From a virus, in IMG/VR virus record IMGVR_UViG_3300025120_014745, positions 1-64,000 of that record: DNA of 64,000 nucleotides. One strand, given 5' to 3'. A program made the translations under genes and the position numbers. This document shows, piece by piece, positions 1-64,000 of the stretch (position 1 is its first letter; every line of letters begins with the position of its first letter). The notes under the pieces were generated by a model, which ran no database searches, was not told where the DNA came from, and saw only the letters and a list, made by a program, of their open reading frames with translations.

Positions 1-575
1 TTTTTCTTTTTACGCTTTCTCTTTTCATCAAGGTGATTTTCTAAGTCATTTAGCATTTCGTCTAAAAGCTGTTCCTCAATCATATCATTTAAAAGTTCAT
101 TTAATTCATTAATTTGTTTTGACTCTGTCATGTATGGTTCTTCCATTGCTTTGCGTACTCTTGCTGCACCTTTAACATCGCCCTTTGCATAAAGTGCTGC
201 AGCTTTATCCAAACCTTTATCTCTGGAACTACCCTGTGGCGCGCTATACTGCCTAGGGTTTTTTCTATCTTTTTTAGGTGCTTTTCTTCTTTTCTTGCGC
301 TTTTCTTCTAAATTGTTTAGAGGTTCTTTACACATCTCGCAATTTGTGTCATCACCTTTCGCAACATGTCCACATGATTGGCATTCAACACCTTTTTCTT
401 CGTTTTTAGATTTAGCTATTTTATTTAAAACCTTGTCCGGTAGAAAATCCATCTTAGTAACTTTAGGATTATTATCTGCACCTTTTTTGACGCTTCTCAT
501 CCCATTAGATTTCTTTTTTTCATTTAATTTTTGTAAATCTTTTAAAATTATCTTTAATATTCTATTGTCATCCAT
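1..575 (-). CDS. Zinc-ribbon protein, 3' end cut by window edge
   Basis: Reading the minus strand from the ATG at 575 gives 191 residues without a stop, so the gene continues beyond position 1. Four cysteines (C65, C68, C79, C82) form a CxxC-x10-CxxC zinc-ribbon knuckle. It is followed by a very basic linker (residues 91-107, mostly K/R) and then acidic helices with repeated Leu/Glu (156-182). The mix of zinc knuckle, basic linker and helical tail suggests a nucleic-acid or protein adaptor, but I do not recognise a named family. It is transcribed divergently from the YeaH-SpoVR-PrkA operon with 103 bases between starts. The ribosome-binding site is weak (an AAGG about 11 bases upstream). Overlapping plus-strand frames here are antisense shadows. 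Confidence 0.75.
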   Translation of the reverse strand, partial: MDDNRILKIILKDLQKLNEKKKSNGMRSVKKGADNNPKVTKMDFLPDKVLNKIAKSKNEEKGVECQSCGHVAKGDDTNCEMCKEPLNNLEEKRKKRRKAPKKDRKNPRQYSAPQGSSRDKGLDKAAALYAKGDVKGAARVRKAMEEPYMTESKQINELNELLNDMIEEQLLDEMLNDLENHLDEKRKRKKK

Positions 576-641
576 ACCAAAAGTACCTTGTCTTTTTTAT
601 AACTAATGTTAAATTAACCTTTCCTTATTACTAACATTTAT

Positions 642-647
642 TATAAT
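642..647 (+). promoter_or_regulatory. Candidate -10 box upstream of yeaH operon
   Basis: A perfect TATAAT lies 31 bases before the YeaH start, inside a 103-base AT-rich gap between two divergent genes. No good -35 hexamer is visible 16-18 bases upstream, so an activator or a phage-modified polymerase may be needed. The gap most likely holds promoters for both directions. Confidence 0.4.
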
Positions 648-678
648 TATATAAGTTAAAGTTAAATTGAGGAATTAT

Positions 679-1854
679 ATGTCAGTATTTAAAAATCATA
701 AAACAATTGCAGATCGATCTGCCTCAGATAGAAGAAGACACAAAGAGAAGATTGATAAAGCTATTAAAGAAGGTATTCATGATATAGTTGCTGAAGAAAG
801 TATTATTGGTCAAGATGGTAAAAAGAAAATTAAGATACCAGTAAGAGGAATAAAAGAATATCAGTTTATTTACGGTGTAGGTAGTGGAACAAAAGGTGTA
901 GGATCAGCACAAGGTCAAGATATACAAAAAGGGCAAGTTGTTAGAAAACCTAAACAAAAAGGTAAGGGTAAGGGTAAACCTGACAAACCTGGTAATAATG
1001 CTGGAGAAGACTACTACGACGTCGAGGTTTCATTAGATGAACTAGCAAAGTACTTATTTGATGATTTAAACCTACCTGAACTTGCAAAGAAACAGAACAA
1101 CACTGTGACATCTGAGAGAATAAAGAGAAAAGGCTATCGCCCGAAAGGTATTAATGCACGCTTATCTAAGAAAGAAACGCTTAAGAACAAGATTCGAAGA
1201 AAGAATCAAGCTATCAAGAATGGCACTTTTGACCCGGATAGTGGAGAAAGATTTCCTTTTCATGAAGACGACTTAAAGTACAAGCATATTGAAATTACTA
1301 AAAAACCAATCACCAATGCAGTTATTTTTATGATCATGGATGTATCCGGATCGATGACTAAGAGAAAAAAGTTTTTAGCTAGGTCATTTTTCTTCTTACT
1401 TTATCAGTTCATCAGATTTAAATATCAAAATATTGATCTGGTATTTATTTCACATACGACCGAGGCTAAAGAAACAAATGAAGACGACTTTTTTAAAAAA
1501 GCATCATCAGGCGGAACATATATTTCATCCGGGTTAGAAAAGGCCGAACAAATTATACAAGAAAGATATTCACCTTCAAGTTGGAATATTTACACATTTC
1601 ATTGTTCTGACGGTGAAAATTGGTCAGAAGACAATCCTAAAGCTCTAGAAAAAATGAGAAATTTAGTTAATATAAGCCAATTAGCTGGGTATATTCAAAT
1701 AAAAAGATCCCAAGAAAAAATTTGGGGAGAGGAAATGGCAAAAATATTTGAACCGTTAGTGAGCGAAAAGTTTAAAGTTATCAATATTAGAGATAAGAAA
1801 GATATATGGCCGCAATTTTCTAAATTATTTGGAGGTAAATATGAGCTTATCTGA
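679..1854 (+). CDS. yeaH: YeaH/DUF444 family VWA protein (PrkA-SpoVR partner)
   Basis: The 391-residue product matches the UPF0229/DUF444 family: a basic N-terminus rich in Arg/Lys with the DRSASDRRRH signature, a Gly/Lys-rich linker (about 90-110), and a C-terminal von Willebrand A domain with the MIDAS motif DVSGS at residues 221-225. E. coli YeaH is about 427 residues, so this copy is slightly short but complete. I chose the ATG at 679 because GAGGA at 669-673 is well placed; a TTG 12 bases earlier lies inside that site. In bacteria yeaH is co-transcribed with the kinase gene yeaG (prkA), in stationary-phase or nitrogen-stress regulons; its biochemical role is unknown. Its stop overlaps the next gene by 14 bases, indicating translational coupling. 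Confidence 0.9.
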   Translation: MSVFKNHKTIADRSASDRRRHKEKIDKAIKEGIHDIVAEESIIGQDGKKKIKIPVRGIKEYQFIYGVGSGTKGVGSAQGQDIQKGQVVRKPKQKGKGKGKPDKPGNNAGEDYYDVEVSLDELAKYLFDDLNLPELAKKQNNTVTSERIKRKGYRPKGINARLSKKETLKNKIRRKNQAIKNGTFDPDSGERFPFHEDDLKYKHIEITKKPITNAVIFMIMDVSGSMTKRKKFLARSFFFLLYQFIRFKYQNIDLVFISHTTEAKETNEDDFFKKASSGGTYISSGLEKAEQIIQERYSPSSWNIYTFHCSDGENWSEDNPKALEKMRNLVNISQLAGYIQIKRSQEKIWGEEMAKIFEPLVSEKFKVINIRDKKDIWPQFSKLFGGKYELI

Positions 1855-3169
1855 ATATTCAGAAAAAGATCTAAAAGTATGGGATGAAAAGATATGCGAA
1901 ATAGCTCGCAGTTATGGATTAGATTGGTTTGATATTAATTATGAAATATGTGATTACTATGAAATGATTGGTCACATGTCATATCATGGAATGCCAAGTC
2001 ATTATAATCACTGGTCTTATGGTAAGACTTTTGAAAGAACGCATTTGAATTATAATATGGGTCAAAGCGGCCTACCTTACGAAATGATTATTAATTCTAA
2101 CCCGTCAATTGCATATCTTATGATGCAAAATCCATTGTATCTCCAAATATTAATTATGGCACATTGCGTAGGCCACAGTGACTTTTTTAAAAATAACAGG
2201 TGTTTTAAAGATACAGATCCAGACCACATCGTTTCTAGAATGAGAAATGCTAAAAAAAGAATACAAAGTTATATTGAAGATCCGTCTATAGGGCAAGAAA
2301 AAGTTGAAGCTTTCTTAGATAATTTACATGCAATCAAATACCAGACAAATAGATACGGAATACCCAGAAAAACTAGAAAAGAGATAAAGGGTAGAGAGAT
2401 TAAAAGATATAATACATACAAGGAAAAAGGTATATTGCTAGACTATGAAGGTTTAGAAACAAGAAGACTTTTAAAACCCGATCATGATCTCTTATCATTT
2501 TTCACAGAATACTACCCAGACAAATTTACTAATTGGGAGTTAGATCTTTTAGAGATAGTCAAGCAAGATAGTTGGTATTTCATGCCGCAAATACAGACAA
2601 AAATACTCAACGAGGGTTGGGCATCTTTTTGGCACTACAAAATACTTCATGATTTAAAATTACCAGATTCAATGCACTTACCTTTCTTAAAAATGCATAA
2701 TGCTGTTGTCAGACCCCACCTAGGTGGTGTCAATCCTTATCACGTAGGGTTTTATATTTTCCAGAAAATGGAAAGAGAGCACGGTTTAGAGCGATGTTTT
2801 GAAATAAGGGATAATCATGATGACGTAGCTGCATTAAGAATGTTGTTGGACGAAGAAGATTTTAGAGAATTAAACTTTTTTGCATATGAAAACAAAAAAG
2901 ACGGCAGTGCAGTTGTTACAGAAGTAACTGATCATGATGATTGGAAGACAGTGAGAAACGAAATGATTAGAAACACAGGTATTAATATGATACCTCACAT
3001 CTACGTAGATAGAGTTGATAGTGACGGAACGCTGGTTTTGAAGCATGAACATGACGGCCGTGACTTAGACTTAGACTATGCTGATAAGGTCATGAATCAT
3101 GTGAGAGAAATGTGGGACAAAGAAGTTAAACTTTTTACAATTATTGAAGAAGAAGTTTGGGAAATTTAA
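1841..3169 (+). CDS. spoVR: SpoVR family protein
   Basis: This 442-residue protein matches the SpoVR/YcgB family: an acidic N-terminus with aromatic-rich segments (MPSHYNHWSYGKTFERT), conserved His clusters (AHCVGHSDFFKNN; NEGWASFWHYKI) and PYHVGFYIF near residue 310. SpoVR takes part in spore cortex formation in Bacillus, and its homologue YcgB belongs to the PrkA-YeaH set in Proteobacteria; its molecular activity is not established. It is shorter than E. coli YcgB (about 510), mainly at the ends. GGAGG at 1831-1835 places the start at 1841; an ATG 12 bases upstream has no site. It sits between YeaH and PrkA in one operon, which supports the assignment independently. Confidence 0.93.
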   Translation: MSLSEYSEKDLKVWDEKICEIARSYGLDWFDINYEICDYYEMIGHMSYHGMPSHYNHWSYGKTFERTHLNYNMGQSGLPYEMIINSNPSIAYLMMQNPLYLQILIMAHCVGHSDFFKNNRCFKDTDPDHIVSRMRNAKKRIQSYIEDPSIGQEKVEAFLDNLHAIKYQTNRYGIPRKTRKEIKGREIKRYNTYKEKGILLDYEGLETRRLLKPDHDLLSFFTEYYPDKFTNWELDLLEIVKQDSWYFMPQIQTKILNEGWASFWHYKILHDLKLPDSMHLPFLKMHNAVVRPHLGGVNPYHVGFYIFQKMEREHGLERCFEIRDNHDDVAALRMLLDEEDFRELNFFAYENKKDGSAVVTEVTDHDDWKTVRNEMIRNTGINMIPHIYVDRVDSDGTLVLKHEHDGRDLDLDYADKVMNHVREMWDKEVKLFTIIEEEVWEI

Positions 3170-3223
3170 GTATTTTACGCTGAGAACGTATTAGTTAATA
3201 TATGAAACAGGAGATATAGATTT

Positions 3224-5161
3224 ATGGCACGCAAAAATGAATTTTTAAACCTTATTAAGAAACAAAGAGATACAAAAAAGAAAGAAAGATTTGAAGGGTC
3301 TTTTCTTGAGTATCTAGAATTAGTTAAAAATAGACCCGAGTCTATAAAATTAGCTCACAAAAGACTCTATGAAACGATTAAAGATCGTGGCTTAGAAACT
3401 TTAGATGTTGATTCTGAAAACTACAGAGATATTTTTAATGGTGATAAGATAAGAACATACCAATATTTTGAGAAAGAATTTTTCGGAATGGAATCAGTGA
3501 TTAATAAGCTGATGAGATTCTTAAAGTCTGCAGCATTCAAAGGTGAAGAAAGCCGGCAGGTTCTTCTCTTAATGGGTCCAGTAGGAGCAGGAAAGTCGGC
3601 ATTGATTGATTCAGTTAAGCGTGCTTTAGAAGATGCTGAAGAATACTACTATCTAGAAGGTTGCCCAATAAGAGAAGAACCTCTTCATCTTTTACCTAGA
3701 AGCCTTAGAGGTGACTTTGAAGATATCTTAGGTGTGCATATCGAAGGAGATCTTTGTCCAATATGTCGTCACCGTCTAATGAATGAATTTAACGGAGAAT
3801 ATGAAAAATTCCCGGTCAAACAAACAGGATTTTCTCAGCGAGGAAGAAGAGGTATAGCAGTAGTACCGCCTATGGATGCGAATTCCCAGGATGTCTCTGT
3901 GTTAATAGGAACTGAAGACATTAGTAAACTAGATCTTTATCCTGAAGATGATCCCAGAGTCTTATCTCTTAACGGTGCGTTTAACGTTGGTAACCGTGGG
4001 ATAGTTGAATTTGTTGAAGTCTTCAAGAATGAAATCGAATTCTTACACACAATGTTGACAGCAACCCAAGAAAAACGTGTGCCATCACCCGGTAAAAACG
4101 ATATGCTTTATTTTGACGGTGTTATATTATCACATTGTAATGAGTCAGAGTGGAACAGGTTTAAATCTGAACACACTAACGAGGCTATTTTAGACAGGGT
4201 TCTTAAGATTGAAGTACCTTACGTGTTAGAATTACACCAAGAACAAAAAATCTATGAAAAAATACTGGATAAATCAGACTTTAGAGGCGCACATATTGCA
4301 CCGCACACCTTAAAAGTGGCATCAATGTTTTCAGTGATGTCTAGACTACAACCATCTAATAAATGTGATCTGTTAACAAAAATGAAAATCTATAACGGTG
4401 AAGCAATTATTGAAAAGGGGCGTGTTAAGAAAGTTGATATTAGAGACTTGAAAGATGAGGCAAAGAATGAAGGGATGGAAGGTATTTCTACCAGATTTAT
4501 TATGAAGGCTTTAGACGCAGCTTTATCTGATTCTGATAATGGAATGATCACACCCATTAATGTTGTAGATTCAATGATTAAGCAAGTAAAAGAGCAAATT
4601 ATTGATGAAGATGCAAAAACTCGTTACTTAGAAATATTGCAAAAAGTAATTCGTGAAGAATATCTTAGAATCTTAGAGACTGAAATAGCTAAAGCATTTA
4701 TTACAGCATATGAAGAGCAAGCACAATCTTTGTTTGATTCATACTTGGATAATGCCGAATGCTATACAACCAAGACAAGAACAAAAGATAAAATTACTAG
4801 AGAAGAACGTGACCCAGATGAAAAGTTTATGAGAACTATTGAAGAAATGATTAGTGTGACAGGTTCAGCACGTGATGGATTTAGAAATGATGTGACTGCT
4901 TATATGTTTTCAAAAATGAGAAAAGGCGAAACTTTAGACTACAAGTCTTACGGCCCACTAAAGGAAGCAATAGAGCAATATTTGATAACATCAGTCAAGG
5001 ATATTGCAAGAATAGTGACGCGATCAAAGTCCCGGGACGATGACCAGAAAAAGAAATATACAGACATGATTGGTACACTAATTGAAGAGTACGGTTATAA
5101 TGAAAATTCTGCTGAGGAGATATTAACATATGCTAGTAACAACCTCTGGCGAGATTCATAA
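3224..5161 (+). CDS. prkA: PrkA serine protein kinase / AAA+ ATPase
   Basis: The 645-residue product is full length for PrkA (E. coli YeaG is 644). Residues 85-400 form the AAA_PrkA domain, with Walker A GPVGAGKS at 118-125, the family hallmark CPIREEPLHLLP and a CPIC pair just after it. The C-terminal half (about 420-645) is the PrkA kinase-type region. The start follows a CAGGAGATA site. In bacteria PrkA is a Ser/Thr kinase, reported in some species to act as a Lon-like protease, and it works with YeaH and SpoVR in stress and stationary phase. Here it could rewire host starvation signalling during infection (inference). No key motif is missing. The next gene starts 32 bases before its stop. 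Confidence 0.95.
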   Translation: MARKNEFLNLIKKQRDTKKKERFEGSFLEYLELVKNRPESIKLAHKRLYETIKDRGLETLDVDSENYRDIFNGDKIRTYQYFEKEFFGMESVINKLMRFLKSAAFKGEESRQVLLLMGPVGAGKSALIDSVKRALEDAEEYYYLEGCPIREEPLHLLPRSLRGDFEDILGVHIEGDLCPICRHRLMNEFNGEYEKFPVKQTGFSQRGRRGIAVVPPMDANSQDVSVLIGTEDISKLDLYPEDDPRVLSLNGAFNVGNRGIVEFVEVFKNEIEFLHTMLTATQEKRVPSPGKNDMLYFDGVILSHCNESEWNRFKSEHTNEAILDRVLKIEVPYVLELHQEQKIYEKILDKSDFRGAHIAPHTLKVASMFSVMSRLQPSNKCDLLTKMKIYNGEAIIEKGRVKKVDIRDLKDEAKNEGMEGISTRFIMKALDAALSDSDNGMITPINVVDSMIKQVKEQIIDEDAKTRYLEILQKVIREEYLRILETEIAKAFITAYEEQAQSLFDSYLDNAECYTTKTRTKDKITREERDPDEKFMRTIEEMISVTGSARDGFRNDVTAYMFSKMRKGETLDYKSYGPLKEAIEQYLITSVKDIARIVTRSKSRDDDQKKKYTDMIGTLIEEYGYNENSAEEILTYASNNLWRDS

Positions 5162-6377
5162 AAAAGAAGTATTCTTAGGAAATAAAAACTTAAAGAATGT
5201 TTTTGAAAAACAAAAAAATATTTTTCTAGAATTTATTGATAAGTCAAGTGTGTTGTATAGTAATAAGGTTAGTATAACTGATCCAGCACTCAACTACTTA
5301 AATGTGATACCTGAAGACCCTATTGAAGATTGTTTGAAGAATATTATATTAAAAGAGTATTATGAATGTGAAAAAATTTATCCATATTTGGGTGATTACA
5401 TGCTTCACAAACTATTCAATGCTAGTAAAGTAAAAATAGGAAAAAGAGGAATTATTTTCTCAAAAAAAGAACAGAATAGGTTTACTAACTATTTAAGATA
5501 TCCAGTAGTAAGAAATATTGCAGAATGGCTTTTTAAAAATACAAATTTAAATAGAAGTATTAATATTGAAAAATATCACGGAAATAGCTTACTAGTAGAA
5601 AGCTTAAATGAGTTTAATTTTAATGTTGACTATGAATATATTTTCTACAACAAAAAGACAATTGAAGATGTTAAAAATTATAGATTTATAATTATAAATG
5701 GTATCATTGAAACAGTTGGGGAAATTCATCACTTATTTTTTAAAGCTAATAAAACAAAAGAGCCTTACGTTATTTTTTGTTTTGGAATGTCAGAAGAAGT
5801 CAAACAAACAATTTTAAAAAATAATGCTATGGGAAGATTTAAAGTATATCCAGTTTGTTTAAGTGTTGATGACGAAAATGCATTAAATGTTCTTAATGAT
5901 ATTGCTGCTATTCACAACAGTAGTGTAGTCTCAAGTGACCTAGGTCAAACAATATCACAAGAGGTGAGTAAAGAGCTGTCTTTCGGTGAAAAAATATCTT
6001 TTTCTAAGAAAAACATATCAATTACTCCTGTTGCGAGCAATAAGCAGATAGAAGTTCATAGAAAATTTCTTAGAAAAAGAATTGAAGAAGCCCAAACAAA
6101 ACCTGATGTTAGGTCTGATATACTAAAAAATAGATTGAAAATGTTCACAGGCTCTCGCATAAATTTTTATATACCTGACAATCTAATGAGCAAAACAAAT
6201 CAAATTAGAGAAATAGATTATTTTTTTAGATTTGTAAGTAATCTAAGATTAAGAATAAAAATAGTAAGTCTTTCAGGTCAAAAATTTTACATACCCGAAG
6301 ACTATATTAATATTGTAGAGACAAAGAAGAAAAGTTTATTAGATAAAATATATAATATTCAAGCAATTATTGCCTAA
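5130..6377 (+). CDS. Degenerate GroEL-like chaperonin (apical/intermediate domains)
   Basis: The 415-residue protein has no obvious ATPase motif, but residues 184-348 follow GroEL's apical-to-intermediate region in order. IIINGIIETVGEIHHLF fits GroEL's helix and strand before the PLLIIAEDVEG segment; LNDIAAIHNSSVVSSDLG fits LQDIATLTGGTVISEEIG; RKRIEEAQ...DILKNRLKMFTG fits RQQIEEATS...LQERVAKLAGG. The N-terminal 130 residues are hydrophilic and helical and do not show DGTTTA, and the C-terminal equatorial segment with GGGVAL is missing (415 versus about 548). It may therefore bind substrates without an ATP cycle, or cap or decoy the host GroEL; both are inference. The start has a strong GAGGAGA at 5114-5120 and overlaps prkA by 32 bases. 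The homology is read by eye and needs a profile search. Confidence 0.6.
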   Translation: MLVTTSGEIHKKEVFLGNKNLKNVFEKQKNIFLEFIDKSSVLYSNKVSITDPALNYLNVIPEDPIEDCLKNIILKEYYECEKIYPYLGDYMLHKLFNASKVKIGKRGIIFSKKEQNRFTNYLRYPVVRNIAEWLFKNTNLNRSINIEKYHGNSLLVESLNEFNFNVDYEYIFYNKKTIEDVKNYRFIIINGIIETVGEIHHLFFKANKTKEPYVIFCFGMSEEVKQTILKNNAMGRFKVYPVCLSVDDENALNVLNDIAAIHNSSVVSSDLGQTISQEVSKELSFGEKISFSKKNISITPVASNKQIEVHRKFLRKRIEEAQTKPDVRSDILKNRLKMFTGSRINFYIPDNLMSKTNQIREIDYFFRFVSNLRLRIKIVSLSGQKFYIPEDYINIVETKKKSLLDKIYNIQAIIA

Positions 6378-6387
6378 GGAGTAGAGA

Positions 6388-6630
6388 ATGCCATCTAAGA
6401 AAAATAATAAAGATAAAAAAGTAATTGATACAACACAAGTAATGACGTCAGTCGCTACCGTTGTTTCTTTCATGAAAGAACAAGCTGTATCTGATTTGAT
6501 GAATGCTAGAAACAAAGGAAGTTTTGAACTGTCAAACGAAGACTTGAAAAAGGTTTGTTACTTCGTTGAAACTAGTTTAACAAACTCTTTTATTAAAGCT
6601 TCAGGCCAGATTGAAAACACTTTAAAATAG
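6388..6630 (+). CDS. Small helical protein of unknown function
   Basis: The 80-residue product begins with a Lys/Asn-rich stretch (residues 3-14) and then reads as two or three amphipathic helices, without membrane segments or cysteine clusters (one Cys only). AAGGAG at 6376-6381 is ideally spaced from the ATG. It sits 10 bases after the chaperonin-like gene and 3 bases before the next gene, so it belongs to the same transcript. I do not recognise a family. Its size and charge would fit a small adaptor or polymerase-binding peptide of the kind phages use for takeover, but nothing in the sequence proves that. Confidence 0.6.
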   Translation: MPSKKNNKDKKVIDTTQVMTSVATVVSFMKEQAVSDLMNARNKGSFELSNEDLKKVCYFVETSLTNSFIKASGQIENTLK

Positions 6631-6633
6631 AGT

Positions 6634-7113
6634 ATGCCTGGTCAGCGACATTTAATAGAATGCCACTGTGTATTACCCATATATAAAAACAAAAAACCTG
6701 TAGTTTATCATAAATTTGCTGTGTACAGTTTTTTAGATGAAAAAACATCAAAAGTAATACCAAAGTACGTCAACTGCAACAACTGTGGTGTAACTCATCT
6801 TATTGAAGAATTCTGCAAATCTAAGATAAAGTTAGGAAAAGAAGACTTGAAAAGTGTGAGATCTATAAAGGAAGTTTCTTTAAGCTTGCCTAAAAAGTTA
6901 AGTGAATTACTTTTAGAATATAACTCGACAATCGATGTCTACGAAGAGGCAGAAGATATTATTGATAATAAAGATTATCCAAGAAGCTTAGTACTCAAAA
7001 GAGAAATAATTGATGAAGTTTATCATTTAAAAATACTGACTATCAATAGTGAGGATAGACTTAGAATCACATCAGAAGTTTTAAACAATACAATCATTGG
7101 AGGGCATATATGA
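6634..7113 (+). CDS. Cys-rich protein, putative zinc ribbon, unknown function
   Basis: In this 159-residue protein the first 65 residues hold C10 and C12 (ECHC), then C48 and C51 (CNNC), with another Cys at 61. The arrangement looks like a zinc ribbon split across a beta hairpin (KKPVVYHKFAVYSFLDE). The C-terminal half is a charged alpha/beta segment with no motif I know. It starts 3 bases after the preceding stop and overlaps the next gene by 4 bases (ATGA), so it is translationally coupled on both sides. There is no convincing ribosome-binding site, which also fits coupling. It could be a phage nucleic-acid or RNA-polymerase-binding protein; this is a guess from the zinc-ribbon look only. 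Confidence 0.6.
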   Translation: MPGQRHLIECHCVLPIYKNKKPVVYHKFAVYSFLDEKTSKVIPKYVNCNNCGVTHLIEEFCKSKIKLGKEDLKSVRSIKEVSLSLPKKLSELLLEYNSTIDVYEEAEDIIDNKDYPRSLVLKREIIDEVYHLKILTINSEDRLRITSEVLNNTIIGGHI

Positions 7114-7376
7114 GTTATTCAGTAAAATTAGAAAAATTAGCTAGAGAAAAGCAGCAATCTAGAGAAATAGTAAAAGAAATAGTTGGTTTTGGTGTATCAG
7201 AACAACAAAAGCTTGACATAATTTTTTCATTAAGTTTGCATTTAGAAAGTAACGAATTAATGAAAGAAATTAATGATTTGCTAAAAAAATACAGAGAAGT
7301 TATTAACAAATCAGAAGAAACAGTTAATAATATAAATGACATTGACGGTGAAAAACCAAAGATTATTCTAGAGTAG
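7110..7376 (+). CDS. Small coiled-coil-like protein, unknown function
   Basis: The 88-residue product is almost entirely predicted helix: heptad-like Leu/Ile spacing (LEKLAREKQQSREIVKEIV; NELMKEINDLLKKYREVI) followed by an acidic tail. GGAGGG at 7099-7104 is well spaced from the ATG, which overlaps the previous stop by 4 bases. There are no cysteines, membrane segments or recognised domain. Its place between a Cys-rich protein and an Hc1-like protein in one compact transcript suggests an early or middle expressed accessory role, but the function cannot be assigned. A reverse-strand frame over the same bases has no ribosome-binding site and is a shadow. Confidence 0.55.
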   Translation: MSYSVKLEKLAREKQQSREIVKEIVGFGVSEQQKLDIIFSLSLHLESNELMKEINDLLKKYREVINKSEETVNNINDIDGEKPKIILE

Positions 7377-7385
7377 GAGGAAAGT

Positions 7386-7577
7386 ATGTCATTGAATGAA
7401 GCACTAATTTCGCAATATGAAGAATTAAAAGTTCTAATTGAAACTTTACAAACAGATGTTGTAAAGAATGCTCAAGGAAATAAGTCTGCAGGTGTAAGGG
7501 CAAGGAAAGGTTTGCGTCAAGCAAAAAAACTAGCTTCAGATATCGTAAAGGCTTCGCTTGATACAAGTAAAGAATAA
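7386..7577 (+). CDS. Histone H1-like (Hc1-type) small basic protein
   Basis: In this 63-residue protein a helical N-terminus (EELKVLIETLQTDV) leads into KNAQGNKSAGVRARKGLRQA and a Lys/Ala-rich end. That order, a leading helix then a GNK-x-A-x-x-R-x-R block then a basic helix, matches the chlamydial Hc1/histone H1-like family, also found in Bacteroidetes and some phages, which binds DNA and compacts it. It is the last gene before a strong terminator and has the best ribosome-binding site of the cluster (AGGAGG at 7375-7380), so high protein output is likely. A role in coating phage or host DNA is inference. A shorter explanation is a generic basic protein with chance similarity. Confidence 0.5.
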   Translation: MSLNEALISQYEELKVLIETLQTDVVKNAQGNKSAGVRARKGLRQAKKLASDIVKASLDTSKE

Positions 7578-7601
7578 ATTATAATTTAACATTCATATTT
7601 T

Positions 7602-7630
7602 AAGGCCACACTTAGTGTGGCCTTTTTTTT
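7602..7630 (+). terminator. Strong rho-independent terminator
   Basis: A perfect 10-bp stem (7602-7611 pairing with 7615-7624), a TTA loop and a run of eight T (7623-7630) follow the Hc1-like gene by 24 bases. It ends the left operon and lies between convergent genes. The reverse direction has only a poor T tract, so it acts mainly on the + strand. Confidence 0.92.
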
Positions 7631-7880
7631 ATTCAAAATTAGAAAATTTATCTTTTAATTTTTTAATTGCTATTTTTTCTATTTGACATATTCTCATCCG
7701 AGTTACTTTAAATATGTCACCTATATCTTGCAGAGTAAACTTTTCTGAGTTGACACTGACATTGTCATTCTTAGCAGCAACTAGGCAACAATTTCGATAT
7801 TTAGTTTTATCTAACCAGTACCTGCAGTCACGTTTTTTGCAATTTACATTATATTCGTTGTTGTATTGAAAACATTTCAT
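7629..7880 (-). CDS. Cys-rich protein with sigma region 4-like HTH
   Basis: In this 83-residue protein the N-terminal half carries C3, C14, C19 and C31 in a C-x10-C-x4-C-R-Y-W pattern, probably a metal site. Residues 49-76 read TLQDIGDIFKVTRMRICQIE and then KKLK, which is the sigma-70 region 4.2 recognition helix pattern (T-x-x-x-I-G-x-x-x-x-V-T-x-x-R-I-x-Q-I-E). Region 4 contacts the promoter -35 element, so the product may be a phage transcription regulator that binds DNA or polymerase, though it is too small to be a complete sigma. It is one of only two minus-strand genes seen here, is convergent with the left operon, and its stop lies in the T tract of the terminator. It is divergent from phoH by 68 bases. 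Confidence 0.72.
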   Translation of the reverse strand: MKCFQYNNEYNVNCKKRDCRYWLDKTKYRNCCLVAAKNDNVSVNSEKFTLQDIGDIFKVTRMRICQIEKIAIKKLKDKFSNFE

Positions 7881-7948
7881 TATTATACAGCTCCATCTTA
7901 ATAATTAGTATTATATCTAGATATATTGAAATTAACAAAAGGTGACAA

Positions 7949-9295
7949 ATGAGTGATAGAAAAATTTTTATTATTGATACTAGCGTTTTATTGTACGATC
8001 GAAATTCAATACATTCTTTTCCAGAAAATGACGTCTTAATACCTCTAGTGGTTTTAGATGAATTAGACAGGTTTAAGGATAAAAAAGGACTAGTCGGTGA
8101 GAATGCAAGATATATTAATCGATATTTAGATGACTTGAGAAAACAAGGTAGCTTACACAAAGGTATTGAAATTGGCAATGGCCAGACTATAAGGGTTGCA
8201 CTGACTGGGTTTAATCAAGTACCAAACGGTTTGGACCCAGAATACGCTGATAACAAAATGATATCTTTGGCATTAAACTTGCAAGAGGAAAATGACACAA
8301 GAGTTGTTTTGATCACAAAAGATATTAACTTTAGGGTTAAATGTGATTCTCTAGGTATTAAGTCAGAAGATTATTACAAAGACAAGATAGTCCTAGAAGA
8401 CTCAGAAGCCTTTAAGGGCTTTTTTGACATTGAAGCTGATGATCCAAGCATTATTAGTAGATTGTATAATTATTGCAATGGTGAAGAAGGCGATGTCTTA
8501 GAGGAGTTTATTGACTTGTGTGAAGAAAAAAAGGGAAGAAAGCCGCATCCAAACGAATATTTTTGCATTAAAGGCGGGAGCTCTTCATTTCTAGGAAGGT
8601 GGGAACAAGGTAAAATAGAAAAAATTAATCAAGCTAAAGAACTTTCTGAGGAATTCCAGAAGTTAGGGATACTACCGAAGAATAGAGAACAGTTGTATGC
8701 ACTTAATTCGCTATTAGACGTTTCCTTACCGCTTGTGACAATATCAGGTTTAGCTGGTAGTGGCAAGACATTTATAACTTTAATGTCAGCTTACGCGCTG
8801 GTAACAGCAGGCTACTATGATAGAATTATCATTACTAGAAACATTACTCCTGTGGGAAGAGATATTGGATTCTTGCCAGGTACAGCAGACGACAAAATGA
8901 GTCCTTGGCTAGCGCCTATTATGGACAATTTTCGTGTAGGATTAAAAGATAACAATCTTTCCTTATTTGGTTCATTAAAAGAGCAAGGTATAATTGAAGT
9001 AGCGCCCTTATCTTTTATTAGAGGAAGAACATTTAATAATAGTATTTTGATTATGGATGAAGCACAAAATGCAACAATTCATGAATTAAAAACAGTTATA
9101 ACAAGAATGGGCGAAAATTCTAAGATTATTCTTCTTGGTGACGTCGACCAAATTGACACACCTTATATTGATGTACTATCTAACGGGTTAACAATTGTTT
9201 CTGAAAAATTTAAAAATGAAGATTGTGCCTCACACATAGCGTTAAAAAGAGGTGAGAGGTCATACTTATCTGCAGTAGCAGCTAGAATAATTTGA
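7949..9295 (+). CDS. phoH: PhoH-like ATPase with N-terminal PIN domain
   Basis: The 448-residue product is a two-domain PhoH2 protein. The N-terminal PIN ribonuclease domain (residues 5-135) has acidic residues D10, E38, D101 and D125 in the expected places. The C-terminal PhoH ATPase has Walker A GLAGSGKT at 267-274 and Walker B ILIMDEAQN at 366-374. PIN-PhoH proteins in bacteria and mycobacteria couple RNA unwinding and cleavage. PhoH genes are very common in marine phages, and their role there is unsettled; phosphate control is not supported by most data. AAGGTGA precedes the ATG. The short AT-rich gap upstream is shared with the divergent Cys-rich regulator, which may control it (inference). 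Confidence 0.95.
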   Translation: MSDRKIFIIDTSVLLYDRNSIHSFPENDVLIPLVVLDELDRFKDKKGLVGENARYINRYLDDLRKQGSLHKGIEIGNGQTIRVALTGFNQVPNGLDPEYADNKMISLALNLQEENDTRVVLITKDINFRVKCDSLGIKSEDYYKDKIVLEDSEAFKGFFDIEADDPSIISRLYNYCNGEEGDVLEEFIDLCEEKKGRKPHPNEYFCIKGGSSSFLGRWEQGKIEKINQAKELSEEFQKLGILPKNREQLYALNSLLDVSLPLVTISGLAGSGKTFITLMSAYALVTAGYYDRIIITRNITPVGRDIGFLPGTADDKMSPWLAPIMDNFRVGLKDNNLSLFGSLKEQGIIEVAPLSFIRGRTFNNSILIMDEAQNATIHELKTVITRMGENSKIILLGDVDQIDTPYIDVLSNGLTIVSEKFKNEDCASHIALKRGERSYLSAVAARII

Positions 9296-9303
9296 GGTAA
9301 AAC

Positions 9304-9660
9304 ATGGGAAAAGCACATATCTTTAAAAAGAGAGACGCAAACAGATTTAGAAAGGTATATAGTTATATTAGAAGAAAACCAATCGATCAGTATGTTTCAA
9401 GTACAGGGTTCAAGATGGTCGTGGGTGATGTCACTTTTACAAACTCTAGTGGGCCGGTAACTTTTACCTTCACAACAGCAGATCCAACAATTACTTTTTC
9501 TAATGCCCCTATAGTAACAGCAGTAACTGTGGATAATCTCTCAAATAATTCAGCAAATGTTAATGTTTTTGTCACTTCTGTGACAACAACAACAGCAATT
9601 TTTGCAACAAGCGCACCGTTTACAGGGAAGGTTAATTTTCAAGTAGTGTCCCAGGATTAG
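9304..9660 (+). CDS. Small beta-rich protein, probable virion component
   Basis: In this 118-residue protein the first 30 residues are strongly basic (HIFKKRDANRFRKVYSYIRR) and the rest is Thr/Val/Asn-rich beta strand, ending in APFTGKVNFQVVSQD. That ending resembles the last strands of small beta-sandwich or H-type-lectin-like modules of phage virion proteins. The downstream gene repeats this C-terminal plan (INFSQKFVGTVYYTVIGFN), so the two are paralogues. They lie directly before the long fibre-like gene, suggesting a structural or fibre-associated role. GAGG at 9293-9296 precedes the ATG by 7 bases. No catalytic motif is seen, and the exact fold is inferred only from strand patterns. Confidence 0.6.
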   Translation: MGKAHIFKKRDANRFRKVYSYIRRKPIDQYVSSTGFKMVVGDVTFTNSSGPVTFTFTTADPTITFSNAPIVTAVTVDNLSNNSANVNVFVTSVTTTTAIFATSAPFTGKVNFQVVSQD

Positions 9661-9662
9661 TG

Positions 9663-9893
9663 ATGTCATCAAATCTACCTAGAATATATACATGTAGCGA
9701 TGCAGTTAACAATGTTGACTACGTTGATGTTGATTACAGCGTGTTAAGCTTAATTAACATTCCAACAATAACAGCAACAACATCAGTTGATATAAATATT
9801 TTCATCTCAGACAAGACTAAAACAACAGCAAGAATTAATTTTTCTCAAAAATTTGTTGGGACAGTGTATTATACAGTTATTGGGTTTAACTAA
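9663..9893 (+). CDS. Small beta-rich protein, paralogue of upstream gene
   Basis: The 76-residue product lacks the basic N-terminus of its neighbour but keeps the same strand order and closing motif (TTARINFSQKFVGTVYYTVIG versus TTAIFATSAPFTGKVNFQVV). I place the start at the ATG at 9663, because AGGA at 9653-9656 is then 6 bases away; an overlapping GTG at 9660 is possible. It sits 11 bases before the fibre-like gene. The pair may have arisen by tandem duplication. A virion role is inferred from position and the beta-rich composition; no enzyme motif is present. Confidence 0.55.
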   Translation: MSSNLPRIYTCSDAVNNVDYVDVDYSVLSLINIPTITATTSVDINIFISDKTKTTARINFSQKFVGTVYYTVIGFN

Positions 9894-9904
9894 GGATAAA
9901 AAAA

Positions 9905-12900
9905 ATGGCAACAAAAGATTTCAGAGCAAGCCAGTTAGAAACTAGCAAGATTATTGGTACGGGAAGTATTGCCGGTACAACGGCAGGAATTGCTATCTAT
10001 AGTGGTTCTATAGCAACAAATCGGGAAGGAGGTACTTCAGATTCAGCAATGTTTAGCAATGTGGGTTCTGATGTTTTTCTATTCGTATCAGGTAATATTA
10101 GTAATACTAATAATACTAGAACCAATTCAGCATTGTTTGGTGGTGACGTCGTTATTTCCGGAACTTTATACGCAGAAAGGCAAGTAATTGAAGTAGATTC
10201 AGTTGCAGATGGTGACTTTTTTGTGACAGGTAACATGTATGTTGAACCCGATAATAATTCAGCAGAATCTGTAGTTTTTAGAAAAGCAGATGGTACTAGT
10301 GTACTTAAAGTCAACACGAACACACCAAGTGTAGATATTAATGGCAATTTAATATTGACCGGTAATATACACATGTTGTCTGATAATTTTGATGGCGTAA
10401 ATATTGAAACAGAAAATTCTTTTGAGATAAAAGCTCAGAATAACATCATTATGAAGCTAGATTCCGACGACGATACATCAAATTCTTTTTTTGGAGTTAG
10501 AGATGGTTCAGGTGATTACAATTTTATTGTATACGAAAACCAGTCGACTTATGTTAATTTTGCCAGGCTTTCAACTATTGACTTTAGAGTAAGAGGCGAT
10601 AACGACTACGGTTTAGTTTTTACAGATGCTAGTGCTGATGCTGTTGCCTTAGGTAGAAAATTCGACACAGATTTTGGTTCAGAACCAGATGTGGGTACAG
10701 ATGTTAAAGTTTTGTTGAGCGGCACAATTGGAAGCAGAGGATCTGGTACGAGAGGTGCTACTTTAAATACAGGTGACTTTGTTGTCTCTGGTACATCTGA
10801 TTTAAAAAGTAATTTGTTTATAACAGGTAGTATAGAAACAACAGGCGATATATCATTACTAGCCAACAACAGTCTAAGATTCAACAATCCTGGACAGAAT
10901 GATCAGTTTATTAATGGAAACAATGCAACAATAACTTTAGACGCAGATGACGGAATAACTTTAAAGTCCGATAGTTACATTTACCACAATATTAACGACA
11001 CAATTGACAACGTTTTCTCAACAGCACAAACAGTTTTTAATTTTAATAGAGATGATATTGATTTTAGAGTCAACACAGACGACTATTACGGTACAATATT
11101 TGTAGATGCCAATGATAATACTGTTATATTGGGTAATCAAGGTTTCGATTCTACACCAGTAGCTTCTGAAGTTCCTGGTTACGGCGCCGATGTAAAATTA
11201 TATTTAAGTGGTACGACAGGCACAAAAGATTCTGCAATAAGAGGCGTTACGCTGGTAGCAGGAGATTTAGTCACAAGTGGTGCAACTCATTTGCAGAGTG
11301 ATTTATTTATTACTGGTAACATAAGAATGCAAAGTAGTAACAATGATGGAATTAGTATCAATGCTGAAAATAATTTTCAAATAGGTGCAGAAGGCAGTAT
11401 AATTTTTACCATTGATAGCGACAACGACTCAGCTACGGGAAGATATTTTGGTGTAAAGGATGGATCCGGAACATTCAGTATTGTTGCGTATGAACAGGGC
11501 GACGTCGTTATTAATAACAGTCTTTTAGCAACAAATGACTTTTTCGTAAAGGGCGACACAAATCATTCAGCAATATTTGTTGATGCAAGTGAAGATGCAG
11601 TTGCTATAGGAAGACTATTAAGCACAGACTTTGGAAGTGAACCAGGTGTCGGTACAGATGTAAAAGTATTGCTTAGTGGGACTGTGGGGTCTATAGGTAC
11701 GTCAACAAGAGGTGCTTCGCTTGTCGCAGGTGACTTAGTTGTTTCCGGATCTTCGCGCTTAGCAGCTGCGAACTTCACAGGAGATGTGACCCTCGAGGAA
11801 GGTGCTTCTCTGATTATTCCCACCGGCATCGTGCACAAGAGCGATGTCAATACCAGTGTTACTTTTAATAATGACAGGATTAGATTATTCACTAACAACA
11901 CAGCAAAGTCTGATTTCACATCTACACAAGTGCTTATTTTGTCTGGTGGTAGCGCCAACTCATATAATGAAGCCGCTGCACCAGATGTCAATTTTTACGT
12001 TTCCGGATCTGTAGGCAGTAAAGGAACATCTGCAAGAGGTACATCAGTCTTTGGTGGCGACATGGTCGTAAGTGGTACTATTTATGATGCCGCAGGAAAT
12101 TCTGTTGGCGGGATAACAATTAATAATGATACTAACGATAGAATTATAACTGCAACAGGTACAACAAATACAGTCAATGGAGAAGCTAATTTACTTTTTA
12201 ATGGAACACAACTAACTGTAAATGCTTTTGTTTCTGCTTCTAGTGGTTTAAATGTCCAAAATGGAAAAGGGCCTGCTGTGGGAATCAGAGTACCATCATC
12301 CACTACAGAACCCGTTGTTTCTTTAAACTCTGTTTTCGAATCTGATTTGAGATTCAGTACTGGTGGAAACACATACGGATCCGATGTGGGAGTTTTAATT
12401 AGTGGATCAGTAAATTCAAAAGGTATAGCAGATTCAAAAGGAGTTACATTATTAGCAGGCGACTTAGTGCTGAGTGGTAACGTTTATGACAAGTCAGGAA
12501 ATGATTATATCAAGGATGTAGAAAAAGGATCAGTAATAGCATCCTTAGGTTCTACTGCTAAACAATACTTTCCTGCTGATGATCAACAAACAGAAGGGAC
12601 GTCAATACAATACTATTCATTTGTTGCGCCCGTATTCTCTGGATCCTTTAACACAATAGGTCTAAGAGCCTACGGGACTACAGGTTTTAGTCAACTCTCA
12701 GACTTGGGCGGGATAACTGCATCTTTCCACAGAGGATTTCCAGGAACAGATCCTCAAGCGATTGACACTTCACCCGACTTTATAGAAGACGTATTTATAA
12801 ATTTAGCTAGTCATGCTCAAAACACTACGCTGCAAATAAACTTTAGTGGATCTAATTTTAATCCAGGTGACACTTATGCTTGGGCAATAAAACCAGACAA

Positions 12901-12970
12901 TAACTGGAACAATGGTGGAAGTAAATATTTAGCATATACAGTTATCACATCACACAAAACGAATCAATAA
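9905..12970 (+). CDS. Repetitive tail-fibre-like virion protein
   Basis: The 1021-residue product is Ser/Thr/Gly/Asp/Asn-rich, without membrane segments. It contains six copies of a module reading roughly V-x-x-x-x-SG-x-x-x-S-x-G-x-x-x-RG-x-x-L-x-x-GDLVVSGT, inside three larger units of about 160 residues; the units at 148-310 and 467-600 are the most alike (both with FGSEP-x-VGTDVKVLLSGT). This is typical of triple-stranded beta fibres of marine T4-like phages. The last 150 residues (from about 875) have no repeats and more aromatics (YYSFVAP, WAIKPDNNWNNGG), as expected of a receptor-binding tip. No S74 chaperone motif is evident. AAGGAT precedes the ATG. The glycan island begins 60 bases downstream, suggesting this fibre or its receptor is the glycan target. 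Confidence 0.75.
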   Translation: MATKDFRASQLETSKIIGTGSIAGTTAGIAIYSGSIATNREGGTSDSAMFSNVGSDVFLFVSGNISNTNNTRTNSALFGGDVVISGTLYAERQVIEVDSVADGDFFVTGNMYVEPDNNSAESVVFRKADGTSVLKVNTNTPSVDINGNLILTGNIHMLSDNFDGVNIETENSFEIKAQNNIIMKLDSDDDTSNSFFGVRDGSGDYNFIVYENQSTYVNFARLSTIDFRVRGDNDYGLVFTDASADAVALGRKFDTDFGSEPDVGTDVKVLLSGTIGSRGSGTRGATLNTGDFVVSGTSDLKSNLFITGSIETTGDISLLANNSLRFNNPGQNDQFINGNNATITLDADDGITLKSDSYIYHNINDTIDNVFSTAQTVFNFNRDDIDFRVNTDDYYGTIFVDANDNTVILGNQGFDSTPVASEVPGYGADVKLYLSGTTGTKDSAIRGVTLVAGDLVTSGATHLQSDLFITGNIRMQSSNNDGISINAENNFQIGAEGSIIFTIDSDNDSATGRYFGVKDGSGTFSIVAYEQGDVVINNSLLATNDFFVKGDTNHSAIFVDASEDAVAIGRLLSTDFGSEPGVGTDVKVLLSGTVGSIGTSTRGASLVAGDLVVSGSSRLAAANFTGDVTLEEGASLIIPTGIVHKSDVNTSVTFNNDRIRLFTNNTAKSDFTSTQVLILSGGSANSYNEAAAPDVNFYVSGSVGSKGTSARGTSVFGGDMVVSGTIYDAAGNSVGGITINNDTNDRIITATGTTNTVNGEANLLFNGTQLTVNAFVSASSGLNVQNGKGPAVGIRVPSSTTEPVVSLNSVFESDLRFSTGGNTYGSDVGVLISGSVNSKGIADSKGVTLLAGDLVLSGNVYDKSGNDYIKDVEKGSVIASLGSTAKQYFPADDQQTEGTSIQYYSFVAPVFSGSFNTIGLRAYGTTGFSQLSDLGGITASFHRGFPGTDPQAIDTSPDFIEDVFINLASHAQNTTLQINFSGSNFNPGDTYAWAIKPDNNWNNGGSKYLAYTVITSHKTNQ
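10067..12481 (+). repeat. Six diverged in-gene modules of fibre protein
   Basis: Module copies lie at 10067-10165, 10697-10795, 11186-11284, 11654-11752, 11981-12079 and 12380-12481, about 33 residues each. All are in frame and share the SG...RG...GDLVVSG signature; DNA identity is much lower than protein similarity. This fits old duplications under protein selection rather than a recent slippage repeat. Confidence 0.8.
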
Positions 12971-13002
12971 ATAAAACAATTTTATCTCTGCGTTAAATAG
13001 AT

Positions 13003-13008
13003 TATAAT
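13003..13008 (+). promoter_or_regulatory. Candidate -10 box for the glycan operon
   Basis: A perfect TATAAT occurs in the 60-base gap between the fibre gene and the first glycosyltransferase gene, 22 bases before its ATG, with GTAGGAGA between. No -35 match is evident. No terminator hairpin is seen after the fibre gene, so read-through is also possible. Confidence 0.4.
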
Positions 13009-13030
13009 TTCTTATAAAGTAGGAGATTAT

Positions 13031-14941
13031 ATGGAAGATTTTGGAAGCTCAGATGTTGTTTTTGTAGCTGATATGTTTCTTGAAGAATACGGTGGTGGGG
13101 CTGAAAGAACAACAGGGGCACTTTTTGAGCTGTCACCTTATAAAACTTGCAAGATTAAATCAAATCAAGTAACACAAGAACTAATACAACAAGGCGCAAG
13201 TAAGTTTTGGGTGTTTTTTAATTATCGAGAAATGGATCATAATTTAATTCCTTTGATTGTTGCAAACTGTCATTATGCGATTATAGAATATGATTATAAA
13301 TTTTGTCAGTACCGTTCAATCGACTTGCATAAAAGAGAAACCGGTAATAATTGTGACTGCCATGACCAACAACTAGGAAAAATAATTTCCGCTTTTCTTC
13401 ACGGTTCGGAACATATTTTTTGGATGTCGAAACGTCAATCTGAAATTTACCACGAAAGATTTCCGTTTTTAAAAGAAAATAAACAGACAGTTTTAAGCTC
13501 GATATTTTCAATTGGAGACCTAGAGTTCATTGAAAGGCTCAAGAACGCAAGGGAAGAAAACGGCTGGAATGAAAATCATTGGGCAGTTATCGACGGTAAT
13601 AGTTGGATTAAAGGCGTAGAAGAGAGTACAATCGCAGTCACAGAAACATTCCCAGAAAGTACTGTAGAAGTACTTGGAGGGTTGTCTTATTATGATTTAT
13701 TAAAGTCGCTATCAGAGTTTCACGGATTGTCATTTCATCCTCTTGGTGGTGATACATGTCCAAGAACAGTAATTGAAGCTTCACTTTTAGGTTTAGAACT
13801 GTTGATTAATGATAATGTACAACATATGAGTGAAGAATGGTTCGCCGGTGATGTTGATGAAGTTGAATCTTATTTATTAGGGCGTCCCCAAGTTTTTTGG
13901 GACACGATATCTAATTTTATTGAAAGAGATATAATGTTAAGCGGGTACACAACAACAAAAAATGTTATTAAAAGTGACTACCCGTGGAGAGAATCAATAC
14001 AATCATTGTTAGCATTTTGTGATGAAGTCGTAGTTGTTGACGGCGGATCAGATGACGGAACATGGGAAAATCTTGAGTCTTGGGCAATCCATGAAGAAAA
14101 GCTTAAGATATACCAAGTAAAAAGAGACTGGAACCATTATAGGTTTGCAGTTTTTGATGGTCAGCAAAAGGCAGTAGCCCGTTCACTTTGCAAAGGCGAC
14201 TGGTGTTGGCAGATGGATGTAGATGAAGTTGTCCATGAAAATGACTACGAAAAGGTTAAAAAACTAGCCAGGCAGATACCAAAATCGGTAAAGCTTGTTT
14301 GTTTACCTGTAATTGATTACTGGGGGAAGGAGGATAAGGTCAGAGTTGATGTAAATCCTTGGAAATGGAGATTATCAAGGAATGATACACATATCACTCA
14401 CGACATTCCTGCCCAGCATCGAAGATATGATGAAAAAGGAAATGTTTACTCTATTGGATCAGATGGTTGTGACTATGTTCATACAGACAATTATCAACCT
14501 ACACCTCACATGAGTTTTTATACACCACAACATGAACAAATTAGACAACAGATATTAAATGATAAGAACTTTAAAGAACAGAATTTAAAAAATTATAGCA
14601 ATTTTATAAATGCAGCGTCAAGAGAGCTACCTACTGTTCACCACTACTCTTGGTTTGACATAAAAAGAAAGATTTTTACTTACAAAAATTACTGGAGTAA
14701 GCATTGGGCTAGCCTTTACAATAAGACGACTAAGGATGTACCTGAAAACAACATGTTCTTTAATAAGCGCTGGTCTGAAGTTAGTGATATTGAAATTGTA
14801 AATTTAGCAGAAAAAATGGATAATGAACTAGGTGGGTGGATTTTCCACAGCAGGGTAGATTTTAATAACCCAACACCTTGGTATAAAATGGAGTCAGGAC
14901 ATCCTGACTTAATTAAAGCATGGCTTGAGGAGCGTAAATAA
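13031..14941 (+). CDS. Bifunctional glycosyltransferase: GT-B-like plus GT2 domains
   Basis: The 636-residue product joins two domains. Residues 1-290 resemble a GT-B (GT4-like) fold, ending with the donor-site-like segment FHPLGGDTCPRTVIEASLLG (236-255). Residues 300-600 are a GT2 domain with DGGSDD at 337-342 and the metal-binding DVDE at 396-399, in which the first Asp-x-Asp binds the nucleotide sugar. A fused GT-B/GT2 protein could add two sugars in succession. The N-terminal domain lacks a clear Rossmann glycine loop apart from EEYGGGAERT (18-27), a reasonable acceptor-side loop. GTAGGAG precedes the ATG. It opens the 22 kb island, and its stop overlaps the next start by one base (TAATG). 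Confidence 0.8.
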   Translation: MEDFGSSDVVFVADMFLEEYGGGAERTTGALFELSPYKTCKIKSNQVTQELIQQGASKFWVFFNYREMDHNLIPLIVANCHYAIIEYDYKFCQYRSIDLHKRETGNNCDCHDQQLGKIISAFLHGSEHIFWMSKRQSEIYHERFPFLKENKQTVLSSIFSIGDLEFIERLKNAREENGWNENHWAVIDGNSWIKGVEESTIAVTETFPESTVEVLGGLSYYDLLKSLSEFHGLSFHPLGGDTCPRTVIEASLLGLELLINDNVQHMSEEWFAGDVDEVESYLLGRPQVFWDTISNFIERDIMLSGYTTTKNVIKSDYPWRESIQSLLAFCDEVVVVDGGSDDGTWENLESWAIHEEKLKIYQVKRDWNHYRFAVFDGQQKAVARSLCKGDWCWQMDVDEVVHENDYEKVKKLARQIPKSVKLVCLPVIDYWGKEDKVRVDVNPWKWRLSRNDTHITHDIPAQHRRYDEKGNVYSIGSDGCDYVHTDNYQPTPHMSFYTPQHEQIRQQILNDKNFKEQNLKNYSNFINAASRELPTVHHYSWFDIKRKIFTYKNYWSKHWASLYNKTTKDVPENNMFFNKRWSEVSDIEIVNLAEKMDNELGGWIFHSRVDFNNPTPWYKMESGHPDLIKAWLEERK

Positions 14942-15246
14942 TGCAAACAGAAAATTTATTTCAAGTCTTTTCACAAGTTTTTATACAGAGTCAGACGTCT
15001 TTCAACAAATGTGACGTAGAATTAAGGGCTAAATGTAGAACACTTGCAGAAAAACTAAATCAGGTAGTAGCTGAATTAGAAAAGGATCCTTTCCTGGCAG
15101 ATTTGACTTTGCTTTCGTCTTTAGAAGAAGATACACTTCACATATTGAGAAGTACTTCTGAAATAGAAAGTAGAAGAAGTCACATCAAAGAATCAGTTAG
15201 ATCTTTGCAAGATTCAACACATATTAAAGCTACAAGGAGAATTTAG
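14941..15246 (+). CDS. Small helical protein of unknown function
   Basis: The 101-residue product is mostly amphipathic helix (VELRAKCRTLAEKLNQVVAE and the Ser/Arg-rich end RSTSEIESRRSHIKESVRS), with two cysteines at 24 and 31 and no membrane segment. It starts inside the stop of the preceding bifunctional glycosyltransferase (TAATG) and ends just before the ATG of the next, so it is firmly in the operon. I recognise no family. A structural partner or scaffold for the flanking glycosyltransferases is possible but unsupported beyond position. Confidence 0.6.
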   Translation: MQTENLFQVFSQVFIQSQTSFNKCDVELRAKCRTLAEKLNQVVAELEKDPFLADLTLLSSLEEDTLHILRSTSEIESRRSHIKESVRSLQDSTHIKATRRI

Positions 15247-15969
15247 ATGAAAAATACAGTATGTTTTCTGACCCCTACTTACAATGCTTCCTTTCACTTA
15301 AAAGATTGCTACGAATCTTTAAAAGAACAATCCAATCCAAACTGGAATTGGGTTATTTTAAATGACATGTCAAATGATGATACTTACGAGATAGCAGTTA
15401 GTATTGCTGAATCTGATGAGAAAGAAAGAGTAACGGTAATCAATCACAAAGAAAAGAAATTTGCCTTGAAAGGTATTTACGACCATTTAGATTCATATGA
15501 CGAAAATTCTGAACAAGTAATTGCAATACTCGATGGTGACGATTCAATTTGTAATGAAAATACTGTTGAATTAATTCTAAGCGCATACAATAAAAATTCT
15601 AAACTTGATGCCCTTTGGACGTCACATACTTGGGATATTAATGGTATGAATATATCGAGAGAGCTTCCGGATAATCTAAACCCGTACCAATACCCATGGG
15701 TAAGTTCACATTTAAAAACATTTAAGGTTAATGTTTTTAGAAAGATCAATAGAGATAATTTTAAAGACATGGACGGTAAATGGTTTGAAAGAGGATACGA
15801 TCAAGCATTGTATCTACCTATATTGTACCTTGCAAGAAAAAGAATGTTTTTAGATGAAATATGCTATTTATATAGGATAAATTCTAACTCTTTAAAAGTA
15901 AGAGACTGGAAAGAAAAAAATCAAATGGATGCAATTAGACTAGTTAGAGCAAGAGGATATATAACTTGA
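15247..15969 (+). CDS. GT2 family glycosyltransferase
   Basis: The 240-residue product has the GT-A fold in compact form. The N-terminal FLTPTYNASFHLKDCYESL is the classic nucleotide-binding opening of GT2 enzymes, ILNDMSNDDT follows the second strand, and ILDGDD at 94-99 is the metal-binding DxD site. A Trp/Tyr-rich acceptor region follows (WTSHTWDING; ERGYDQALYLPIL), where ERGYDQ fits the catalytic-base ED-type position. It would transfer a sugar from a nucleotide donor to a growing glycan in the cytoplasm. AAGGAGA lies just upstream. Donor and acceptor cannot be read from the sequence. It overlaps the next gene by 4 bases. Confidence 0.85.
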   Translation: MKNTVCFLTPTYNASFHLKDCYESLKEQSNPNWNWVILNDMSNDDTYEIAVSIAESDEKERVTVINHKEKKFALKGIYDHLDSYDENSEQVIAILDGDDSICNENTVELILSAYNKNSKLDALWTSHTWDINGMNISRELPDNLNPYQYPWVSSHLKTFKVNVFRKINRDNFKDMDGKWFERGYDQALYLPILYLARKRMFLDEICYLYRINSNSLKVRDWKEKNQMDAIRLVRARGYIT

Positions 15970-16871
15970 AAATCTTCACGCACAACTTTAACCCTGAATC
16001 TAATAGTGGGCCAAATAAATTTACACGTACACTACTTAAATCCTTGGTTAAATCTGATCGCATATCACTTAGCAACCAAGAAGAGGCAGACGTTGAGTTC
16101 TGTTTAATCCAACAACAGCTACCTAAGGTTAAACCTATGCTGCTTCGATTAGATGGTATCTGGTTTAATTCCGAGCAAGAGTATAACAAACAGAATGCTA
16201 TAATACAGTATTCATACAATAATGCCGATGCTGTTGTGTTTCAGTCCCAGTTTAACAAAAATTTAGTCGAAGCCTGGTTTGGAGAACATAGAAATTCTCA
16301 CGTTGTAATTAACGCAAGCGATGAAAAATTAATCAATTCAGCAAATAAACGATATTGGGATCAAAAATTAGGTGTCAATACAGAAGTTTGGTGTTGCGCA
16401 TCCAATTGGCGTCCGCACAAAAGGCTTAGTGAAAATATTAGATATTTTTTAGAATTTGCACCAAAGGATGCAATTCTTGCTATAGCTGGCGCGCTAGGCA
16501 TGGATGATGCTAAAAAAATCATAAATGACAGAGTAGTATTGATGGGCGATTTAGATTATATGAGTCTTCTAGCTTTGTATAGACGTAGTTCAACATTTAT
16601 TCACTTAGCTTATTTAGATCATTGTCCTAATGTTGTTGTAGATGCTCAATCAGCCGGCTGCAGAATTGTTTGTTCTTCAACAGGAGGAACAAAAGAAATC
16701 ATTAATGATGGTATTGCAATTCTTGAGGATGAATGGGATTACAAGCCTCTTCCATTATACAGGCCGCCACCCATGGATTTTTCAAAGTCTGTGCATCTAA
16801 AAAAGAGTGAATCTAATGATTTTGAAAAATGTGTTAATACATACTTTGACATAATGAAGGGTATACTGTAG
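15966..16871 (+). CDS. GT4-like glycosyltransferase
   Basis: The 301-residue GT-B enzyme shows an acceptor-side loop near the N-terminus (NPESNSGPNKFTRTL), a central hinge motif CCASNWRPHKRLSENIR that matches the GT4 R/K donor-phosphate segment, and the C-terminal donor loop NVVVDAQSAGCRIVCSSTGG around residues 223-244. The usual E-x7-E motif is weak, with D/A in place of the first Glu. The start is a TTG at 15966, supported by AGAGGA at 15953-15958 and by overlap with the previous stop; no suitable ATG is near. It is flanked by GT2 and GT9 enzymes, so it probably acts in the same assembly line. Confidence 0.82.
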   Translation: MKIFTHNFNPESNSGPNKFTRTLLKSLVKSDRISLSNQEEADVEFCLIQQQLPKVKPMLLRLDGIWFNSEQEYNKQNAIIQYSYNNADAVVFQSQFNKNLVEAWFGEHRNSHVVINASDEKLINSANKRYWDQKLGVNTEVWCCASNWRPHKRLSENIRYFLEFAPKDAILAIAGALGMDDAKKIINDRVVLMGDLDYMSLLALYRRSSTFIHLAYLDHCPNVVVDAQSAGCRIVCSSTGGTKEIINDGIAILEDEWDYKPLPLYRPPPMDFSKSVHLKKSESNDFEKCVNTYFDIMKGIL

Positions 16872-17722
16872 TGGGTTTAGGTGGTTATTTGACATGGACT
16901 GCAGCTGCTCGAGCGATTAGAAATGTCGTTGGAAGTAACGTAAAAATGTTACCTGTTGAACAACACGGTAATTTTCTTAAACTTATTAAAAGCCCATCAT
17001 TTTACGATAATTCTGACTTTTTTGTCGGTGAAAGCGAAAATGAAAACCAGTTTCTTTTACCACTTATCTTAAACAACCCTAGTGCTAATTATTGTAAAAA
17101 TGACACACCCCAAAAAGCTTTTCATCGATATGACAAACATATAATAGAACAAATTTGTGAGTGTTACGGAGTACAAAATCCCGAATTAAAATGCATCATC
17201 AATTTAGATAATAAAGAAAAAAGCTGGGCAGAAAACTTTCACAAGTCTATGCTGAACGGAGAAAAATATATAACAATTGAACCATTTTCAAAAGACAACT
17301 ATACACCGAATAGAAAGTACCCGATTGAAAAGTGGCAGTTAATTGTTGACGCTCTCTGTAATAAGATAAAAGTAGTGCAAGTTGGCAACCATGGTGCACC
17401 TGTCTTAAAAAACGTTGTAGACTTGACCGGTAGTACATCATTTAGGCAAGCAATCGCTGTAATAGAAAGATCACAATTGTTACTTGCAACAGAAAGCGGG
17501 CTAGTACACGCTGCAACAGCTGTCAATACAAAATCTGTAGTTGTTATAACTGGTTACCAGTCAGAAAAAATGGTAGCATACCCTCAAAATATAAACATAA
17601 ACATTGCGACACACGGGCCCTGTGGTTTAAAAGTTGAATGTCCTAGTTGTAAAAAAGATGCTGAAAATTATGACTGGAGAAAAATACTAGATTTAGTACA
17701 AGAAGAATTATGTCTAAAATAA
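16871..17722 (+). CDS. GT9 heptosyltransferase-like glycosyltransferase
   Basis: The 283-residue product starts with GLGGYLTWTAAARAIRN, the GT9 opening seen in ADP-heptose:LPS heptosyltransferases. The C-terminal half carries ITIEPFSKDNYTPNRKYPIEKW, VQVGNHGAPVLKNVVDLTG and TESGLVHAATAVNTKSVVV; the last is the family's donor-binding G-L-x-H-A motif. The gene begins with GTG at 16871 overlapping the previous stop, with AAGGG upstream. GT9 enzymes use ADP-heptose, and the next two genes encode the two activities that make it, so the pairing is strong contextual support. The acceptor is unknown. It is shorter than WaaC (about 320), missing mainly the N-terminal acceptor region. Confidence 0.87.
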   Translation: MGLGGYLTWTAAARAIRNVVGSNVKMLPVEQHGNFLKLIKSPSFYDNSDFFVGESENENQFLLPLILNNPSANYCKNDTPQKAFHRYDKHIIEQICECYGVQNPELKCIINLDNKEKSWAENFHKSMLNGEKYITIEPFSKDNYTPNRKYPIEKWQLIVDALCNKIKVVQVGNHGAPVLKNVVDLTGSTSFRQAIAVIERSQLLLATESGLVHAATAVNTKSVVVITGYQSEKMVAYPQNININIATHGPCGLKVECPSCKKDAENYDWRKILDLVQEELCLK

Positions 17723-18105
17723 TCTTTACTAACGGATGTTTCGATATCATACATCGCGGCCATATTGAATTATTAAACTTCTGTTTTAGTTTAGGTGATA
17801 AGGTAATTGTTGGTCTGAATAGCGATAATAGCATAAAAAGATTGAAAGGTAATTCAAGACCGGTCAACAGTCAACAAGACAGAAAAACTATTTTAGAAAG
17901 TATTAAATATGTTCATAAAGTAATTGTATTTAATGAAGATACACCTTATAATCTAATTAAAGATCTAGAACCTGACGTTATAGTAAAAGGGGGTGATTAC
18001 AACCCTGAAGACGTCGTAGGAAGAGATCTTTGCGAGGTTAAAATATTTAATTATGTCGATGGTTACTCAACAACAAAAACAATACAAAGTTTTACTGATA
18101 GGTGA
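17710..18105 (+). CDS. hldC: Heptose-1-phosphate adenylyltransferase (HldE C-terminal type)
   Basis: The 131-residue protein matches the nucleotidyltransferase half of HldE/RfaE nearly end to end. It has TNGCFDIIHRGHIELL with the HxGH nucleotide-binding motif, LNSDNSIKRLKGNSRPVN, KGGDYNPEDVVG and GYSTTKTIQ, all diagnostic for D-glycero-beta-D-manno-heptose 1-phosphate adenylyltransferase. Length is that of the isolated domain. In E. coli this domain follows the kinase domain in one protein; here the order is reversed and the two are separate genes overlapping by 53 bases. The product, ADP-heptose, would feed the GT9 enzyme encoded just upstream. This is one of the most certain enzyme assignments in the island. 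Confidence 0.93.
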   Translation: MSKIIFTNGCFDIIHRGHIELLNFCFSLGDKVIVGLNSDNSIKRLKGNSRPVNSQQDRKTILESIKYVHKVIVFNEDTPYNLIKDLEPDVIVKGGDYNPEDVVGRDLCEVKIFNYVDGYSTTKTIQSFTDR

Positions 18106-18838
18106 GACATGTCAAGACATATATGTTTTTGGTAGTATTGACAGGTTAAGTCCTGAAGCACCCGTACCAGTTCTTAAAAAAACAAGTGAAGAAATAAAAT
18201 CAGGAATGAGCAGAAACGTTTATAAAAATATATTGTCCATGTCAGAAAATGTTAGTATAGATATTTTTACAAATAAAGTAGAAAATATACGTAAGATTCG
18301 TTATATTGACACAAAATCAAACTACCAGATTATGAGATGTGATATTGAAAACGTAACTCGTGTTTTTTGTATTGATGAATTAGAATTAAAAAACTATGAC
18401 GCAGTCGTAATATCAGATTACAATAAGGGCTTCCTAACTAATTATGAAATTTCATCCTTATGTAAAACATTCAAGACAAAAAGTATATTTGTTGATACAA
18501 AAAGAAAAAACGTCGAATGTTATCAAAACTGTATTTTAAAAATAAATGATAAAGAAACAAGCGAAATGTCAGGTTTGAACGATAATAATGAAGTAATCAC
18601 AACGCAAGGTCCTGATGGTTGTGTGTATAGAGCTGAACATTTTCCTGTTAAGAAAGTTGATGTCCACGATGTTTGTGGAGCCGGCGACGTTTTTTTAGCT
18701 GCACTTGTTGTGAGGTGGCTTGAAACAAGTAATATGAAATTATCGATAAAGACAGCAAATAATTGCGCTGCGTTGAGTGTAACAAAACTTGGTTGTTATA
18801 CAATTAAAAGGGAAGAATATGAAAACTTATGTGTTTGA
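18053..18838 (+). CDS. hldA: Heptose-7-phosphate kinase (HldE N-terminal, PfkB family)
   Basis: The 261-residue PfkB kinase begins YKVLLIGETCQDIYVFGSI and has RLSPEAPVPVLK, the RfaE1/HldE hallmark, then KIRYIDTKSNYQIMRCDIEN and the ATP/catalytic motif CGAGD near residue 222. The GGAANVA sugar loop of HldE is changed to a GMSRNVYKNI variant, so sugar specificity may differ. It is shorter than the E. coli kinase domain (about 315). It would phosphorylate heptose 7-phosphate at C1, giving the bisphosphate for the HAD phosphatase encoded next. The start at 18053 lies inside the previous gene; a second ATG at 18059 is equally possible and neither has a good ribosome-binding site, suggesting coupling. 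Confidence 0.88.
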   Translation: MSMVTQQQKQYKVLLIGETCQDIYVFGSIDRLSPEAPVPVLKKTSEEIKSGMSRNVYKNILSMSENVSIDIFTNKVENIRKIRYIDTKSNYQIMRCDIENVTRVFCIDELELKNYDAVVISDYNKGFLTNYEISSLCKTFKTKSIFVDTKRKNVECYQNCILKINDKETSEMSGLNDNNEVITTQGPDGCVYRAEHFPVKKVDVHDVCGAGDVFLAALVVRWLETSNMKLSIKTANNCAALSVTKLGCYTIKREEYENLCV

Positions 18839-19148
18839 TATAGACGGTACAATTTGTACTTTAGCAGGTAGTGATTACAAAAATGCACTTCCGGACACAA
18901 ATCGAATAAAAATGATTAATTCTTTATATGAAGAAGGAAATAAGATTATTTTCCAAACAGCTCGAGGTATGGGAAGATCAAATAATGACAGCCAAGCCGC
19001 GCATGATATGTTTTATAACTTCACAGTTAAACAACTAGACACGTGGGGTGTAAAATATCATAGTTTATTTTTAGGTAAGCCTGCAGGTGACTTGTACGTC
19101 GATGACAAAGGGATAAAAGATGAAGACTTCTTCAACACAAGAAATTAA
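18819..19148 (+). CDS. HAD-family sugar phosphatase
   Basis: The 109-residue minimal HAD protein has DIDGT at residues 6-10 (nucleophile and general acid Asp), FQTAR as motif II with Thr, LGKP as the motif III lysine loop, and YVDDK as the acidic motif IV. I moved the start to the ATG at 18819, which has AGGGAAG upstream; an ATG 30 bases earlier has none and would add residues outside the fold. Small HAD phosphatases of this form occur in capsule clusters. Its position after the heptose kinase suggests the GmhB step (heptose bisphosphate to 1-phosphate), but it lacks GmhB's length (about 190) and zinc loop, so this is inference. It overlaps the next gene by 29 bases. Confidence 0.8.
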   Translation: MKTYVFDIDGTICTLAGSDYKNALPDTNRIKMINSLYEEGNKIIFQTARGMGRSNNDSQAAHDMFYNFTVKQLDTWGVKYHSLFLGKPAGDLYVDDKGIKDEDFFNTRN

Positions 19149-19485
19149 GTTTGTTCCAAAGGGTTGGGGTTTTGAAAAATGGATTGTTAATTGTAGCGAA
19201 TATTGCGGTAAACTACTTTACTTTGTAAAGGGCAGGAAGTGTTCTTGGCACTACCACATTAAAAAGGATGAAGTGTTCTATATACAGTCCGGTAAAATAA
19301 AAGTTTATTTTTCTGATAATGATGATCTAGAAGGTTCAAAAGAAATTGTTTTAGGTCCAGGAGATAACTTTCATGTATATCGTGGTTTACGACACAGAAT
19401 GGAAGCTATTGAAGATACTGAATTGTTTGAGTTTTCAACTCAACACTTTGATAGCGACAGCATAAGACTAGAAAAAGGAGACTAG
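19120..19485 (+). CDS. Cupin-domain protein
   Basis: The 121-residue single-domain cupin has WHYHIKKDEVFYIQSGKIKV, which holds the H-x-H-x5-E metal motif 1, and GDNFHVYRGLRHRMEAIED, which supplies the later His of motif 2. The shape is that of mannose-6-phosphate-isomerase-type cupins in polysaccharide clusters, which may isomerise or epimerise sugars or only bind them. The start at 19120 overlaps the HAD gene by 29 bases and has AAGGGAT upstream. Function in this operon is not determined by sequence. AGGAGA near its end serves the next gene. Confidence 0.8.
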   Translation: MKTSSTQEIKFVPKGWGFEKWIVNCSEYCGKLLYFVKGRKCSWHYHIKKDEVFYIQSGKIKVYFSDNDDLEGSKEIVLGPGDNFHVYRGLRHRMEAIEDTELFEFSTQHFDSDSIRLEKGD

Positions 19486-19487
19486 AC

Positions 19488-20201
19488 ATGAAAAAAGTAA
19501 TGATTCAAGAAAAGTTAAAAGATATGGGCATCTATATTGAAGATATTGTCATGGGTGACTTTGATGTAATTGGTGAGTACACAGCAAAGAAAAATAGAAC
19601 ACCGGATAAACAATCATATAAAACTGCTGGGTGCTTTTTTAGACCTAATTACGAAAGAGGTATTTTAATGTATTACCTGACAAGGAAAAAAGAGTTTAAT
19701 TCTGTTTTAGAGATTGGCTTTGGAAGAGGTTATTCAACGCTTTGTATGGCAAAAGCAATGTGCGATCATGGTATTGAGGGTAAAATCACTACTGTCGATC
19801 CAAATCTTAACGAAGAGTTCCTAAACCAGCTAACAAAAATATTTCCTGGAGAATGGTTTCAGAAAATTGATTTTGTAAGATCAACATCAGACGACTACTA
19901 TAGTAAAAATCCAGACAAAAAATTTGATTTTGTCTATATTGATGGCGATCATAGGTACGAAGCAGTAAAAAACGACTGGGAATACGCAAAGAAAAGTTTT
20001 AATAAAAACGTTCTTTTCGACGATTATATTTTTGGTGATCGGAAACAAAAAGATATTGAGTGTTCTCGAGCAATAAATGAAATTGAAGGATTTAACAAAG
20101 AGGTTATTATAATGGATCGAAGAATGTTCTTCGATGATAGAAGAAAAGCGGACAATGAAATAGACTACGGTCAAGTATTAATAACTAAAATAGAGGATTA
20201 A
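19488..20201 (+). CDS. Class I SAM-dependent methyltransferase
   Basis: In this 237-residue protein the Rossmann SAM-binding motif I is VLEIGFGRGYSTLCMA (73-88), the acidic residue that binds the SAM ribose is D104 in TTVDPN, and FDFVYIDGDHRYEAVKNDW is the signature of the Methyltransf_24 group, with Asp/His residues that can bind a metal. A divalent-metal O-methyltransferase acting on a sugar or hydroxyl is plausible. Such enzymes are common in polysaccharide clusters, where methyl groups cap or hide sugars. It will release SAH, linking it to the SAH hydrolase gene at 35698. AAGGAGA precedes the ATG. Confidence 0.87.
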   Translation: MKKVMIQEKLKDMGIYIEDIVMGDFDVIGEYTAKKNRTPDKQSYKTAGCFFRPNYERGILMYYLTRKKEFNSVLEIGFGRGYSTLCMAKAMCDHGIEGKITTVDPNLNEEFLNQLTKIFPGEWFQKIDFVRSTSDDYYSKNPDKKFDFVYIDGDHRYEAVKNDWEYAKKSFNKNVLFDDYIFGDRKQKDIECSRAINEIEGFNKEVIIMDRRMFFDDRRKADNEIDYGQVLITKIED

Positions 20202-20202
20202 A

Positions 20203-20904
20203 TTGATTAGCAAGAATGAACAGTTCTACAAAGAAGGTATTGTTGAAATTGATTTTATTGACGAAGAGTTAGATAAGCTCTTGCTAGATATATTCCGCGG
20301 CAATGTTAAAAGTGGTTTTGAATTAAGGACAAAGTATCCTAAGACTTTTGATTTAAGACCGGATGTAATAAGCTATGATAAAATATTCCTCAATACACTT
20401 GTAAAAAACAAGGCAAGAGAATTAATAAGAGCATATACATTTAGAAACGTGACACTTTCGCATGTCCAAATTAGAATTGTTGAAGATGACAACAGTTATA
20501 TGAATTGGCATCGAGATACTTACTACAAAAATGATGGAAGTTTGATAGGTCAAGCACCTCATGGTGTGAAAATAATATACTATCCATCATTTAGTGAAGT
20601 TGAAGAGGATAGACTATTATACCTGTTAGGTTCGAACCGAGTTTTGTTTCCAACAAACTCATTTGACAATCAACTCTTTAATATACTAAAAGTAAAAAAT
20701 GTAGTAGCTAAAAATGGAAAAGCAATTCTTTTCGACACTAATGGTCTACATGCTGTCCAACCCGAAAAACCTGGAAATCGATCAATAAGATTAATCTATA
20801 ACTTCTTGGAAAAAGAGCAAGTAGAAAGTATTTCACAGGAAGAAAACAATATCCATTTAAGGACCATGAATATGTACGAAAATTTATACCCGGCAATTAA
20901 TTAA
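20203..20904 (+). CDS. PhyH-like Fe(II)/2-oxoglutarate dioxygenase
   Basis: The 233-residue product has the facial triad typical of the phytanoyl-CoA dioxygenase family: H103 and D105 in NWHRDTYY, and H183 in NGLHAVQPEKPGNRSIRL, with R193 placed to bind 2-oxoglutarate. It would hydroxylate or oxidise a small substrate, and in a glycan island a sugar or lipid part is likely. The start is TTG at 20203 with AGAGGA at 20192-20197, five bases away; no in-frame ATG lies nearby. It overlaps no gene and is two bases from both neighbours. Substrate unknown. Confidence 0.82.
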   Translation: MISKNEQFYKEGIVEIDFIDEELDKLLLDIFRGNVKSGFELRTKYPKTFDLRPDVISYDKIFLNTLVKNKARELIRAYTFRNVTLSHVQIRIVEDDNSYMNWHRDTYYKNDGSLIGQAPHGVKIIYYPSFSEVEEDRLLYLLGSNRVLFPTNSFDNQLFNILKVKNVVAKNGKAILFDTNGLHAVQPEKPGNRSIRLIYNFLEKEQVESISQEENNIHLRTMNMYENLYPAIN

Positions 20905-20906
20905 AA

Positions 20907-21836
20907 ATGAAACTGTATTTAAATAGAAGGCCAGTGTCCGGCCCTTGGGGCGGCGGAAATAAATCACTATCATTGCTTGAAAAATATATTTTAGAAGAAG
21001 AAAGTATAAGTCTAACTTATGATTTAAGTGAACCTGACATTGACGTTATTTTTTGTATCGATCCAAAGCCAGACGGTCAAGGAATATGGTATCAAGACTT
21101 TATAAATTACAAAAACAACATTAATAATAAAGTTAAAGTCATACAAAGGGTCGGTGATCTAGGTACACATCGTGGTAATGAAATAACACAATTAGTTGGA
21201 CAAACAATTAACTATTCTGACTTTCTTATTTTCCCCAGTAATTGGGCAAGAAAAGCAATTGGGTTTAATAAAAGTAACTATGTTGTAATACAAAATAAGC
21301 CGATGGCAGCCTTTTATAGTAAAAGGAATAAAAGCAGTAATTTAAAAAATAAAGTTAAAATAGTTACACATCACTGGTCAGATAACCCCAAGAAAGGCTT
21401 TGAGATATACCAGGGTTTTGGAAAGATGATAAGCAGTAGAGAAGATGTTGAATTTACTTACATCGGTCGCTATAACAATAATTTCACTTCAGAAGGGATA
21501 ACAATAGTAGATCCAATGAATATGCAACAATTGTCAGCGTTTCTTCCAAACTTTGATTTTTACTTAACTGCTTCTGAGTTAGAAGCAGGTGCAAATCATG
21601 TACTAGAAGGAATTGCAGCTGGTCTACCTGTTTTATATAGAACCGGAGGAGGAAGTATTGATGAATATTGTTTCGATTATGGAGTCGAATATCGTGGATT
21701 AGAAGATATAGACAATGCATTGACAAGTTGTATTAAAAATTATAATTTGCTTAAAAGCAAGGTCATGAATTTCAACACTAGTCTAGAGAGCCAAATACGT
21801 AGTTACATTGATGTTATAAAACATGTAGCGGAGTAA
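20907..21836 (+). CDS. GT4-like glycosyltransferase
   Basis: In this 309-residue GT-B protein the N-terminus RRPVSGPWGGGNKSLSLLEK has the glycine loop that binds the acceptor side. VKIVTHHWSDNPKKGFEIYQ is the hinge motif with its conserved Lys. The donor site is LTASELEAGANHVLEGIAAG at about 226-245, an E-x7-E arrangement, followed by LPVLYRTGGGSIDEY. The nucleotide donor is not predictable. It is followed by another transferase-like gene after four bases. There is no signal peptide, so it acts in the cytoplasm. Confidence 0.85.
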   Translation: MKLYLNRRPVSGPWGGGNKSLSLLEKYILEEESISLTYDLSEPDIDVIFCIDPKPDGQGIWYQDFINYKNNINNKVKVIQRVGDLGTHRGNEITQLVGQTINYSDFLIFPSNWARKAIGFNKSNYVVIQNKPMAAFYSKRNKSSNLKNKVKIVTHHWSDNPKKGFEIYQGFGKMISSREDVEFTYIGRYNNNFTSEGITIVDPMNMQQLSAFLPNFDFYLTASELEAGANHVLEGIAAGLPVLYRTGGGSIDEYCFDYGVEYRGLEDIDNALTSCIKNYNLLKSKVMNFNTSLESQIRSYIDVIKHVAE

Positions 21837-21840
21837 CTTT

Positions 21841-22785
21841 ATGTCTAAAGTACAATATCTAAGTTATTATAACCCAGAAAGATTTAAATTCTACCACAAT
21901 AGTCTCCTTGAAGACGACAGAATAAAATATTCAGGCTCAGAATTAATTCTCAAGACAGCAACATTTATTGGTAGCGATAAAAATGTTTATATAGACACTT
22001 CTGACGGTGTTAATGATGATTTGAAAATTAACGAATATTGCGGCCGCATAAGACGTGTAATTAGTCACGCAGCAGGAAAACCTTTTATATTTTTAAAGTC
22101 TGCGTTTTCAAGTAAGTGGACCAGCAACATTGTTAAGATTGCACAGGAAAACAACGGAATAGTTGTACCTTTTTTTAAGTGGTCTTTTAATAATAGTTTC
22201 TACGATCATGTTTATGGAAAAAAGCAAGATATCGTAAAGCAATACAAAGACTTACCAAAAGAATATGACATAGGTGTGTTTTTTAGCGATAAAAAGTATC
22301 GATATCCTAAGCCAAGTGCAGTTTTGCCTGATATATCACATACAGATCACAAAACTTTTAATATTCCAGGGCGAAGTATAAACACCGGGTATTTTGACAA
22401 TAATTCAAGACAGACACTTATTGATAAACTAAATAGTTCGCGTTTTAAAGTTCTGCATACTTCTTGTTCTTATTCTGATTACATTAGGTTGAGTTTCCAG
22501 TGCAAGGTGATCATAAACCCGCCAGGGATTGGAGAGTACACATCAAGAATGGTTGACCAAAGTTATTTAGCCAATTGCATAGTACTTCGAAAAAACTCAT
22601 ACGACAACGCACTTTCTTGGAAAAAGCATTTTCCTGAAGTCGACTTTGAATCCAATAGTTGGGAAAATGATCTCGGTAAGATAATATTAGATTATGAATC
22701 ACACCAAAAGTTGTGTGGAGAATATTACAATTTATATTGGAATCCCGAAGCAATATGCTCTTATTTGAACCAATACTTATATTAA
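21841..22785 (+). CDS. Probable glycosyltransferase-like protein
   Basis: I do not recognise a named family for this 314-residue protein. The layout suggests a GT-B or exostosin-like enzyme: an alpha/beta N-terminal half (PFIFLKSAFSSKWTSNIVKI), then YDIGVFFSDKKYRYPKPSAV, and a C-terminal segment FQCKVIINPPGIGEYTSRMV with SYLANCIVLRKNSY, where a conserved E and a hydrophobic donor loop resemble glycosyltransferase family 47 or GT1-like sites. GGAG lies 13 bases before the ATG. It is the last gene before a 54-base gap that carries a possible new promoter, so it may end a sub-operon. Confidence 0.6.
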   Translation: MSKVQYLSYYNPERFKFYHNSLLEDDRIKYSGSELILKTATFIGSDKNVYIDTSDGVNDDLKINEYCGRIRRVISHAAGKPFIFLKSAFSSKWTSNIVKIAQENNGIVVPFFKWSFNNSFYDHVYGKKQDIVKQYKDLPKEYDIGVFFSDKKYRYPKPSAVLPDISHTDHKTFNIPGRSINTGYFDNNSRQTLIDKLNSSRFKVLHTSCSYSDYIRLSFQCKVIINPPGIGEYTSRMVDQSYLANCIVLRKNSYDNALSWKKHFPEVDFESNSWENDLGKIILDYESHQKLCGEYYNLYWNPEAICSYLNQYLY

Positions 22786-22839
22786 TCCCATCCTATACAA
22801 TAAATCATTTTTTTGTATTATTTAGACAAACAGGTAGAC

Positions 22840-23895
22840 ATGAGTTTTTTAAACGCGAACAAGGTTTTAAACCATCCAGAAAAATATGCAGAATGGTATA
22901 ATAGTTCTGACACGACAGGTCCCGTAACTGTAAAGATAGATTTGACAAATGTCTGTAATCACGATTGCCCGGGCTGTATTGATTACGAGTTGATCCATAA
23001 TGATAATAACAGTTTAAACTTCAACTTGTTTGAAGATCTGCTTGATGGTCTAAAAAAATGTGGTGTTAAGGGTATAAACTATACTGGCGGCGGAGAGCCA
23101 ACAACTCATAAACAATTTGATAAGATTATTGAACTAACAAATAAGAAAGGTTTTGAAATAGGTCTGATTTGTAATGGCTCTATGTTTCATAAATGGAATA
23201 TGACAAAATTACTACCTATGTTTACTTGGATTCGTGTATCATTAGATGCATATGATAAGGAAACACATAAAAAAACACATGGGCGAACAGCGAATTTTGA
23301 AAGAACAATCAAGAATATAAAAATGCTTTCAGGAATTAAAAGAATGTTTAAGTGTAAGACAACGTTAGGCGCAGGATATATCACTAATCAATATCCAGAA
23401 ATGGATCGTAACTTACATAAATTTATTGAAGTTTGCAAATATTCAAAAATTGATTACGCCCAACTAAGACCTAGCTTTGGTTTTCTCTACGACTACAAGT
23501 CTGTAGATACTAATGAACTTAATCTGCTGTTTAAGAAAGCAAAATCATATGAAACAGACGATTTCAAGGTTATAATTGATGAAGGTAAATATGAAAAAAT
23601 ATTGAGTGGGAAAGGCACATGTAGATCCTACAACGTGTGTCATGCTCAATCCTTTAAGTCGACAACGATAACTGCTACTGGAGACGTATACATTTGCTGT
23701 TCATTGACTGGTAAAAAAGAAGGCTGGGTAGGTAATATTAAATTTAAAAAGTTTGATGAAATATGGAACGGTAAAACACGTAAAAAAGCTCTAGAAGACT
23801 TAGACGTTAAAAAGTGTCCCCACTTGTGTGTTGGAGATAATTTAAATGAATTTCTTGATAAGATTAAGAATAAAACACATCCTAACTTTTTGTGA
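22840..23895 (+). CDS. Radical SAM enzyme with SPASM-like C-terminus
   Basis: The 351-residue product has the [4Fe-4S]-SAM motif C39-x3-C43-x2-C46 in VCNHDCPGC, then GINYTGGGEPTTHKQ, the glycine-rich SAM-binding strand. The C-terminal Cys set (CRSYNVCHAQ, YICCSLTG, KKCPHLC) fits a twitch/SPASM domain with an auxiliary cluster. Such proteins modify peptides or small molecules, including sugar dehydrogenation and epimerisation. I start at the ATG at 22840 because CAGGTAG precedes it; a TTG 27 bases upstream would add a short unsupported extension. The 54-base upstream gap has an inverted repeat (ATACAA...TTGTAT) that may be regulatory. It probably acts on the island's sugar (inference). Confidence 0.87.
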   Translation: MSFLNANKVLNHPEKYAEWYNSSDTTGPVTVKIDLTNVCNHDCPGCIDYELIHNDNNSLNFNLFEDLLDGLKKCGVKGINYTGGGEPTTHKQFDKIIELTNKKGFEIGLICNGSMFHKWNMTKLLPMFTWIRVSLDAYDKETHKKTHGRTANFERTIKNIKMLSGIKRMFKCKTTLGAGYITNQYPEMDRNLHKFIEVCKYSKIDYAQLRPSFGFLYDYKSVDTNELNLLFKKAKSYETDDFKVIIDEGKYEKILSGKGTCRSYNVCHAQSFKSTTITATGDVYICCSLTGKKEGWVGNIKFKKFDEIWNGKTRKKALEDLDVKKCPHLCVGDNLNEFLDKIKNKTHPNFL

Positions 23896-23900
23896 TTGAA

Positions 23901-24992
23901 ATGAAATATGATTACCTTATTGTAGGCGCTGGAATGTTCGGATCGGTATTTGCGAGACAAGCAACTGATGCCGGAAAAAAAGTATTAGTAATTGATAAAC
24001 GAAGACATATCGCAGGAAATTGTTACACGGAAAAAATAAAAGGCATTGAAGTGCATAAGTACGGCCCTCATGTATTTCACACGAATAATAAACAGATCTG
24101 GGAATATGCAAATAGATTCACAGAATTTAATCATTTCACATACAGAGCAAAAGTAAAGAATAAAAATAACATCTATTCGTTCCCAATTAACATGATGACT
24201 TTCCACCAACTTTGGGGTGTAATTACGCCAGAAGAGGCAGAAAAAAAGCTTAAAGAAGTTAGAGTTAAAATAGACAATCCCAGTAATTTAGAAGAGTGGA
24301 TATTGACACAAGTTGGTCATGAAGTTTATGAAACATTCATTAAGGGTTATACAACAAAACAGTGGAACAGAGATCCCAAGGATTTACCTGCATTCATCAT
24401 TAAGCGATTACCTATTAGATTAACATACGATGATAACTACTTCAACGATCGCTATCAGGGGATCCCTGTGGGTGGTTATACTAATATGTTTAAAAATATG
24501 TTAGAGGGGATTGAGGTCCAGTTAAACGTCGATTTTTTTGAGAATGAAAAGTCTCTATCAGGGATAGCAGATAAAATTATTTTCACAGGAAAGATCGATG
24601 AGTATTTCAAATATGATTTAGGTGTACTTGAGTACCGAACGATAAATTTTGACCACAAGATAATGAAAGGTGATTACCAAGGGAATGCAGCGATTAATCA
24701 CACTTCACCCGAAGTCAAGTATACTCGTACGATTGAACACAAACATTTTGAATTTAATAAATCTGAAGACACTGTTGTCACATTTGAGTATCCTGATGCT
24801 TGGGACAGATCAAAAATACCACTGTATCCTGTCAACGATTTAAAAAATAATGACCTATACAAACAATATAAGTCTCTTGCACATAATAATTGTAAAAATG
24901 TACTATTTGGTGGTAGACTAGCTGAGTATAAATACTACGATATGCACCAGGTCATAGGATCTGCATTGAGCAAATCAAAGAAATTATTATAG
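23901..24992 (+). CDS. glf: UDP-galactopyranose mutase
   Basis: The 363-residue flavoenzyme converts UDP-galactopyranose to UDP-galactofuranose. The FAD Rossmann motif is YLIVGAGMFGSVFARQA at the N-terminus; RRHIAGNCYTEK, the Glf signature KYGPHVFHTNN, and GYTTKQWNRDPKDLPAFIIKR follow in order, and VLFGGRLAEYKYYDMHQVI closes the FAD site. Length is normal for bacterial Glf (about 370). A GTG at 23892 overlapping the previous stop is an alternative start, adding three residues. Galactofuranose occurs in LPS and capsules but not in mammals; here it implies a Galf-containing glycan. The glycosyltransferase that would use it could be any of the neighbours. Confidence 0.95.
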   Translation: MKYDYLIVGAGMFGSVFARQATDAGKKVLVIDKRRHIAGNCYTEKIKGIEVHKYGPHVFHTNNKQIWEYANRFTEFNHFTYRAKVKNKNNIYSFPINMMTFHQLWGVITPEEAEKKLKEVRVKIDNPSNLEEWILTQVGHEVYETFIKGYTTKQWNRDPKDLPAFIIKRLPIRLTYDDNYFNDRYQGIPVGGYTNMFKNMLEGIEVQLNVDFFENEKSLSGIADKIIFTGKIDEYFKYDLGVLEYRTINFDHKIMKGDYQGNAAINHTSPEVKYTRTIEHKHFEFNKSEDTVVTFEYPDAWDRSKIPLYPVNDLKNNDLYKQYKSLAHNNCKNVLFGGRLAEYKYYDMHQVIGSALSKSKKLL

Positions 24993-24999
24993 GAGAAAA

Positions 25000-25911
25000 A
25001 TGAGCATAGTATTCGTTATTGATAATTTAACAGCAGGAAATGCATACATAAGAGGTATTTTACCCGCAACAGGTATGACTAATAACAAAATTGACGCTAA
25101 ATATTGTGTTGCAAATAGTTTTAATCCAGAAAGTGTTGACGACAAAGATACAGTTGTTTTTGTTAAGTACGATAGACTGAACCAGTCATCCCAAGTAAAA
25201 AAGAATGGCGCAAGAGTTGTTCTAGATATTGTTGATTCAAAAAAACATTGGATACAACACCGCGACAATTTAGATGCACTCATAGTTAATACTGAATCAT
25301 CTAGACATATTATTAGGAAAACTCACGGTTTTAAAGGACCGATATTTAAAATTCCACACATCCTTACAAACTTCAACAAGGATTACATTGGTCAAAAAAG
25401 AAAGAAATTACCTGAAAAAATTAAAACAATAGGATACCTAGGCGTCGGCGATACATTTACTGACAGTCAATCATTTCATAACTTTTGTAAAGAAAATAAT
25501 TTAAACTGGTACCAGAATCAACCATCAATTAACTCAAATGAAGAAACAACACTTAATTTGGATTTAGGCTGTATAAATTTTTTGCATGAAAATAAAAGAA
25601 TCGGTGGTTCGTATACTATAACGAAGCCTAGTGCAAAAGTTTTAAATCTTTTTTCTTACGGCATTCCTGCACTTTTTTCACCTTACGAATCATACATTGA
25701 CGCAATCGCAACATATAATCACAAAGAACTTCTTTGGTGTGTTTGCGGATCAAAAGAAGCAATGTTTGATAAGATTAAAATATTACAAAATGATCGACAG
25801 CTATATACACAATTGTCTGATTCAGCTTTCAATCTTTCAAAAAACTTTCATATAAGTAAAACATGTCATATTTATAAAGAAATAATAGATTTTGCGGGTA
25901 TAAAAAAATGA
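25000..25911 (+). CDS. Putative GT-B glycosyltransferase
   Basis: In this 303-residue protein the pattern is GT-B: FVIDNLTAGNAYIRGILPAT at the start, TIGYLGVGDTFTDSQSFHNF at the hinge, and SYTITKPSAKVLNLFSYGIP as a donor-site-like loop with Lys and Ser near 205-225. The E-x7-E pair of GT4 is replaced by a K/P-rich segment, so it could be a divergent or non-catalytic family member. AGGAGA precedes the ATG. It lies between UDP-Galf mutase and a B12-radical SAM enzyme; a Galf transferase role is possible from position only. Confidence 0.65.
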   Translation: MSIVFVIDNLTAGNAYIRGILPATGMTNNKIDAKYCVANSFNPESVDDKDTVVFVKYDRLNQSSQVKKNGARVVLDIVDSKKHWIQHRDNLDALIVNTESSRHIIRKTHGFKGPIFKIPHILTNFNKDYIGQKRKKLPEKIKTIGYLGVGDTFTDSQSFHNFCKENNLNWYQNQPSINSNEETTLNLDLGCINFLHENKRIGGSYTITKPSAKVLNLFSYGIPALFSPYESYIDAIATYNHKELLWCVCGSKEAMFDKIKILQNDRQLYTQLSDSAFNLSKNFHISKTCHIYKEIIDFAGIKK

Positions 25912-27395
25912 ATACTGTATGTTTAATAACACCACCTTCTCCATTCTTGCTTGATGAAAGAGTCTTTATGCACATTGGTATACTTAGGGTTGCTTCTTCT
26001 TTAGAAAGTAAAGGTTACAAGATAGATTTCTTAGATTTAAGCGGGGTCGACAATTACTTGCAGGTTGTTGAAGATTATTGCAAAAAAAACAAACACATTA
26101 AAGATTTTGGATTGACAGCATCAACACCCCAGATACCGTTTGCAGTAAGCATTGCAAAAGTAATTAAGAAAAATAAGACTACTAGTAAGTTAATTTTAGG
26201 TGGCCCACACGTAACTTTAATGAACACAGCTAGTAAACGAGAAGTAAAGAAGGGACTAGAAAAAAGTGACAGAGCAACAATTGATATTAGTAACTTAGCT
26301 AATATTTTTGACGTGCTTGTTTGCGGCGATGGTGAATATACTATATTTGAAGCATTAAAAATTGATAAAGGGATCGTGGACGCTGACGATCGTAAGTCTC
26401 CTTACTTTCTAACAAACCAACAGTTTTCGGAACTCCCGTTACCCGCAAGACATTTAGTAGATGTAGAATCTTATAAGTATAGTATAGCAGGTAAGAAGTC
26501 AACAAGTTTGATTGCGCAGCTAGGTTGCCCCTTTAAGTGTACTTTCTGTTCAGGTCGCAATTCACCTTTCTTAAGAAAGATAAGACAGCGAAGCTCGGAA
26601 TCAATTGTTGAAGAAATGCGTCACCTTTATCATAGTTACGGCTATACCGGCTTCATGTTTTATGATGATGAATTAAATGTTAATAAGAATTTAATAGATT
26701 TATTAAATCAGATAACAGACCTGCAAATGGAACTAGGCGAGGAATTTAGACTGAGAGGTTTTGTAAAGGCAGAGTTGTTTAAAGATGAGCAAGCTGAAGC
26801 TATGTATAGAGCGGGTTTTCGTTGGCTTTTGACAGGATTCGAATCAGGCGATGAAAGAATACTCAAGAACATTAAAAAAATGGCCAAGCGAGAAGACAAT
26901 ACTCGTGCTGTTGAAATAGCAAAAAGGCACAATCTTAAAGTAAAAGCACTAATGTCAATCGGTCATGCCGGTGAAAGCATTGAAACAATAGAAAATACAA
27001 AAAAGTGGCTTCTAGAAGTAGAGCCTGAAGAGTTTGATTGCACAATTATAACAACATACCCAGGTTCGCCATATTTTGACGATGCGATAAAACAAGACGA
27101 CATTTATGTATACACATCAGATATTACTGGCGACAAGTTATACCAGTCTAATATTAACTACTTAACTGAATTAGATTACTACAAGGGTGATCCTAATGGC
27201 GGCTATATCTCTTATGTTTGGACTGATCATTTGAAACCCCAAGAGTTAGTAACAGCAAGAAATGAATTAGAAAAAGAAGTTAGGGAAAAACTTAACATAA
27301 AGTTTAATCCTGCGAGGCCAGGTATAAAGTATGAACATTCTATGGGTATGGGTAATATTACGATACCTGACTTCATCTTACGGAAAACAAGTTGA
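25908..27395 (+). CDS. B12-binding-type radical SAM enzyme
   Basis: The 495-residue product has an N-terminal Rossmann-type cobalamin-binding region (ITPPSPFLLDERVFMHIGIL, TASTPQIPFAVSIAKVIKK, LILGGPHVTLMN and VLVCGDGEYTIFEAL), then the radical SAM motif C207-x3-C211-x2-C214 in LGCPFKCTFCSGR, followed by GFMFYDDELNV and GFESGDERILKNI. The B12-radical SAM superfamily carries out methylations of unreactive carbons, ring contractions and similar chemistry; C-methylation of a sugar is the likeliest use in an island like this (inference). There is no His near the B12 loop to act as lower ligand (DxHxxG absent), as in many family members. It overlaps the previous stop by 4 bases. Confidence 0.9.
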   Translation: MNTVCLITPPSPFLLDERVFMHIGILRVASSLESKGYKIDFLDLSGVDNYLQVVEDYCKKNKHIKDFGLTASTPQIPFAVSIAKVIKKNKTTSKLILGGPHVTLMNTASKREVKKGLEKSDRATIDISNLANIFDVLVCGDGEYTIFEALKIDKGIVDADDRKSPYFLTNQQFSELPLPARHLVDVESYKYSIAGKKSTSLIAQLGCPFKCTFCSGRNSPFLRKIRQRSSESIVEEMRHLYHSYGYTGFMFYDDELNVNKNLIDLLNQITDLQMELGEEFRLRGFVKAELFKDEQAEAMYRAGFRWLLTGFESGDERILKNIKKMAKREDNTRAVEIAKRHNLKVKALMSIGHAGESIETIENTKKWLLEVEPEEFDCTIITTYPGSPYFDDAIKQDDIYVYTSDITGDKLYQSNINYLTELDYYKGDPNGGYISYVWTDHLKPQELVTARNELEKEVREKLNIKFNPARPGIKYEHSMGMGNITIPDFILRKTS

Positions 27396-28069
27396 AAAAA
27401 ATATCTAAAGTAAAATATAGTGACTTTTTAAATAGTATAAACAGTGAAAGTGTTTTGACTGTTAAAAAGAAGCGAGAACGTGCTGTTTATTTACTTCCTG
27501 ATCGTAATATCTTTTTTAAGATCTGGGTTCCTAACTGGACACAGGGCTTAATAACAAACTTTTGCATTGACAGTAAATTCTATAATGAGCAAAATATAGA
27601 ATCAGTGTTACAATTAATAGAGGACGACACGGGCCCACGTGGATACACACAACTAGCAGGTGTTTCAGCAGCAGAACCGGGTAAAAGTGACAAAAGCTGG
27701 GACATGTTTATCAGTATGACAACGCTAGATCAGAGAAAGAATTTTATTAAGTCATTTTTTAAAAATTCTCTGAGGGTTGGCGGAACATACACAGATCTAG
27801 CGCCATGTAATCTAATATTTTTCAACAATAATATTAATTTTATTGACTTAGAATCATTTAGAAGTTTTGATCTGATTTACGACAACAAAAGAAAAGAATA
27901 CGAAAATTTTGACTTAGACGCTTGGTGGAAACCTCATGAGACTGCGAAAAGAGACGTCAACAAGTATTTAAAGTCTTACCTTTTAGAGTGTATCGGTTTA
28001 GAATTAAAATTTGATATTGACTCTAGGGAAAATTTTAAGAAAACAGCAGAGTTAGTTTATGATTATTGA
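27392..28069 (+). CDS. Divergent kinase-fold protein, possibly sugar/lipid A kinase-like
   Basis: The 225-residue protein has a pattern resembling the catalytic core of the eukaryotic-like kinase/LPS kinase superfamily. RAVYLLPDRNIFFKIWVP gives a possible ATP-anchoring Lys43, and TDLAPCNLIFFNNNINFIDLES corresponds to the catalytic loop Asp135-x4-Asn140 plus the metal-binding Asp152. This arrangement is like the LPS core kinases WaaP/InaA or the aminoglycoside phosphotransferase type, and would phosphorylate a glycan. The glycine-rich loop is not visible. The start is TTG at 27392 overlapping the previous stop by 4 bases. The assignment rests on the D-x4-N...D pattern and context only. Confidence 0.5.
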   Translation: MKKISKVKYSDFLNSINSESVLTVKKKRERAVYLLPDRNIFFKIWVPNWTQGLITNFCIDSKFYNEQNIESVLQLIEDDTGPRGYTQLAGVSAAEPGKSDKSWDMFISMTTLDQRKNFIKSFFKNSLRVGGTYTDLAPCNLIFFNNNINFIDLESFRSFDLIYDNKRKEYENFDLDAWWKPHETAKRDVNKYLKSYLLECIGLELKFDIDSRENFKKTAELVYDY

Positions 28070-28853
28070 AGAAGTACCGGTAATAATATTTGAATTAGAA
28101 GAACGAACAAAAGATTTAGCAGTCTTGTGTTTCAGAAATCTCGGTTTTAAAAATATTATTATATTAGATCATGAAGAGTCTTTTTCTGAAAAAATGAATC
28201 GATTTTTTAATATCGCGCTATCAGAAGAATATCAAGCTCATGATTTGTTCATTAGAAGCGACGCAGATAGATTAGTATTTTCTGGCATGGTTGAATTAGT
28301 TAAAAGTTCTTACGATGCAGTAAAGTCTAGTCAAAATGGATACCTTTTAAGTGAAGGTCATGGTTTTGAATGTTTTATGCAAAAGCTGAGAGGGGCAACA
28401 CCTCACGTCTATTCAAAAAATCTAATAAAACACATTGTTGAAAACAAAGATACACTTGTAAAAGATATCCAAAAACCAGAAAGTCACATAGGCACTTACT
28501 GCAAAGAAGAACTTAAGTGTTTTTATTTTTTTAATTTTTTGACAAACTTACATGAGTTTGAACAGTATCCTTCTAAAATGTACAATGCTTTTTTAAATAG
28601 AATTCACAGAGGTCACCTAAGCTACTATAACTTAGAAAGTATAGCGTCAAATCACTTTTACGGTCCTGCCATGAAGTTAGCTATAGACAATTTTAATAAT
28701 AACAAAAATAGTCCTGTGACTTTGTCTTACACTAAGAATGACTTAAAAATATTGTTAGATAAAGATAAGGTGCTAGGTCCAATTAATGATGTGGAAAAAA
28801 TGTGTAAATACTATGAAAGTGTTTATGACCAATTAAGCGAGAGACATTTTTAA
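28059..28853 (+). CDS. GT2-like nucleotide-sugar transferase
   Basis: The 264-residue protein has a GT-A-like plan: NIIILDHEESF as the first acidic loop, then FIRSDADRLVFSGMVELV around 67-84, where DAD fits the metal-binding DxD. An aromatic-rich C-terminal region (FYFFNFLTNLHEFEQYPSKM) could hold the acceptor. I see no standard GT2 opening (P-x-Y-N). It starts in the stop region of the previous gene (11-base overlap). A family name would need a profile search; it may also be an inactive relative. Confidence 0.55.
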   Translation: MIIEEVPVIIFELEERTKDLAVLCFRNLGFKNIIILDHEESFSEKMNRFFNIALSEEYQAHDLFIRSDADRLVFSGMVELVKSSYDAVKSSQNGYLLSEGHGFECFMQKLRGATPHVYSKNLIKHIVENKDTLVKDIQKPESHIGTYCKEELKCFYFFNFLTNLHEFEQYPSKMYNAFLNRIHRGHLSYYNLESIASNHFYGPAMKLAIDNFNNNKNSPVTLSYTKNDLKILLDKDKVLGPINDVEKMCKYYESVYDQLSERHF

Positions 28854-28854
28854 A

Positions 28855-29910
28855 ATGTATAGTTTTTTTATATTCGGTACCACAAATTTTCAAGATATGC
28901 TACCAGTCTTATTTGAGCATTTAAAGTCTGGCGATGATTGCTGGGTGAGCTTCTTTGATATATTTAGCAAGAAAAGACAATTGTACGATTACAATGTTGA
29001 AGAAATTAAAAGTTTCTTTTTAAAAAAGTGTAAAAGTTATAATTTAAAGTTGCCAACCATCAACTTTTACAGGCATGATGATCAAGAAGATTATTTATTA
29101 CACTACAGTAATCATGATCCTGGCGTAGTTTACATCCAAGAGATTAATCCTAAATATCCAGTGTGGTATCCAAAGATAGCTAGTAAAGCTAAGGTGGTGC
29201 ATTTTGCTTGGTGGGACGAAGTAAAACATTTAAGTTCACCGCGAGTTAAACCAGATATTTCAATATTAAAACAAGCCAGCGATGTCAAATACGGTTATGA
29301 CAAATATCCACACGCATATTTTGGTAATTTAAGGATGGACCATCTACAGTATATAAGTAAAAAAAATGATGTTATAAAAAGATGTTTTATACCGGAAACT
29401 TATTTAAGAATGGGACAAAAAGACAAGAACGATTCATTGAAAATTGCTAAATTTTGTGACAAATTAATCGACTTTTTACACCAGAATAATTTTGAAGTTA
29501 TATGGAAGAAGAGAGAAAAAGGTTATCCGAGAGAAAAATGGTGTAGTCCACTCGACTTAATGAAAAACATGCCTGATGTGATCATTGAAAAAGATCTACG
29601 ATTTCCATCTAGTCTTTGTGAGCACCCATACACCTCAGATTGTTGCATTGTCATAAATGATAGTTTTGCTTTTTTTGATATTATGCACATGAACACAAAC
29701 TGCATAATTTTAACAACTGAGGGCGGCAGAAAACATAAGATCGACGACTTTTTTAGGGAAGACTTTTCAGAAAATATTATTGACATGAAGATAGAAGGTT
29801 GTTGGAAAAAATTAAAAAATCAAATTGAAAAACAAAATACTTTTGAGTATAATATTAAACAACAAACTAATGTTTCTAACAAAATAATTGAGTATATAAG
29901 AACCCTATGA
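28855..29910 (+). CDS. Hypothetical, glycerophosphotransferase/GT-B-like
   Basis: The 351-residue protein has no certain family. A Rossmann-like start (YSFFIFGTTNFQDMLPVLFE) and a C-terminal half with PYTSDCCIVINDSFAFFDIM followed by INLTTEGGRKH-type residues (NCIILTTEGGRK) recall the UDP/CDP-binding half of TagB/TagF and other GT-B proteins, where a Ser/Asp at the S-D-x-S loop binds the donor phosphate. It starts one base after the preceding stop and overlaps the next gene by 4 bases. It is placed directly before the CMP-sugar transferase, so it may use that donor; this is inference from order. Confidence 0.5.
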   Translation: MYSFFIFGTTNFQDMLPVLFEHLKSGDDCWVSFFDIFSKKRQLYDYNVEEIKSFFLKKCKSYNLKLPTINFYRHDDQEDYLLHYSNHDPGVVYIQEINPKYPVWYPKIASKAKVVHFAWWDEVKHLSSPRVKPDISILKQASDVKYGYDKYPHAYFGNLRMDHLQYISKKNDVIKRCFIPETYLRMGQKDKNDSLKIAKFCDKLIDFLHQNNFEVIWKKREKGYPREKWCSPLDLMKNMPDVIIEKDLRFPSSLCEHPYTSDCCIVINDSFAFFDIMHMNTNCIILTTEGGRKHKIDDFFREDFSENIIDMKIEGCWKKLKNQIEKQNTFEYNIKQQTNVSNKIIEYIRTL

Positions 29911-30560
29911 AGAAAGTGATCGTAATCCCAATAAAAACAAATAACCAGCGGCTGCCTGGCAAGAATACTATGATTTTAGCAGGAAAACCTCTGTACCAGT
30001 ATCTTTTCGATACGGTAAGAGATTTACGGCATATAGGTATAGACGTTGTTATTGATAGTTCTGATGATGAAATACTTTCTATTGCTAGGAGATATAATTT
30101 TGGCACTATAAAACGTGATACATCCTTAAACACTCCCGAAACGTCAGGTAACGATTTAATTTTAAATCAAATTAAAAAATTAAATCTAGATGATGATTGC
30201 ATGCTAGGACAGTTTTTCGTAACAACACCATTCTTGGAAAAGAATACAATTGAAAAAGCATTTAGCACAATGGAAAAAACTAACAAGACAAGTTGTTTTG
30301 GTTTGTACACCGTCTATGATAGGTTTTGGTACCAAAGTAAGCCGGTAAATCATAATCCCAAATCACTTGTGGGTACACAATATATGAACCCACTCTTTAG
30401 AGAGGCTGGATTTTATATTTTTAAAGTTGGTGCATTTTTAAACGAGAAATCTAGAATAACAGAAGATTTTGTTAATTTTGAAGTGGACGAAACAGAATGT
30501 ATTGATATCGATACAAACATTGATTTTATGTTTGCAGAATCATATGCTAAATCGAGGTGA
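29907..30560 (+). CDS. CMP-sugar synthetase-like cytidylyltransferase
   Basis: The 217-residue product belongs to the acylneuraminate cytidylyltransferase family (NeuA/KdsB/PseF relatives). IPIKTNNQRLPGKNT at residues 7-21 is the family's CTP-binding loop (P-x-R-x-x-S-x-R-x-P-x-K-N form, with N and Q substitutions). IDSSDDEILSIARRYN carries the acidic metal/CTP site, and TPFLEKNTIEKAF follows. Length is normal. It activates an acid or keto-sugar as CMP. The neighbouring DegT and AroB-like genes suggest the activated compound is not ordinary sialic acid, as no NeuB-type synthase is visible. Specificity is unknown. Confidence 0.85.
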   Translation: MKKVIVIPIKTNNQRLPGKNTMILAGKPLYQYLFDTVRDLRHIGIDVVIDSSDDEILSIARRYNFGTIKRDTSLNTPETSGNDLILNQIKKLNLDDDCMLGQFFVTTPFLEKNTIEKAFSTMEKTNKTSCFGLYTVYDRFWYQSKPVNHNPKSLVGTQYMNPLFREAGFYIFKVGAFLNEKSRITEDFVNFEVDETECIDIDTNIDFMFAESYAKSR

Positions 30561-30566
30561 AAAGGT

Positions 30567-31709
30567 ATGATAATCAAGAAGTACAGGTTAGAATATAGCA
30601 AAGATGATATCGACTTTGTTAAGCAAGAAATTGAGAAGTCATTAAAAAAAGGCTATTTGACCGACGGCGGTCCCAATGTTGATCTTTTTGAAAAGCTGTG
30701 GTGTGAATTCAACAAATCAAAACATTCGATTGCTGTTAGTAACTGTACAGCTGGTTTAGAATGTATACTTCGAGCTCTAGATGTAAAGGGTCATAGTGTC
30801 ATAGTCCCTGCGTATACATTCATTGCATCTGTAATGTCAATCTACAATTGCATGGGAATTCCCATATACGCGGATATATCAAAAGATACCTTATCTTTAT
30901 CACTTGAAAGTATTAAGCGATCAGTGAGGGAAGATACGAAAGCGATTATGGTCGTTCATGTAGGCGGTGTCATATCAAATGAAATTGTCAAAATAAGAGA
31001 ATACTGTGATGAAAAAAATCTTTTTTTGATAGAAGACGCAGCTTGTGCGCACGGAGCCACTTTTAATGGAATTAAATCAGGTAATTTTGGACATGCTTCT
31101 TGTTTCTCTTTTCATCATTCCAAAGTATTAACATCAGGTGAAGGCGGGATTATAACGACAGATTCCTTAGCGTTGAATAAAAGAATTAAAAGAATCAGGG
31201 CAATAGGACTCGACCGGTCTATCAATAACTATGAATCATTCGAGATAGGTAGCAACTCAAAGATGTCAGAAATAACTGCTACCCTTGCCATACTTCACAC
31301 TAAAAAAGCTGAAAGTATCATTGGTGAAAGAAGATCGATTGCAAAAAGATATGATGAAGAAATAATATTTAGTAAGAAATTAAAAAGCTTTAAAATGCCT
31401 GCTAATACGCAGGCAGGTTATTACAAGTATTTCATGTTAGCTCAAAACAAGTCCACCAAAGCCCAATTTTATAAATTCATGAAAACTAAAAACATTGATT
31501 TGCCACCTGCTGCTTATGAGTATACTTGCGACAAGCAAAAAATAAGTTTAAAAATGAATTGTGTGAAGGGTGACACGCTCACAAACTCTTATTACATGAA
31601 AGACCACAATATTTGCCTTCCCATGTATAACGGTTTAAGTCAAAAAGAAGTATCTTACATAATCCAAAATACCAACAAGTTTATTGAGAATTTAAATGAT
31701 AATAGTTAA
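30567..31709 (+). CDS. DegT/DnrJ/EryC1 PLP aminotransferase
   Basis: The 380-residue sugar aminotransferase has the PLP lysine at K186 in CFSFHHSKVLTSGEGG. D157 in LIEDAACAHGATFNG pairs with the pyridine nitrogen, and VSNCTAGLECILRALD plus PAYTFIASVMSIYNCMGIPI are the N-terminal hallmarks. These enzymes convert a keto sugar (or keto-cyclitol) to an amino sugar, usually from glutamate. The typical HSK motif is intact and length is normal. AGGTGAAAAGG precedes the ATG, and the gene overlaps the cyclase by 14 bases. Pairing with an AroB-like cyclase is a hallmark of aminocyclitol pathways, although a simple nucleotide-amino-sugar role is equally possible. Confidence 0.92.
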   Translation: MIIKKYRLEYSKDDIDFVKQEIEKSLKKGYLTDGGPNVDLFEKLWCEFNKSKHSIAVSNCTAGLECILRALDVKGHSVIVPAYTFIASVMSIYNCMGIPIYADISKDTLSLSLESIKRSVREDTKAIMVVHVGGVISNEIVKIREYCDEKNLFLIEDAACAHGATFNGIKSGNFGHASCFSFHHSKVLTSGEGGIITTDSLALNKRIKRIRAIGLDRSINNYESFEIGSNSKMSEITATLAILHTKKAESIIGERRSIAKRYDEEIIFSKKLKSFKMPANTQAGYYKYFMLAQNKSTKAQFYKFMKTKNIDLPPAAYEYTCDKQKISLKMNCVKGDTLTNSYYMKDHNICLPMYNGLSQKEVSYIIQNTNKFIENLNDNS

Positions 31710-32733
31710 ATCAAAAATCAAAGACTATAGTGTACATTTTTCTGAAAGAATAAGTCTTGAAGAAGATTTTTTCCTAATTGACAGAAAAGTTTATGCACTA
31801 TACAATGATATCTTTGAAAACGTTGATATATCTAAAATAGTTTTAATTGATGCGCTTGAAATAAACAAGACGTATACAGCTTGTGAAAAATACATTGAAG
31901 CTTTAATTAGTCTTGGTTTGAAACGAGGTAATACTATAGGTGCAGTAGGTGGAGGCATAACCCAAGATATCACTGGGTTTATTTCAAGTATTGTATTTAG
32001 AGGCGTAGATTGGAACTTCTACCCCACAACACTCTTAGCACAATGCGATAGTTGTATTGGTGGAAAAACATCAATCAATTTAGGAAATTACAAAAACTTA
32101 GTAGGTAACTTTAATCCACCAAAAAAAATTGTGATCAATGAAAGTTTTTTAAAAACGCTATCAATGAAGGATATCCAGTCAGGTCTAGGTGAAATTATAA
32201 AGATTAGCGTAGTCGACAAAAAATCAAGAATTGCGCCAGCTAAAATTAAAATGTGTTTATCTGAATCTTCTATTGATAACGAAACTATAAAACTAGCATT
32301 GCAAATTAAGAAAGAAATAATTGAAATTGATGAATTCGACAACGGATATCGCAATGTTATGAATTTTGGACACACATTTGGCCACGCAATTGAATCGATG
32401 ACCAAGTTTAGAATACCGCATGGTGTTGCTGTAGGGTTAGGTATCGACATTGCAAATAAAATAGCGTTAGCTGATAATTACACAGACATAGATTTAGATC
32501 GCGATGATGTTATTTCCGTTTTTAAATCTAAAAATGCAGAACACTACGAAACATTTAGACAGTTTTTCGATACCGATTCTTTTTTAAATGCTTTAAAAAG
32601 TGACAAAAAGAATAAAAACAAAGATGAAATAAGGTGTATACTTGCAAGGAATAAAGGTGACTTGAGTATAGTCACATATTCTGAATCTAATATCAGAGCA
32701 TTAATAGAAAAGATAGATATTGAAAATTTATAA
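31696..32733 (+). CDS. Dehydroquinate-synthase-like sugar phosphate cyclase
   Basis: The 345-residue NAD-dependent cyclase belongs to the AroB superfamily. The NAD site is GGGITQDITGFISSIVFRG (85-103), then YPTTLLAQCDSCIGGKTSIN and KNLVGNFNPP. The metal ligands are E166 in SGLGEIIK, H226/H230 in NFGHTFGHAIE and H242 in PHGVAVGLG. Standard DHQ synthases have an acidic residue after that last HG (HGEAV); here it is HGV, so the substrate may differ. Sister enzymes make deoxy-scyllo-inosose or epi-valiolone from sugar phosphates. It sits between a DegT aminotransferase and a SIS isomerase, a likely cyclitol cassette. Plain DHQ synthesis is less likely in this context. Confidence 0.87.
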   Translation: MIIVKSKIKDYSVHFSERISLEEDFFLIDRKVYALYNDIFENVDISKIVLIDALEINKTYTACEKYIEALISLGLKRGNTIGAVGGGITQDITGFISSIVFRGVDWNFYPTTLLAQCDSCIGGKTSINLGNYKNLVGNFNPPKKIVINESFLKTLSMKDIQSGLGEIIKISVVDKKSRIAPAKIKMCLSESSIDNETIKLALQIKKEIIEIDEFDNGYRNVMNFGHTFGHAIESMTKFRIPHGVAVGLGIDIANKIALADNYTDIDLDRDDVISVFKSKNAEHYETFRQFFDTDSFLNALKSDKKNKNKDEIRCILARNKGDLSIVTYSESNIRALIEKIDIENL

Positions 32734-32745
32734 ACGGAGGATATC

Positions 32746-33339
32746 GTGGTAACTAATTTTGAAAACATTGAAAATAAATTTAAATTAGCAGTTGATGGAA
32801 AAGATTATGAAAATTTAGTCCAGAAAATAATTAAAGCCAAAAGAATTTACATAATTGGTAATGGTGGGCTGCATTTCGTTGCAAGTCATATGGCAACAGA
32901 CATGTCTAGATTGATTGATAATAAGGCATTTTATTCTTTTGACAGCGTAGGATATATCACTTCTAATTCTAATGATCACGGATTTGGTAAAGTATTTATT
33001 CGATGGTTAGATACCATTGCTATGGTTGACGAAAAAGAGGAAAGTCTAATATTGGGGTTATCATGCTCGGGTAATTCATCGAACATTATTGGGTCTTTAC
33101 ATTGGGCAGAAGAAAAAGGATATATGACACACATGGTCAGTGGCCAAAAATCTACAATACTTAAAGAAAGTATTGATGAAGTAATACTAGATTGCGAGTA
33201 CTTCCACACAGTTGAAGTTCTTTGTCTTATGCTACTATACGACTTGATACACAAAACAGGAAATCACTGTCCATCAATATCAAAAGAAAAGAAAAGAATG
33301 GGTAATTCTTATTTAAGAAGTTTACCACCAAAGGAGTAA
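32746..33339 (+). CDS. GmhA-like SIS-domain sugar isomerase
   Basis: The 197-residue SIS protein has YIIGNGGLHFVASHMATDMS near residue 36, equivalent to the GNGGSAADAQH loop of GmhA. LGLSCSGNSSNIIGSLHWAE gives the phosphate-binding SGNS motif, and DCEYFHTVEVLCLMLLYDLI is in the place of the zinc/catalytic helix. GmhA has Q/E-x-x-H there; here the order is H-T-V-E, so the metal site and perhaps the substrate have changed. GmhA turns sedoheptulose 7-phosphate into heptose 7-phosphate, the first step toward ADP-heptose, and the other steps are encoded at 17710-19148. The start is GTG at 32746 with GGAGG at 32736-32740. Confidence 0.82.
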   Translation: MVTNFENIENKFKLAVDGKDYENLVQKIIKAKRIYIIGNGGLHFVASHMATDMSRLIDNKAFYSFDSVGYITSNSNDHGFGKVFIRWLDTIAMVDEKEESLILGLSCSGNSSNIIGSLHWAEEKGYMTHMVSGQKSTILKESIDEVILDCEYFHTVEVLCLMLLYDLIHKTGNHCPSISKEKKRMGNSYLRSLPPKE

Positions 33340-33341
33340 GA

Positions 33342-34181
33342 ATGAAAATAGGAATAATAGGCAATGGTTTTGTAGGATCTGCGATTATGCATGGATTTAT
33401 ATTGCACGTAGATGACATAATGATATATGACAAAGATCCAAAACGATCGACCCATTCCATGAAAGACTTAGTCAGTAACGCAGACGTTATATTTGTTTGT
33501 GTCCCAACACCAATGTTTGAATCAGGAGAATGTGACTTATCAATTGTGGAGTCAGTTACTGAAGAACTTTCACAATATTCGAGTATTAATAAAAAAGTTG
33601 TTGTGATTAAATCAACCGTTGTTCCCGGCACAACAGAGGGCTTAGCAAATAAGTATCCAGAAATGAAATTTGTATTCAACCCAGAATTTTTAACAGAAAG
33701 AAAGGCTCGACTAGACTTTATCAATACTTCGAGGATTGTGTTAGGTAGTAACAATCCTTTAGCAAATGATACTGTTGAAAAATTATATCGACTGAGGTTT
33801 CCATATACACCTGTTATAAAAACAGACTTTGGAACAGCACAGTTGATCAAGTATATGTGCAATTGCTTTTTCGCAACAAAAGTCTCATTTATGAATGAGA
33901 TGTACCAGGTTTGTGAAGCTATTAATGGTGACTGGAGTGCAGCATTAGAGGGGTTTATAACAGATGGACGAATTGGCAATTCTCATATTGATGTTCCTGG
34001 ACATGACGGCGATTTTGGTTTTGGGGGCAAATGCTTTCCTAAAGATCTGAACGCAATGATAAAAAGAGCTGAAGAACTTGGGGTTTCACCTGATGTAATG
34101 AAAGGTGCATGGGAAAAGAACAAACAAGTCAGGAAAGATCTGGATTGGTATGACATTCCCGGCGCAGTAAGTAAAAAATGA
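33342..34181 (+). CDS. Short UDP-sugar dehydrogenase (UGDH family)
   Basis: The 279-residue product has an N-terminal Rossmann motif IGIIGNGFVGSAIM, CVPTPMFESG, VIKSTVVPGTTEG and NPEFLTERKA, all diagnostic of UDP-glucose/GDP-mannose dehydrogenases. The catalytic cysteine is present (C231 in GFGGKCFPKDLNAM), with a Lys in TAQLIKYMCNCFFATKVSFMNE-type sequence. However, the family is normally about 390-450 residues. The C-terminal nucleotide-sugar-binding domain is missing, and the protein ends soon after the catalytic loop with a natural stop and a normal downstream gene. It may act as a domain-swapped dimer or on a different substrate. AAAGGAG precedes the ATG; it overlaps the next gene by 4 bases. 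Confidence 0.88.
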   Translation: MKIGIIGNGFVGSAIMHGFILHVDDIMIYDKDPKRSTHSMKDLVSNADVIFVCVPTPMFESGECDLSIVESVTEELSQYSSINKKVVVIKSTVVPGTTEGLANKYPEMKFVFNPEFLTERKARLDFINTSRIVLGSNNPLANDTVEKLYRLRFPYTPVIKTDFGTAQLIKYMCNCFFATKVSFMNEMYQVCEAINGDWSAALEGFITDGRIGNSHIDVPGHDGDFGFGGKCFPKDLNAMIKRAEELGVSPDVMKGAWEKNKQVRKDLDWYDIPGAVSKK

Positions 34182-35071
34182 ATGTTAGTTTAGTAACAGG
34201 TGGGTGTGGCTTTATTGGTAGTCACATTGTTGACAGGTTGATATCTTTAGGTCACGAAGTACGTGTTATTGACGATTTATCAGCAAGTGAAAACGAGATG
34301 TTTTATTATAATGATCAAGCAACTTATTATCAAGAAGATATATCGAAAGATAACTGCAGCCACATTTTTAATAACGTCGACCATGTTTTTCACCTTGCTG
34401 CACGTAGTCGCATCCAACCCACTATTGGCTCGCCCAATCAATGTTTTGAGGTTAATGTTGTAGGTACACAGAGGGTCCTAGAATGGTCAAGAGATAACTC
34501 TGTAAAGCGCGTAATATATTCAGGTACTTCCTCACTGTACGGTCACCAGAATCAAATACCGTTTGCGCCAAATATGCCCGCCGACTGCCTGAACCCATAT
34601 TCAATGTCAAAGTGGATGGGCGAACAAGTATGCAAACTATATAATCAACTCTACGGACTACCAAGTATTACACTTAGATACTTTAACGTATATGGACCAA
34701 GAGAACCAATTAAGGGAGAATACGCACCGGTAATTGGATTATTTAAGCGTCAAAGTAAGCGTAATGAATTTATGACTATAGTTGCACCTGGAACACAAAG
34801 AAGAGATTTTACATATATCGAAGATGTTGTGGAAGCAAATATCCTCGCAATGAATGCATCAACTGTTGACATACCATTTAACATCTATAATGTTGGAACA
34901 GGAAAAAATTATTCAATGATTGAAATAGCAGAGATGATTGGTGGTAAAAGAGATGTGATTCCTTCACGTCCTGCCGAAGTTCAAGAAACACTTGCTGATA
35001 TTGAAGATACGATAAATGATTTAGGCTGGTTACCTAAACACAAATTGAAGGATAAGATAAATGCCTACTAA
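34178..35071 (+). CDS. NAD-dependent sugar epimerase (extended SDR)
   Basis: The 297-residue extended short-chain dehydrogenase has the NAD motif TGGCGFIGS (7-15) and the active-site Y141-S-M-S-K145. HLAARSRIQPTIGSP is at the NAD-ribose region, TLRYFNVYGPRE is the strongly conserved epimerase motif, and GTQRRDFTYIEDVVEA follows. This is the UDP-GlcNAc/UDP-glucose 4-epimerase group. The last residues are shorter than usual. It starts within the last bases of the dehydrogenase gene and ends in the next gene by 11 bases. Its position beside a UGDH-type enzyme resembles uronic acid pathways (oxidation then C4 epimerisation), but the substrate is inferred. Confidence 0.92.
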   Translation: MNVSLVTGGCGFIGSHIVDRLISLGHEVRVIDDLSASENEMFYYNDQATYYQEDISKDNCSHIFNNVDHVFHLAARSRIQPTIGSPNQCFEVNVVGTQRVLEWSRDNSVKRVIYSGTSSLYGHQNQIPFAPNMPADCLNPYSMSKWMGEQVCKLYNQLYGLPSITLRYFNVYGPREPIKGEYAPVIGLFKRQSKRNEFMTIVAPGTQRRDFTYIEDVVEANILAMNASTVDIPFNIYNVGTGKNYSMIEIAEMIGGKRDVIPSRPAEVQETLADIEDTINDLGWLPKHKLKDKINAY

Positions 35072-35534
35072 ACAAGACGGACAATCAATTGCACATTCTT
35101 CTATGAAGATAGGTTTAGTTGCAGGAAACTTTGATGTGATCCACCCTGGGTATGTAAAGTTATTTGAAGATGCTAAAAAAAATGCATGCAATGTTTTGAT
35201 TGTAGCATTACAAGGAGATCCGACAATAGAAAGACCTTATAAATGCAAACCCGTTCAGACAGTTGAAGAAAGAGAATATATTCTTAGATCTCTAAGTTAC
35301 GTAGACGACGTTGTCCACTACAACACAGAAGAAGAGCTCTTAAATTTGTTAGTAACAGCTGATTGGGACGTCAGAATAATAGGTACAGACTATAAAAATA
35401 TTGATTATACGGGGAAATATTTAGAAAAAGAACTTAATAAGTCTGTGTATTTTCATAAAAGAGATCATGAATATTCTCTAACAGACTTAAAGAAAAAGAT
35501 AATGGAGCAGATGCTCGCGCAAAACAAAGGTTAA
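35061..35534 (+). CDS. TagD-like cytidylyltransferase with altered HxGH motif
   Basis: The 157-residue nucleotidyltransferase of the glycerol-3-phosphate cytidylyltransferase/RfaE2 fold has IGLVAGNFDVIHPGYVKLFE with the active-site loop reading HPGY (28-31). In typical members it is HxGH, and the second His stabilises the pentavalent phosphate, so catalysis could be weak or the enzyme may have a changed donor. RTVEEREYILRS-type sequence (VQTVEEREYILRSLSYVDDV) and IIGTDYKNIDYTGKYLE fit the fold. I kept the ATG at 35061 (AAGGA eight bases upstream) rather than an internal ATG at 35103, which has none. It overlaps the epimerase gene by 11 bases and closes the island. Confidence 0.8.
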   Translation: MPTKQDGQSIAHSSMKIGLVAGNFDVIHPGYVKLFEDAKKNACNVLIVALQGDPTIERPYKCKPVQTVEEREYILRSLSYVDDVVHYNTEEELLNLLVTADWDVRIIGTDYKNIDYTGKYLEKELNKSVYFHKRDHEYSLTDLKKKIMEQMLAQNKG

Positions 35535-35537
35535 TAT

Positions 35538-35720
35538 ATGTTTAAAAAAATGATTGAATTTATTTTCGGAGACAAGAAAACAAAATTAAAAAAAACGATA
35601 AATAAAAAGTACACACAAGCCATATCGTTTCAAAGAAACGGAAATATACGACAGTACTCAGTATTAATGAATGACATTGCTAATTTAGAGGAAGAATATG
35701 AAAGATTACAAGATAGCTGA
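35538..35720 (+). CDS. Small DUF6435-like (Lacal_2735 family) protein
   Basis: The 60-residue protein begins [19 protein letters not shown] and then [20 protein letters not shown], which matches small proteins of the DUF6435/Lacal_2735 group: a short hydrophobic start, a basic helix, then A-x-x-x-Q-R-N-G-(D/N)-I-R-x-Y-S and a charged helical end. Those proteins are short, of unknown function, and occur in bacteria and phages. The stop overlaps the SAH hydrolase start by 23 bases, so translation is coupled, which suggests the pair is made together. There is no clear membrane segment, although the first dozen residues are moderately hydrophobic. Confidence 0.65.
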
Positions 35721-37014
35721 CATTGTTTTAGCTGATTGGGGTAGGAAAGAAGTCTCCTTAGCAGAATCAGAAATGCCGGGATTGATAGAGTTGCGTAAAA
35801 AACACAGCAAACATAAACCGCTTAAGGGCGCAAGAATAGCCGGTTGTTTACACATGACAATCCAGACAGCTGTCTTAATAGATACTCTAGTAGAATTAGG
35901 TGCTGAAATAAGATGGATGACTTGCAATATTTACTCCACCCAAGATCATGCTGCTGCTTATATTGCTGAACAAAAAATACCAGTTTTTGCATGGAAAGGA
36001 ATGTCCGAAAAGGATTATAAGCAAGGTTTAGAGTTTGTCACTAAAGACGAAAATGGATTTTGGCCTAACATGATCTTAGACGATGGAGGTGATTTAACTG
36101 AACATGTTATGAAAAATTACCCGAATGAAACTAAAAAGTACATCAAAGGTATTTCCGAAGAAACAACAACGGGTGTAACAAAACTAAATTTTTATGAAAA
36201 AGAGGGAATGTTGTTGGCGCCAGTCTTCAACGTAAATGATTCAGTAACTAAGTCAAAATTTGACAATAAATACGGGTGCAAAGAATCTTGTGTTGATGCA
36301 ATTCGTAGAGCAACAGACATCATGATGGCGGGTAAAGTTGCCGTAGTCGCAGGTTACGGTGACGTAGGAAAAGGCTCAGCAGCGTCACTAGCATCAGCTG
36401 GGTGTCGTGTAATTGTGACAGAAATCGACCCTATTTGTGCACTCCAAGCTGCAATGGACGGCTTTGAAGTAATGCATATTGATGAAGCAGTTTGTGAAGG
36501 TGATATAATTGTAACTGCAACAGGAAACTGTGACGTAGTAAATGGTAAACATTTTGGGTGGATGAAAGATAATGCAATTGTATGTAATATTGGCCATTTT
36601 GATAATGAAATTGATGTTAGCTGGTTGATTAAAAATTCTATAAATCACACAAATATTAAACCCTTAGTTGACGTTTATCGCGTAAAAGATACCAGACAGT
36701 TTGGTCATAGGGAAAAAAGCGTCATTTTATTAGCACAGGGCAGACTAGTTAATTTAGGTTGCGCAACAGGTCATCCAAGTTTTGTAATGTCTTGTTCGTT
36801 TACAAATCAAGTAATCGCCCAGATTGAATTATGGCAAAATAACGCAAATTATGACAATAAACTCTATGTCCTTCCAAAAGAGTTGGACGAAGAAGTAGCT
36901 CGACTACACTTAGTTCACTTAGGCGTAAGATTAACAACACTCACTAGTAAACAATCTGCTTACATCGGCGTTAACAAGCTAGGGCCTTATAAGACAGACG
37001 ATTATCGATACTAG
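35698..37014 (+). CDS. ahcY: S-adenosylhomocysteine hydrolase
   Basis: The 438-residue, full-length adenosylhomocysteinase carries all key motifs: [18 protein letters not shown] at the start, [14 protein letters not shown] (substrate), DDGGD (128-132), EETTTG (154-159), catalytic Lys and Asp in [10 protein letters not shown], the NAD loop [19 protein letters not shown] (217-235), and the C-terminal [10 protein letters not shown]. It splits SAH into adenosine and homocysteine, removing the product that inhibits SAM methyltransferases. Nothing suggests decay. It follows the glycan island containing a methyltransferase and a B12-type radical SAM enzyme that may release SAH. Other SAM users may lie outside this window. 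GAGGAAG before the ATG at 35698 supports the start. Confidence 0.96.
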
Positions 37015-37034
37015 TGTAAAAACACTACATTTTA
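37012..37034 (+). terminator. Weak hairpin at end of ahcY
   Basis: A 6-bp stem (TAGTGT at 37012-37017 with ACACTA at 37022-37027) around an AAAA loop overlaps the ahcY stop codon and is followed by CATTTTAAG. The stem is short and the T tract is four bases, so it may only partly terminate. A new -10 box follows directly. Confidence 0.4.
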
Positions 37035-37041
37035 AGTATTA

Positions 37042-37047
37042 TATAAT
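37042..37047 (+). promoter_or_regulatory. Candidate -10 box before the nuclease gene
   Basis: A perfect TATAAT within ATTATATAATATACC lies 24 bases upstream of the nuclease start, just after the weak hairpin closing ahcY. No -35 hexamer is visible at 16-18 bases. Together with the hairpin it suggests a transcription-unit boundary here. Confidence 0.4.
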
Positions 37048-37070
37048 ATACCTCTAACAAATGGTGAAAA

Positions 37071-37913
37071 ATGAGCAATCAAACTGTGTTTCCTACTGGA
37101 AAACCCCACATATCTTTTTCTGAAGTCAAGCAATGGAAAGAGTGCCCTTATCGACATAAGCTAGTCTATATTGATAAAATTGACACATTTAAACCATCAC
37201 CTTACTTACATTTTGGAACAGCCGTTCATGAAGGCTGTGAGACACTTCTAGAGTCACGTAGTGTCGACCGTGATAAGATAATAGGGGTGATGAAAGAAGA
37301 GTGGCAGAATGCTGGATACGAGAATCCAGAGTGGTATTCTAAACAACCTGGGTGGTATAAACACGAACCAGTAGAAGTTTGGGAATCTTGGGCAAACAAT
37401 ATGTGGGATGAGGTTCTAAGTTTTCTGGATAAAGAACTTCCTGGGTGGGAATGTTTTGAAGCTGAAGAACAACTTTACGAAGTCATTGATGATATCAAAA
37501 ACCCTCTAAGTTTCAAAGGTTTTATCGATGGTGTACTTAAGGTTCCGAAAAAACGAGGCAATGGTCACGAATATTGGATCATTGACTGGAAAACTGCGGG
37601 TGCTTGGGGTTGGAGAAGAGATAAAAAACAAGATCTAGGAATGACAGCACAATTAATTTTATATAAACACTTTTGGGCCAAAAAGCATAATATCGATCTT
37701 AAAGATGTTAGATGTGGTTTTGTTTTGTTAAAACGAGGTGGTAAAAAAGGAAAAGTTTGTGAGCTAGTAAAAGTTTCTGTCGGTCCTAAAACATATGCAA
37801 AGGGTGTAAAGCTTATGCGGAGTATGATAAGTTCTGTTGAGAAAGGAATGTATTTAAAAAATAGAAATAGCTGTAAATTTTGCCAGTTCTATCAGACAGA
37901 ACACTGTACATAA
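37071..37913 (+). CDS. RecB/Cas4-type PD-(D/E)XK nuclease with probable Fe-S cluster
   Basis: The 280-residue product holds the full RecB/Cas4 motif set in order: H53 in FGTAVHEG, D153 in GFIDGVLK, D172-W-K174 in IIDWKTA, and Q194...Y198 in TAQLILY. Four cysteines, C25 near the N-terminus and C268, C271 and C279 at the C-terminus, match the 4Fe-4S arrangement of AddB/Cas4/Dna2 nucleases. It would cut DNA ends in recombination, repair or replication, where T4-like phages use related exonucleases; it is not next to any CRISPR array. GGTGAAAA precedes the ATG. It stands as its own unit between two candidate promoters. Confidence 0.92.
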   Translation: MSNQTVFPTGKPHISFSEVKQWKECPYRHKLVYIDKIDTFKPSPYLHFGTAVHEGCETLLESRSVDRDKIIGVMKEEWQNAGYENPEWYSKQPGWYKHEPVEVWESWANNMWDEVLSFLDKELPGWECFEAEEQLYEVIDDIKNPLSFKGFIDGVLKVPKKRGNGHEYWIIDWKTAGAWGWRRDKKQDLGMTAQLILYKHFWAKKHNIDLKDVRCGFVLLKRGGKKGKVCELVKVSVGPKTYAKGVKLMRSMISSVEKGMYLKNRNSCKFCQFYQTEHCT

Positions 37914-37918
37914 TTTTG

Positions 37919-37946
37919 TTTACACGCTAACAATAATGTATAAAAT
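37919..37946 (+). promoter_or_regulatory. Candidate sigma70-type promoter before GT4 gene pair
   Basis: TTTACA at 37919-37924 and TAAAAT at 37941-37946 are separated by 16 bases; each differs from the consensus at one position. This is the best -35/-10 pair in the window. A short AT-rich inverted repeat (TATTCT/AGAATA) follows at about 37962-37979, before the ATG at 38002. Confidence 0.5.
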
Positions 37947-38001
37947 AATAAACAAAATAGCTATTCTTTTTATAGAATAATGAACATTATAAGGTGAATA
38001 A

Positions 38002-39252
38002 ATGGCAGAAAATGGTAAATTTAAAGTTTTAGTGCTTTCAGATCACGCTTTATCTACTAGTGGTGTAGGTACGCAAACAAGGCATTTAATTGAAGGGTTG
38101 TTGAAGAAAAACTGTTGGTCATTTAGACAATTTGGGGCAGCTTTGAAACATCAAGACTATAGAACAGTAGTCGTCAACGACGATTTCGTAATTAAACCTA
38201 TTGACGGTTTTGGAAGTCCGGACTTGATTCGGGTTGCACTAGCAACAGAAAAACCTGACTTATTATTTATCTTTACTGACCCTAGATTTTTTACTTGGCT
38301 TTTTGATATGGAAGATGAAGTGCACCAAGTTTGCCCGATTGTTTGGTGGCATGTATGGGATAATTACCCGTATCCAGTATTTAATAATTCTTTTTATGAA
38401 GCAACAGATATGATTAATTGTCACAGTTATATGACGTATGAGATGCTAAAAGATGTGTATCCAGAAAAGACTAATTTCATTCCCCATGCTTTGCCCGATA
38501 ACCTCTTCCAGCAATTAAGTAGTAAGGAAATGTTGTCACACAAAACTAGTCTTCTTGGGAACGACAGGAAAGATCACTTTGTAGGAATCTGGGTTAATCG
38601 TAATGCAAAAAGAAAGCGACCCTCTGACTTACTTGCATCTTGGGCAAAGTTTCTAGAAAACTTAGAGTCTGAATATGGGCATCGTAAAGCAACTTTAATT
38701 ATGCACACTGAACCCACTGATAATGAAGGTCCGAATTTGTTTAAAGTTACGGAAATGCTTGGTATCCAAGAAAATGTTTTCTTTTCTAGGGAACGAATTG
38801 AATTTGAAAAAATGAATATTCTATATAACATATCTGATTTTTGCATTAATACTTCATATGCTGAAGGGTTCGGTTTGTCAACTCTAGAGTCGATGTTGAC
38901 AGGGACACCAATAATCGCACCTAAGACAGGTGGGCTTACGCGTCAAGTTGTTGATCATAATGATGGTACACATAATGGTGTCGCATTGGATGTTGATTTT
39001 AAAACACTTGTAGGCAGTCAAGCTGTGCCTTTTATTTATGAAGATTATGTAAATAATGAAAATTTTGCTAATGCAATGATGAAGCTATTTAAAATGAACG
39101 AAAAACAAAGAAAAGAACTATCAAGAAAAGTTAAAAATTATGCAAACGCTGAGTTTGGATATCAAAAAACTATAGATGACTGGCACGAAACTATGATTAA
39201 GACAATAGATAATTTTAAACATAGAAAAAACTGGAATATTGAGGAAATATAA
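38002..39252 (+). CDS. GT4 glycosyltransferase
   Basis: The 416-residue GT-B enzyme shows SDHALSTSGVGTQTRHLIEG as the acceptor-side loop. GIWVNRNAKRKRPSDLLASW is the hinge with the donor-phosphate Arg/Lys, and the C-terminal donor motif SYAEGFGLSTLESMLTGTPI is the E-x7-E of family GT4, followed by PKTGGLTRQVVD. Length is normal. AAGGTGAATAA precedes the ATG, and a good promoter lies 60 bases upstream. It pairs with a second GT4 gene three bases after its stop. This pair is separated from the island by ahcY and a nuclease, and lies directly upstream of the gp55-like/baseplate block. Confidence 0.92.
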   Translation: MAENGKFKVLVLSDHALSTSGVGTQTRHLIEGLLKKNCWSFRQFGAALKHQDYRTVVVNDDFVIKPIDGFGSPDLIRVALATEKPDLLFIFTDPRFFTWLFDMEDEVHQVCPIVWWHVWDNYPYPVFNNSFYEATDMINCHSYMTYEMLKDVYPEKTNFIPHALPDNLFQQLSSKEMLSHKTSLLGNDRKDHFVGIWVNRNAKRKRPSDLLASWAKFLENLESEYGHRKATLIMHTEPTDNEGPNLFKVTEMLGIQENVFFSRERIEFEKMNILYNISDFCINTSYAEGFGLSTLESMLTGTPIIAPKTGGLTRQVVDHNDGTHNGVALDVDFKTLVGSQAVPFIYEDYVNNENFANAMMKLFKMNEKQRKELSRKVKNYANAEFGYQKTIDDWHETMIKTIDNFKHRKNWNIEEI

Positions 39253-39254
39253 TT

Positions 39255-40439
39255 ATGAAAAAAGTACTTTTGAGAGCTCCACTGTTGACTAATAGTGGTT
39301 ATGGCGTACACTCAAGACAAATATTTGAGTGGCTTAGCAAACGTAAGGATGTGGACTTGTACGTTGAGTGTCTCCAATGGGGTAGGACTTCATGGTTGAT
39401 TGAAAGATCATCAGAAGATGGGCTAGTAGGTAAAATCATGGATTGTTCTAGACCTTTTGATAAAACAGAGATAGACATATCAATACAAGTTCAACTTCCT
39501 GATGAGTGGGATGAAAGTATAGGTAAAGTAGCAATAGGTGTGACAGCACTCGTTGAAACAGACAGATGTTCAAAGGCGTGGGTTGACAAATGCAATAAGA
39601 TGACCCACATTGTTGTACCTTCCACATTTACTAAAAATGTCTTGAAAAGATCAGGAATATTTACAAAGCCCATATCAGTAATACCTGAGTGGTACAATAA
39701 TAACATCATTAATAAAAGTGAAGTATCAAAAGTTTTAAACGACGAAAGATATGATAATATCAATGAAGATTTTGCAATTCTCATGATAGGAACACTAACC
39801 AGTCAAAATCCCCAAGACGACAGAAAAAATCTTGTTAACACAATAAAATGGGTTACTGAAGAGTTCCAGGGGCAAGAAGACGTTTCAATTGTTTTAAAAA
39901 CTAACTTCGGTAAAGGAACAACGTCAGACAGAAAACTTTGTAAAGAATATTTAGGTAATCTAAAAAGACAGTTAGGTTCTAGCGAATTTCCAAAATTAAA
40001 GTTGCTTCACGGAAACATGGCATCAAAAGAAATAGCTGCACTCTATAATCATCACAAAATTAAATTGTATGTATCAGCAACGAGAGGTGAAGGATATGGT
40101 TTACCTTTGATAGAAGCAGCAGTTGCAGGATTACCAATTGTAGCTACAAATTGGTCAGGCCATTTAGAATTTCTAAATAGAGAGTATTTCGGTGCTGTTG
40201 ACTATAATCTAGTTGAATTAACTCCGAATAGGGTTGACGGTAGGATATTTGAAAAAGGTTTTCGTTGGGCAGAGCCTTCTGAGAATAGTTTTAAAAGAGA
40301 AATTAGAAAAGTTTATGAAAATTATAGTGAAAAAAAGGCTAAAGCAAGAAAAATGGCAAAAGATGTGAGAATAAATTTTAACAGCAAAGTCATTAAAGAA
40401 AAATACGATGAATTATTTGAAAGGTATTCAGAAAAATGA
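39255..40439 (+). CDS. GT4 glycosyltransferase
   Basis: The 394-residue enzyme starts LLRAPLLTNSGYGVHSRQIF (acceptor loop with Ser-Gly-Tyr-Gly), has LMIGTLTSQNPQDDRKNLVN at the hinge, and a donor motif SATRGEGYGLPLIEAAVAGL, a clear E-x7-E. It is then TNWSGHLEFLNREYFG, typical of mannosyl- or glucosyl-type GT4 enzymes. The last 60 residues are charged and helical. GAGGAAAT lies before the ATG. It ends by overlapping the small membrane protein gene by 4 bases. This looks like a partner of the preceding enzyme, which adds consecutive sugars (inference). Confidence 0.92.
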   Translation: MKKVLLRAPLLTNSGYGVHSRQIFEWLSKRKDVDLYVECLQWGRTSWLIERSSEDGLVGKIMDCSRPFDKTEIDISIQVQLPDEWDESIGKVAIGVTALVETDRCSKAWVDKCNKMTHIVVPSTFTKNVLKRSGIFTKPISVIPEWYNNNIINKSEVSKVLNDERYDNINEDFAILMIGTLTSQNPQDDRKNLVNTIKWVTEEFQGQEDVSIVLKTNFGKGTTSDRKLCKEYLGNLKRQLGSSEFPKLKLLHGNMASKEIAALYNHHKIKLYVSATRGEGYGLPLIEAAVAGLPIVATNWSGHLEFLNREYFGAVDYNLVELTPNRVDGRIFEKGFRWAEPSENSFKREIRKVYENYSEKKAKARKMAKDVRINFNSKVIKEKYDELFERYSEK

Positions 40440-40753
40440 GCTTTGAACTAATACTTATTGGATTGTGTTGTTTGTTACTTTCTTTGTCAATTTTTCTTTG
40501 CTGGAAACTCTATCAATTTTCGATTGTTATAATAGATATCGAAGACGCGGTAGAGGAGTCACTAGATATCTTAGACGAGAGATACGGTAAAATGAATGAA
40601 GTGCTGGAAAAACCAGTATTTTTTGATTCTATGGAGATACGCCAGGTTGTCGATGACATAAGGCAATGTCACAGAGCAATACTCATAGTAGCTAATAAGC
40701 TCACAAGAAAAATAGGGACTAAAAGTGGCGATACTGAAAAAGAAAACAGTTAA
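40436..40753 (+). CDS. Small membrane-anchored protein of unknown function
   Basis: In this 105-residue protein residues 4-25 (ELILIGLCCLLLSLSIFLCW) form a strong N-terminal transmembrane anchor. The rest is a charged helical cytoplasmic-type segment (IDIEDAVEESLDILDERYGK, EIRQVVDDIRQCHRAILIVA). Similar short proteins with this pattern lie near late genes in marine T4-like phages as conserved hypotheticals; I recall that pattern but cannot confirm it here. It overlaps the GT4 gene by 4 bases and the gp55-like gene by 29. A role at the inner membrane during lysis or assembly is a guess. Confidence 0.65.
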   Translation: MSFELILIGLCCLLLSLSIFLCWKLYQFSIVIIDIEDAVEESLDILDERYGKMNEVLEKPVFFDSMEIRQVVDDIRQCHRAILIVANKLTRKIGTKSGDTEKENS

Positions 40754-41477
40754 AAGAGGATCTAAGTCTACTAAGAAAAAATTATATTTCGGTAGAGAAG
40801 CACACGATGCAATTATTGAGTACCAAGCATCCCAGTGCAGGAATGAAAGGCATTCTATCTATGAAAAAAAGATAAGACACTCATTCCAGAAATTAGTTGA
40901 AAACTTAATTTTTATTCACGGTTTTGCAAGAGATCCAGTAACATTCCAAACTTTAAAGTTTGATTGTGTCACGTTTTTATATGAAACATTAGAAAAATTT
41001 GATCCAGAAAGAGGTTCTAAAGCTTTTTCTTACTTTAACGTTTGCGCAAAAAACTTCTTAATTATCCAAACTAATAAGAAAAACAAAAACGATAGAAGGA
41101 GTGTTAGCTTTGACAACTACTCTAACTTAAGTGTGAGAGACAAAAGAAGCATCGAAGTTTATAGTATTGTACCTTCACCTGAATCTATTATGATACAGAA
41201 AGAAGATCGAGAAAGAATGTTCCAGGTACTAGGTATTATTGAAGGGCGCATTAAAAATGAAAACGAGAAGTTATGTGTTAGAGCAGTAACAAAACTATTT
41301 ACGAACATCGATGATCTAGAGCTTTTAAATAAAAGAGCTATTTTTGTGTATTTGAGAGAAATATCAGGTTTAAACCCTAAGCAACTCTCTGTTGCAATGT
41401 CTAGTGTGAGAAAACATTTTAGAGAGATAGTTAAAAGTAACGATGAATACAAGTCAATGTTTAGAATGGGAATGTAA
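40725..41477 (+). CDS. T4 gp55-like late-gene sigma factor
   Basis: The 250-residue product has a basic N-terminus (KKKTVKRGSKSTKKK), then a helical sigma-2-like core: FDCVTFLYETLEKFDPERGSKAFSYFNVCAKNFLI is typical of region 2 (helix, then the aromatic promoter-melting part), though weakly conserved. The C-terminal region is charged and lacks a normal region 4, as in T4 gp55, which recognises only a late -10 box and relies on a sliding clamp and coactivator. I identify it from this pattern and from its place at the head of the baseplate block. The start is GTG at 40725 overlapping the previous gene; AGGGA is upstream. It probably drives the late structural genes that follow. Confidence 0.75.
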   Translation: MAILKKKTVKRGSKSTKKKLYFGREAHDAIIEYQASQCRNERHSIYEKKIRHSFQKLVENLIFIHGFARDPVTFQTLKFDCVTFLYETLEKFDPERGSKAFSYFNVCAKNFLIIQTNKKNKNDRRSVSFDNYSNLSVRDKRSIEVYSIVPSPESIMIQKEDRERMFQVLGIIEGRIKNENEKLCVRAVTKLFTNIDDLELLNKRAIFVYLREISGLNPKQLSVAMSSVRKHFREIVKSNDEYKSMFRMGM

Positions 41478-41815
41478 TGGGAAAACAAAAAAAAGAAGAT
41501 AAAATAAAAGAATTCTCAGATTTGTTGAATAGTTTAGAAAATACTGAAGATAAAAAGAAATTACTATGGAAAGAATCATACCAGAATGCAATCGAAGATA
41601 GAGAAAGTGCATCAATTTTATTAAATGATCTTCTGGTGACAATACCGGGAAATTCAGGAAATCATTCTATGCACGGATCCTTAGCAACAAAGTATTTAGA
41701 AAGAATGTCAAAGAGTAATGATCAAATAATAAAACTGGCAGAACTATTGGCAAAAGAGCAAGAAAAGGAAAGTACAGTTTCACCTGATGATATATTTAAG
41801 TCTATAGGAGACTGA
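41477..41815 (+). CDS. Small helical protein, unknown function
   Basis: The 112-residue product is acidic/helical with NSGNHSMHGSLATKYLERMS and a coiled-coil end (DQIIKLAELLAKEQEKES). It overlaps the gp55-like gene by one base (TAATG) and precedes the spike gene by two. In T4 the coactivator gp33 is near gp55 in function, and this protein has a similar size. I see no sequence match to gp33, so the coactivator idea is only a possibility, as is a small packaging or baseplate protein. No cysteine cluster or membrane segment is present. Confidence 0.6.
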   Translation: MGKQKKEDKIKEFSDLLNSLENTEDKKKLLWKESYQNAIEDRESASILLNDLLVTIPGNSGNHSMHGSLATKYLERMSKSNDQIIKLAELLAKEQEKESTVSPDDIFKSIGD

Positions 41816-41817
41816 TA

Positions 41818-43641
41818 ATGATTGACCCTCGTTTTGCAAAAAGTAGCTTAGGAGAAAGAGCGGGTAGTAAAACAACGCAAAATGAAGACTACCAATACGA
41901 AAAACTTCCAGGTTATAATTTCATGACTGGAATTGTCTCTGACGTGATATCGAATCCTTACGAGTATCTTAATAGAAAATACAAGACTTCTGACTTTCTT
42001 CTAAAAGATGTTTTATCCGGGCGCATAAGAAGTGAAAATTTACCAAAAGTAAATGGTAGATCACCTGACAACCCATCAACTACTTTCCGTGTAGGGCATA
42101 AAGACTTAATAGATACAATGCCCATCAATTCAATATTTGCTTATATTGTTGACGGTTATGAAATAAAAGATAATCCAAAGATAGCTGTTTGTTATCCTTT
42201 TTTTCCCGGTCACTTATCACTTCCTTTAAAGACGGGAGAGTATGTATGGTTACTTGAAGAAAAAATTGGCAATGTCTCTTACTACTACTGGGTATGTCGA
42301 AAAGTAGGACATTTACAGCTTGACGATTTAAACTATACTAATCTTGAAAGAACTCCTGCAGTCACAAGTTTACTAAACAATGCTAACAATTCAAAAGGAA
42401 ATATTGGTGTAGATCCTGCAGAAGTTTTTTCAAACGAAGGAAATGCTAGCATTAATAATAGCACTATAGGTAAAAGGAGTAACCTTCCACTCGTTATGTC
42501 CGAGTTGCTTAGAAGATCTTACTCTCATGATGCAGAATTTACTGGTGAGCCAGTGCCTAGATTATCGAAAAAATGTGGTGATGTTTTAATTCAAGGTTCA
42601 AACAATGCAGGAATGCATATAACCACAGAAAAATTCACTGACTTGACAAACAAGGCGTCAATCTTCTATACAGGTAAAGAAAACCCTGCACCACCCAATC
42701 GAACACCTAATTCTTCTGCTATTGATATTTTTGTTTCTAGAAAAAAGTCGTCTGTAGACGCGCTCGCAAACCTCCCCGGAGGATTAACGACGCTCTCTTT
42801 CAACGATAATAACTCTAAACTCAAAGCACACCCTAATACAACACAAGCGCAGTATCACGATTATGTTGAAAACAACAAGGTTGCTGATATCATGACAAAG
42901 GATATTGAAAAAAGAAAAGAAATGTATTCTAAAGAATTGAATGACTTTGTAGATGATGCAACTGATGTGGGCGCGAGACTTTACATGTCTAGAGACTGTG
43001 CAATTGACAATATTTTTGGTTCAAGTTTTGATGTTTTAAGCGCATACCAAGGGCCAAGCATTGTATCTTACGCCCAGCATAACAGGATGATAGGACTATC
43101 TGACGCCAGACTAGTATCAAAGTCTGGACAATCTTTTATCGATCTAGATCCTGCAGGTAATATTGTTGCAAAAGCGTCAAAAGATGACGGCCAACAATTT
43201 TTAAGTTTAGGTGTAGGTGGAACAACAAGATTACAAGGTAAGGACAGAATAGAAATTTCCCAGAGCGGTGGGTCAGCGACACAGATAACAATAGCTAATA
43301 ATGATGTTACAGTTGATGGTAAGTTCATAACAATAGATGGTAGTGAAAACATAACCCTCACAGCAGGTGAACCCAACACTAATCCTAAAGTAACTACAAT
43401 ATTCGCCACACAGGAAGGAGGCATTCAAGCAATCAGTGTAGGAGGAGAAGGCGGCGCGGTTTTATCAGTCAAGCCTATCCAACAATTTCTAGAACTATAC
43501 ACCAACTCGCTACCACAGGCGAAAGCTAATATGCTGTTGCCTCTAGGAGCCGCTGCAGTGCCTGTTGGCTTAATACTTGAATCTGGTCTAGTAGAGGCTG
43601 TAATAGAAGCATTAGCCACAAAATACTTCTTTGCTGAGTAA
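41818..43641 (+). CDS. Baseplate central spike/hub protein, gp5-like
   Basis: In this 607-residue protein residues 120-170 (AVCYPFFPGHLSLPLKTGEY, then VWLLEEK and YYWVCRK) match the OB-fold of marine T4-like gp5/gpV spike proteins. The C-terminal 150 residues (IDLDPAGNIVAKA, ITIANNDVTVDGKFITIDGS, ENITLTAGE) are short repeated beta strands expected of a triple beta-helix needle. The middle (200-430) is loop-rich, with no lysozyme motif (T4 gp5 carries one), so this spike apparently lacks peptidoglycan-cutting activity. GGAGACTGATA precedes the ATG. It is the first of the baseplate genes and is followed by a gap with a late-type box. Confidence 0.8.
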   Translation: MIDPRFAKSSLGERAGSKTTQNEDYQYEKLPGYNFMTGIVSDVISNPYEYLNRKYKTSDFLLKDVLSGRIRSENLPKVNGRSPDNPSTTFRVGHKDLIDTMPINSIFAYIVDGYEIKDNPKIAVCYPFFPGHLSLPLKTGEYVWLLEEKIGNVSYYYWVCRKVGHLQLDDLNYTNLERTPAVTSLLNNANNSKGNIGVDPAEVFSNEGNASINNSTIGKRSNLPLVMSELLRRSYSHDAEFTGEPVPRLSKKCGDVLIQGSNNAGMHITTEKFTDLTNKASIFYTGKENPAPPNRTPNSSAIDIFVSRKKSSVDALANLPGGLTTLSFNDNNSKLKAHPNTTQAQYHDYVENNKVADIMTKDIEKRKEMYSKELNDFVDDATDVGARLYMSRDCAIDNIFGSSFDVLSAYQGPSIVSYAQHNRMIGLSDARLVSKSGQSFIDLDPAGNIVAKASKDDGQQFLSLGVGGTTRLQGKDRIEISQSGGSATQITIANNDVTVDGKFITIDGSENITLTAGEPNTNPKVTTIFATQEGGIQAISVGGEGGAVLSVKPIQQFLELYTNSLPQAKANMLLPLGAAAVPVGLILESGLVEAVIEALATKYFFAE

Positions 43642-43706
43642 GCATGAACCTTTTAAAATTAACATGACAACAAATTTAAACAAAAGAATATATATCTAAT
43701 GATACT

Positions 43707-43714
43707 TATAGATA
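43707..43714 (+). promoter_or_regulatory. Possible T4-type late promoter box
   Basis: TATAGATA differs at one position from the T4 late consensus TATAAATA and lies 13 bases before the gp25-like start, in an 85-base AT-rich gap that interrupts the baseplate genes. The short spacing leaves a very brief leader. The gp55-like gene encoded 2 kb upstream fits, but a single near match could be chance. Confidence 0.4.
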
Positions 43715-43726
43715 AAAGAGGCTATT

Positions 43727-44215
43727 ATGGGACATTCACAGTTTAAATTTAAGAGTAGTGGGTTTCGTAGGGATGACAGAAGATTTGTCGCAAAAAAGAC
43801 TGTTGCACGGCCCATAGGGTTAAGAACACCTCTTGAGTCAGGTGATGACATATTTAAAATGCACGTTGATCCTGTTAAGCAGCTTAGTGACAATTTTAGA
43901 AATCTAATCCTAACAAATCACGGTGAAAGACTAGGTATGTTTGATTACGGGGCTAATTTAAATTCAATACTTTACGAATATAGCACTTCGCCTGACTTTG
44001 TCAATATTGTCAGTAATGCAATCGTCGACGCAACAAATCGATTTATCCCTAGTATAAGCATTGATGATATTGCAGCAACTTTTGTTGATGAAAACGAAAA
44101 GAACGATTTAAATCGTGTAGGTTTGACAAAAGTAAGATTGAGGATTAGTTATACAGTGCCAAGGTTTAAATCTAGAAAGCTAGGTTTAGAAGTTGATTTA
44201 GTTGTAGGGGGTTAA
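43727..44215 (+). CDS. Baseplate wedge protein, gp25-like
   Basis: In this 162-residue protein the N-terminal 35 residues are basic (FKFKSSGFRRDDRRFVAKKT), then DVDPVKQL-type sequence (MHVDPVKQLSDNFRNLILTN) and ERLGMFDYGANLNSILYEYS are the core of the gp25/GPW family (a lysozyme-like fold without activity, related to T6SS TssE). It ends with a beta hairpin SYTVPRFKSRKLGLEVDLVV. Its length is slightly above T4 gp25 (132) because of the basic N-terminus. It connects the wedge to the tube and sheath in contractile tails. AGAGG is five bases upstream, and gp6-like follows after four bases, the standard order. Confidence 0.9.
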   Translation: MGHSQFKFKSSGFRRDDRRFVAKKTVARPIGLRTPLESGDDIFKMHVDPVKQLSDNFRNLILTNHGERLGMFDYGANLNSILYEYSTSPDFVNIVSNAIVDATNRFIPSISIDDIAATFVDENEKNDLNRVGLTKVRLRISYTVPRFKSRKLGLEVDLVVGG

Positions 44216-44219
44216 TTAA

Positions 44220-46067
44220 ATGGCTAGAAACATTAAAAAAGAAGTCCAAAAACAAAAAGAAGTTTCGTACACAAGTAAAGATTTTAAATCTTTAAGGAAT
44301 GATCTAAGAAGATATATGCTTACTCACTTTAGTGACAACGCCGTTGATTTTTCTGACGCTAGTTTAGGTGGGATGTTTTTAGACTTAGGCGCTTATGTTG
44401 GTGACGTTTTAACTTACTACATGGATCACCAGTTTAATGAAAATAACATTGAGACTGCTGTTGAAAATGATAATTTAGAAAGACTAATTAGAGAATCAGG
44501 TATTAAAATACCTGCTGCAGCACCAGCCTATTCAGAAATAGATATAGAAATAGTTGTACCTGCTATAGTCGATGCAACAGGAATATATGTTCCAGACCCA
44601 AGTACTTTACCAAACATAAGAAAAAATTCCGTGTTCTCAACGCCTAATGGCAGTAAATTTTATTTACTTGATGATGTGGATTTTAAAGACACAGACAATT
44701 TAAATAATCTAGTTGCAGACCAGGCAATCGGTAATACTTCCGGAACAGCAATTATAAATTTTTTACTTACTCGAAAAGGTTTGGTGTCAAGCGCCCAAAT
44801 TAAAACAGAGAACATTTCAATTGAAGATAATAATGTTCCGTTTAGGACAATTACACTGAACGAGGACAACGTTAATGAGATTATTTCCGTTGTGGATAGC
44901 TTAGGTGACAATTATTACGAAGTTGATTCCCTATCCCAAGACACTGTATTTAAGGCACTTGATAATCATAGATACGATTCCTCAGACGTACCTTCCAGAC
45001 TCGAGCTTTTACATGCCCCCAAGAGATTTGTCGCGACAAGAAGTGTAAATACCGGTAAAACTACTTTGCGCTTCGGCTCAGGAAATGAAGCTAGCTTTGA
45101 TGAAGACATTATTCCTGATCCTAGTGAGCATGCAATCCGTTTGTTTGGAGATAGAAAGACTTTCACAACTGTAACAATTGATCCAAATAGCTTCTTAGAC
45201 ACACAAACACTTGGTATTTCACCTAGAAACACAACTTTAACAGTTAATTATAGATGTGGCGGCGGCTTAGGTGACAATGTTTCCGCAGGTGAGATTAATT
45301 CAGTCGATACGCTCATAACGAGTTTTAAAACGAGTACAACTGCTTCAGACGAAGCTGCAGTTAGAGCGTCTTTGCTTGTTTTTAACTCCAAATCAGCATC
45401 CGGTGGTGAGGACGAGCCTACACTTGAAGAACTCAGAAACATAGCGATATTTAATAGAAGTGCTCAGAACAGAATTGTTACTAGAGAAGATCTGATTGCT
45501 CGAGTATATTCAATGCCTTCACAGTTTGGTCGAGTTTATAGAGTCTCAGTATCTGACAACCCTAGGAACCCTAGAGGTGCAGAATTACATGTTATATCTC
45601 GAGATGCTAGAAAAAGATTGACAAATTCATCTGACACACTAAAACAAAACTTAGCAAAATATTTAAATTACTTTAGACTAGTTTCTGATGCTATTGACAT
45701 TCTTGATGCATCTGTGATAAACATAGGGATTAATTATTCTGTGACTGTAGAAAAGGGATACCGTCAAGAAACCGTAATAAATAGTATCAATTCAAAACTT
45801 AAGTCTTATTTTGATCTGAAGAATTTTCAAATAAATAAACCTATTATATATGGAGAGGTTGAAAACCTTATTCTTAATGTTCCGGGTGTTGTTTCAAGAA
45901 TATCTCTTAACATAGTTGGAAAAAGTGGTATAGTAGACGGAAATGCTTATAGTGACTTTGACTATAATGCACAACAGAACTTAGATCGAGGATTTATATT
46001 TCCGCCAACCGGTGGAATATTTGAATTAAAATATCCTGACGATGATATTATCGGAAGAGTCATATAA
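44220..46067 (+). CDS. Baseplate wedge protein, gp6-like (Baseplate_J family)
   Basis: In this 615-residue protein SYTSKDFKSLRNDLRRYM and DASLGGMFLDLGAYVGDVLTYYMDHQFNENN are the N-terminal gp6/GpJ signature. The middle has ELRNIAIFNRSAQNRIVTRE and DLIARVYSMPSQFGRVYRVS, the conserved baseplate J core, and the C-terminus (VINIGINYSVTVEKGYRQET) holds the wedge-dimer domain. It forms the iris-like inner baseplate ring with gp25, and this is the usual neighbour. GGGGG lies just upstream of the ATG. The length is near that of T4 gp6 (660). Confidence 0.93.
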   Translation: MARNIKKEVQKQKEVSYTSKDFKSLRNDLRRYMLTHFSDNAVDFSDASLGGMFLDLGAYVGDVLTYYMDHQFNENNIETAVENDNLERLIRESGIKIPAAAPAYSEIDIEIVVPAIVDATGIYVPDPSTLPNIRKNSVFSTPNGSKFYLLDDVDFKDTDNLNNLVADQAIGNTSGTAIINFLLTRKGLVSSAQIKTENISIEDNNVPFRTITLNEDNVNEIISVVDSLGDNYYEVDSLSQDTVFKALDNHRYDSSDVPSRLELLHAPKRFVATRSVNTGKTTLRFGSGNEASFDEDIIPDPSEHAIRLFGDRKTFTTVTIDPNSFLDTQTLGISPRNTTLTVNYRCGGGLGDNVSAGEINSVDTLITSFKTSTTASDEAAVRASLLVFNSKSASGGEDEPTLEELRNIAIFNRSAQNRIVTREDLIARVYSMPSQFGRVYRVSVSDNPRNPRGAELHVISRDARKRLTNSSDTLKQNLAKYLNYFRLVSDAIDILDASVINIGINYSVTVEKGYRQETVINSINSKLKSYFDLKNFQINKPIIYGEVENLILNVPGVVSRISLNIVGKSGIVDGNAYSDFDYNAQQNLDRGFIFPPTGGIFELKYPDDDIIGRVI

Positions 46068-47593
46068 TGTATAGAATATTAACAGCGTCTAAAGACACTT
46101 ACATCACAAATAAAATTATCAATAAAAGTTTCAGAGCGACAGATGCAAACGTTGGTAATGCTGGAACGTTAGACATGTTCAAGCTGTTTAATGAAAACAC
46201 TTTGAATGGTGCAACCGGATCGATCGAGTTAACGAGACTGTTAATTAAATTTCCTATTGCTGATATAGCAGCACTCGATAACCAAAAGAAAATTGATATT
46301 AATCACAGTTCTTTTCAATGTCAGGTTAAACTCCACGATGTGTATGGTGGTCAAACAACGCCTTCAAACTTTACAGCAATTCTTTTTCCACTTGCTCAAA
46401 ACTTTGATGAAGGACAAGGTTTTGATATCGCCAAATTTTCTGATCTGACTAGTGCTAATTATATAACTGCATCGATCGTTAACGGCGCCCCAGTTACATG
46501 GAATCTAGCAGGTGCCATGGCTTCAGGATCCCTTAGCGACTCCGGAGTTGACGTTTATTCTAGTGGTTCACTAGCAGGACCGACAGGTACATCAACAGTT
46601 TCTTTATCTCCAACTTTCCAGTTTGAAACAGGAGAAGAAGATTTACTAATAGATGTAACGACAATTGTCTCAGGTACTGTATCAGGGCAAATACCTGATA
46701 GGGGATTTTTAATAGGCTTCTCCGGCAGTTTTGAAAAAAATGACAAGAGTTATTTTGTAAAAAGATTTGCTTCTAGAGAAGTGCAAGTAGCTGCATTAAG
46801 GCCAAAGTTAATTTTAAAGTTTGATGATACGACAACAGATCGCCATTCAGACTTTATTTTTAATGTTACTTCCTCGTTATATTTAAGAAATTATCACTAC
46901 GGTAATCTTGCAAATATAGTATCGGGAACTGCTGGGACACAGGTATCAGGCGCGAACTGTATGATTCTAAAGCTTGAGAGTGGATCTTTTAAGAAAACTT
47001 ATAATGTTTCACAAGCTTTAGTCGGAAGACATGCTCAAACCGGCGTGTATAGTTCATCTTTTTCTGTCTCTAGTTTTGAAAGCTTACTTTACCAGCAAGC
47101 AAATTTAACGGGATCAATTGTATTTAATGAAGTGTGGAGTAGCAGTGATGAAACAGTTACATATTTGTCCTCTTCGTTAAAAGTAACACGAGAAAACCGA
47201 TCAACAGCTAATTTACAGAATCAAAATAATTTACTTGTAACAGTACTGAATGTCAATGACGAGTATCGCCCCGGTGAACTAGTTAACGTTCGTGTTTTTG
47301 CAGAAAATCGTGATAGGCCAATTGTTGCTGTTAGAACACCATACGAAAAGAAAAGCCAAATATTTTCTGAAATGTATTATCGTGTAAGAGATGTAGTTGA
47401 TGGTAAAATAATTATTGACTTTGACAAAGTCAATAATTCAACAAAGCTATCAACAGATGAAGACGGAATGTTTTTTGACTTTTATACAGATTCACTCCCT
47501 AAGGGGAGAACTTATGCTTTTGATTTCTTAATAAGGCGCAACGGTCGAGATACGGTTGTTAAGGACGCAGCATCAAAATTTAAGGTTGTATAA
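46067..47593 (+). CDS. Virion protein, DNRLRE-like beta-rich
   Basis: In this 508-residue protein the N-terminus YRILTASKDTYITNKIINKS plus FRATDANVGNAGTLDMFKL resembles DNRLRE-type domains (a D-x-x-I-x-x repeat entry and a conserved surface), which occur in fibre or adhesion proteins. LTRLLIKFPI-type (ELTRLLIKFPIADIAALDNQ) follows, and the C-terminal part is Ser/Thr-rich beta strands. It starts in the gp6 stop (TAATG) and ends in the next start. A wedge, peripheral baseplate or fibre-holder role is likely by position. No enzyme motif is visible. Confidence 0.65.
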   Translation: MYRILTASKDTYITNKIINKSFRATDANVGNAGTLDMFKLFNENTLNGATGSIELTRLLIKFPIADIAALDNQKKIDINHSSFQCQVKLHDVYGGQTTPSNFTAILFPLAQNFDEGQGFDIAKFSDLTSANYITASIVNGAPVTWNLAGAMASGSLSDSGVDVYSSGSLAGPTGTSTVSLSPTFQFETGEEDLLIDVTTIVSGTVSGQIPDRGFLIGFSGSFEKNDKSYFVKRFASREVQVAALRPKLILKFDDTTTDRHSDFIFNVTSSLYLRNYHYGNLANIVSGTAGTQVSGANCMILKLESGSFKKTYNVSQALVGRHAQTGVYSSSFSVSSFESLLYQQANLTGSIVFNEVWSSSDETVTYLSSSLKVTRENRSTANLQNQNNLLVTVLNVNDEYRPGELVNVRVFAENRDRPIVAVRTPYEKKSQIFSEMYYRVRDVVDGKIIIDFDKVNNSTKLSTDEDGMFFDFYTDSLPKGRTYAFDFLIRRNGRDTVVKDAASKFKVV

Positions 47594-50500
47594 TGTCTAG
47601 AAAAAGTTTATTTGAAAGGCAAACCGGTAGGTTGTTTAAGCCAAAGATTTTTAGAACAACAAATAAATCAGCGGGTTTTTTGCAGACACCATCAAGCGGT
47701 GATGTGAAGCTCTCTGAAAACTTTTTTAATACTAACTTAGAAAGTAGTTCATCTTTTAGGTACGGTGATAAAAAAGGAATAGTTTCTACACAACAGCTAA
47801 GAATTGATTGGGAAAAATTTGAGAATCACACGTTTTTCCACTCAGCCGTTGCAAAAGTAAACGAGTCATTCGATCGTCTGGTTAATTTTTACCCTTTTGA
47901 AAAAAGCAGAAAGAGAATTGAAAAATTTGAAGATGACTTAACAGGGTATGAAAAGTACATCTTAGACATATTTCCAAAAAATGTGGGTTATCTAAACTTC
48001 TCAGGTACACAGGTCGGGGAAGCAACAACAAACGGTACACAAATAAGTGTTGTTGATAAAAAAGGTTTTACTGTTGGCTCAATATCTGATCTTAAAGACG
48101 GTCAACCCGTACTAGATCCGAAAGATAATCCGTGTTCAGTAGACTTCTTTATTAAAATACCCACCCAAGTAAACGACAATCAAGTAATATTCCAAAAACG
48201 TAACAGCCTAGCTAATAATTTAACAATAGCACTGTCAGAAAGTAATAGTACTACTAAATGTGATATTCATTTCTTTATTAATTCCGGATCCAATTTTTCT
48301 GTAGTTAGTGGTTCAGTTAGTAAAGGCACATTTTCTCACATATATGCAATGTATGATTTAGTAAATGACCAGAGGCTCAAACTCTTAATCAACGATAATA
48401 TTCATTCATCAAGTCAACAGACAGACTTTGGATTGTTAAATTACAACGGTTCAAATTTAACAATTGCCACCGGGCAAGATGCAAGAGTTGGCAACACAGT
48501 TTTTACTAATCGCCAAACTTTTTCGGGATCGATCGATGATTTAAAATATTTTCATTCTGTGGATCCCGTTAAGGAAGTAAAACAAAGAAAGCGTCAGTCT
48601 TTTTATAGAAATGATGCTGATGATACACTAAAGCTGTACTTTAAGTTTAATGAACCTTACGGTGTGTACGCCGGAAATAATCTAGCGCTAGATTCTTCCG
48701 GTAATTCTCTTCATTCTTACGTTACAAATTTTTCTGTGAGTAATAGATTGACTGGCTCAGATGTTCCTTTGAGTTCCGAAGACATTAATCGAAACCCGGT
48801 ACTTTTCCCAGCATTTCCAAAAGTAACGACGCTTAATACGCGCTTACTAACAACCGCATCTCTATATGACGATTACAATCCAAACTTAATAATTAACCTA
48901 GTGCCGAAACACTACTTCCAGGATGGGACGCAATTTAGAGACTACGAAGAAGAAATGGACAGACTCCAAAATAATTTTAGCACTTTCAGTTCTAACCAAC
49001 CTGGTAAGAATATTTCTGAAATTCCAGAAACACAACTTTTAATCAAACTCTTGCTTAGTTACAGTAAGTACTTTGATGAGCTCAAGTTGCTAATTGATGG
49101 TATTACGAGTTTTAGACACACTAGTTATAACGATTACGACACAACGCCTGACCCTTTGTTACAAGAAAAAGCACAACTTTTAAACGTCACACTACCAAGT
49201 TTGTTCTCTTATGGCCAGACAAAACAAATTTTCGAAGGTATTAATTTAAGAAGTGATGCCAGAAAATCAACTAAGTCGCTAATTGAACTCCAAAATTTAA
49301 TTTGGCGAAGAATTATTAGTGAAGCACCAAGAGTTAACTTAAGTCGCGGTACAATTAGATCGATCAAGAGCGTGTTCAGATCTTCAGGTATAGAACCTGA
49401 CAATATTTTAACAATTAGAGAATACGGCGGTTCGAAAGTAAAAAGCTTAAGTGCATCAAAAGAATTAAAGCGGGACGTTTTTAAGTTTCTCACATTTAGC
49501 GGATCAATTGGAAAAGTAACCACTTCAAATACTCCGCAAGGTTATCCAACAAACATAGAGATACCTAAAATTAAAACAACATTTCTATCAGGTTCTAGAA
49601 CGCAAGTCGGCCGGCCTACGCCACGCGGTGCTTTTGTCAATAAAGACGATATAAACGTGCATGGTGTTAGTAACAACACTTCAGACGGTTTACTTACTTC
49701 CGGTAGTTTTACATTTGAAGCATTCTATAATTTCCCAGGCGGTTACAGGAATAACCAAAGTCTAATAAGGCTTCACACAACAGGTACATCAAATCCAAGT
49801 AGTACTGAATCAGTCGTCACAAACCTAATTGCTTCGAATGATTATTTAAGATTGTACTTTAAAGACAGTCCGACAGATTTAACAACACGAGAATTGTTTT
49901 TGACAGGTGTTAATATTTTTGATAGTGACACTTGGTATGTTTCTTTTGGTAAAGAAAATACGCATGATCTAAATACGGTGGGAACTAGCTCTTATTTTTT
50001 AAGGGCAGCAAAACAATTAAATGGTGATATAATATCACAATATCACACTGCATCAATATTTGATGAACACAGTGATAGCGTTTTTAAAAATATCAGTGCT
50101 TACAACACATCGGGTAGTTTTTTAGTAATTGGTAGCCAATCATTCCAAAACCCAGGTTCTGGTAATTTATTTATAAATGGTTCTAGTACAACAGCAGACG
50201 CAAAAGTAACTGATTTTCACGGTATGTTAACAAATTTAAGATTTTTCTCTAAAAACACAACATTGAAAGAGTTTAGAAATCGATCTAAAAATTACGACAG
50301 TTTTGGTGTAACAGATCCCTCGATAAATTACAATTTTACAAATGCATCCACGGGATCATATGAAAGATTAATATTAAATACAGACTCAAAACAATTTACG
50401 ACGGGTACAGACGCAGCAGGAAGCATTCGTTTATTCGATTTTTCACAAAACAATTTTCATTTTAACGGTACTAACTTCGAAGCAAGTAAAGATGTGTTTA

Positions 50501-51093
50501 AGAATTTGAGGGTAAACTTTGAAGTATTATCGGATAAGTTTGACTTGAACTATACGCGGGACAAAGTAAGGATTAGATCTTTCCAAGATGCTGAAAACAT
50601 TGAAGACGGACACTTTAGTACAATAGCACCAGTTCATGAAATACTACCTAGTGAAGAAGCAACAGATGACAATCGTTTGTCTGTTGACATGTCCGTCATG
50701 AAAGGTTTGAATGATAATATGCTTCGAATGTTTGATGACTTCGACAAACTAGAAAATGCTTTTGGAAATCCAAATTTAATTTTTGGAGAAACATATCCAG
50801 AAATACGTCACTTAAGAGACGTATATTTTAATAATGTTTTAGACGTCTTGAATTTGCAAAAGTACAGAGAGTTATTCAAGTGGGTTGATAATGCTTTTGA
50901 AGAAGTGTTGTATTCTATAGTTCCAAGAACCACAAATTTCTTAGGTGTGAATTTTATTTATGAATCACATGTCTTAGAAAGAAATAGATTTAAATATTTA
51001 TATGATGAAATTTATATGAAGTCGATCCAACGAGATGGTAATAGAGGAAATCTTCTATTGTCACAGTTTGTAGCAAAAGTAAAAAAACACTAG
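47593..51093 (+). CDS. Large virion protein with two LamG/ConA-like domains
   Basis: In this 1166-residue protein residues about 185-320 (CSVDFFIKIPTQVNDNQVIF, HIYAMYDLVNDQRLKLLIND, FSGSIDDLKYFHSV) are a laminin-G/concanavalin A-like sandwich with the typical H-x-x-A-x-Y/V-x-D and G-x-I-D-D-L-x-x-F motifs. A second similar sandwich spans about 695-890 (SGSFTFEAFYNFPGGYRNNQ ... FHGMLTNLRFFSKNTTLKEF). Both are typical of carbohydrate-binding proteins and phage fibres. Between them lie helical segments (540-620) and a charged C-terminus. It is in the wedge-to-fibre part of the baseplate block and likely contacts host or virion glycans (inference). One-base overlap with its upstream neighbour. 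Confidence 0.75.
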   Translation: MSRKSLFERQTGRLFKPKIFRTTNKSAGFLQTPSSGDVKLSENFFNTNLESSSSFRYGDKKGIVSTQQLRIDWEKFENHTFFHSAVAKVNESFDRLVNFYPFEKSRKRIEKFEDDLTGYEKYILDIFPKNVGYLNFSGTQVGEATTNGTQISVVDKKGFTVGSISDLKDGQPVLDPKDNPCSVDFFIKIPTQVNDNQVIFQKRNSLANNLTIALSESNSTTKCDIHFFINSGSNFSVVSGSVSKGTFSHIYAMYDLVNDQRLKLLINDNIHSSSQQTDFGLLNYNGSNLTIATGQDARVGNTVFTNRQTFSGSIDDLKYFHSVDPVKEVKQRKRQSFYRNDADDTLKLYFKFNEPYGVYAGNNLALDSSGNSLHSYVTNFSVSNRLTGSDVPLSSEDINRNPVLFPAFPKVTTLNTRLLTTASLYDDYNPNLIINLVPKHYFQDGTQFRDYEEEMDRLQNNFSTFSSNQPGKNISEIPETQLLIKLLLSYSKYFDELKLLIDGITSFRHTSYNDYDTTPDPLLQEKAQLLNVTLPSLFSYGQTKQIFEGINLRSDARKSTKSLIELQNLIWRRIISEAPRVNLSRGTIRSIKSVFRSSGIEPDNILTIREYGGSKVKSLSASKELKRDVFKFLTFSGSIGKVTTSNTPQGYPTNIEIPKIKTTFLSGSRTQVGRPTPRGAFVNKDDINVHGVSNNTSDGLLTSGSFTFEAFYNFPGGYRNNQSLIRLHTTGTSNPSSTESVVTNLIASNDYLRLYFKDSPTDLTTRELFLTGVNIFDSDTWYVSFGKENTHDLNTVGTSSYFLRAAKQLNGDIISQYHTASIFDEHSDSVFKNISAYNTSGSFLVIGSQSFQNPGSGNLFINGSSTTADAKVTDFHGMLTNLRFFSKNTTLKEFRNRSKNYDSFGVTDPSINYNFTNASTGSYERLILNTDSKQFTTGTDAAGSIRLFDFSQNNFHFNGTNFEASKDVFKNLRVNFEVLSDKFDLNYTRDKVRIRSFQDAENIEDGHFSTIAPVHEILPSEEATDDNRLSVDMSVMKGLNDNMLRMFDDFDKLENAFGNPNLIFGETYPEIRHLRDVYFNNVLDVLNLQKYRELFKWVDNAFEEVLYSIVPRTTNFLGVNFIYESHVLERNRFKYLYDEIYMKSIQRDGNRGNLLLSQFVAKVKKH

Positions 51094-51100
51094 GTGAATT

Positions 51101-52216
51101 ATGACAAGATTATCGCCGCTATTTTTAGATAAACCTTCTTCTGGAAGAAGAGAGATATTGACTTTTTCAACGTCAATAAACAACTACATAACGTCTTCTT
51201 TGCCAGTAAACACGACAACAGCAGCAACGCAAAGAATAGGCGTAACAGTTACAAGGGCAACACCGATAAGTAGATCGTATGAAAATACTGGTGTAGGGGG
51301 TGTCAGGCTCGGTAATGTTACTGTTTATGAAAACGGAGAACCAGCTGAGCAAATAGACATGAGCCATCTAGATCTTTACAGGACTGGTAAAAACATAAGT
51401 TTATACAAACACTTTTCATCCCAAGTTTTCCGGCCGATGATTAGAATTTCACCGGAAGGCTTTTTTGAGCAAGATCGTCCGACATATATTAATCATAACA
51501 TGCAATTAAATAGTTTTGGCATGGGTTTAAACTATAAGACAGTTGATGAAAATTATATATTCATACCTTTTTTAGATTTTTCGAAAATAGTGCCAGAAGC
51601 TGTAATAAGTGGATCAGTAGCAGGTTACCCGTTTGCTTATGACGACAGAAGAGATTTTGATCATTACATGGATCCGGGCATGCCAAAACATGATGGTGCA
51701 GCTGACGTTTTTGAAGTGAGAAATTCTTTTACAACTTTTTCAGTAAGCGATGTAAGGTTGCTCGGTGTAAAATCAAGTTTTGCTGGTGGAGGTATTGAAC
51801 AAGTCCAAAAAGGAGGCGTCGCAATATCTAATCGAGTAGCTATACGTAAGTCTGTAGAGGGTAGAGAAATATTTGACGATGCTCAAGAAACTATCTTTTC
51901 CGGAAGATATAATGCTAGCGGATCAGGAACATACAAGAAGAGGGGGGACAACTTGTCTTTAAGCACAAATGCTTTCCCACTTCCGGGGTTTGTAGACAGT
52001 TCAAAATACACATTAGCACCCTTTAAAGAGAATATTGATTATCTTAGCGGGAGTTATACATTCGCAACATCAAATATGAATAATTTCCTATCAAGTTCAA
52101 GAAATTCTATAGGTGAGATAGGTACCCGTTTTAAGTCTTCGACATGCGGGTTAATATTTGGTGAAAGCAATAAGCTTGGAACAGACTCAATTGCTTTCGG
52201 AGGATTAAAGAAGTAA
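51101..52216 (+). CDS. Virion protein of unknown function
   Basis: The 371-residue product is beta-rich and has aromatic loops, with no membrane segment or known domain. Features are the SSGRREILTFSTSINNYITS start, HFSSQVFRPMIRISPEGFFE, a Gly/Ser-rich central area and the end NKLGTDSIAFGGLKK. The sequence GGGIEQVQKGGVAISNRV is striking but not a family mark I know. Its location between two LamG-containing proteins in the late block suggests a baseplate or fibre connector. AGGTGA precedes the ATG. The stop overlaps the next start by one base (TAATG). Confidence 0.65.
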   Translation: MTRLSPLFLDKPSSGRREILTFSTSINNYITSSLPVNTTTAATQRIGVTVTRATPISRSYENTGVGGVRLGNVTVYENGEPAEQIDMSHLDLYRTGKNISLYKHFSSQVFRPMIRISPEGFFEQDRPTYINHNMQLNSFGMGLNYKTVDENYIFIPFLDFSKIVPEAVISGSVAGYPFAYDDRRDFDHYMDPGMPKHDGAADVFEVRNSFTTFSVSDVRLLGVKSSFAGGGIEQVQKGGVAISNRVAIRKSVEGREIFDDAQETIFSGRYNASGSGTYKKRGDNLSLSTNAFPLPGFVDSSKYTLAPFKENIDYLSGSYTFATSNMNNFLSSSRNSIGEIGTRFKSSTCGLIFGESNKLGTDSIAFGGLKK

Positions 52217-55200
52217 TGCCAAAGAAAAAACCAGATACAATTGCTGTAAGTCAATACTCGTTGTTATCAAATTTTACTGCTGCAGATCTTGCTGGAAATG
52301 CATCATCATTCACTTATAGTAGTAGTGACAAATTAAAACTGTGGCTAGATATTACCAATACAATAGCAGATCGATCAGATCAAAGCAGTTCAATTTCTTC
52401 TACTGAATATGAAAATGGAGGTGGAGCTTCAACTTCATTCTTCACAACAACTTTAGGGGGAAATTACACTTTTAACACAGCAAAATTTGATGATAGCGAT
52501 AATATAAATGGAAAAGTTACATACTCTAGTGCACCAACGCCGATATCACCGACAGACGGAGCTGGTAATAACAGATCTTTTTCTTTAAGTTTGTGGTTCC
52601 AGCGGAACAGTGATCATGCCAGTTCAAGTTTTAGTACAGGTGGGTTGTTTTCTTTAGGTAGTTCAACGAAAAATGAAGAAGTTCAGGTAAAAATTAACGA
52701 AAACAATGGTAACCTAACTTTTGTAGTCCGGGACACAACCAATGGACAATTTTTTCAAGCAATTTGTACAGTCTCAACAGCTTCTTTTCATGACAAATTT
52801 GCTCATCTAGTGTGTGTTTATGATCATACAGAAGGGACGCATGCAGGATTAAAAGTTTATATTAATGGTGTTGATCAAAGTGCCGCGACAGGTGGATCTG
52901 GAACACCTGTAGTTAGAGGTGATGTATCAACTTTGCTTATAGGGTCGATTGCCAACGGCTCGAGCGAGTTTGATGGTAACATTTCTGAAATTGCTTTCTT
53001 TCTCGATAAAGTATTGACTGTGTCTGAAATAAATGCTATTTATTCAGCAACATTATACGGTGTAGCATCAGTAACAACTCATTATGATTCCGGATATTTA
53101 AATAATCCGACAAGACTATTGTTACGTGATGACGATAACTGTTCAGGAAGGTACCCCACAATACACAGAATGCATCGGGCAGGTACAGCCGGTATAAAAC
53201 AAAACATTGCGTTTAACGATAAACACACAGTAAGATACGGAACTCGCATAACTGACAATTTTGATATACTGAACGTGAAAAGAAAAACACAGAGGACAAA
53301 GTCAGTTGATGCAACACGGTGGTTAACATCAAGTAAAGATGTAAGACTCCAAAGAGAAAACGAAGGCGCATTAATATCAGCTTTTGGGACTACATCAGAT
53401 GATCCAGCAGAAGTGAAAAAAGGTATCTTGATGTTAGGCGGCATACCAGACGCAGAAGGGCGCTGGTTAAGAACAAAGGAAAAAGTATCAAAACCGACAC
53501 TTGTCTTTTCTGTATTACAAGGTCCATACAATACGGGTAACGACAGCGACTTTTCAACTTTAAGACTCTACCAAGGCTCTCTATCAGACACACTTGCAGT
53601 ACAAGTTAGTACAACTGGAACATCTGGATCTTGGAAGACCATACCCATAATAAAAGAATTTATTTCAAACAATGCATCGTCTGATCTAGTCAATAGCACT
53701 GGTGAGTTAGTACATCAGCCCATTAATATTGTGATTAGTGATGAAGGCGGCCCGGTTCAAAATTTGGCTCAAAAACGACCAATGCTTACTGTAAAAGTCG
53801 ACTTGCACGTTTTTAGTTCAGCTGGATACGTTGAACCTTTTTATATTCGCTTTATACAATCAACAGTATCAGATAATAACAAGACGCACTGGGCATTGTC
53901 AGACGTCGATATTATCTCGCGCGATCAACAAGTCAGGTATCCTTACCTAGATGAAACAAATGATGTAGCGTCTTTATTTCATAGAAGCGGATCGATTGCA
54001 CACCCCAACTTTCCGGGTGATATTATAACGACAGGTTCATCGATATCAAATGTTTCTGACACAAGAAACTTACCTTTTGATGAACAAAAAAATACACCTT
54101 TTAAAGATGACCATGTATTGATAGTTGAACCTGATAGCTTTTTCTCAGTTGTTACCTCACCCCAGGTGGTCCCTGGCTTTAGTTCTGGTTTATTGAGTAA
54201 AACAAAATTTGAGTATGATTTAAGCACATCTAAGCAAACTACGATTGGAGTCGCAAACCCCACAGCCGCCGGAGTAGGTGAGTACGATGCAGCAGCTGAT
54301 ATAGGCCAGCCTATGATGTGTTACTGGAATGCAACGCTTAGTAGGTGGGAAACAATTGGTAACTTGCGCCCCAATGTCGACACAGGCTTCAGTCTCGCGA
54401 GTCAACAAGAAGTCATTACGTCTTCAATGGCCGGATTCTCAAATTTTGGCGTTTGTGCATCCGGTTCAGGTGCAGATCGAACCAGTGATAGCACACTTAC
54501 CCTTGTTGATCAAAATTTAATTAGTGCACAGAATAGAGTTATTGATACGTTTGGATTCCCTTTTTCAGGAAGATATTTCGCTTCATCAAGCCAGGTTGTA
54601 AAAGCTAGTAGTCTAGGTATCACTAAACCTTTTTTACTTGAAGCGCTAAGAATTGACTACCAAGCAATGCACGGCACACCTCTTGTGAATGGTTTCTTTA
54701 TGTCAAATAATGATACTAATGGAAATAACAACGCAGAAATACCACTTAGTAATGCAATTAACGTGAAAGGAAATAACTTTTTCATACTAAGACAAAGCAA
54801 AAATAATCATCATGTTCGCATAAAAGTAACCGGTTCGATTGAAGAGTTTGAGTATACAGATCAAATACCTGGTTTGTTTGATTTAGACTTAGACGGAATT
54901 AAAGAGACTTATGTTGACAGTGTTAGGGACTTAGTTACTTATGCACAAAACATATACATACATTCTAATTCCTCTGGGTTGGAACGGTCAGCGGGCAGCA
55001 TAACATTCCCAGACATTTTAAATATGCTTTCTGATCGAGACCAAGTTACTGTCTTACACGGCAGTTCGAAAACAAACTATACTGGGAGTTATAGCATTAA
55101 TGCAAAAACTCGTATAACACCTGCACTGCCAGGTATAGTGAATATAAGTTTGGGATCGATTTCTGGTTCTAGTGGTGATATCAGAACTAGTCCTGTTTTT

Positions 55201-56517
55201 CTAGAAAAAACTAAAAATGGTAGGTCTAATGGCGTTTTTACTAATGACGCTAGAGCACTGACAAACAACTATAGTGGATTCAAATTATCCAATGAATCAA
55301 CAGAGATTGTTTACCCGGTCAAATCGGGTGGCACCCTTGGTAAAGAAGGAACGTCAGTGATGTTACCGGAAACTGATAATTTAGATCTTAACTCACCCTA
55401 CATTATATTTCCCGAAGATGACTTAGTATTTGGCTGGGGTTTTTCGCTACCAAACTACTCTTACAACTTACAGTCAACGATATTAAGAAATGGTTACGCA
55501 AATCAATTTAAATTATTTGGAAATTCCAAATTAACGCTATTTGGTTCACAAATTAAAGATCGAGTTGAGTTTCATGAAGGCTTAAATCAGAACTTAACAA
55601 CAAATGCTATTCATGAGGTGATAGGTAACGAGCCTGTTATTGACCAGTACCAGATCGCTACTAGAGGTGAGATGACAGGTAGTTTGACTGATAACTTCCC
55701 ATTTGCAACAAGGTTCCGAACTTCACCGGAGAGTGATCAACAAATAGCTTACGTAATCGGTAGAGTGATTGTCCCTGCTGATGAATCATTAGCTGACAAT
55801 ACACAGCAGCGAAATTGGATTGCGGGTAATAATCCTGTTGCTAGGGTCGGAGCAGAGTGGTCCACGATAAACAGAGGGTATTCCAACACATTTAAGATTA
55901 TTGCAAATACATCCGGTAATAATCTAGTCGACGCACTAGTACGTATTTTAAATAATAATAAACCTGCACACGGCGGAAAACCTGTGGGCGGCTCACTTTT
56001 GCACCAAATACAACCTTTTATCCAGTGTACTGATGTCCAAAAAACATTTAAAGACGCAACGATTAATAACTTAAGCAAAAATGAGACTGAGGGTTCTGCG
56101 CAGAATTACATGTATTTTACTAGCCAAACAACCCCATCTTCAATAAGCAGACTAGGTGGGTCACCTAAACACTATTTTAATGCAAAACACTTCGGTCTAT
56201 TTTCAGATAGAATAAGACAGGGCTTTGACAGCCGTTTTGTGCGAATACCTAAAGGCACTCGAGCTAACGTCGCAGCTGCGTCTGTCGCAGCTTCGACAGA
56301 TGGCCCAGTCAGTGTTCGTTTTGTAAAGGAGACAGTTATAAATGATGGGTCAGAAATAACAGGATCACAAACTAGTTCAACAGCTTATTCATTAATATCA
56401 GCGGGTGATATTAGTGGTACTAAGGAATCGAGATTTCAAAGTTCGAACGTAAGTTTAGCAGCAACTTCGTCAATTCCGTTTAAGGAAGATACAATAAGTA
56501 ATAGAACTTACGCATAA
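52216..56517 (+). CDS. Giant virion protein with N-terminal LamG domain
   Basis: In this 1433-residue protein an N-terminal LamG/ConA-like domain at about 110-275 has FSLSLWFQRNSDHASS, DKFAHLVCVYDHTEGTHAGL plus KVYINGVDQSAATGG, and FDGNISEIAFFLDKVLTVSE, the classic sandwich pattern. The remainder is a long Ser/Asn/Thr-rich beta-structure without close repeats, ending in a Ser-rich tail. No catalytic motif is visible, including in the 300-residue middle. Size, position and composition fit a long peripheral tail fibre or baseplate arm. It begins in the previous stop and is followed by a short gap with a GGAGAG site. Confidence 0.75.
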   Translation: MPKKKPDTIAVSQYSLLSNFTAADLAGNASSFTYSSSDKLKLWLDITNTIADRSDQSSSISSTEYENGGGASTSFFTTTLGGNYTFNTAKFDDSDNINGKVTYSSAPTPISPTDGAGNNRSFSLSLWFQRNSDHASSSFSTGGLFSLGSSTKNEEVQVKINENNGNLTFVVRDTTNGQFFQAICTVSTASFHDKFAHLVCVYDHTEGTHAGLKVYINGVDQSAATGGSGTPVVRGDVSTLLIGSIANGSSEFDGNISEIAFFLDKVLTVSEINAIYSATLYGVASVTTHYDSGYLNNPTRLLLRDDDNCSGRYPTIHRMHRAGTAGIKQNIAFNDKHTVRYGTRITDNFDILNVKRKTQRTKSVDATRWLTSSKDVRLQRENEGALISAFGTTSDDPAEVKKGILMLGGIPDAEGRWLRTKEKVSKPTLVFSVLQGPYNTGNDSDFSTLRLYQGSLSDTLAVQVSTTGTSGSWKTIPIIKEFISNNASSDLVNSTGELVHQPINIVISDEGGPVQNLAQKRPMLTVKVDLHVFSSAGYVEPFYIRFIQSTVSDNNKTHWALSDVDIISRDQQVRYPYLDETNDVASLFHRSGSIAHPNFPGDIITTGSSISNVSDTRNLPFDEQKNTPFKDDHVLIVEPDSFFSVVTSPQVVPGFSSGLLSKTKFEYDLSTSKQTTIGVANPTAAGVGEYDAAADIGQPMMCYWNATLSRWETIGNLRPNVDTGFSLASQQEVITSSMAGFSNFGVCASGSGADRTSDSTLTLVDQNLISAQNRVIDTFGFPFSGRYFASSSQVVKASSLGITKPFLLEALRIDYQAMHGTPLVNGFFMSNNDTNGNNNAEIPLSNAINVKGNNFFILRQSKNNHHVRIKVTGSIEEFEYTDQIPGLFDLDLDGIKETYVDSVRDLVTYAQNIYIHSNSSGLERSAGSITFPDILNMLSDRDQVTVLHGSSKTNYTGSYSINAKTRITPALPGIVNISLGSISGSSGDIRTSPVFLEKTKNGRSNGVFTNDARALTNNYSGFKLSNESTEIVYPVKSGGTLGKEGTSVMLPETDNLDLNSPYIIFPEDDLVFGWGFSLPNYSYNLQSTILRNGYANQFKLFGNSKLTLFGSQIKDRVEFHEGLNQNLTTNAIHEVIGNEPVIDQYQIATRGEMTGSLTDNFPFATRFRTSPESDQQIAYVIGRVIVPADESLADNTQQRNWIAGNNPVARVGAEWSTINRGYSNTFKIIANTSGNNLVDALVRILNNNKPAHGGKPVGGSLLHQIQPFIQCTDVQKTFKDATINNLSKNETEGSAQNYMYFTSQTTPSSISRLGGSPKHYFNAKHFGLFSDRIRQGFDSRFVRIPKGTRANVAAASVAASTDGPVSVRFVKETVINDGSEITGSQTSSTAYSLISAGDISGTKESRFQSSNVSLAATSSIPFKEDTISNRTYA

Positions 56518-56545
56518 ATTTTCTGCGGAGAGATAATTAAAGAAT

Positions 56546-57607
56546 ATGGGTATATTAAATAAAAAGACAAGATTTATAGATTTAGTTGTCACACAGGAAG
56601 GAAAGCGACAAATCGCTGCTGGAAAGTTGCGAGCAGAATTTGCGTCGCTATCAGATTGCAATGCATTCTATGAGATTGGTGAAGAGTACTCAGTAGCGAA
56701 CAGACTTTATTTTGAAGTTATGGATCGACCTGAAAATGCAATTGTATTAGAAAAGGACGATAGCGGTCGACTTTTTACGTTTAATTTTTCGCCAACAGGT
56801 AGTTTAGTAGGCGATAATATTTTTTTAAAAGACACACAGATTACTGGTAGCTTGCATCTAAAAGCAGCAACAGGTACCGATTATAGAATTGGTGAAAACT
56901 CTGTATTAGATTCGTCATTGAGACATTTTGTCCAAAATTATTTTATTGGAACAGAAGATCATTTAGTAAAGAATGAGTTTCAAGTAAATAAGAACGATAT
57001 AACATTTACGATCCAAAATGGTCAGCCTTTTGCTGGATCACCATTGAGAGAAGTGATCAATGTCAATGATGCTGATCCATTTTTTTTAGATTCTAAATTA
57101 GCGCATATAGATAATTTCCAGTTTTTACCTCCAAGAAACTCAAATGGAACAGAATATGGCAGTCATACTGACTTGAGAAGTACTAGTCGAGAAAATTGGG
57201 AAGACATAAAAGCTTTATTTGGTGAAGATGCCAGCTTGACTGAAGATACTGCTAATTCAGCTAATGATGGTAACATGGCAAATAATTTAGCAGGAGTCCC
57301 GGGATATTTGAGTCAGAAGTTATTGCAACAAGGTAAATTACCGAGTCCACCAGGTCTTCCTCCAAAACAGTTTGAAACAATTAAGTTTTTAAAAACATCG
57401 ACAGACAATAATTTATTAATACAGATTTATGAAGATTCAATCGACGCGACTATGAAAAAGTTAGATGTTATTGACGCTGGCGTTTTTGTCGATAATGAAG
57501 ATGTAAATCGAAGATATGAAAAACGAGTACTTTATGTAGGTAAAGTCTTGTATGATGACTTAAATATTCCTACATTCATAAACATTTTTACCCTTGTAAT
57601 GGATTGA
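56546..57607 (+). CDS. Virion/baseplate protein of unknown function
   Basis: The 353-residue product starts MGILNKKTRFIDLVVTQEGK followed by a Gln/Ala segment (RQIAAGKLRAEFASLSDCN), a pattern I recall from structural proteins in large marine myoviruses (the TRFIDLVVTQEG motif) but cannot name. The central part has acidic loops, and the end is a hydrophobic helix (PTFINIFTLVMD). Its stop is three bases before the next gene. GCGGAGAG is 22 bases before the ATG, so the start is not strongly fixed; no other ATG is nearer. Confidence 0.65.
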   Translation: MGILNKKTRFIDLVVTQEGKRQIAAGKLRAEFASLSDCNAFYEIGEEYSVANRLYFEVMDRPENAIVLEKDDSGRLFTFNFSPTGSLVGDNIFLKDTQITGSLHLKAATGTDYRIGENSVLDSSLRHFVQNYFIGTEDHLVKNEFQVNKNDITFTIQNGQPFAGSPLREVINVNDADPFFLDSKLAHIDNFQFLPPRNSNGTEYGSHTDLRSTSRENWEDIKALFGEDASLTEDTANSANDGNMANNLAGVPGYLSQKLLQQGKLPSPPGLPPKQFETIKFLKTSTDNNLLIQIYEDSIDATMKKLDVIDAGVFVDNEDVNRRYEKRVLYVGKVLYDDLNIPTFINIFTLVMD

Positions 57608-57610
57608 CAA

Positions 57611-60367
57611 ATGTATGTTAAAGTAAAAAAACAAAATTTTCCTATTCTTGACTTAGTACCTCGAGCAGCAGTCACTGAAAACATTGTGAGCTTAATACCG
57701 AAAGTCACATCAGTTAAAGAAACAAATGATAGGGACGGAAAAACAGATCTCTTTTTAGAACTTGAATTATATGCACGCGTAAACGCTTCAAATTTTAAAA
57801 ATAACGTTAACGACCCAACCACATCGACACCTACTGAAATAGAAGTAAGATTGTCAAAATACTCATTGCAGCATTATAGCAAAAAAGCCAATGAAAAAGC
57901 TTCTGATAAAATTAAAAACAAAACACGATCTAAGAAGCGATCCCTGAGGGGTAAAGTTAATGTGAGCAAGCCAGTTAGTCCCATGTTAACTTCAGCATTT
58001 TTAAGCCCGAGTCAGTTAGTGACTGCTGTGTCCGTAACCAGCCAACATTCAATAAATACAAAAAAATCTTTATATGAAGGTACAATATTAGCTGGAAAGA
58101 TTGATTTGGCTAGTATTACTAGTCCTGTCATAAAAAGAGAAAAGCTAATTATAGATAAAGTAGGGACAACATACCAACACGCAATTGATGTGAAAACAGT
58201 ACACGATTCTAAATCATTTTCGCAAGTCTATAACAGTATGATTGAAATGAACGAAGATCCTGCTAGAATATTCCAGCAAGGGTTTATGAAAACATCTTTT
58301 AAACACAGGAAAGGTGGTATTTTAACATCTACAAATAAAAAAAATGACAGGCATAGAAAGGTATTAGATCCGATATTTAAAAATATTGAAAGTAGTATTA
58401 AAGCAATATCAAAGTCGCAGTACAAGATATCAACAGCGTCTGTTGAAGAAACACTGACAAAAGTAAAAACAAAGATTAGTATCAATTTTTCTAAATTACA
58501 ATCGCTTGGAGAAACGTTTTACGTATTGCTGATAACAAAAAATCACTTAGGTATAAACTTAGAAGCGCAGAGTTACGAGGTTTTTTTAAGTGATATTGAA
58601 GATCAACTTGAAAGTAAGACGACAAATTACGCCATGACACCTGTTCGGCTTAATACAGGTGTATCGATATTAAATATTGGTACTAGTGATGAGAAAAAAA
58701 AGGTCGACCTAAACTTACATGCTAAAAAATTAAAAGTAAGTAAGCCTTTTGAAATGTGTTACTATGAAGATTTTGGCAGAATAGTTGTTGCACCAAATCA
58801 AAAAGTCAAAATACAAGATGGCGTAGCAGGCGGTTCATCCCGATCCCCTACAAACTTTAAAAGAAGTGAGAGCGTCTTTTATAGAACGACACTAAATTAT
58901 GGTCAAAAAAGATATTTTAATGCAAAATCAGTTAGTGACAAGAGTCGACACAAAAATGAAATGACGCCTCACTTAACAATTATCGCAAAAATTAGTAATG
59001 ATGACGAATCTTTTAATCTAGAGGTCTCTAATATATCTGAGAATATTTTGGCAATTAGGCCCGGTAAATATGTTTTCAAGGGCGAAACACCCGCAACATC
59101 AAAATTATTGCCAATTTTTCCAAGCATAGATCCTCTCGAAAGATATACCAAAACTCAAGGCGGATCAACCATTAAATTTAAAGATTTTGATGTTTATCGA
59201 ACAACTAGTTACAAGTATGTAGTAGAATGTATCATGAAGAATGGAGAGAAAAAACTAGCATCTGCATTTTTTATTGAAAAGTTTGAAGAGAGAACTGGTG
59301 CAATAAATTTTGATAATTTCAGTACGTCAAATTATACTCCTGCTGGTGGCGTTTCAGACTTTACTGGTGTAAGCAGTCTCGGTGATATTACAAGACGCGT
59401 TGAAGGTAATTTTCTCGTAATACAAACCGCAACGGAAATAGATGAAATACTTAAAAACATGTTCGGTAATCTTTTTGAATTATTTAAAGACAAATTAAAG
59501 ACAATTAGAGCTGTCCAAAGTGTTGTAAGATCAATTGAAATATCTAGGATCGATCATTTAACCGGTCGTATTTCTCCTGTAACAACAGTGACGCCAGACG
59601 AGAAAGGCTTCTGTCAATTTATGGATGAAGAAGCACCTGTCTATTCTAATCTGACTTACAAGTTAACACCTAGATTGATTCCAACCCAAGATTTAATACA
59701 GGCAGTCCAAGCAGCAACAAAATTTCTAGCTGCAAGAAACATATTTAAAACGTCAAGGTTTAATTTAGCTGCTTCTAAAAGTAGAAAAGAAGAAAGTAGA
59801 CAAAATATAATAAGCAGTGTAGGCTCCAAGTATGCAAAACGTGAAAGCTTTCTTAAGGGTCTAATAGCTTCACCAGAATATGCAGCTGCTCGTGAAAACC
59901 TAGACTTATTTTTAGATAATTCGACTGGTGATGTAGCATATTTTAACGTTCCCGGTTTGGATATAACAAAAAGGGCAAAAGATATAAAAATAGATAATGC
60001 CTCAGTTACTTTAATTGAAGCAATTGAAGATTTTACATTTAAATCACACGCAAAACCACTCCAACAAAAAGGCTCTTCTAAAATAAGAGATGTGAAGTCT
60101 CGCAAGACTAGCTACTATGATTTAAACTTCAATATTTCGGGGAACGACGCTTTTGTAGACTTTTACGTAATGTTTGTAAAAGAAAACAATGAAGTTTATT
60201 TAGATGGGATAATGCATAGTATTGATAGCTATTCAGCATCAATGAAATACGCTTACCTCGTCGAGCATAATGGCGGGTTTGGTATTGCTGAGTACTACAT
60301 TGTTCCGTTTTATAAAGACGGCCATATCGGCGCGCCAAAGCTAGTAACAGCAAACAAATTATATTAA
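57611..60367 (+). CDS. Large virion protein of unknown function
   Basis: The 918-residue product is very basic in the first third (KKANEKASDKIKNKTRSKK at about 95-113), then shows long beta-rich stretches, a helical middle (IDEILKNMFGNLFELFKDKL) and an aromatic C-terminus (AYLVEHNGGFGIAEYYIVPF). No domain is recognised. Its length and place among LamG-bearing structural genes suggest a baseplate or fibre-hinge component. There is no obvious ribosome-binding site and only a 3-base gap after the previous stop, so translation is likely coupled. AAGGA at its end serves the next gene. Confidence 0.65.
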   Translation: MYVKVKKQNFPILDLVPRAAVTENIVSLIPKVTSVKETNDRDGKTDLFLELELYARVNASNFKNNVNDPTTSTPTEIEVRLSKYSLQHYSKKANEKASDKIKNKTRSKKRSLRGKVNVSKPVSPMLTSAFLSPSQLVTAVSVTSQHSINTKKSLYEGTILAGKIDLASITSPVIKREKLIIDKVGTTYQHAIDVKTVHDSKSFSQVYNSMIEMNEDPARIFQQGFMKTSFKHRKGGILTSTNKKNDRHRKVLDPIFKNIESSIKAISKSQYKISTASVEETLTKVKTKISINFSKLQSLGETFYVLLITKNHLGINLEAQSYEVFLSDIEDQLESKTTNYAMTPVRLNTGVSILNIGTSDEKKKVDLNLHAKKLKVSKPFEMCYYEDFGRIVVAPNQKVKIQDGVAGGSSRSPTNFKRSESVFYRTTLNYGQKRYFNAKSVSDKSRHKNEMTPHLTIIAKISNDDESFNLEVSNISENILAIRPGKYVFKGETPATSKLLPIFPSIDPLERYTKTQGGSTIKFKDFDVYRTTSYKYVVECIMKNGEKKLASAFFIEKFEERTGAINFDNFSTSNYTPAGGVSDFTGVSSLGDITRRVEGNFLVIQTATEIDEILKNMFGNLFELFKDKLKTIRAVQSVVRSIEISRIDHLTGRISPVTTVTPDEKGFCQFMDEEAPVYSNLTYKLTPRLIPTQDLIQAVQAATKFLAARNIFKTSRFNLAASKSRKEESRQNIISSVGSKYAKRESFLKGLIASPEYAAARENLDLFLDNSTGDVAYFNVPGLDITKRAKDIKIDNASVTLIEAIEDFTFKSHAKPLQQKGSSKIRDVKSRKTSYYDLNFNISGNDAFVDFYVMFVKENNEVYLDGIMHSIDSYSASMKYAYLVEHNGGFGIAEYYIVPFYKDGHIGAPKLVTANKLY

Positions 60368-60375
60368 GGAATTCA

Positions 60376-63300
60376 ATGCCTCAAAATCCAACAACAAAAA
60401 ATTTATCGCTATATACGACACCTGCGCCCAGTCAGAAGCTGGCGTCAGTAGGTAAAGTACTTGCCGCAATGCGTGCAACACAGGCCCAAACCGGTAACAC
60501 TGAAGGCTCGCAAGCTGCAGAAATAGCGTTTACAAACCCTGACACTTCTGCACGATACACGGTTTTAGCCGCGAAAGGATTAAATAATTTAAGATCTGAG
60601 TTGATAGCAGTTTGTGAGTTTCTGCCGATTGGTACTGGAGATATTTCTGAAGACAGCGCACAATTGCAATTTACTCTAGGTGACAACAATTCAATAAGCG
60701 TTAATAACATTGCGAGAATTATAGAGCTTCATAGGCAAATTAGAAGTTATATACTGGATGCAGCAGACCAAATATTAACAAGAGTTTATCCTGATTTAAA
60801 TGAAAAAGTTTTTCTAGAAACGCTCCAGGCCCACATAAAAAGTGAATTTAACAGGCTGTCAAGTAGTACAATAGATCAAACAGTTGAAAATATATTTGAA
60901 GATATATTGGCACAAGCCCCGGCATCGTTATCTAATGTTATTCAAAATAATCAATCCAACCCTTTTCTTTTGGCACTAATTGAATATTATGTCTATGACA
61001 ATGTCTTAGAATCTGTTTTTATTTATTTGAGTACAGCAGCAACTGTAGATGAAACACTGGCCGGCTTTTGGGGCGTGGATAAGTACAGTACAATTAAAAG
61101 ATTTAATGAAAACACAGCGATAAACAACACGAATCTAATCAATCTTTATGCTAATTTAAGTAATGAGTATAGTGATCATTCTAAAAATTCGTTGGGTGGG
61201 AAGGCTTTGTACGGATTTACTCCGTCAAGCACTTCAAGCAATACTGATTCTTTCTGCAATGCAATTGCTGCACTTGCTAGCGCAATGTCTTTCCAAGACT
61301 CATCGTCAGTGCTTCGTACACTCAATTCGTTACCTCTGAGCGATTCTAGTTTAGAGAAAGGAAAAGTTAAGTTTGGTGCTGTTAGTGATCTCGCTAGCGC
61401 TATATCGCGATTAAAAAATGTTAATTTTGCTGGTATGTTTGCTGGTCTACCTGAAGGTGTAGCCCAGGATGAAACCAACACTAGCCCTAACATCACTTAT
61501 AATTCTGAGTACTCACTATCGACAGACACTTTTGAGTCGGTATTTAAGGGACAAAAAACTTCTAGAGGTAATGGTGTAAATGAAAGATATGCTGGGGCTG
61601 AACTCTTAACAACAGTTTTGTATGATATGTTCACTTATGATGTCTGCAACATGAATAATAGAAGTTCAAATGAAATTCCAGTCAATGTAGGCGATATAAT
61701 GCCCGATGCAGGCGATTTTGACATGTCTTCGTTAGAAAAATTTGCAGGTTTTACAGGTGGTATCAGCAACAGCATAGGCGGTGATCAATCGCAGGGCCCA
61801 GTTGCCAACTTCGACGAAGGCTCTGATAGAGAAGAACAAGTATCTAGTGAAATTGCAGAGCAAACACCTCGAGGTTTACTGTATTTTGATTTTATTAGAC
61901 AAATCTTAGGTATTCCAGATGATGCTTTTAAACATCCACAGCAAAAAATCGTAACAGGTCCACATACTTTTGAAAGGGTAAATATACCCGAGGCGAGTAG
62001 TATTACTAATAACAATAAGGGTTTTGGTGCATTTGGTACAACCGTTGCAGGGTTAAGAAAGCAAATTACTGAAGCTGGTAATTTCTCACAGCAAACCCAA
62101 GGCTTTTATGCACCGCTAGAATCATCTACTGCAGAACTAAGCTCAGACAATACTTCTAACGCTAGTACTGTTAATTTCCCGCCAGCAACTAAATATCTAG
62201 TGTTAGACGAAATTGTACGCTCTTCAGCTAGCGACGGAAATACAATTGACTTTGAAGAACTTAAAATATTTACTGAAGGATATAAAAATCAAAGTAATAA
62301 ACTGATTGAATGTGTTAACACTCTGTACCCACATGAAGAGGTTGTGGAAGCAATAAACAACGTTAACATGCCTCAGCTTTTATCACCGATGGGAGTCAAT
62401 AGTCCTGTTTCTGCAGCAGAAAAATTAATAGAAAGGTTAGTTGTAGATCTAGAGAAAATTATACTCAGTCCTACCGGTGAATCCAATTTTAATTATATCC
62501 CGCTTCTCGCAGTCTTCACTAGAGACACAAACAATAGCGGTGCAAGGGATATGTGTCTCCAAGTTTTCTGGGATCAAGTTTTATTTAACAACCCAGTCAG
62601 TGTTGACAGACATTACACAAGCGTACAGTTTGATGATATCTCCACGTATAATGGCCCGGCTCAAAACTTTGCAAGATTGAGTTTATATCACAGCGAAAAT
62701 CAATTTCGTAATTATCTCAAGTATAATTGTGGTTTAACATCATACACACAAGGTAAAAACGATTCATTCTACTGGGGCGGAAAAGATCTACCTATATATT
62801 TAGCATCTGATTCACAACTCTTTTCTAACGACGATATCAAAGATAAAATTAAAAATCGAAAAACTACAAGCAAGCGAGGCAAAAAATTGCGCTCAGAAGC
62901 ACCAGGCTTCGAATCAATATCATTTGAAGGCAAGAGAATTGACAACGCGTTTGAAGTTAGCTTTGGTAACGAAGATGGTATGGACGGCCTACAAGAAGGT
63001 AAGGGTAGCAGTAAATCTTTTGGTGGTGGGGTAACCGGTTTTAGTAAACTCTTTAGCAATTACTTTTCTTATTTGTTCCAGGGCTACTTAGGTCCGGTTG
63101 GCATGACAATTGGCGACAACAGTAATGGATACGCAGCAGCAACTAGTAAATTTGCAGCAAATGCTAAGATTTCCAATCAGTTATTTGCTGTTAACTCAAA
63201 TGATTCTTTAGAAAACAATAGATTCGGTAACGCAGCTGGTATTATCGACTATGGTGCACATCATCGAATAATAGTTGGTTTCCGATGGTTATATGATATG

Positions 63301-64000
63301 ATAAATAGAGTCATTGACATGCAAGTAAAGACAGTAGATAAAAATTTCAAGATATACTATAATCTCGATCAGCTTAAGGGCATAGTAGACGGTTTGTTAG
63401 AAGGTGCTGGAAAAAGCTTAAAGTATAGTAGTAACGCAGGTACTTCTGAGTACGATGACGCTAGACAAGAAGGTAAAGGCAGCGCTGCTTCTCTTTTTCA
63501 GATTATTAGAACACATCAACAATTCATAACTGACAGGGCTTCCGGCTTTGCAGCGCATGCTAATAGTTTAAAAGAATCTACGGTAAATGTAAATAATGTA
63601 CTTGAAGGTCGTACGTTCCAAGGTGTTGAAGTTGCTGAAAAATCACTAGCAATTAATGTGTTAAAAGATGTTGGAGTTTTTAATACGGCAATTACGCTCA
63701 ATAATAAGACAACTGTTGCACAGTTTGCTAGTCTTAAAAAGCGCGTTTTTGATGTAACACCGGGTAATTTATTTCCAACAAGTATAAAATACAATTTAAA
63801 TAAAAATAAGTTAATGTTTAAGGTTTTAACAGAACCCGGTTACGGTTTCTTGACTAGCGAAAAGTTTGGAAGAAAGTCAATATTAAACGTCGGGATCCCT
63901 AGTTCAATGGTGTCTTCTCTACAAAAAATTGCTTACGATAAGACAGGTGACTCTAAATTTTTAAATTCACCCTATGTTTGCGTGTCAATTTTCAAGAAAG
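60376..64000 (+). CDS. Giant virion protein, 3' end beyond window
   Basis: Reading from the ATG at 60376, with AAGGA at 60367-60371, the frame stays open to the last base (1208 residues seen). The start is PQNPTTKNLSLYTTPAPSQK; the middle is Ala/Asn-rich helical and beta sequence, with charged loops (KRGKKLRSEAPGFESIS near 840-855). It has no membrane segment and no recognised domain. Because it lies at the end of a co-directional late block and is more than 1200 residues, it is likely a structural or tail-assembly protein; I could not see a tape-measure-like coiled-coil repeat. The minus-strand frames inside it are shadows. Confidence 0.8.
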   Translation, partial: MPQNPTTKNLSLYTTPAPSQKLASVGKVLAAMRATQAQTGNTEGSQAAEIAFTNPDTSARYTVLAAKGLNNLRSELIAVCEFLPIGTGDISEDSAQLQFTLGDNNSISVNNIARIIELHRQIRSYILDAADQILTRVYPDLNEKVFLETLQAHIKSEFNRLSSSTIDQTVENIFEDILAQAPASLSNVIQNNQSNPFLLALIEYYVYDNVLESVFIYLSTAATVDETLAGFWGVDKYSTIKRFNENTAINNTNLINLYANLSNEYSDHSKNSLGGKALYGFTPSSTSSNTDSFCNAIAALASAMSFQDSSSVLRTLNSLPLSDSSLEKGKVKFGAVSDLASAISRLKNVNFAGMFAGLPEGVAQDETNTSPNITYNSEYSLSTDTFESVFKGQKTSRGNGVNERYAGAELLTTVLYDMFTYDVCNMNNRSSNEIPVNVGDIMPDAGDFDMSSLEKFAGFTGGISNSIGGDQSQGPVANFDEGSDREEQVSSEIAEQTPRGLLYFDFIRQILGIPDDAFKHPQQKIVTGPHTFERVNIPEASSITNNNKGFGAFGTTVAGLRKQITEAGNFSQQTQGFYAPLESSTAELSSDNTSNASTVNFPPATKYLVLDEIVRSSASDGNTIDFEELKIFTEGYKNQSNKLIECVNTLYPHEEVVEAINNVNMPQLLSPMGVNSPVSAAEKLIERLVVDLEKIILSPTGESNFNYIPLLAVFTRDTNNSGARDMCLQVFWDQVLFNNPVSVDRHYTSVQFDDISTYNGPAQNFARLSLYHSENQFRNYLKYNCGLTSYTQGKNDSFYWGGKDLPIYLASDSQLFSNDDIKDKIKNRKTTSKRGKKLRSEAPGFESISFEGKRIDNAFEVSFGNEDGMDGLQEGKGSSKSFGGGVTGFSKLFSNYFSYLFQGYLGPVGMTIGDNSNGYAAATSKFAANAKISNQLFAVNSNDSLENNRFGNAAGIIDYGAHHRIIVGFRWLYDMINRVIDMQVKTVDKNFKIYYNLDQLKGIVDGLLEGAGKSLKYSSNAGTSEYDDARQEGKGSAASLFQIIRTHQQFITDRASGFAAHANSLKESTVNVNNVLEGRTFQGVEVAEKSLAINVLKDVGVFNTAITLNNKTTVAQFASLKKRVFDVTPGNLFPTSIKYNLNKNKLMFKVLTEPGYGFLTSEKFGRKSILNVGIPSSMVSSLQKIAYDKTGDSKFLNSPYVCVSIFKK

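Follow-up and report, generated by a model that had tools for sequence, protein, structure and literature searches.

Why does a T4-like phage carry a long run of genes for the activation and transfer of sugars, and to what would the resulting glycan be attached? The question is raised by a 67.6 kb contig of an uncultured T4-like myophage, of which the first 64,000 nucleotides are the window analysed here. Positions 13031 to 35534 hold an island of 27 ORFs on the + strand, nearly all of which overlap or lie less than 15 bp apart. Their roles are nucleotide-sugar synthesis, glycosyl transfer and decoration, and most assignments are backed by Pfam/NCBIfam. A first-pass annotation had described co-directional, overlapping sugar genes at these coordinates and a glycan pathway carried by a phage, and both descriptions are borne out. 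The functional block runs past 35534 and includes an S-adenosylhomocysteine hydrolase gene, a PD-(D/E)XK (PDDEXK) nuclease gene and two glycosyltransferase (GT) genes. The markers MCP, TerL and PolB were not found within the window. In the following, genes are named by their first position:

9905-12970, + strand: fibre-like structural protein, 1021 aa, repeat-built, with a conserved N-terminal part of ~100 aa and a variable body
13031-14941, + strand: left anchor, two-domain GT (N-terminal GT-B/GT4-like, C-terminal GT2/GT-A; Pfam PF00535/PF13704; profile-profile GT4 + GT2)
14941-15246, + strand: small hypothetical protein, found in some relatives
15247-15969, + strand: GT2 glycosyltransferase (PF00535), the most frequent cassette gene (41 of 55 loci)
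15966-16871, + strand: GT4 glycosyltransferase (PF00534), 28 of 55 loci
16871-17722, + strand: GT9 heptosyltransferase-like protein (PF01075)
17710-18105, + strand: RfaE domain II-like sugar-phosphate nucleotidyltransferase (TIGR02199, 159 bits, below the cut-off of 181.5)
18053-18838, + strand: PfkB/RfaE domain I-like sugar kinase (PF00294, TIGR02198)
18789-19148, + strand: HAD phosphatase, capsule-biosynthesis type (TIGR01689, 44 bits, below cut-off)
19120-19485, + strand: cupin (PHROG 7851), 60-62% to cyanophage homologues of the same heptose-type module
19488-20201, + strand: SAM-dependent methyltransferase (PF13578)
20203-20904, + strand: 2OG-Fe(II) oxygenase-like protein, weak (PF13640, E 0.12; HxD...H motif)
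20907-21836, + strand: divergent GT4 glycosyltransferase (profile-profile 98.7% to the 15966 family)
21841-22785, + strand: hypothetical protein, kept in several cassettes
22813-23895, + strand: radical SAM-SPASM enzyme (PF04055, PF13186)
23892-24992, + strand: UDP-galactopyranose mutase (Glf), producer of UDP-galactofuranose (PF03275, E 9.6e-76)
25000-25911, + strand: hypothetical protein
25908-27395, + strand: B12-binding radical SAM enzyme (PF04055, PF02310)
27392-28069, + strand: hypothetical protein, kinase-like motif by eye only
28059-28853, + strand: possible GT-A, DxD by eye
28855-29910, + strand: hypothetical protein
29907-30560, + strand: CMP-sugar cytidylyltransferase of the PseF/KdsB/NeuA type (PF02348, TIGR03584, PpNeuA)
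30567-31709, + strand: DegT/DnrJ/EryC1/StrS sugar aminotransferase (PF01041, E 3e-83)
31696-32733, + strand: AroB-related sugar-phosphate cyclase (TIGR04425, 374.4 bits against a cut-off of 400; best family by far)
32746-33339, + strand: SIS isomerase, GmhA (phosphoheptose isomerase)-like (TIGR00441, below cut-off)
33342-34181, + strand: UDP-glucose dehydrogenase-like protein, short form without the C-terminal domain (TIGR03026, 199.6 bits, cut-off 189.8)
34178-35071, + strand: NAD-dependent nucleotide-sugar epimerase, GalE/WbpP type (PF01370)
35061-35534, + strand: second RfaE II-like nucleotidyltransferase (TIGR02199, 69.7 bits)
35698-37014, + strand: S-adenosylhomocysteine hydrolase, accessory (PF05221, E 4e-122), recycles the product of SAM-dependent methylation
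37071-37913, + strand: right boundary, PD-(D/E)XK nuclease, core gene (PF12705)
38002-39252, + strand: core GT4 glycosyltransferase 1
39255-40439, + strand: core GT4 glycosyltransferase 2

Five proteins inside the island are supported as glycosyltransferases (13031 with two GT domains, 15247, 15966, 16871 and 20907), and two more lie just outside (38002 and 39255). Eight to ten GT-like proteins had been counted initially; GT identity is not supported for 21841, 25000, 28855 and, apart from the DxD, 28059. A WaaP-like kinase assignment for 27392 is likewise not supported, there being no family match. The cyclase 31696 makes a trio with the two genes before it, which code for the cytidylyltransferase and the DegT aminotransferase. 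The orthologue of the oxygenase-like 20203 in the relative G012 matches PF13640 with E 0.0027.

The first-pass annotation had proposed a comparison of the island across related phages. This comparison, which covered 55 loci of relatives with 468 cassette proteins in 180 families, revealed a fixed-site cassette with swapped alleles and empty sites. The island is one allele of this site, exchanged among relatives. On the left, 13031 opens the cassette in relatives and is kept in 12 of 16 records tested; on the right, the site is bounded by the nuclease gene and the two core GT genes. The cassette between these anchors measures from 0 to ~25 kb. Five loci have empty sites, with a gap of 23-52 bp, and these relatives still carry the core GTs. 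Core phylogeny and cassette type disagree: our phage and the relative G014 are 90-92% identical in PhoH and PDDEXK, yet have 9 of 26 cassette genes in common, whereas core proteins 51-68% identical to those of G023 go together with 22 of 24 shared cassette genes. Different sugar decorations on the phage particles are the most likely purpose of this exchange.

The gene immediately left of the anchor had been annotated as a tail fibre. Its product is fibre-like, since it has a conserved N-terminal part followed by five to six copies of a ~58-aa repeat (DVxxLLSGTxGSxGxxxRGxxLxxGDxVVSGT) and a variable body; no family match was obtained. It is a candidate glycan acceptor. Adjacency, which had been taken to favour the fibre as target, turned out to be a weak guide: upstream sequence was readable in 48 relatives, of which 30 carry a large gene immediately ahead of the first GT and 18 do not, and our phage and the relative G008 have the fibre sequence in common while their cassette types differ. 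This weakens the argument from adjacency that the fibre alone is the acceptor. The anchor itself (structure models with pLDDT 77 and 94 for the C-terminal domain) gives weak pointers to protein acceptors. Among PDB profiles, its GT2 domain matches the flagellin glycosyltransferase GmaR best (E 3e-4), and by fold it comes closest to the peptide glycosyltransferase SunS, both with TM values of at most 0.45 and with teichoic-acid GTs scoring nearly as high. The N-terminal domain has no match in the PDB.

None of the 468 cassette proteins has two or more predicted transmembrane (TM) helices, compared with 6 of 31 proteins in the E. coli O16 and colanic acid loci used as control. Thus, the cassettes encode no flippase, polymerase or exporter; ligase and initiating transferase are also absent from every cassette. 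In the E. coli waa locus only WaaL has TM helices. Since LPS core genes are otherwise mostly without them, the lack of helices is compatible with a lipooligosaccharide acceptor.

Large sugar clusters in phages are known already, and the comparative cassette-site result is new. The initial view that an island of this size is unusual among phages is therefore only partly right, because cyanophages and pelagimyophages carry such clusters. The cyanomyophages P-SSM2 and S-SSM7 have large LPS gene clusters, and these two, S-SM2 and P-TIM68 are T4-like phages with large nucleotide-sugar/GT clusters near phoH or adjoining a tail fibre (PMC3037559). The heptose-type module of the island (rfaE II, kinase, HAD, cupin) has homologous counterparts in S-SSM7 and P-TIM68 (39-62% aa identity, and 42-48% between 17710 and its cyanophage homologues), and multi-TM proteins are absent in the two clusters tested; however, these phages belong to another lineage, and the 13031 anchor has no match in any phage record. 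The hypervariable host recognition cluster of pelagimyophages likewise contains fibres, GTs, rfaE, UDP-glucose dehydrogenase and radical SAM genes, but sits between vrlC and gp14 (PMC7029224), whereas the site described here is flanked by PhoH/fibre on one side and PDDEXK-GT-GT-sigma-gp25-gp6 on the other, and conserved core GTs stand at either end. Moraphages, which are aquatic T4-like phages of large size too, have PhoH, gp6, gp25, a sigma factor and four core GT orthogroups; their variable islands have been noted without being analysed (PMC12619734). The closest isolates by gp6, Flavobacterium phage immuto and Microcystis phage Mel-JY01, show the PDDEXK-GT-GT order as well (with a GuaB gene inserted in Mel-JY01), and after the GT pair comes a small glycan cluster that lacks multi-TM proteins. 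They differ in that identity is ~30%, the cluster lies on the opposite side of the GT pair and 13031 has no match. These isolates and the moraphage paper suggest a Bacteroidota host, which is only a lead. A scan of host genomes (one query and two peptide patterns against 84,980 species) was narrow and returned only two Gastranaerophilales contigs, with 44% identity in unrelated clusters.

Bacterial O-antigen and capsule loci have conserved flanks and a swappable centre. The E. coli O16 and colanic acid loci resemble the island in Glf, NDP-sugar enzymes and GTs; unlike it, such bacterial loci encode Wzx, Wzy and an initiating transferase. The island also differs from the gtr serotype-conversion cluster of temperate phages, with its GtrA flippase and membrane-bound GtrB and Gtr(type), in having no multi-TM protein. 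Predicted soluble, phage-encoded GTs are a feature that the island has in common with virion-protein glycosylation as in mycobacteriophages.

The reading we favour, with a probability of about 0.5, is that in this lineage of large tailed phages a phage-encoded glycan, specified by a hypervariable cassette allele, is assembled in the cytoplasm on a phage-encoded acceptor. The main rival, possible but rather doubtful, is that the phage remodels host lipooligosaccharide or LPS core: cytoplasmic GTs would extend lipid A-core at the inner leaflet, host MsbA/Lpt would export the product, and superinfection would be blocked. This is the usual reading of the cyanophage and pelagimyophage clusters (PMC7029224, PMC7824862). 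It fits the heptose-type module, the GT9 heptosyltransferase-like protein, the CMP-sugar transferase, weak matches of 38002 to WaaG and of 16871 to WaaF, and the fact that LPS-core enzymes need no TM helices. Against it stands the absence from the cassettes of ligase, flippase, polymerase and initiating transferase, and lipooligosaccharide newly made when a lytic cycle is already far advanced would probably displace only a little of what is on the surface. Moreover, the core GT pair is common to phages of Flavobacterium and Microcystis and is inherited with the baseplate genes. The LPS cores of these two hosts are expected to differ. In the relatives G011, G012, G020 and G022, 38002 is 61-73% identical compared with 42-53% for baseplate gp6, and in the Flavobacterium and Microcystis phages the values are 29% and 31-34%. 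Conservation at or above the level of gp6 is consistent with an acceptor that moves together with the phage.

Glycosylation of phage DNA by the GTs, giving hypermodified bases as protection from host nucleases, is improbable, although a PDDEXK nuclease adjoins the core GTs and DNA glucosylation has been raised for the moraphage core glycosyltransferases (PMC12619734). Unlike in T4-type glucosylation, no enzyme of the thymidylate synthase/dCMP hydroxymethylase type (PF00303) for a hydroxymethylated base is encoded in our contig. The type is also absent from G006 (236 kb), G007, G011, G012, G018 and G021, several of the records, ours included in the set, being fragments, and present in the distant G019, G020 and G022; a Tet/JBP search gave no signal even in the controls and is uninformative. 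DNA protection would also need neither many rare sugars nor highly polymorphic content. The target had been declared beyond choice from sequence, yet the missing export machinery and the lack of a thymidylate-synthase-type gene in the 236-kb relative narrow the options. It is likewise improbable that the block yields a diffusible sugar-derived metabolite or mainly shifts nucleotide-sugar pools, with no polymer-bound glycan. AroB-like cyclases, DegT aminotransferases and radical SAM enzymes are frequent in aminocyclitol and secondary-metabolite pathways, and a similar idea was proposed for a second cyanophage cluster (PMC7824862), but the block is linked to the conserved GT set in every case and no exporter or resistance gene was seen. 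Almost no credence is due to an assembly error, to DNA picked up recently and not used, or to headful "stuffer" DNA, the last considered for cyanophage clusters (PMC3037559). The block is indeed large, variable and missing in five relatives, but it is syntenic in independent contigs (with 100% identity in the shared part for two of them, G001 and G002), GC and GC3 equal those of the phage (GC3 0.27 in island and backbone), and purifying selection is strong (dN/dS 0.03-0.23 for the island genes with measurable dS). The same evidence led us to reject a chromosomal LPS locus or chimeric contig and contradicts the error or pickup that the first-pass annotation had allowed for.

The fixed anchor GTs, empty sites, near-complete allele exchange, purifying selection and lack of export genes documented here argue that selection acts on the product itself and that its assembly takes place in the cytoplasm. 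Between them, the two-domain GT 13031 and the GTs 38002 and 39255 have four GT domains; in the infected cell they would assemble a common core glycan, most likely on a virion protein (fibre, tail or capsid). The cassette would supply rare activated sugars, namely a heptose-type sugar, UDP-galactofuranose and UDP-glucuronate, and the trio a CMP-activated amino-cyclitol-like sugar. These could be added as variable outer residues and decorated by O-methylation, hydroxylation and radical SAM chemistry. The heptose-type enzymes and the GT9 enzyme resemble an LPS-core toolkit, which counts against a virion-protein acceptor. We infer the protein acceptor, the identities of the sugars and the role, which may be to shield the virion surface or alter its contacts. 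Recombination between the fixed anchors would swap cassettes, so that close relatives would differ in "serotype". We tentatively suggest, at somewhat less than even odds, a lineage with serotypes, in which the virion glycan has a conserved core and an allele-specific outer part and whole alleles are exchanged at one site, a viral counterpart, on virion proteins, of bacterial O-antigen and capsule switching.

Sugar clusters of aquatic phages have so far mostly been read as modifiers of host LPS, or even as possible stuffer DNA. The 180 cassette families from the 55 loci are a catalogue of sugar enzymes for study. If the glycan sits on virions, these would be phages with switchable surface serotypes, with consequences for host range, for the way competing phages exclude one another and for protection from recognition at the surface.

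The virus record is linear and 67,611 bases long, and the window covers its bases 1-64000. PhoH, a gp25-like protein, a gp6-like protein and a distant late-sigma match identify the phage as a T4-like myophage. The glycan island (13031-35534) contains 27 ORFs, all on the plus strand and nearly all overlapping or a few bases apart. By Pfam and NCBIfam matches, most of them make nucleotide sugars, transfer sugars or decorate them. Because many NCBIfam scores are below the curated equivalog cut-offs, the enzyme classes are firm and the exact substrates are not. A PHROG-family block at 667-6377, syntenic in relatives, includes a GroEL-like protein (5130), one weak sporulation-protein match and one protein with weak ATPase matches.

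Backbone landmarks and sugar-related genes (gene starts in the window; island genes on the plus strand)
7949: PhoH
32746, 18053, 17710, 18789, 16871 (plus): heptose-type set of SIS isomerase, kinase, nucleotidyltransferase, phosphatase and GT9
23892 (plus): UDP-galactopyranose mutase (galactofuranose)
33342 (plus): UDP-glucuronate-type dehydrogenase, short form without C-terminal domain
29907, 30567, 31696 (plus): CMP-sugar transferase, DegT aminotransferase and AroB-like cyclase (TIGR04425, 374 bits)
19488, 20203 (plus): decoration by a methyltransferase and an oxygenase-like protein (weak), together with two radical SAM enzymes
40725: late-sigma, distant match
43727: gp25-like
44220: gp6-like

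The GalE-type epimerase at 34178 could in principle supply the mutase with UDP-galactose, and the SAH hydrolase at 35698 would relieve product inhibition of methylation. We infer that the trio starting at 29907, which is also contiguous in the relatives G001 and G023, makes a CMP-activated amino-cyclitol-like sugar. The first-pass annotation had counted eight to ten glycosyltransferase (GT)-like proteins, a number that is too high or unproven: five proteins (six domains) are supported within 13031-35534, and two more, 38002 and 39255, lie beyond it. G001 has a third radical SAM-SPASM gene (oriented 27406-28224; L089:11777-12595, minus strand) between the AroB-like and GmhA-like genes; a similar-sized gene occupies this position in G023, and the window has none. 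In two Gastranaerophilales MAG contigs (L111, L112), polysaccharide-like clusters of their own include a gene for an AroB-like cyclase with 44% identity to 31696. The cassette of G007 encodes a GT64 (exostosin-family) domain, to our knowledge rare in phages, joined to a GT25-like stretch (L093:13590-14984).

Relatives were collected by searches with PhoH, SAH hydrolase, the AroB-like cyclase and the two-domain anchor GT (13031). Across them the order PhoH, fibre, anchor, cassette, PD-(D/E)XK nuclease (37071), GT, GT, sigma, gp25, gp6 is kept and the cassette changes. From anchor start to nuclease the distance is 24.0 kb in the window, 25.4 kb in G001, 18.6-23.3 kb in G011-G014, 7.3 kb in G006 and 5.9 kb in G007; in five loci (L136, L143, L150, L153, L180) the site is empty, with the nuclease 23-52 bp after the anchor. 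PhoH and nuclease are 90-92% identical between G014 and the window, but the two share only nine reciprocal best hits among 26-30 genes, whereas G023, with core proteins only 51-68% identical, has 22 of 24 cassette genes in common with the window. Core and cassette have different histories. The 468 cassette proteins of 55 loci (some loci are near-duplicates, so the counts are not independent) fall into 180 families (113 singletons), and only GT2 15247 (41 loci) and GT4 15966 (28 loci) occur in at least half of the loci. More distant phages (L177-L195) have nuclease, GT and GT followed by the GT-B half of the anchor, alone or within a ~540-aa protein, and then the cassette.

In a hydropathy scan, not one of these 468 proteins shows two or more transmembrane (TM) helices, and neither does any protein of the window island or of the clusters of phages immuto, Mel-JY01, P-TIM68 and S-SSM7; in the control, the O16 plus colanic region of E. 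coli, 6 of 31 do (Fisher p 4e-8). The cassettes thus encode no flippase, polymerase, transporter or initiating transferase, which rules out a self-sufficient O-antigen or capsule pathway. The rearranged loci have one 7-TM protein among 155 (L178:16649-18274, 541 aa); no other protein seen in a cassette region exceeds two predicted TM helices. Remodelling of the host LPS core, which we consider a less likely role of the cassette, is compatible with the missing helices, since the waa locus of E. coli has WaaL as its sole multi-TM protein. Loci with an empty cassette retain the four core GT domains. Within the family 38002 is as conserved as baseplate gp6 or more so, and the two proteins extend to phages of Flavobacterium and Microcystis. 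This persistence and reach are best explained by a glycan acceptor that would travel with the phage. The anchor GT2 domain has a confident predicted fold (pLDDT 94); in PDB the flagellin glycosyltransferase GmaR comes first by profile (E 3e-4), and the peptide glycosyltransferase SunS comes first by fold (E 1e-10, though the TM-score is 0.45 or less). Both modify protein or peptide, which is no more than suggestive of a protein acceptor. Classical hydroxymethyl-base glucosylation seems unlikely in the window's clade, since no PF00303 enzyme was found in G006 (236 kb), G007, G011, G012, G018 or G021, records that may be incomplete; among the records tested only the distant G019, G020 and G022 have one.

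A candidate acceptor is the fibre (9905-12970), whose N-terminus is conserved and which repeats a 58-aa unit (DVxxLLSGTxGSxGxxxRGxxLxxGDxVVSGT) 5-6 times. Proteins at or near this position in relatives carry 1-9 copies, and the unit ranks with the best conserved stretches of fibres that are otherwise unrelated. Against the fibre as acceptor, no large gene lies directly upstream of the anchor in 18 of 48 readable loci. The fibres of the window phage and G008 are 67% identical over 69% of their length, yet only 8 of 20 cassette genes are common. Two very large structural-region proteins (47593-51093 and 52216-56517) with laminin-G/ConA-like lectin domains are possible sugar-binding adhesins.

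The large LPS clusters of the cyanophages P-SSM2 and S-SSM7 were left open in function, possibly as 'stuffer DNA' (PMC3037559). Against G001, island genes have dN/dS of 0.03-0.23 where dS is unsaturated, and pN/pS averages 0.17 for the island against 0.19 for the backbone, each with a GC3 of 0.27. G001 and G002 come from different samples and agree at 100% in PhoH, the fibre and all seven cassette genes within G002. These values argue against stuffer DNA, assembly error and recent pickup, and by these substitution measures the island's function is under selection.

A study of jumbo phages has described how polymorphic the cyanophage LPS clusters are and proposed that they change the host O-antigen (PMC7824862). 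In pelagimyophages, fibres, GTs, rfaE and UDP-glucose dehydrogenase are encoded in a host recognition cluster that is hypervariable (PMC7029224). Four GT orthogroups belong to the core of moraphages, whose islands are unexplained (PMC12619734); this fits the four-GT-domain core of the window lineage, which does not establish lineage identity. The heptose-type module 17710-19485 (RfaE II, PfkB kinase, HAD phosphatase, cupin PHROG 7851) has homologues of 39-62% identity in the cyanophages P-TIM68 and S-SSM7 (L196, L197), which suggests that this sub-cassette is mobile and moves between phage families that are not related. In view of these known cases the phenomenon is not categorically new; our analysis adds that two anchors frame the site, that some loci have it empty, that alleles are exchanged almost completely and that export genes are missing throughout 55 loci.
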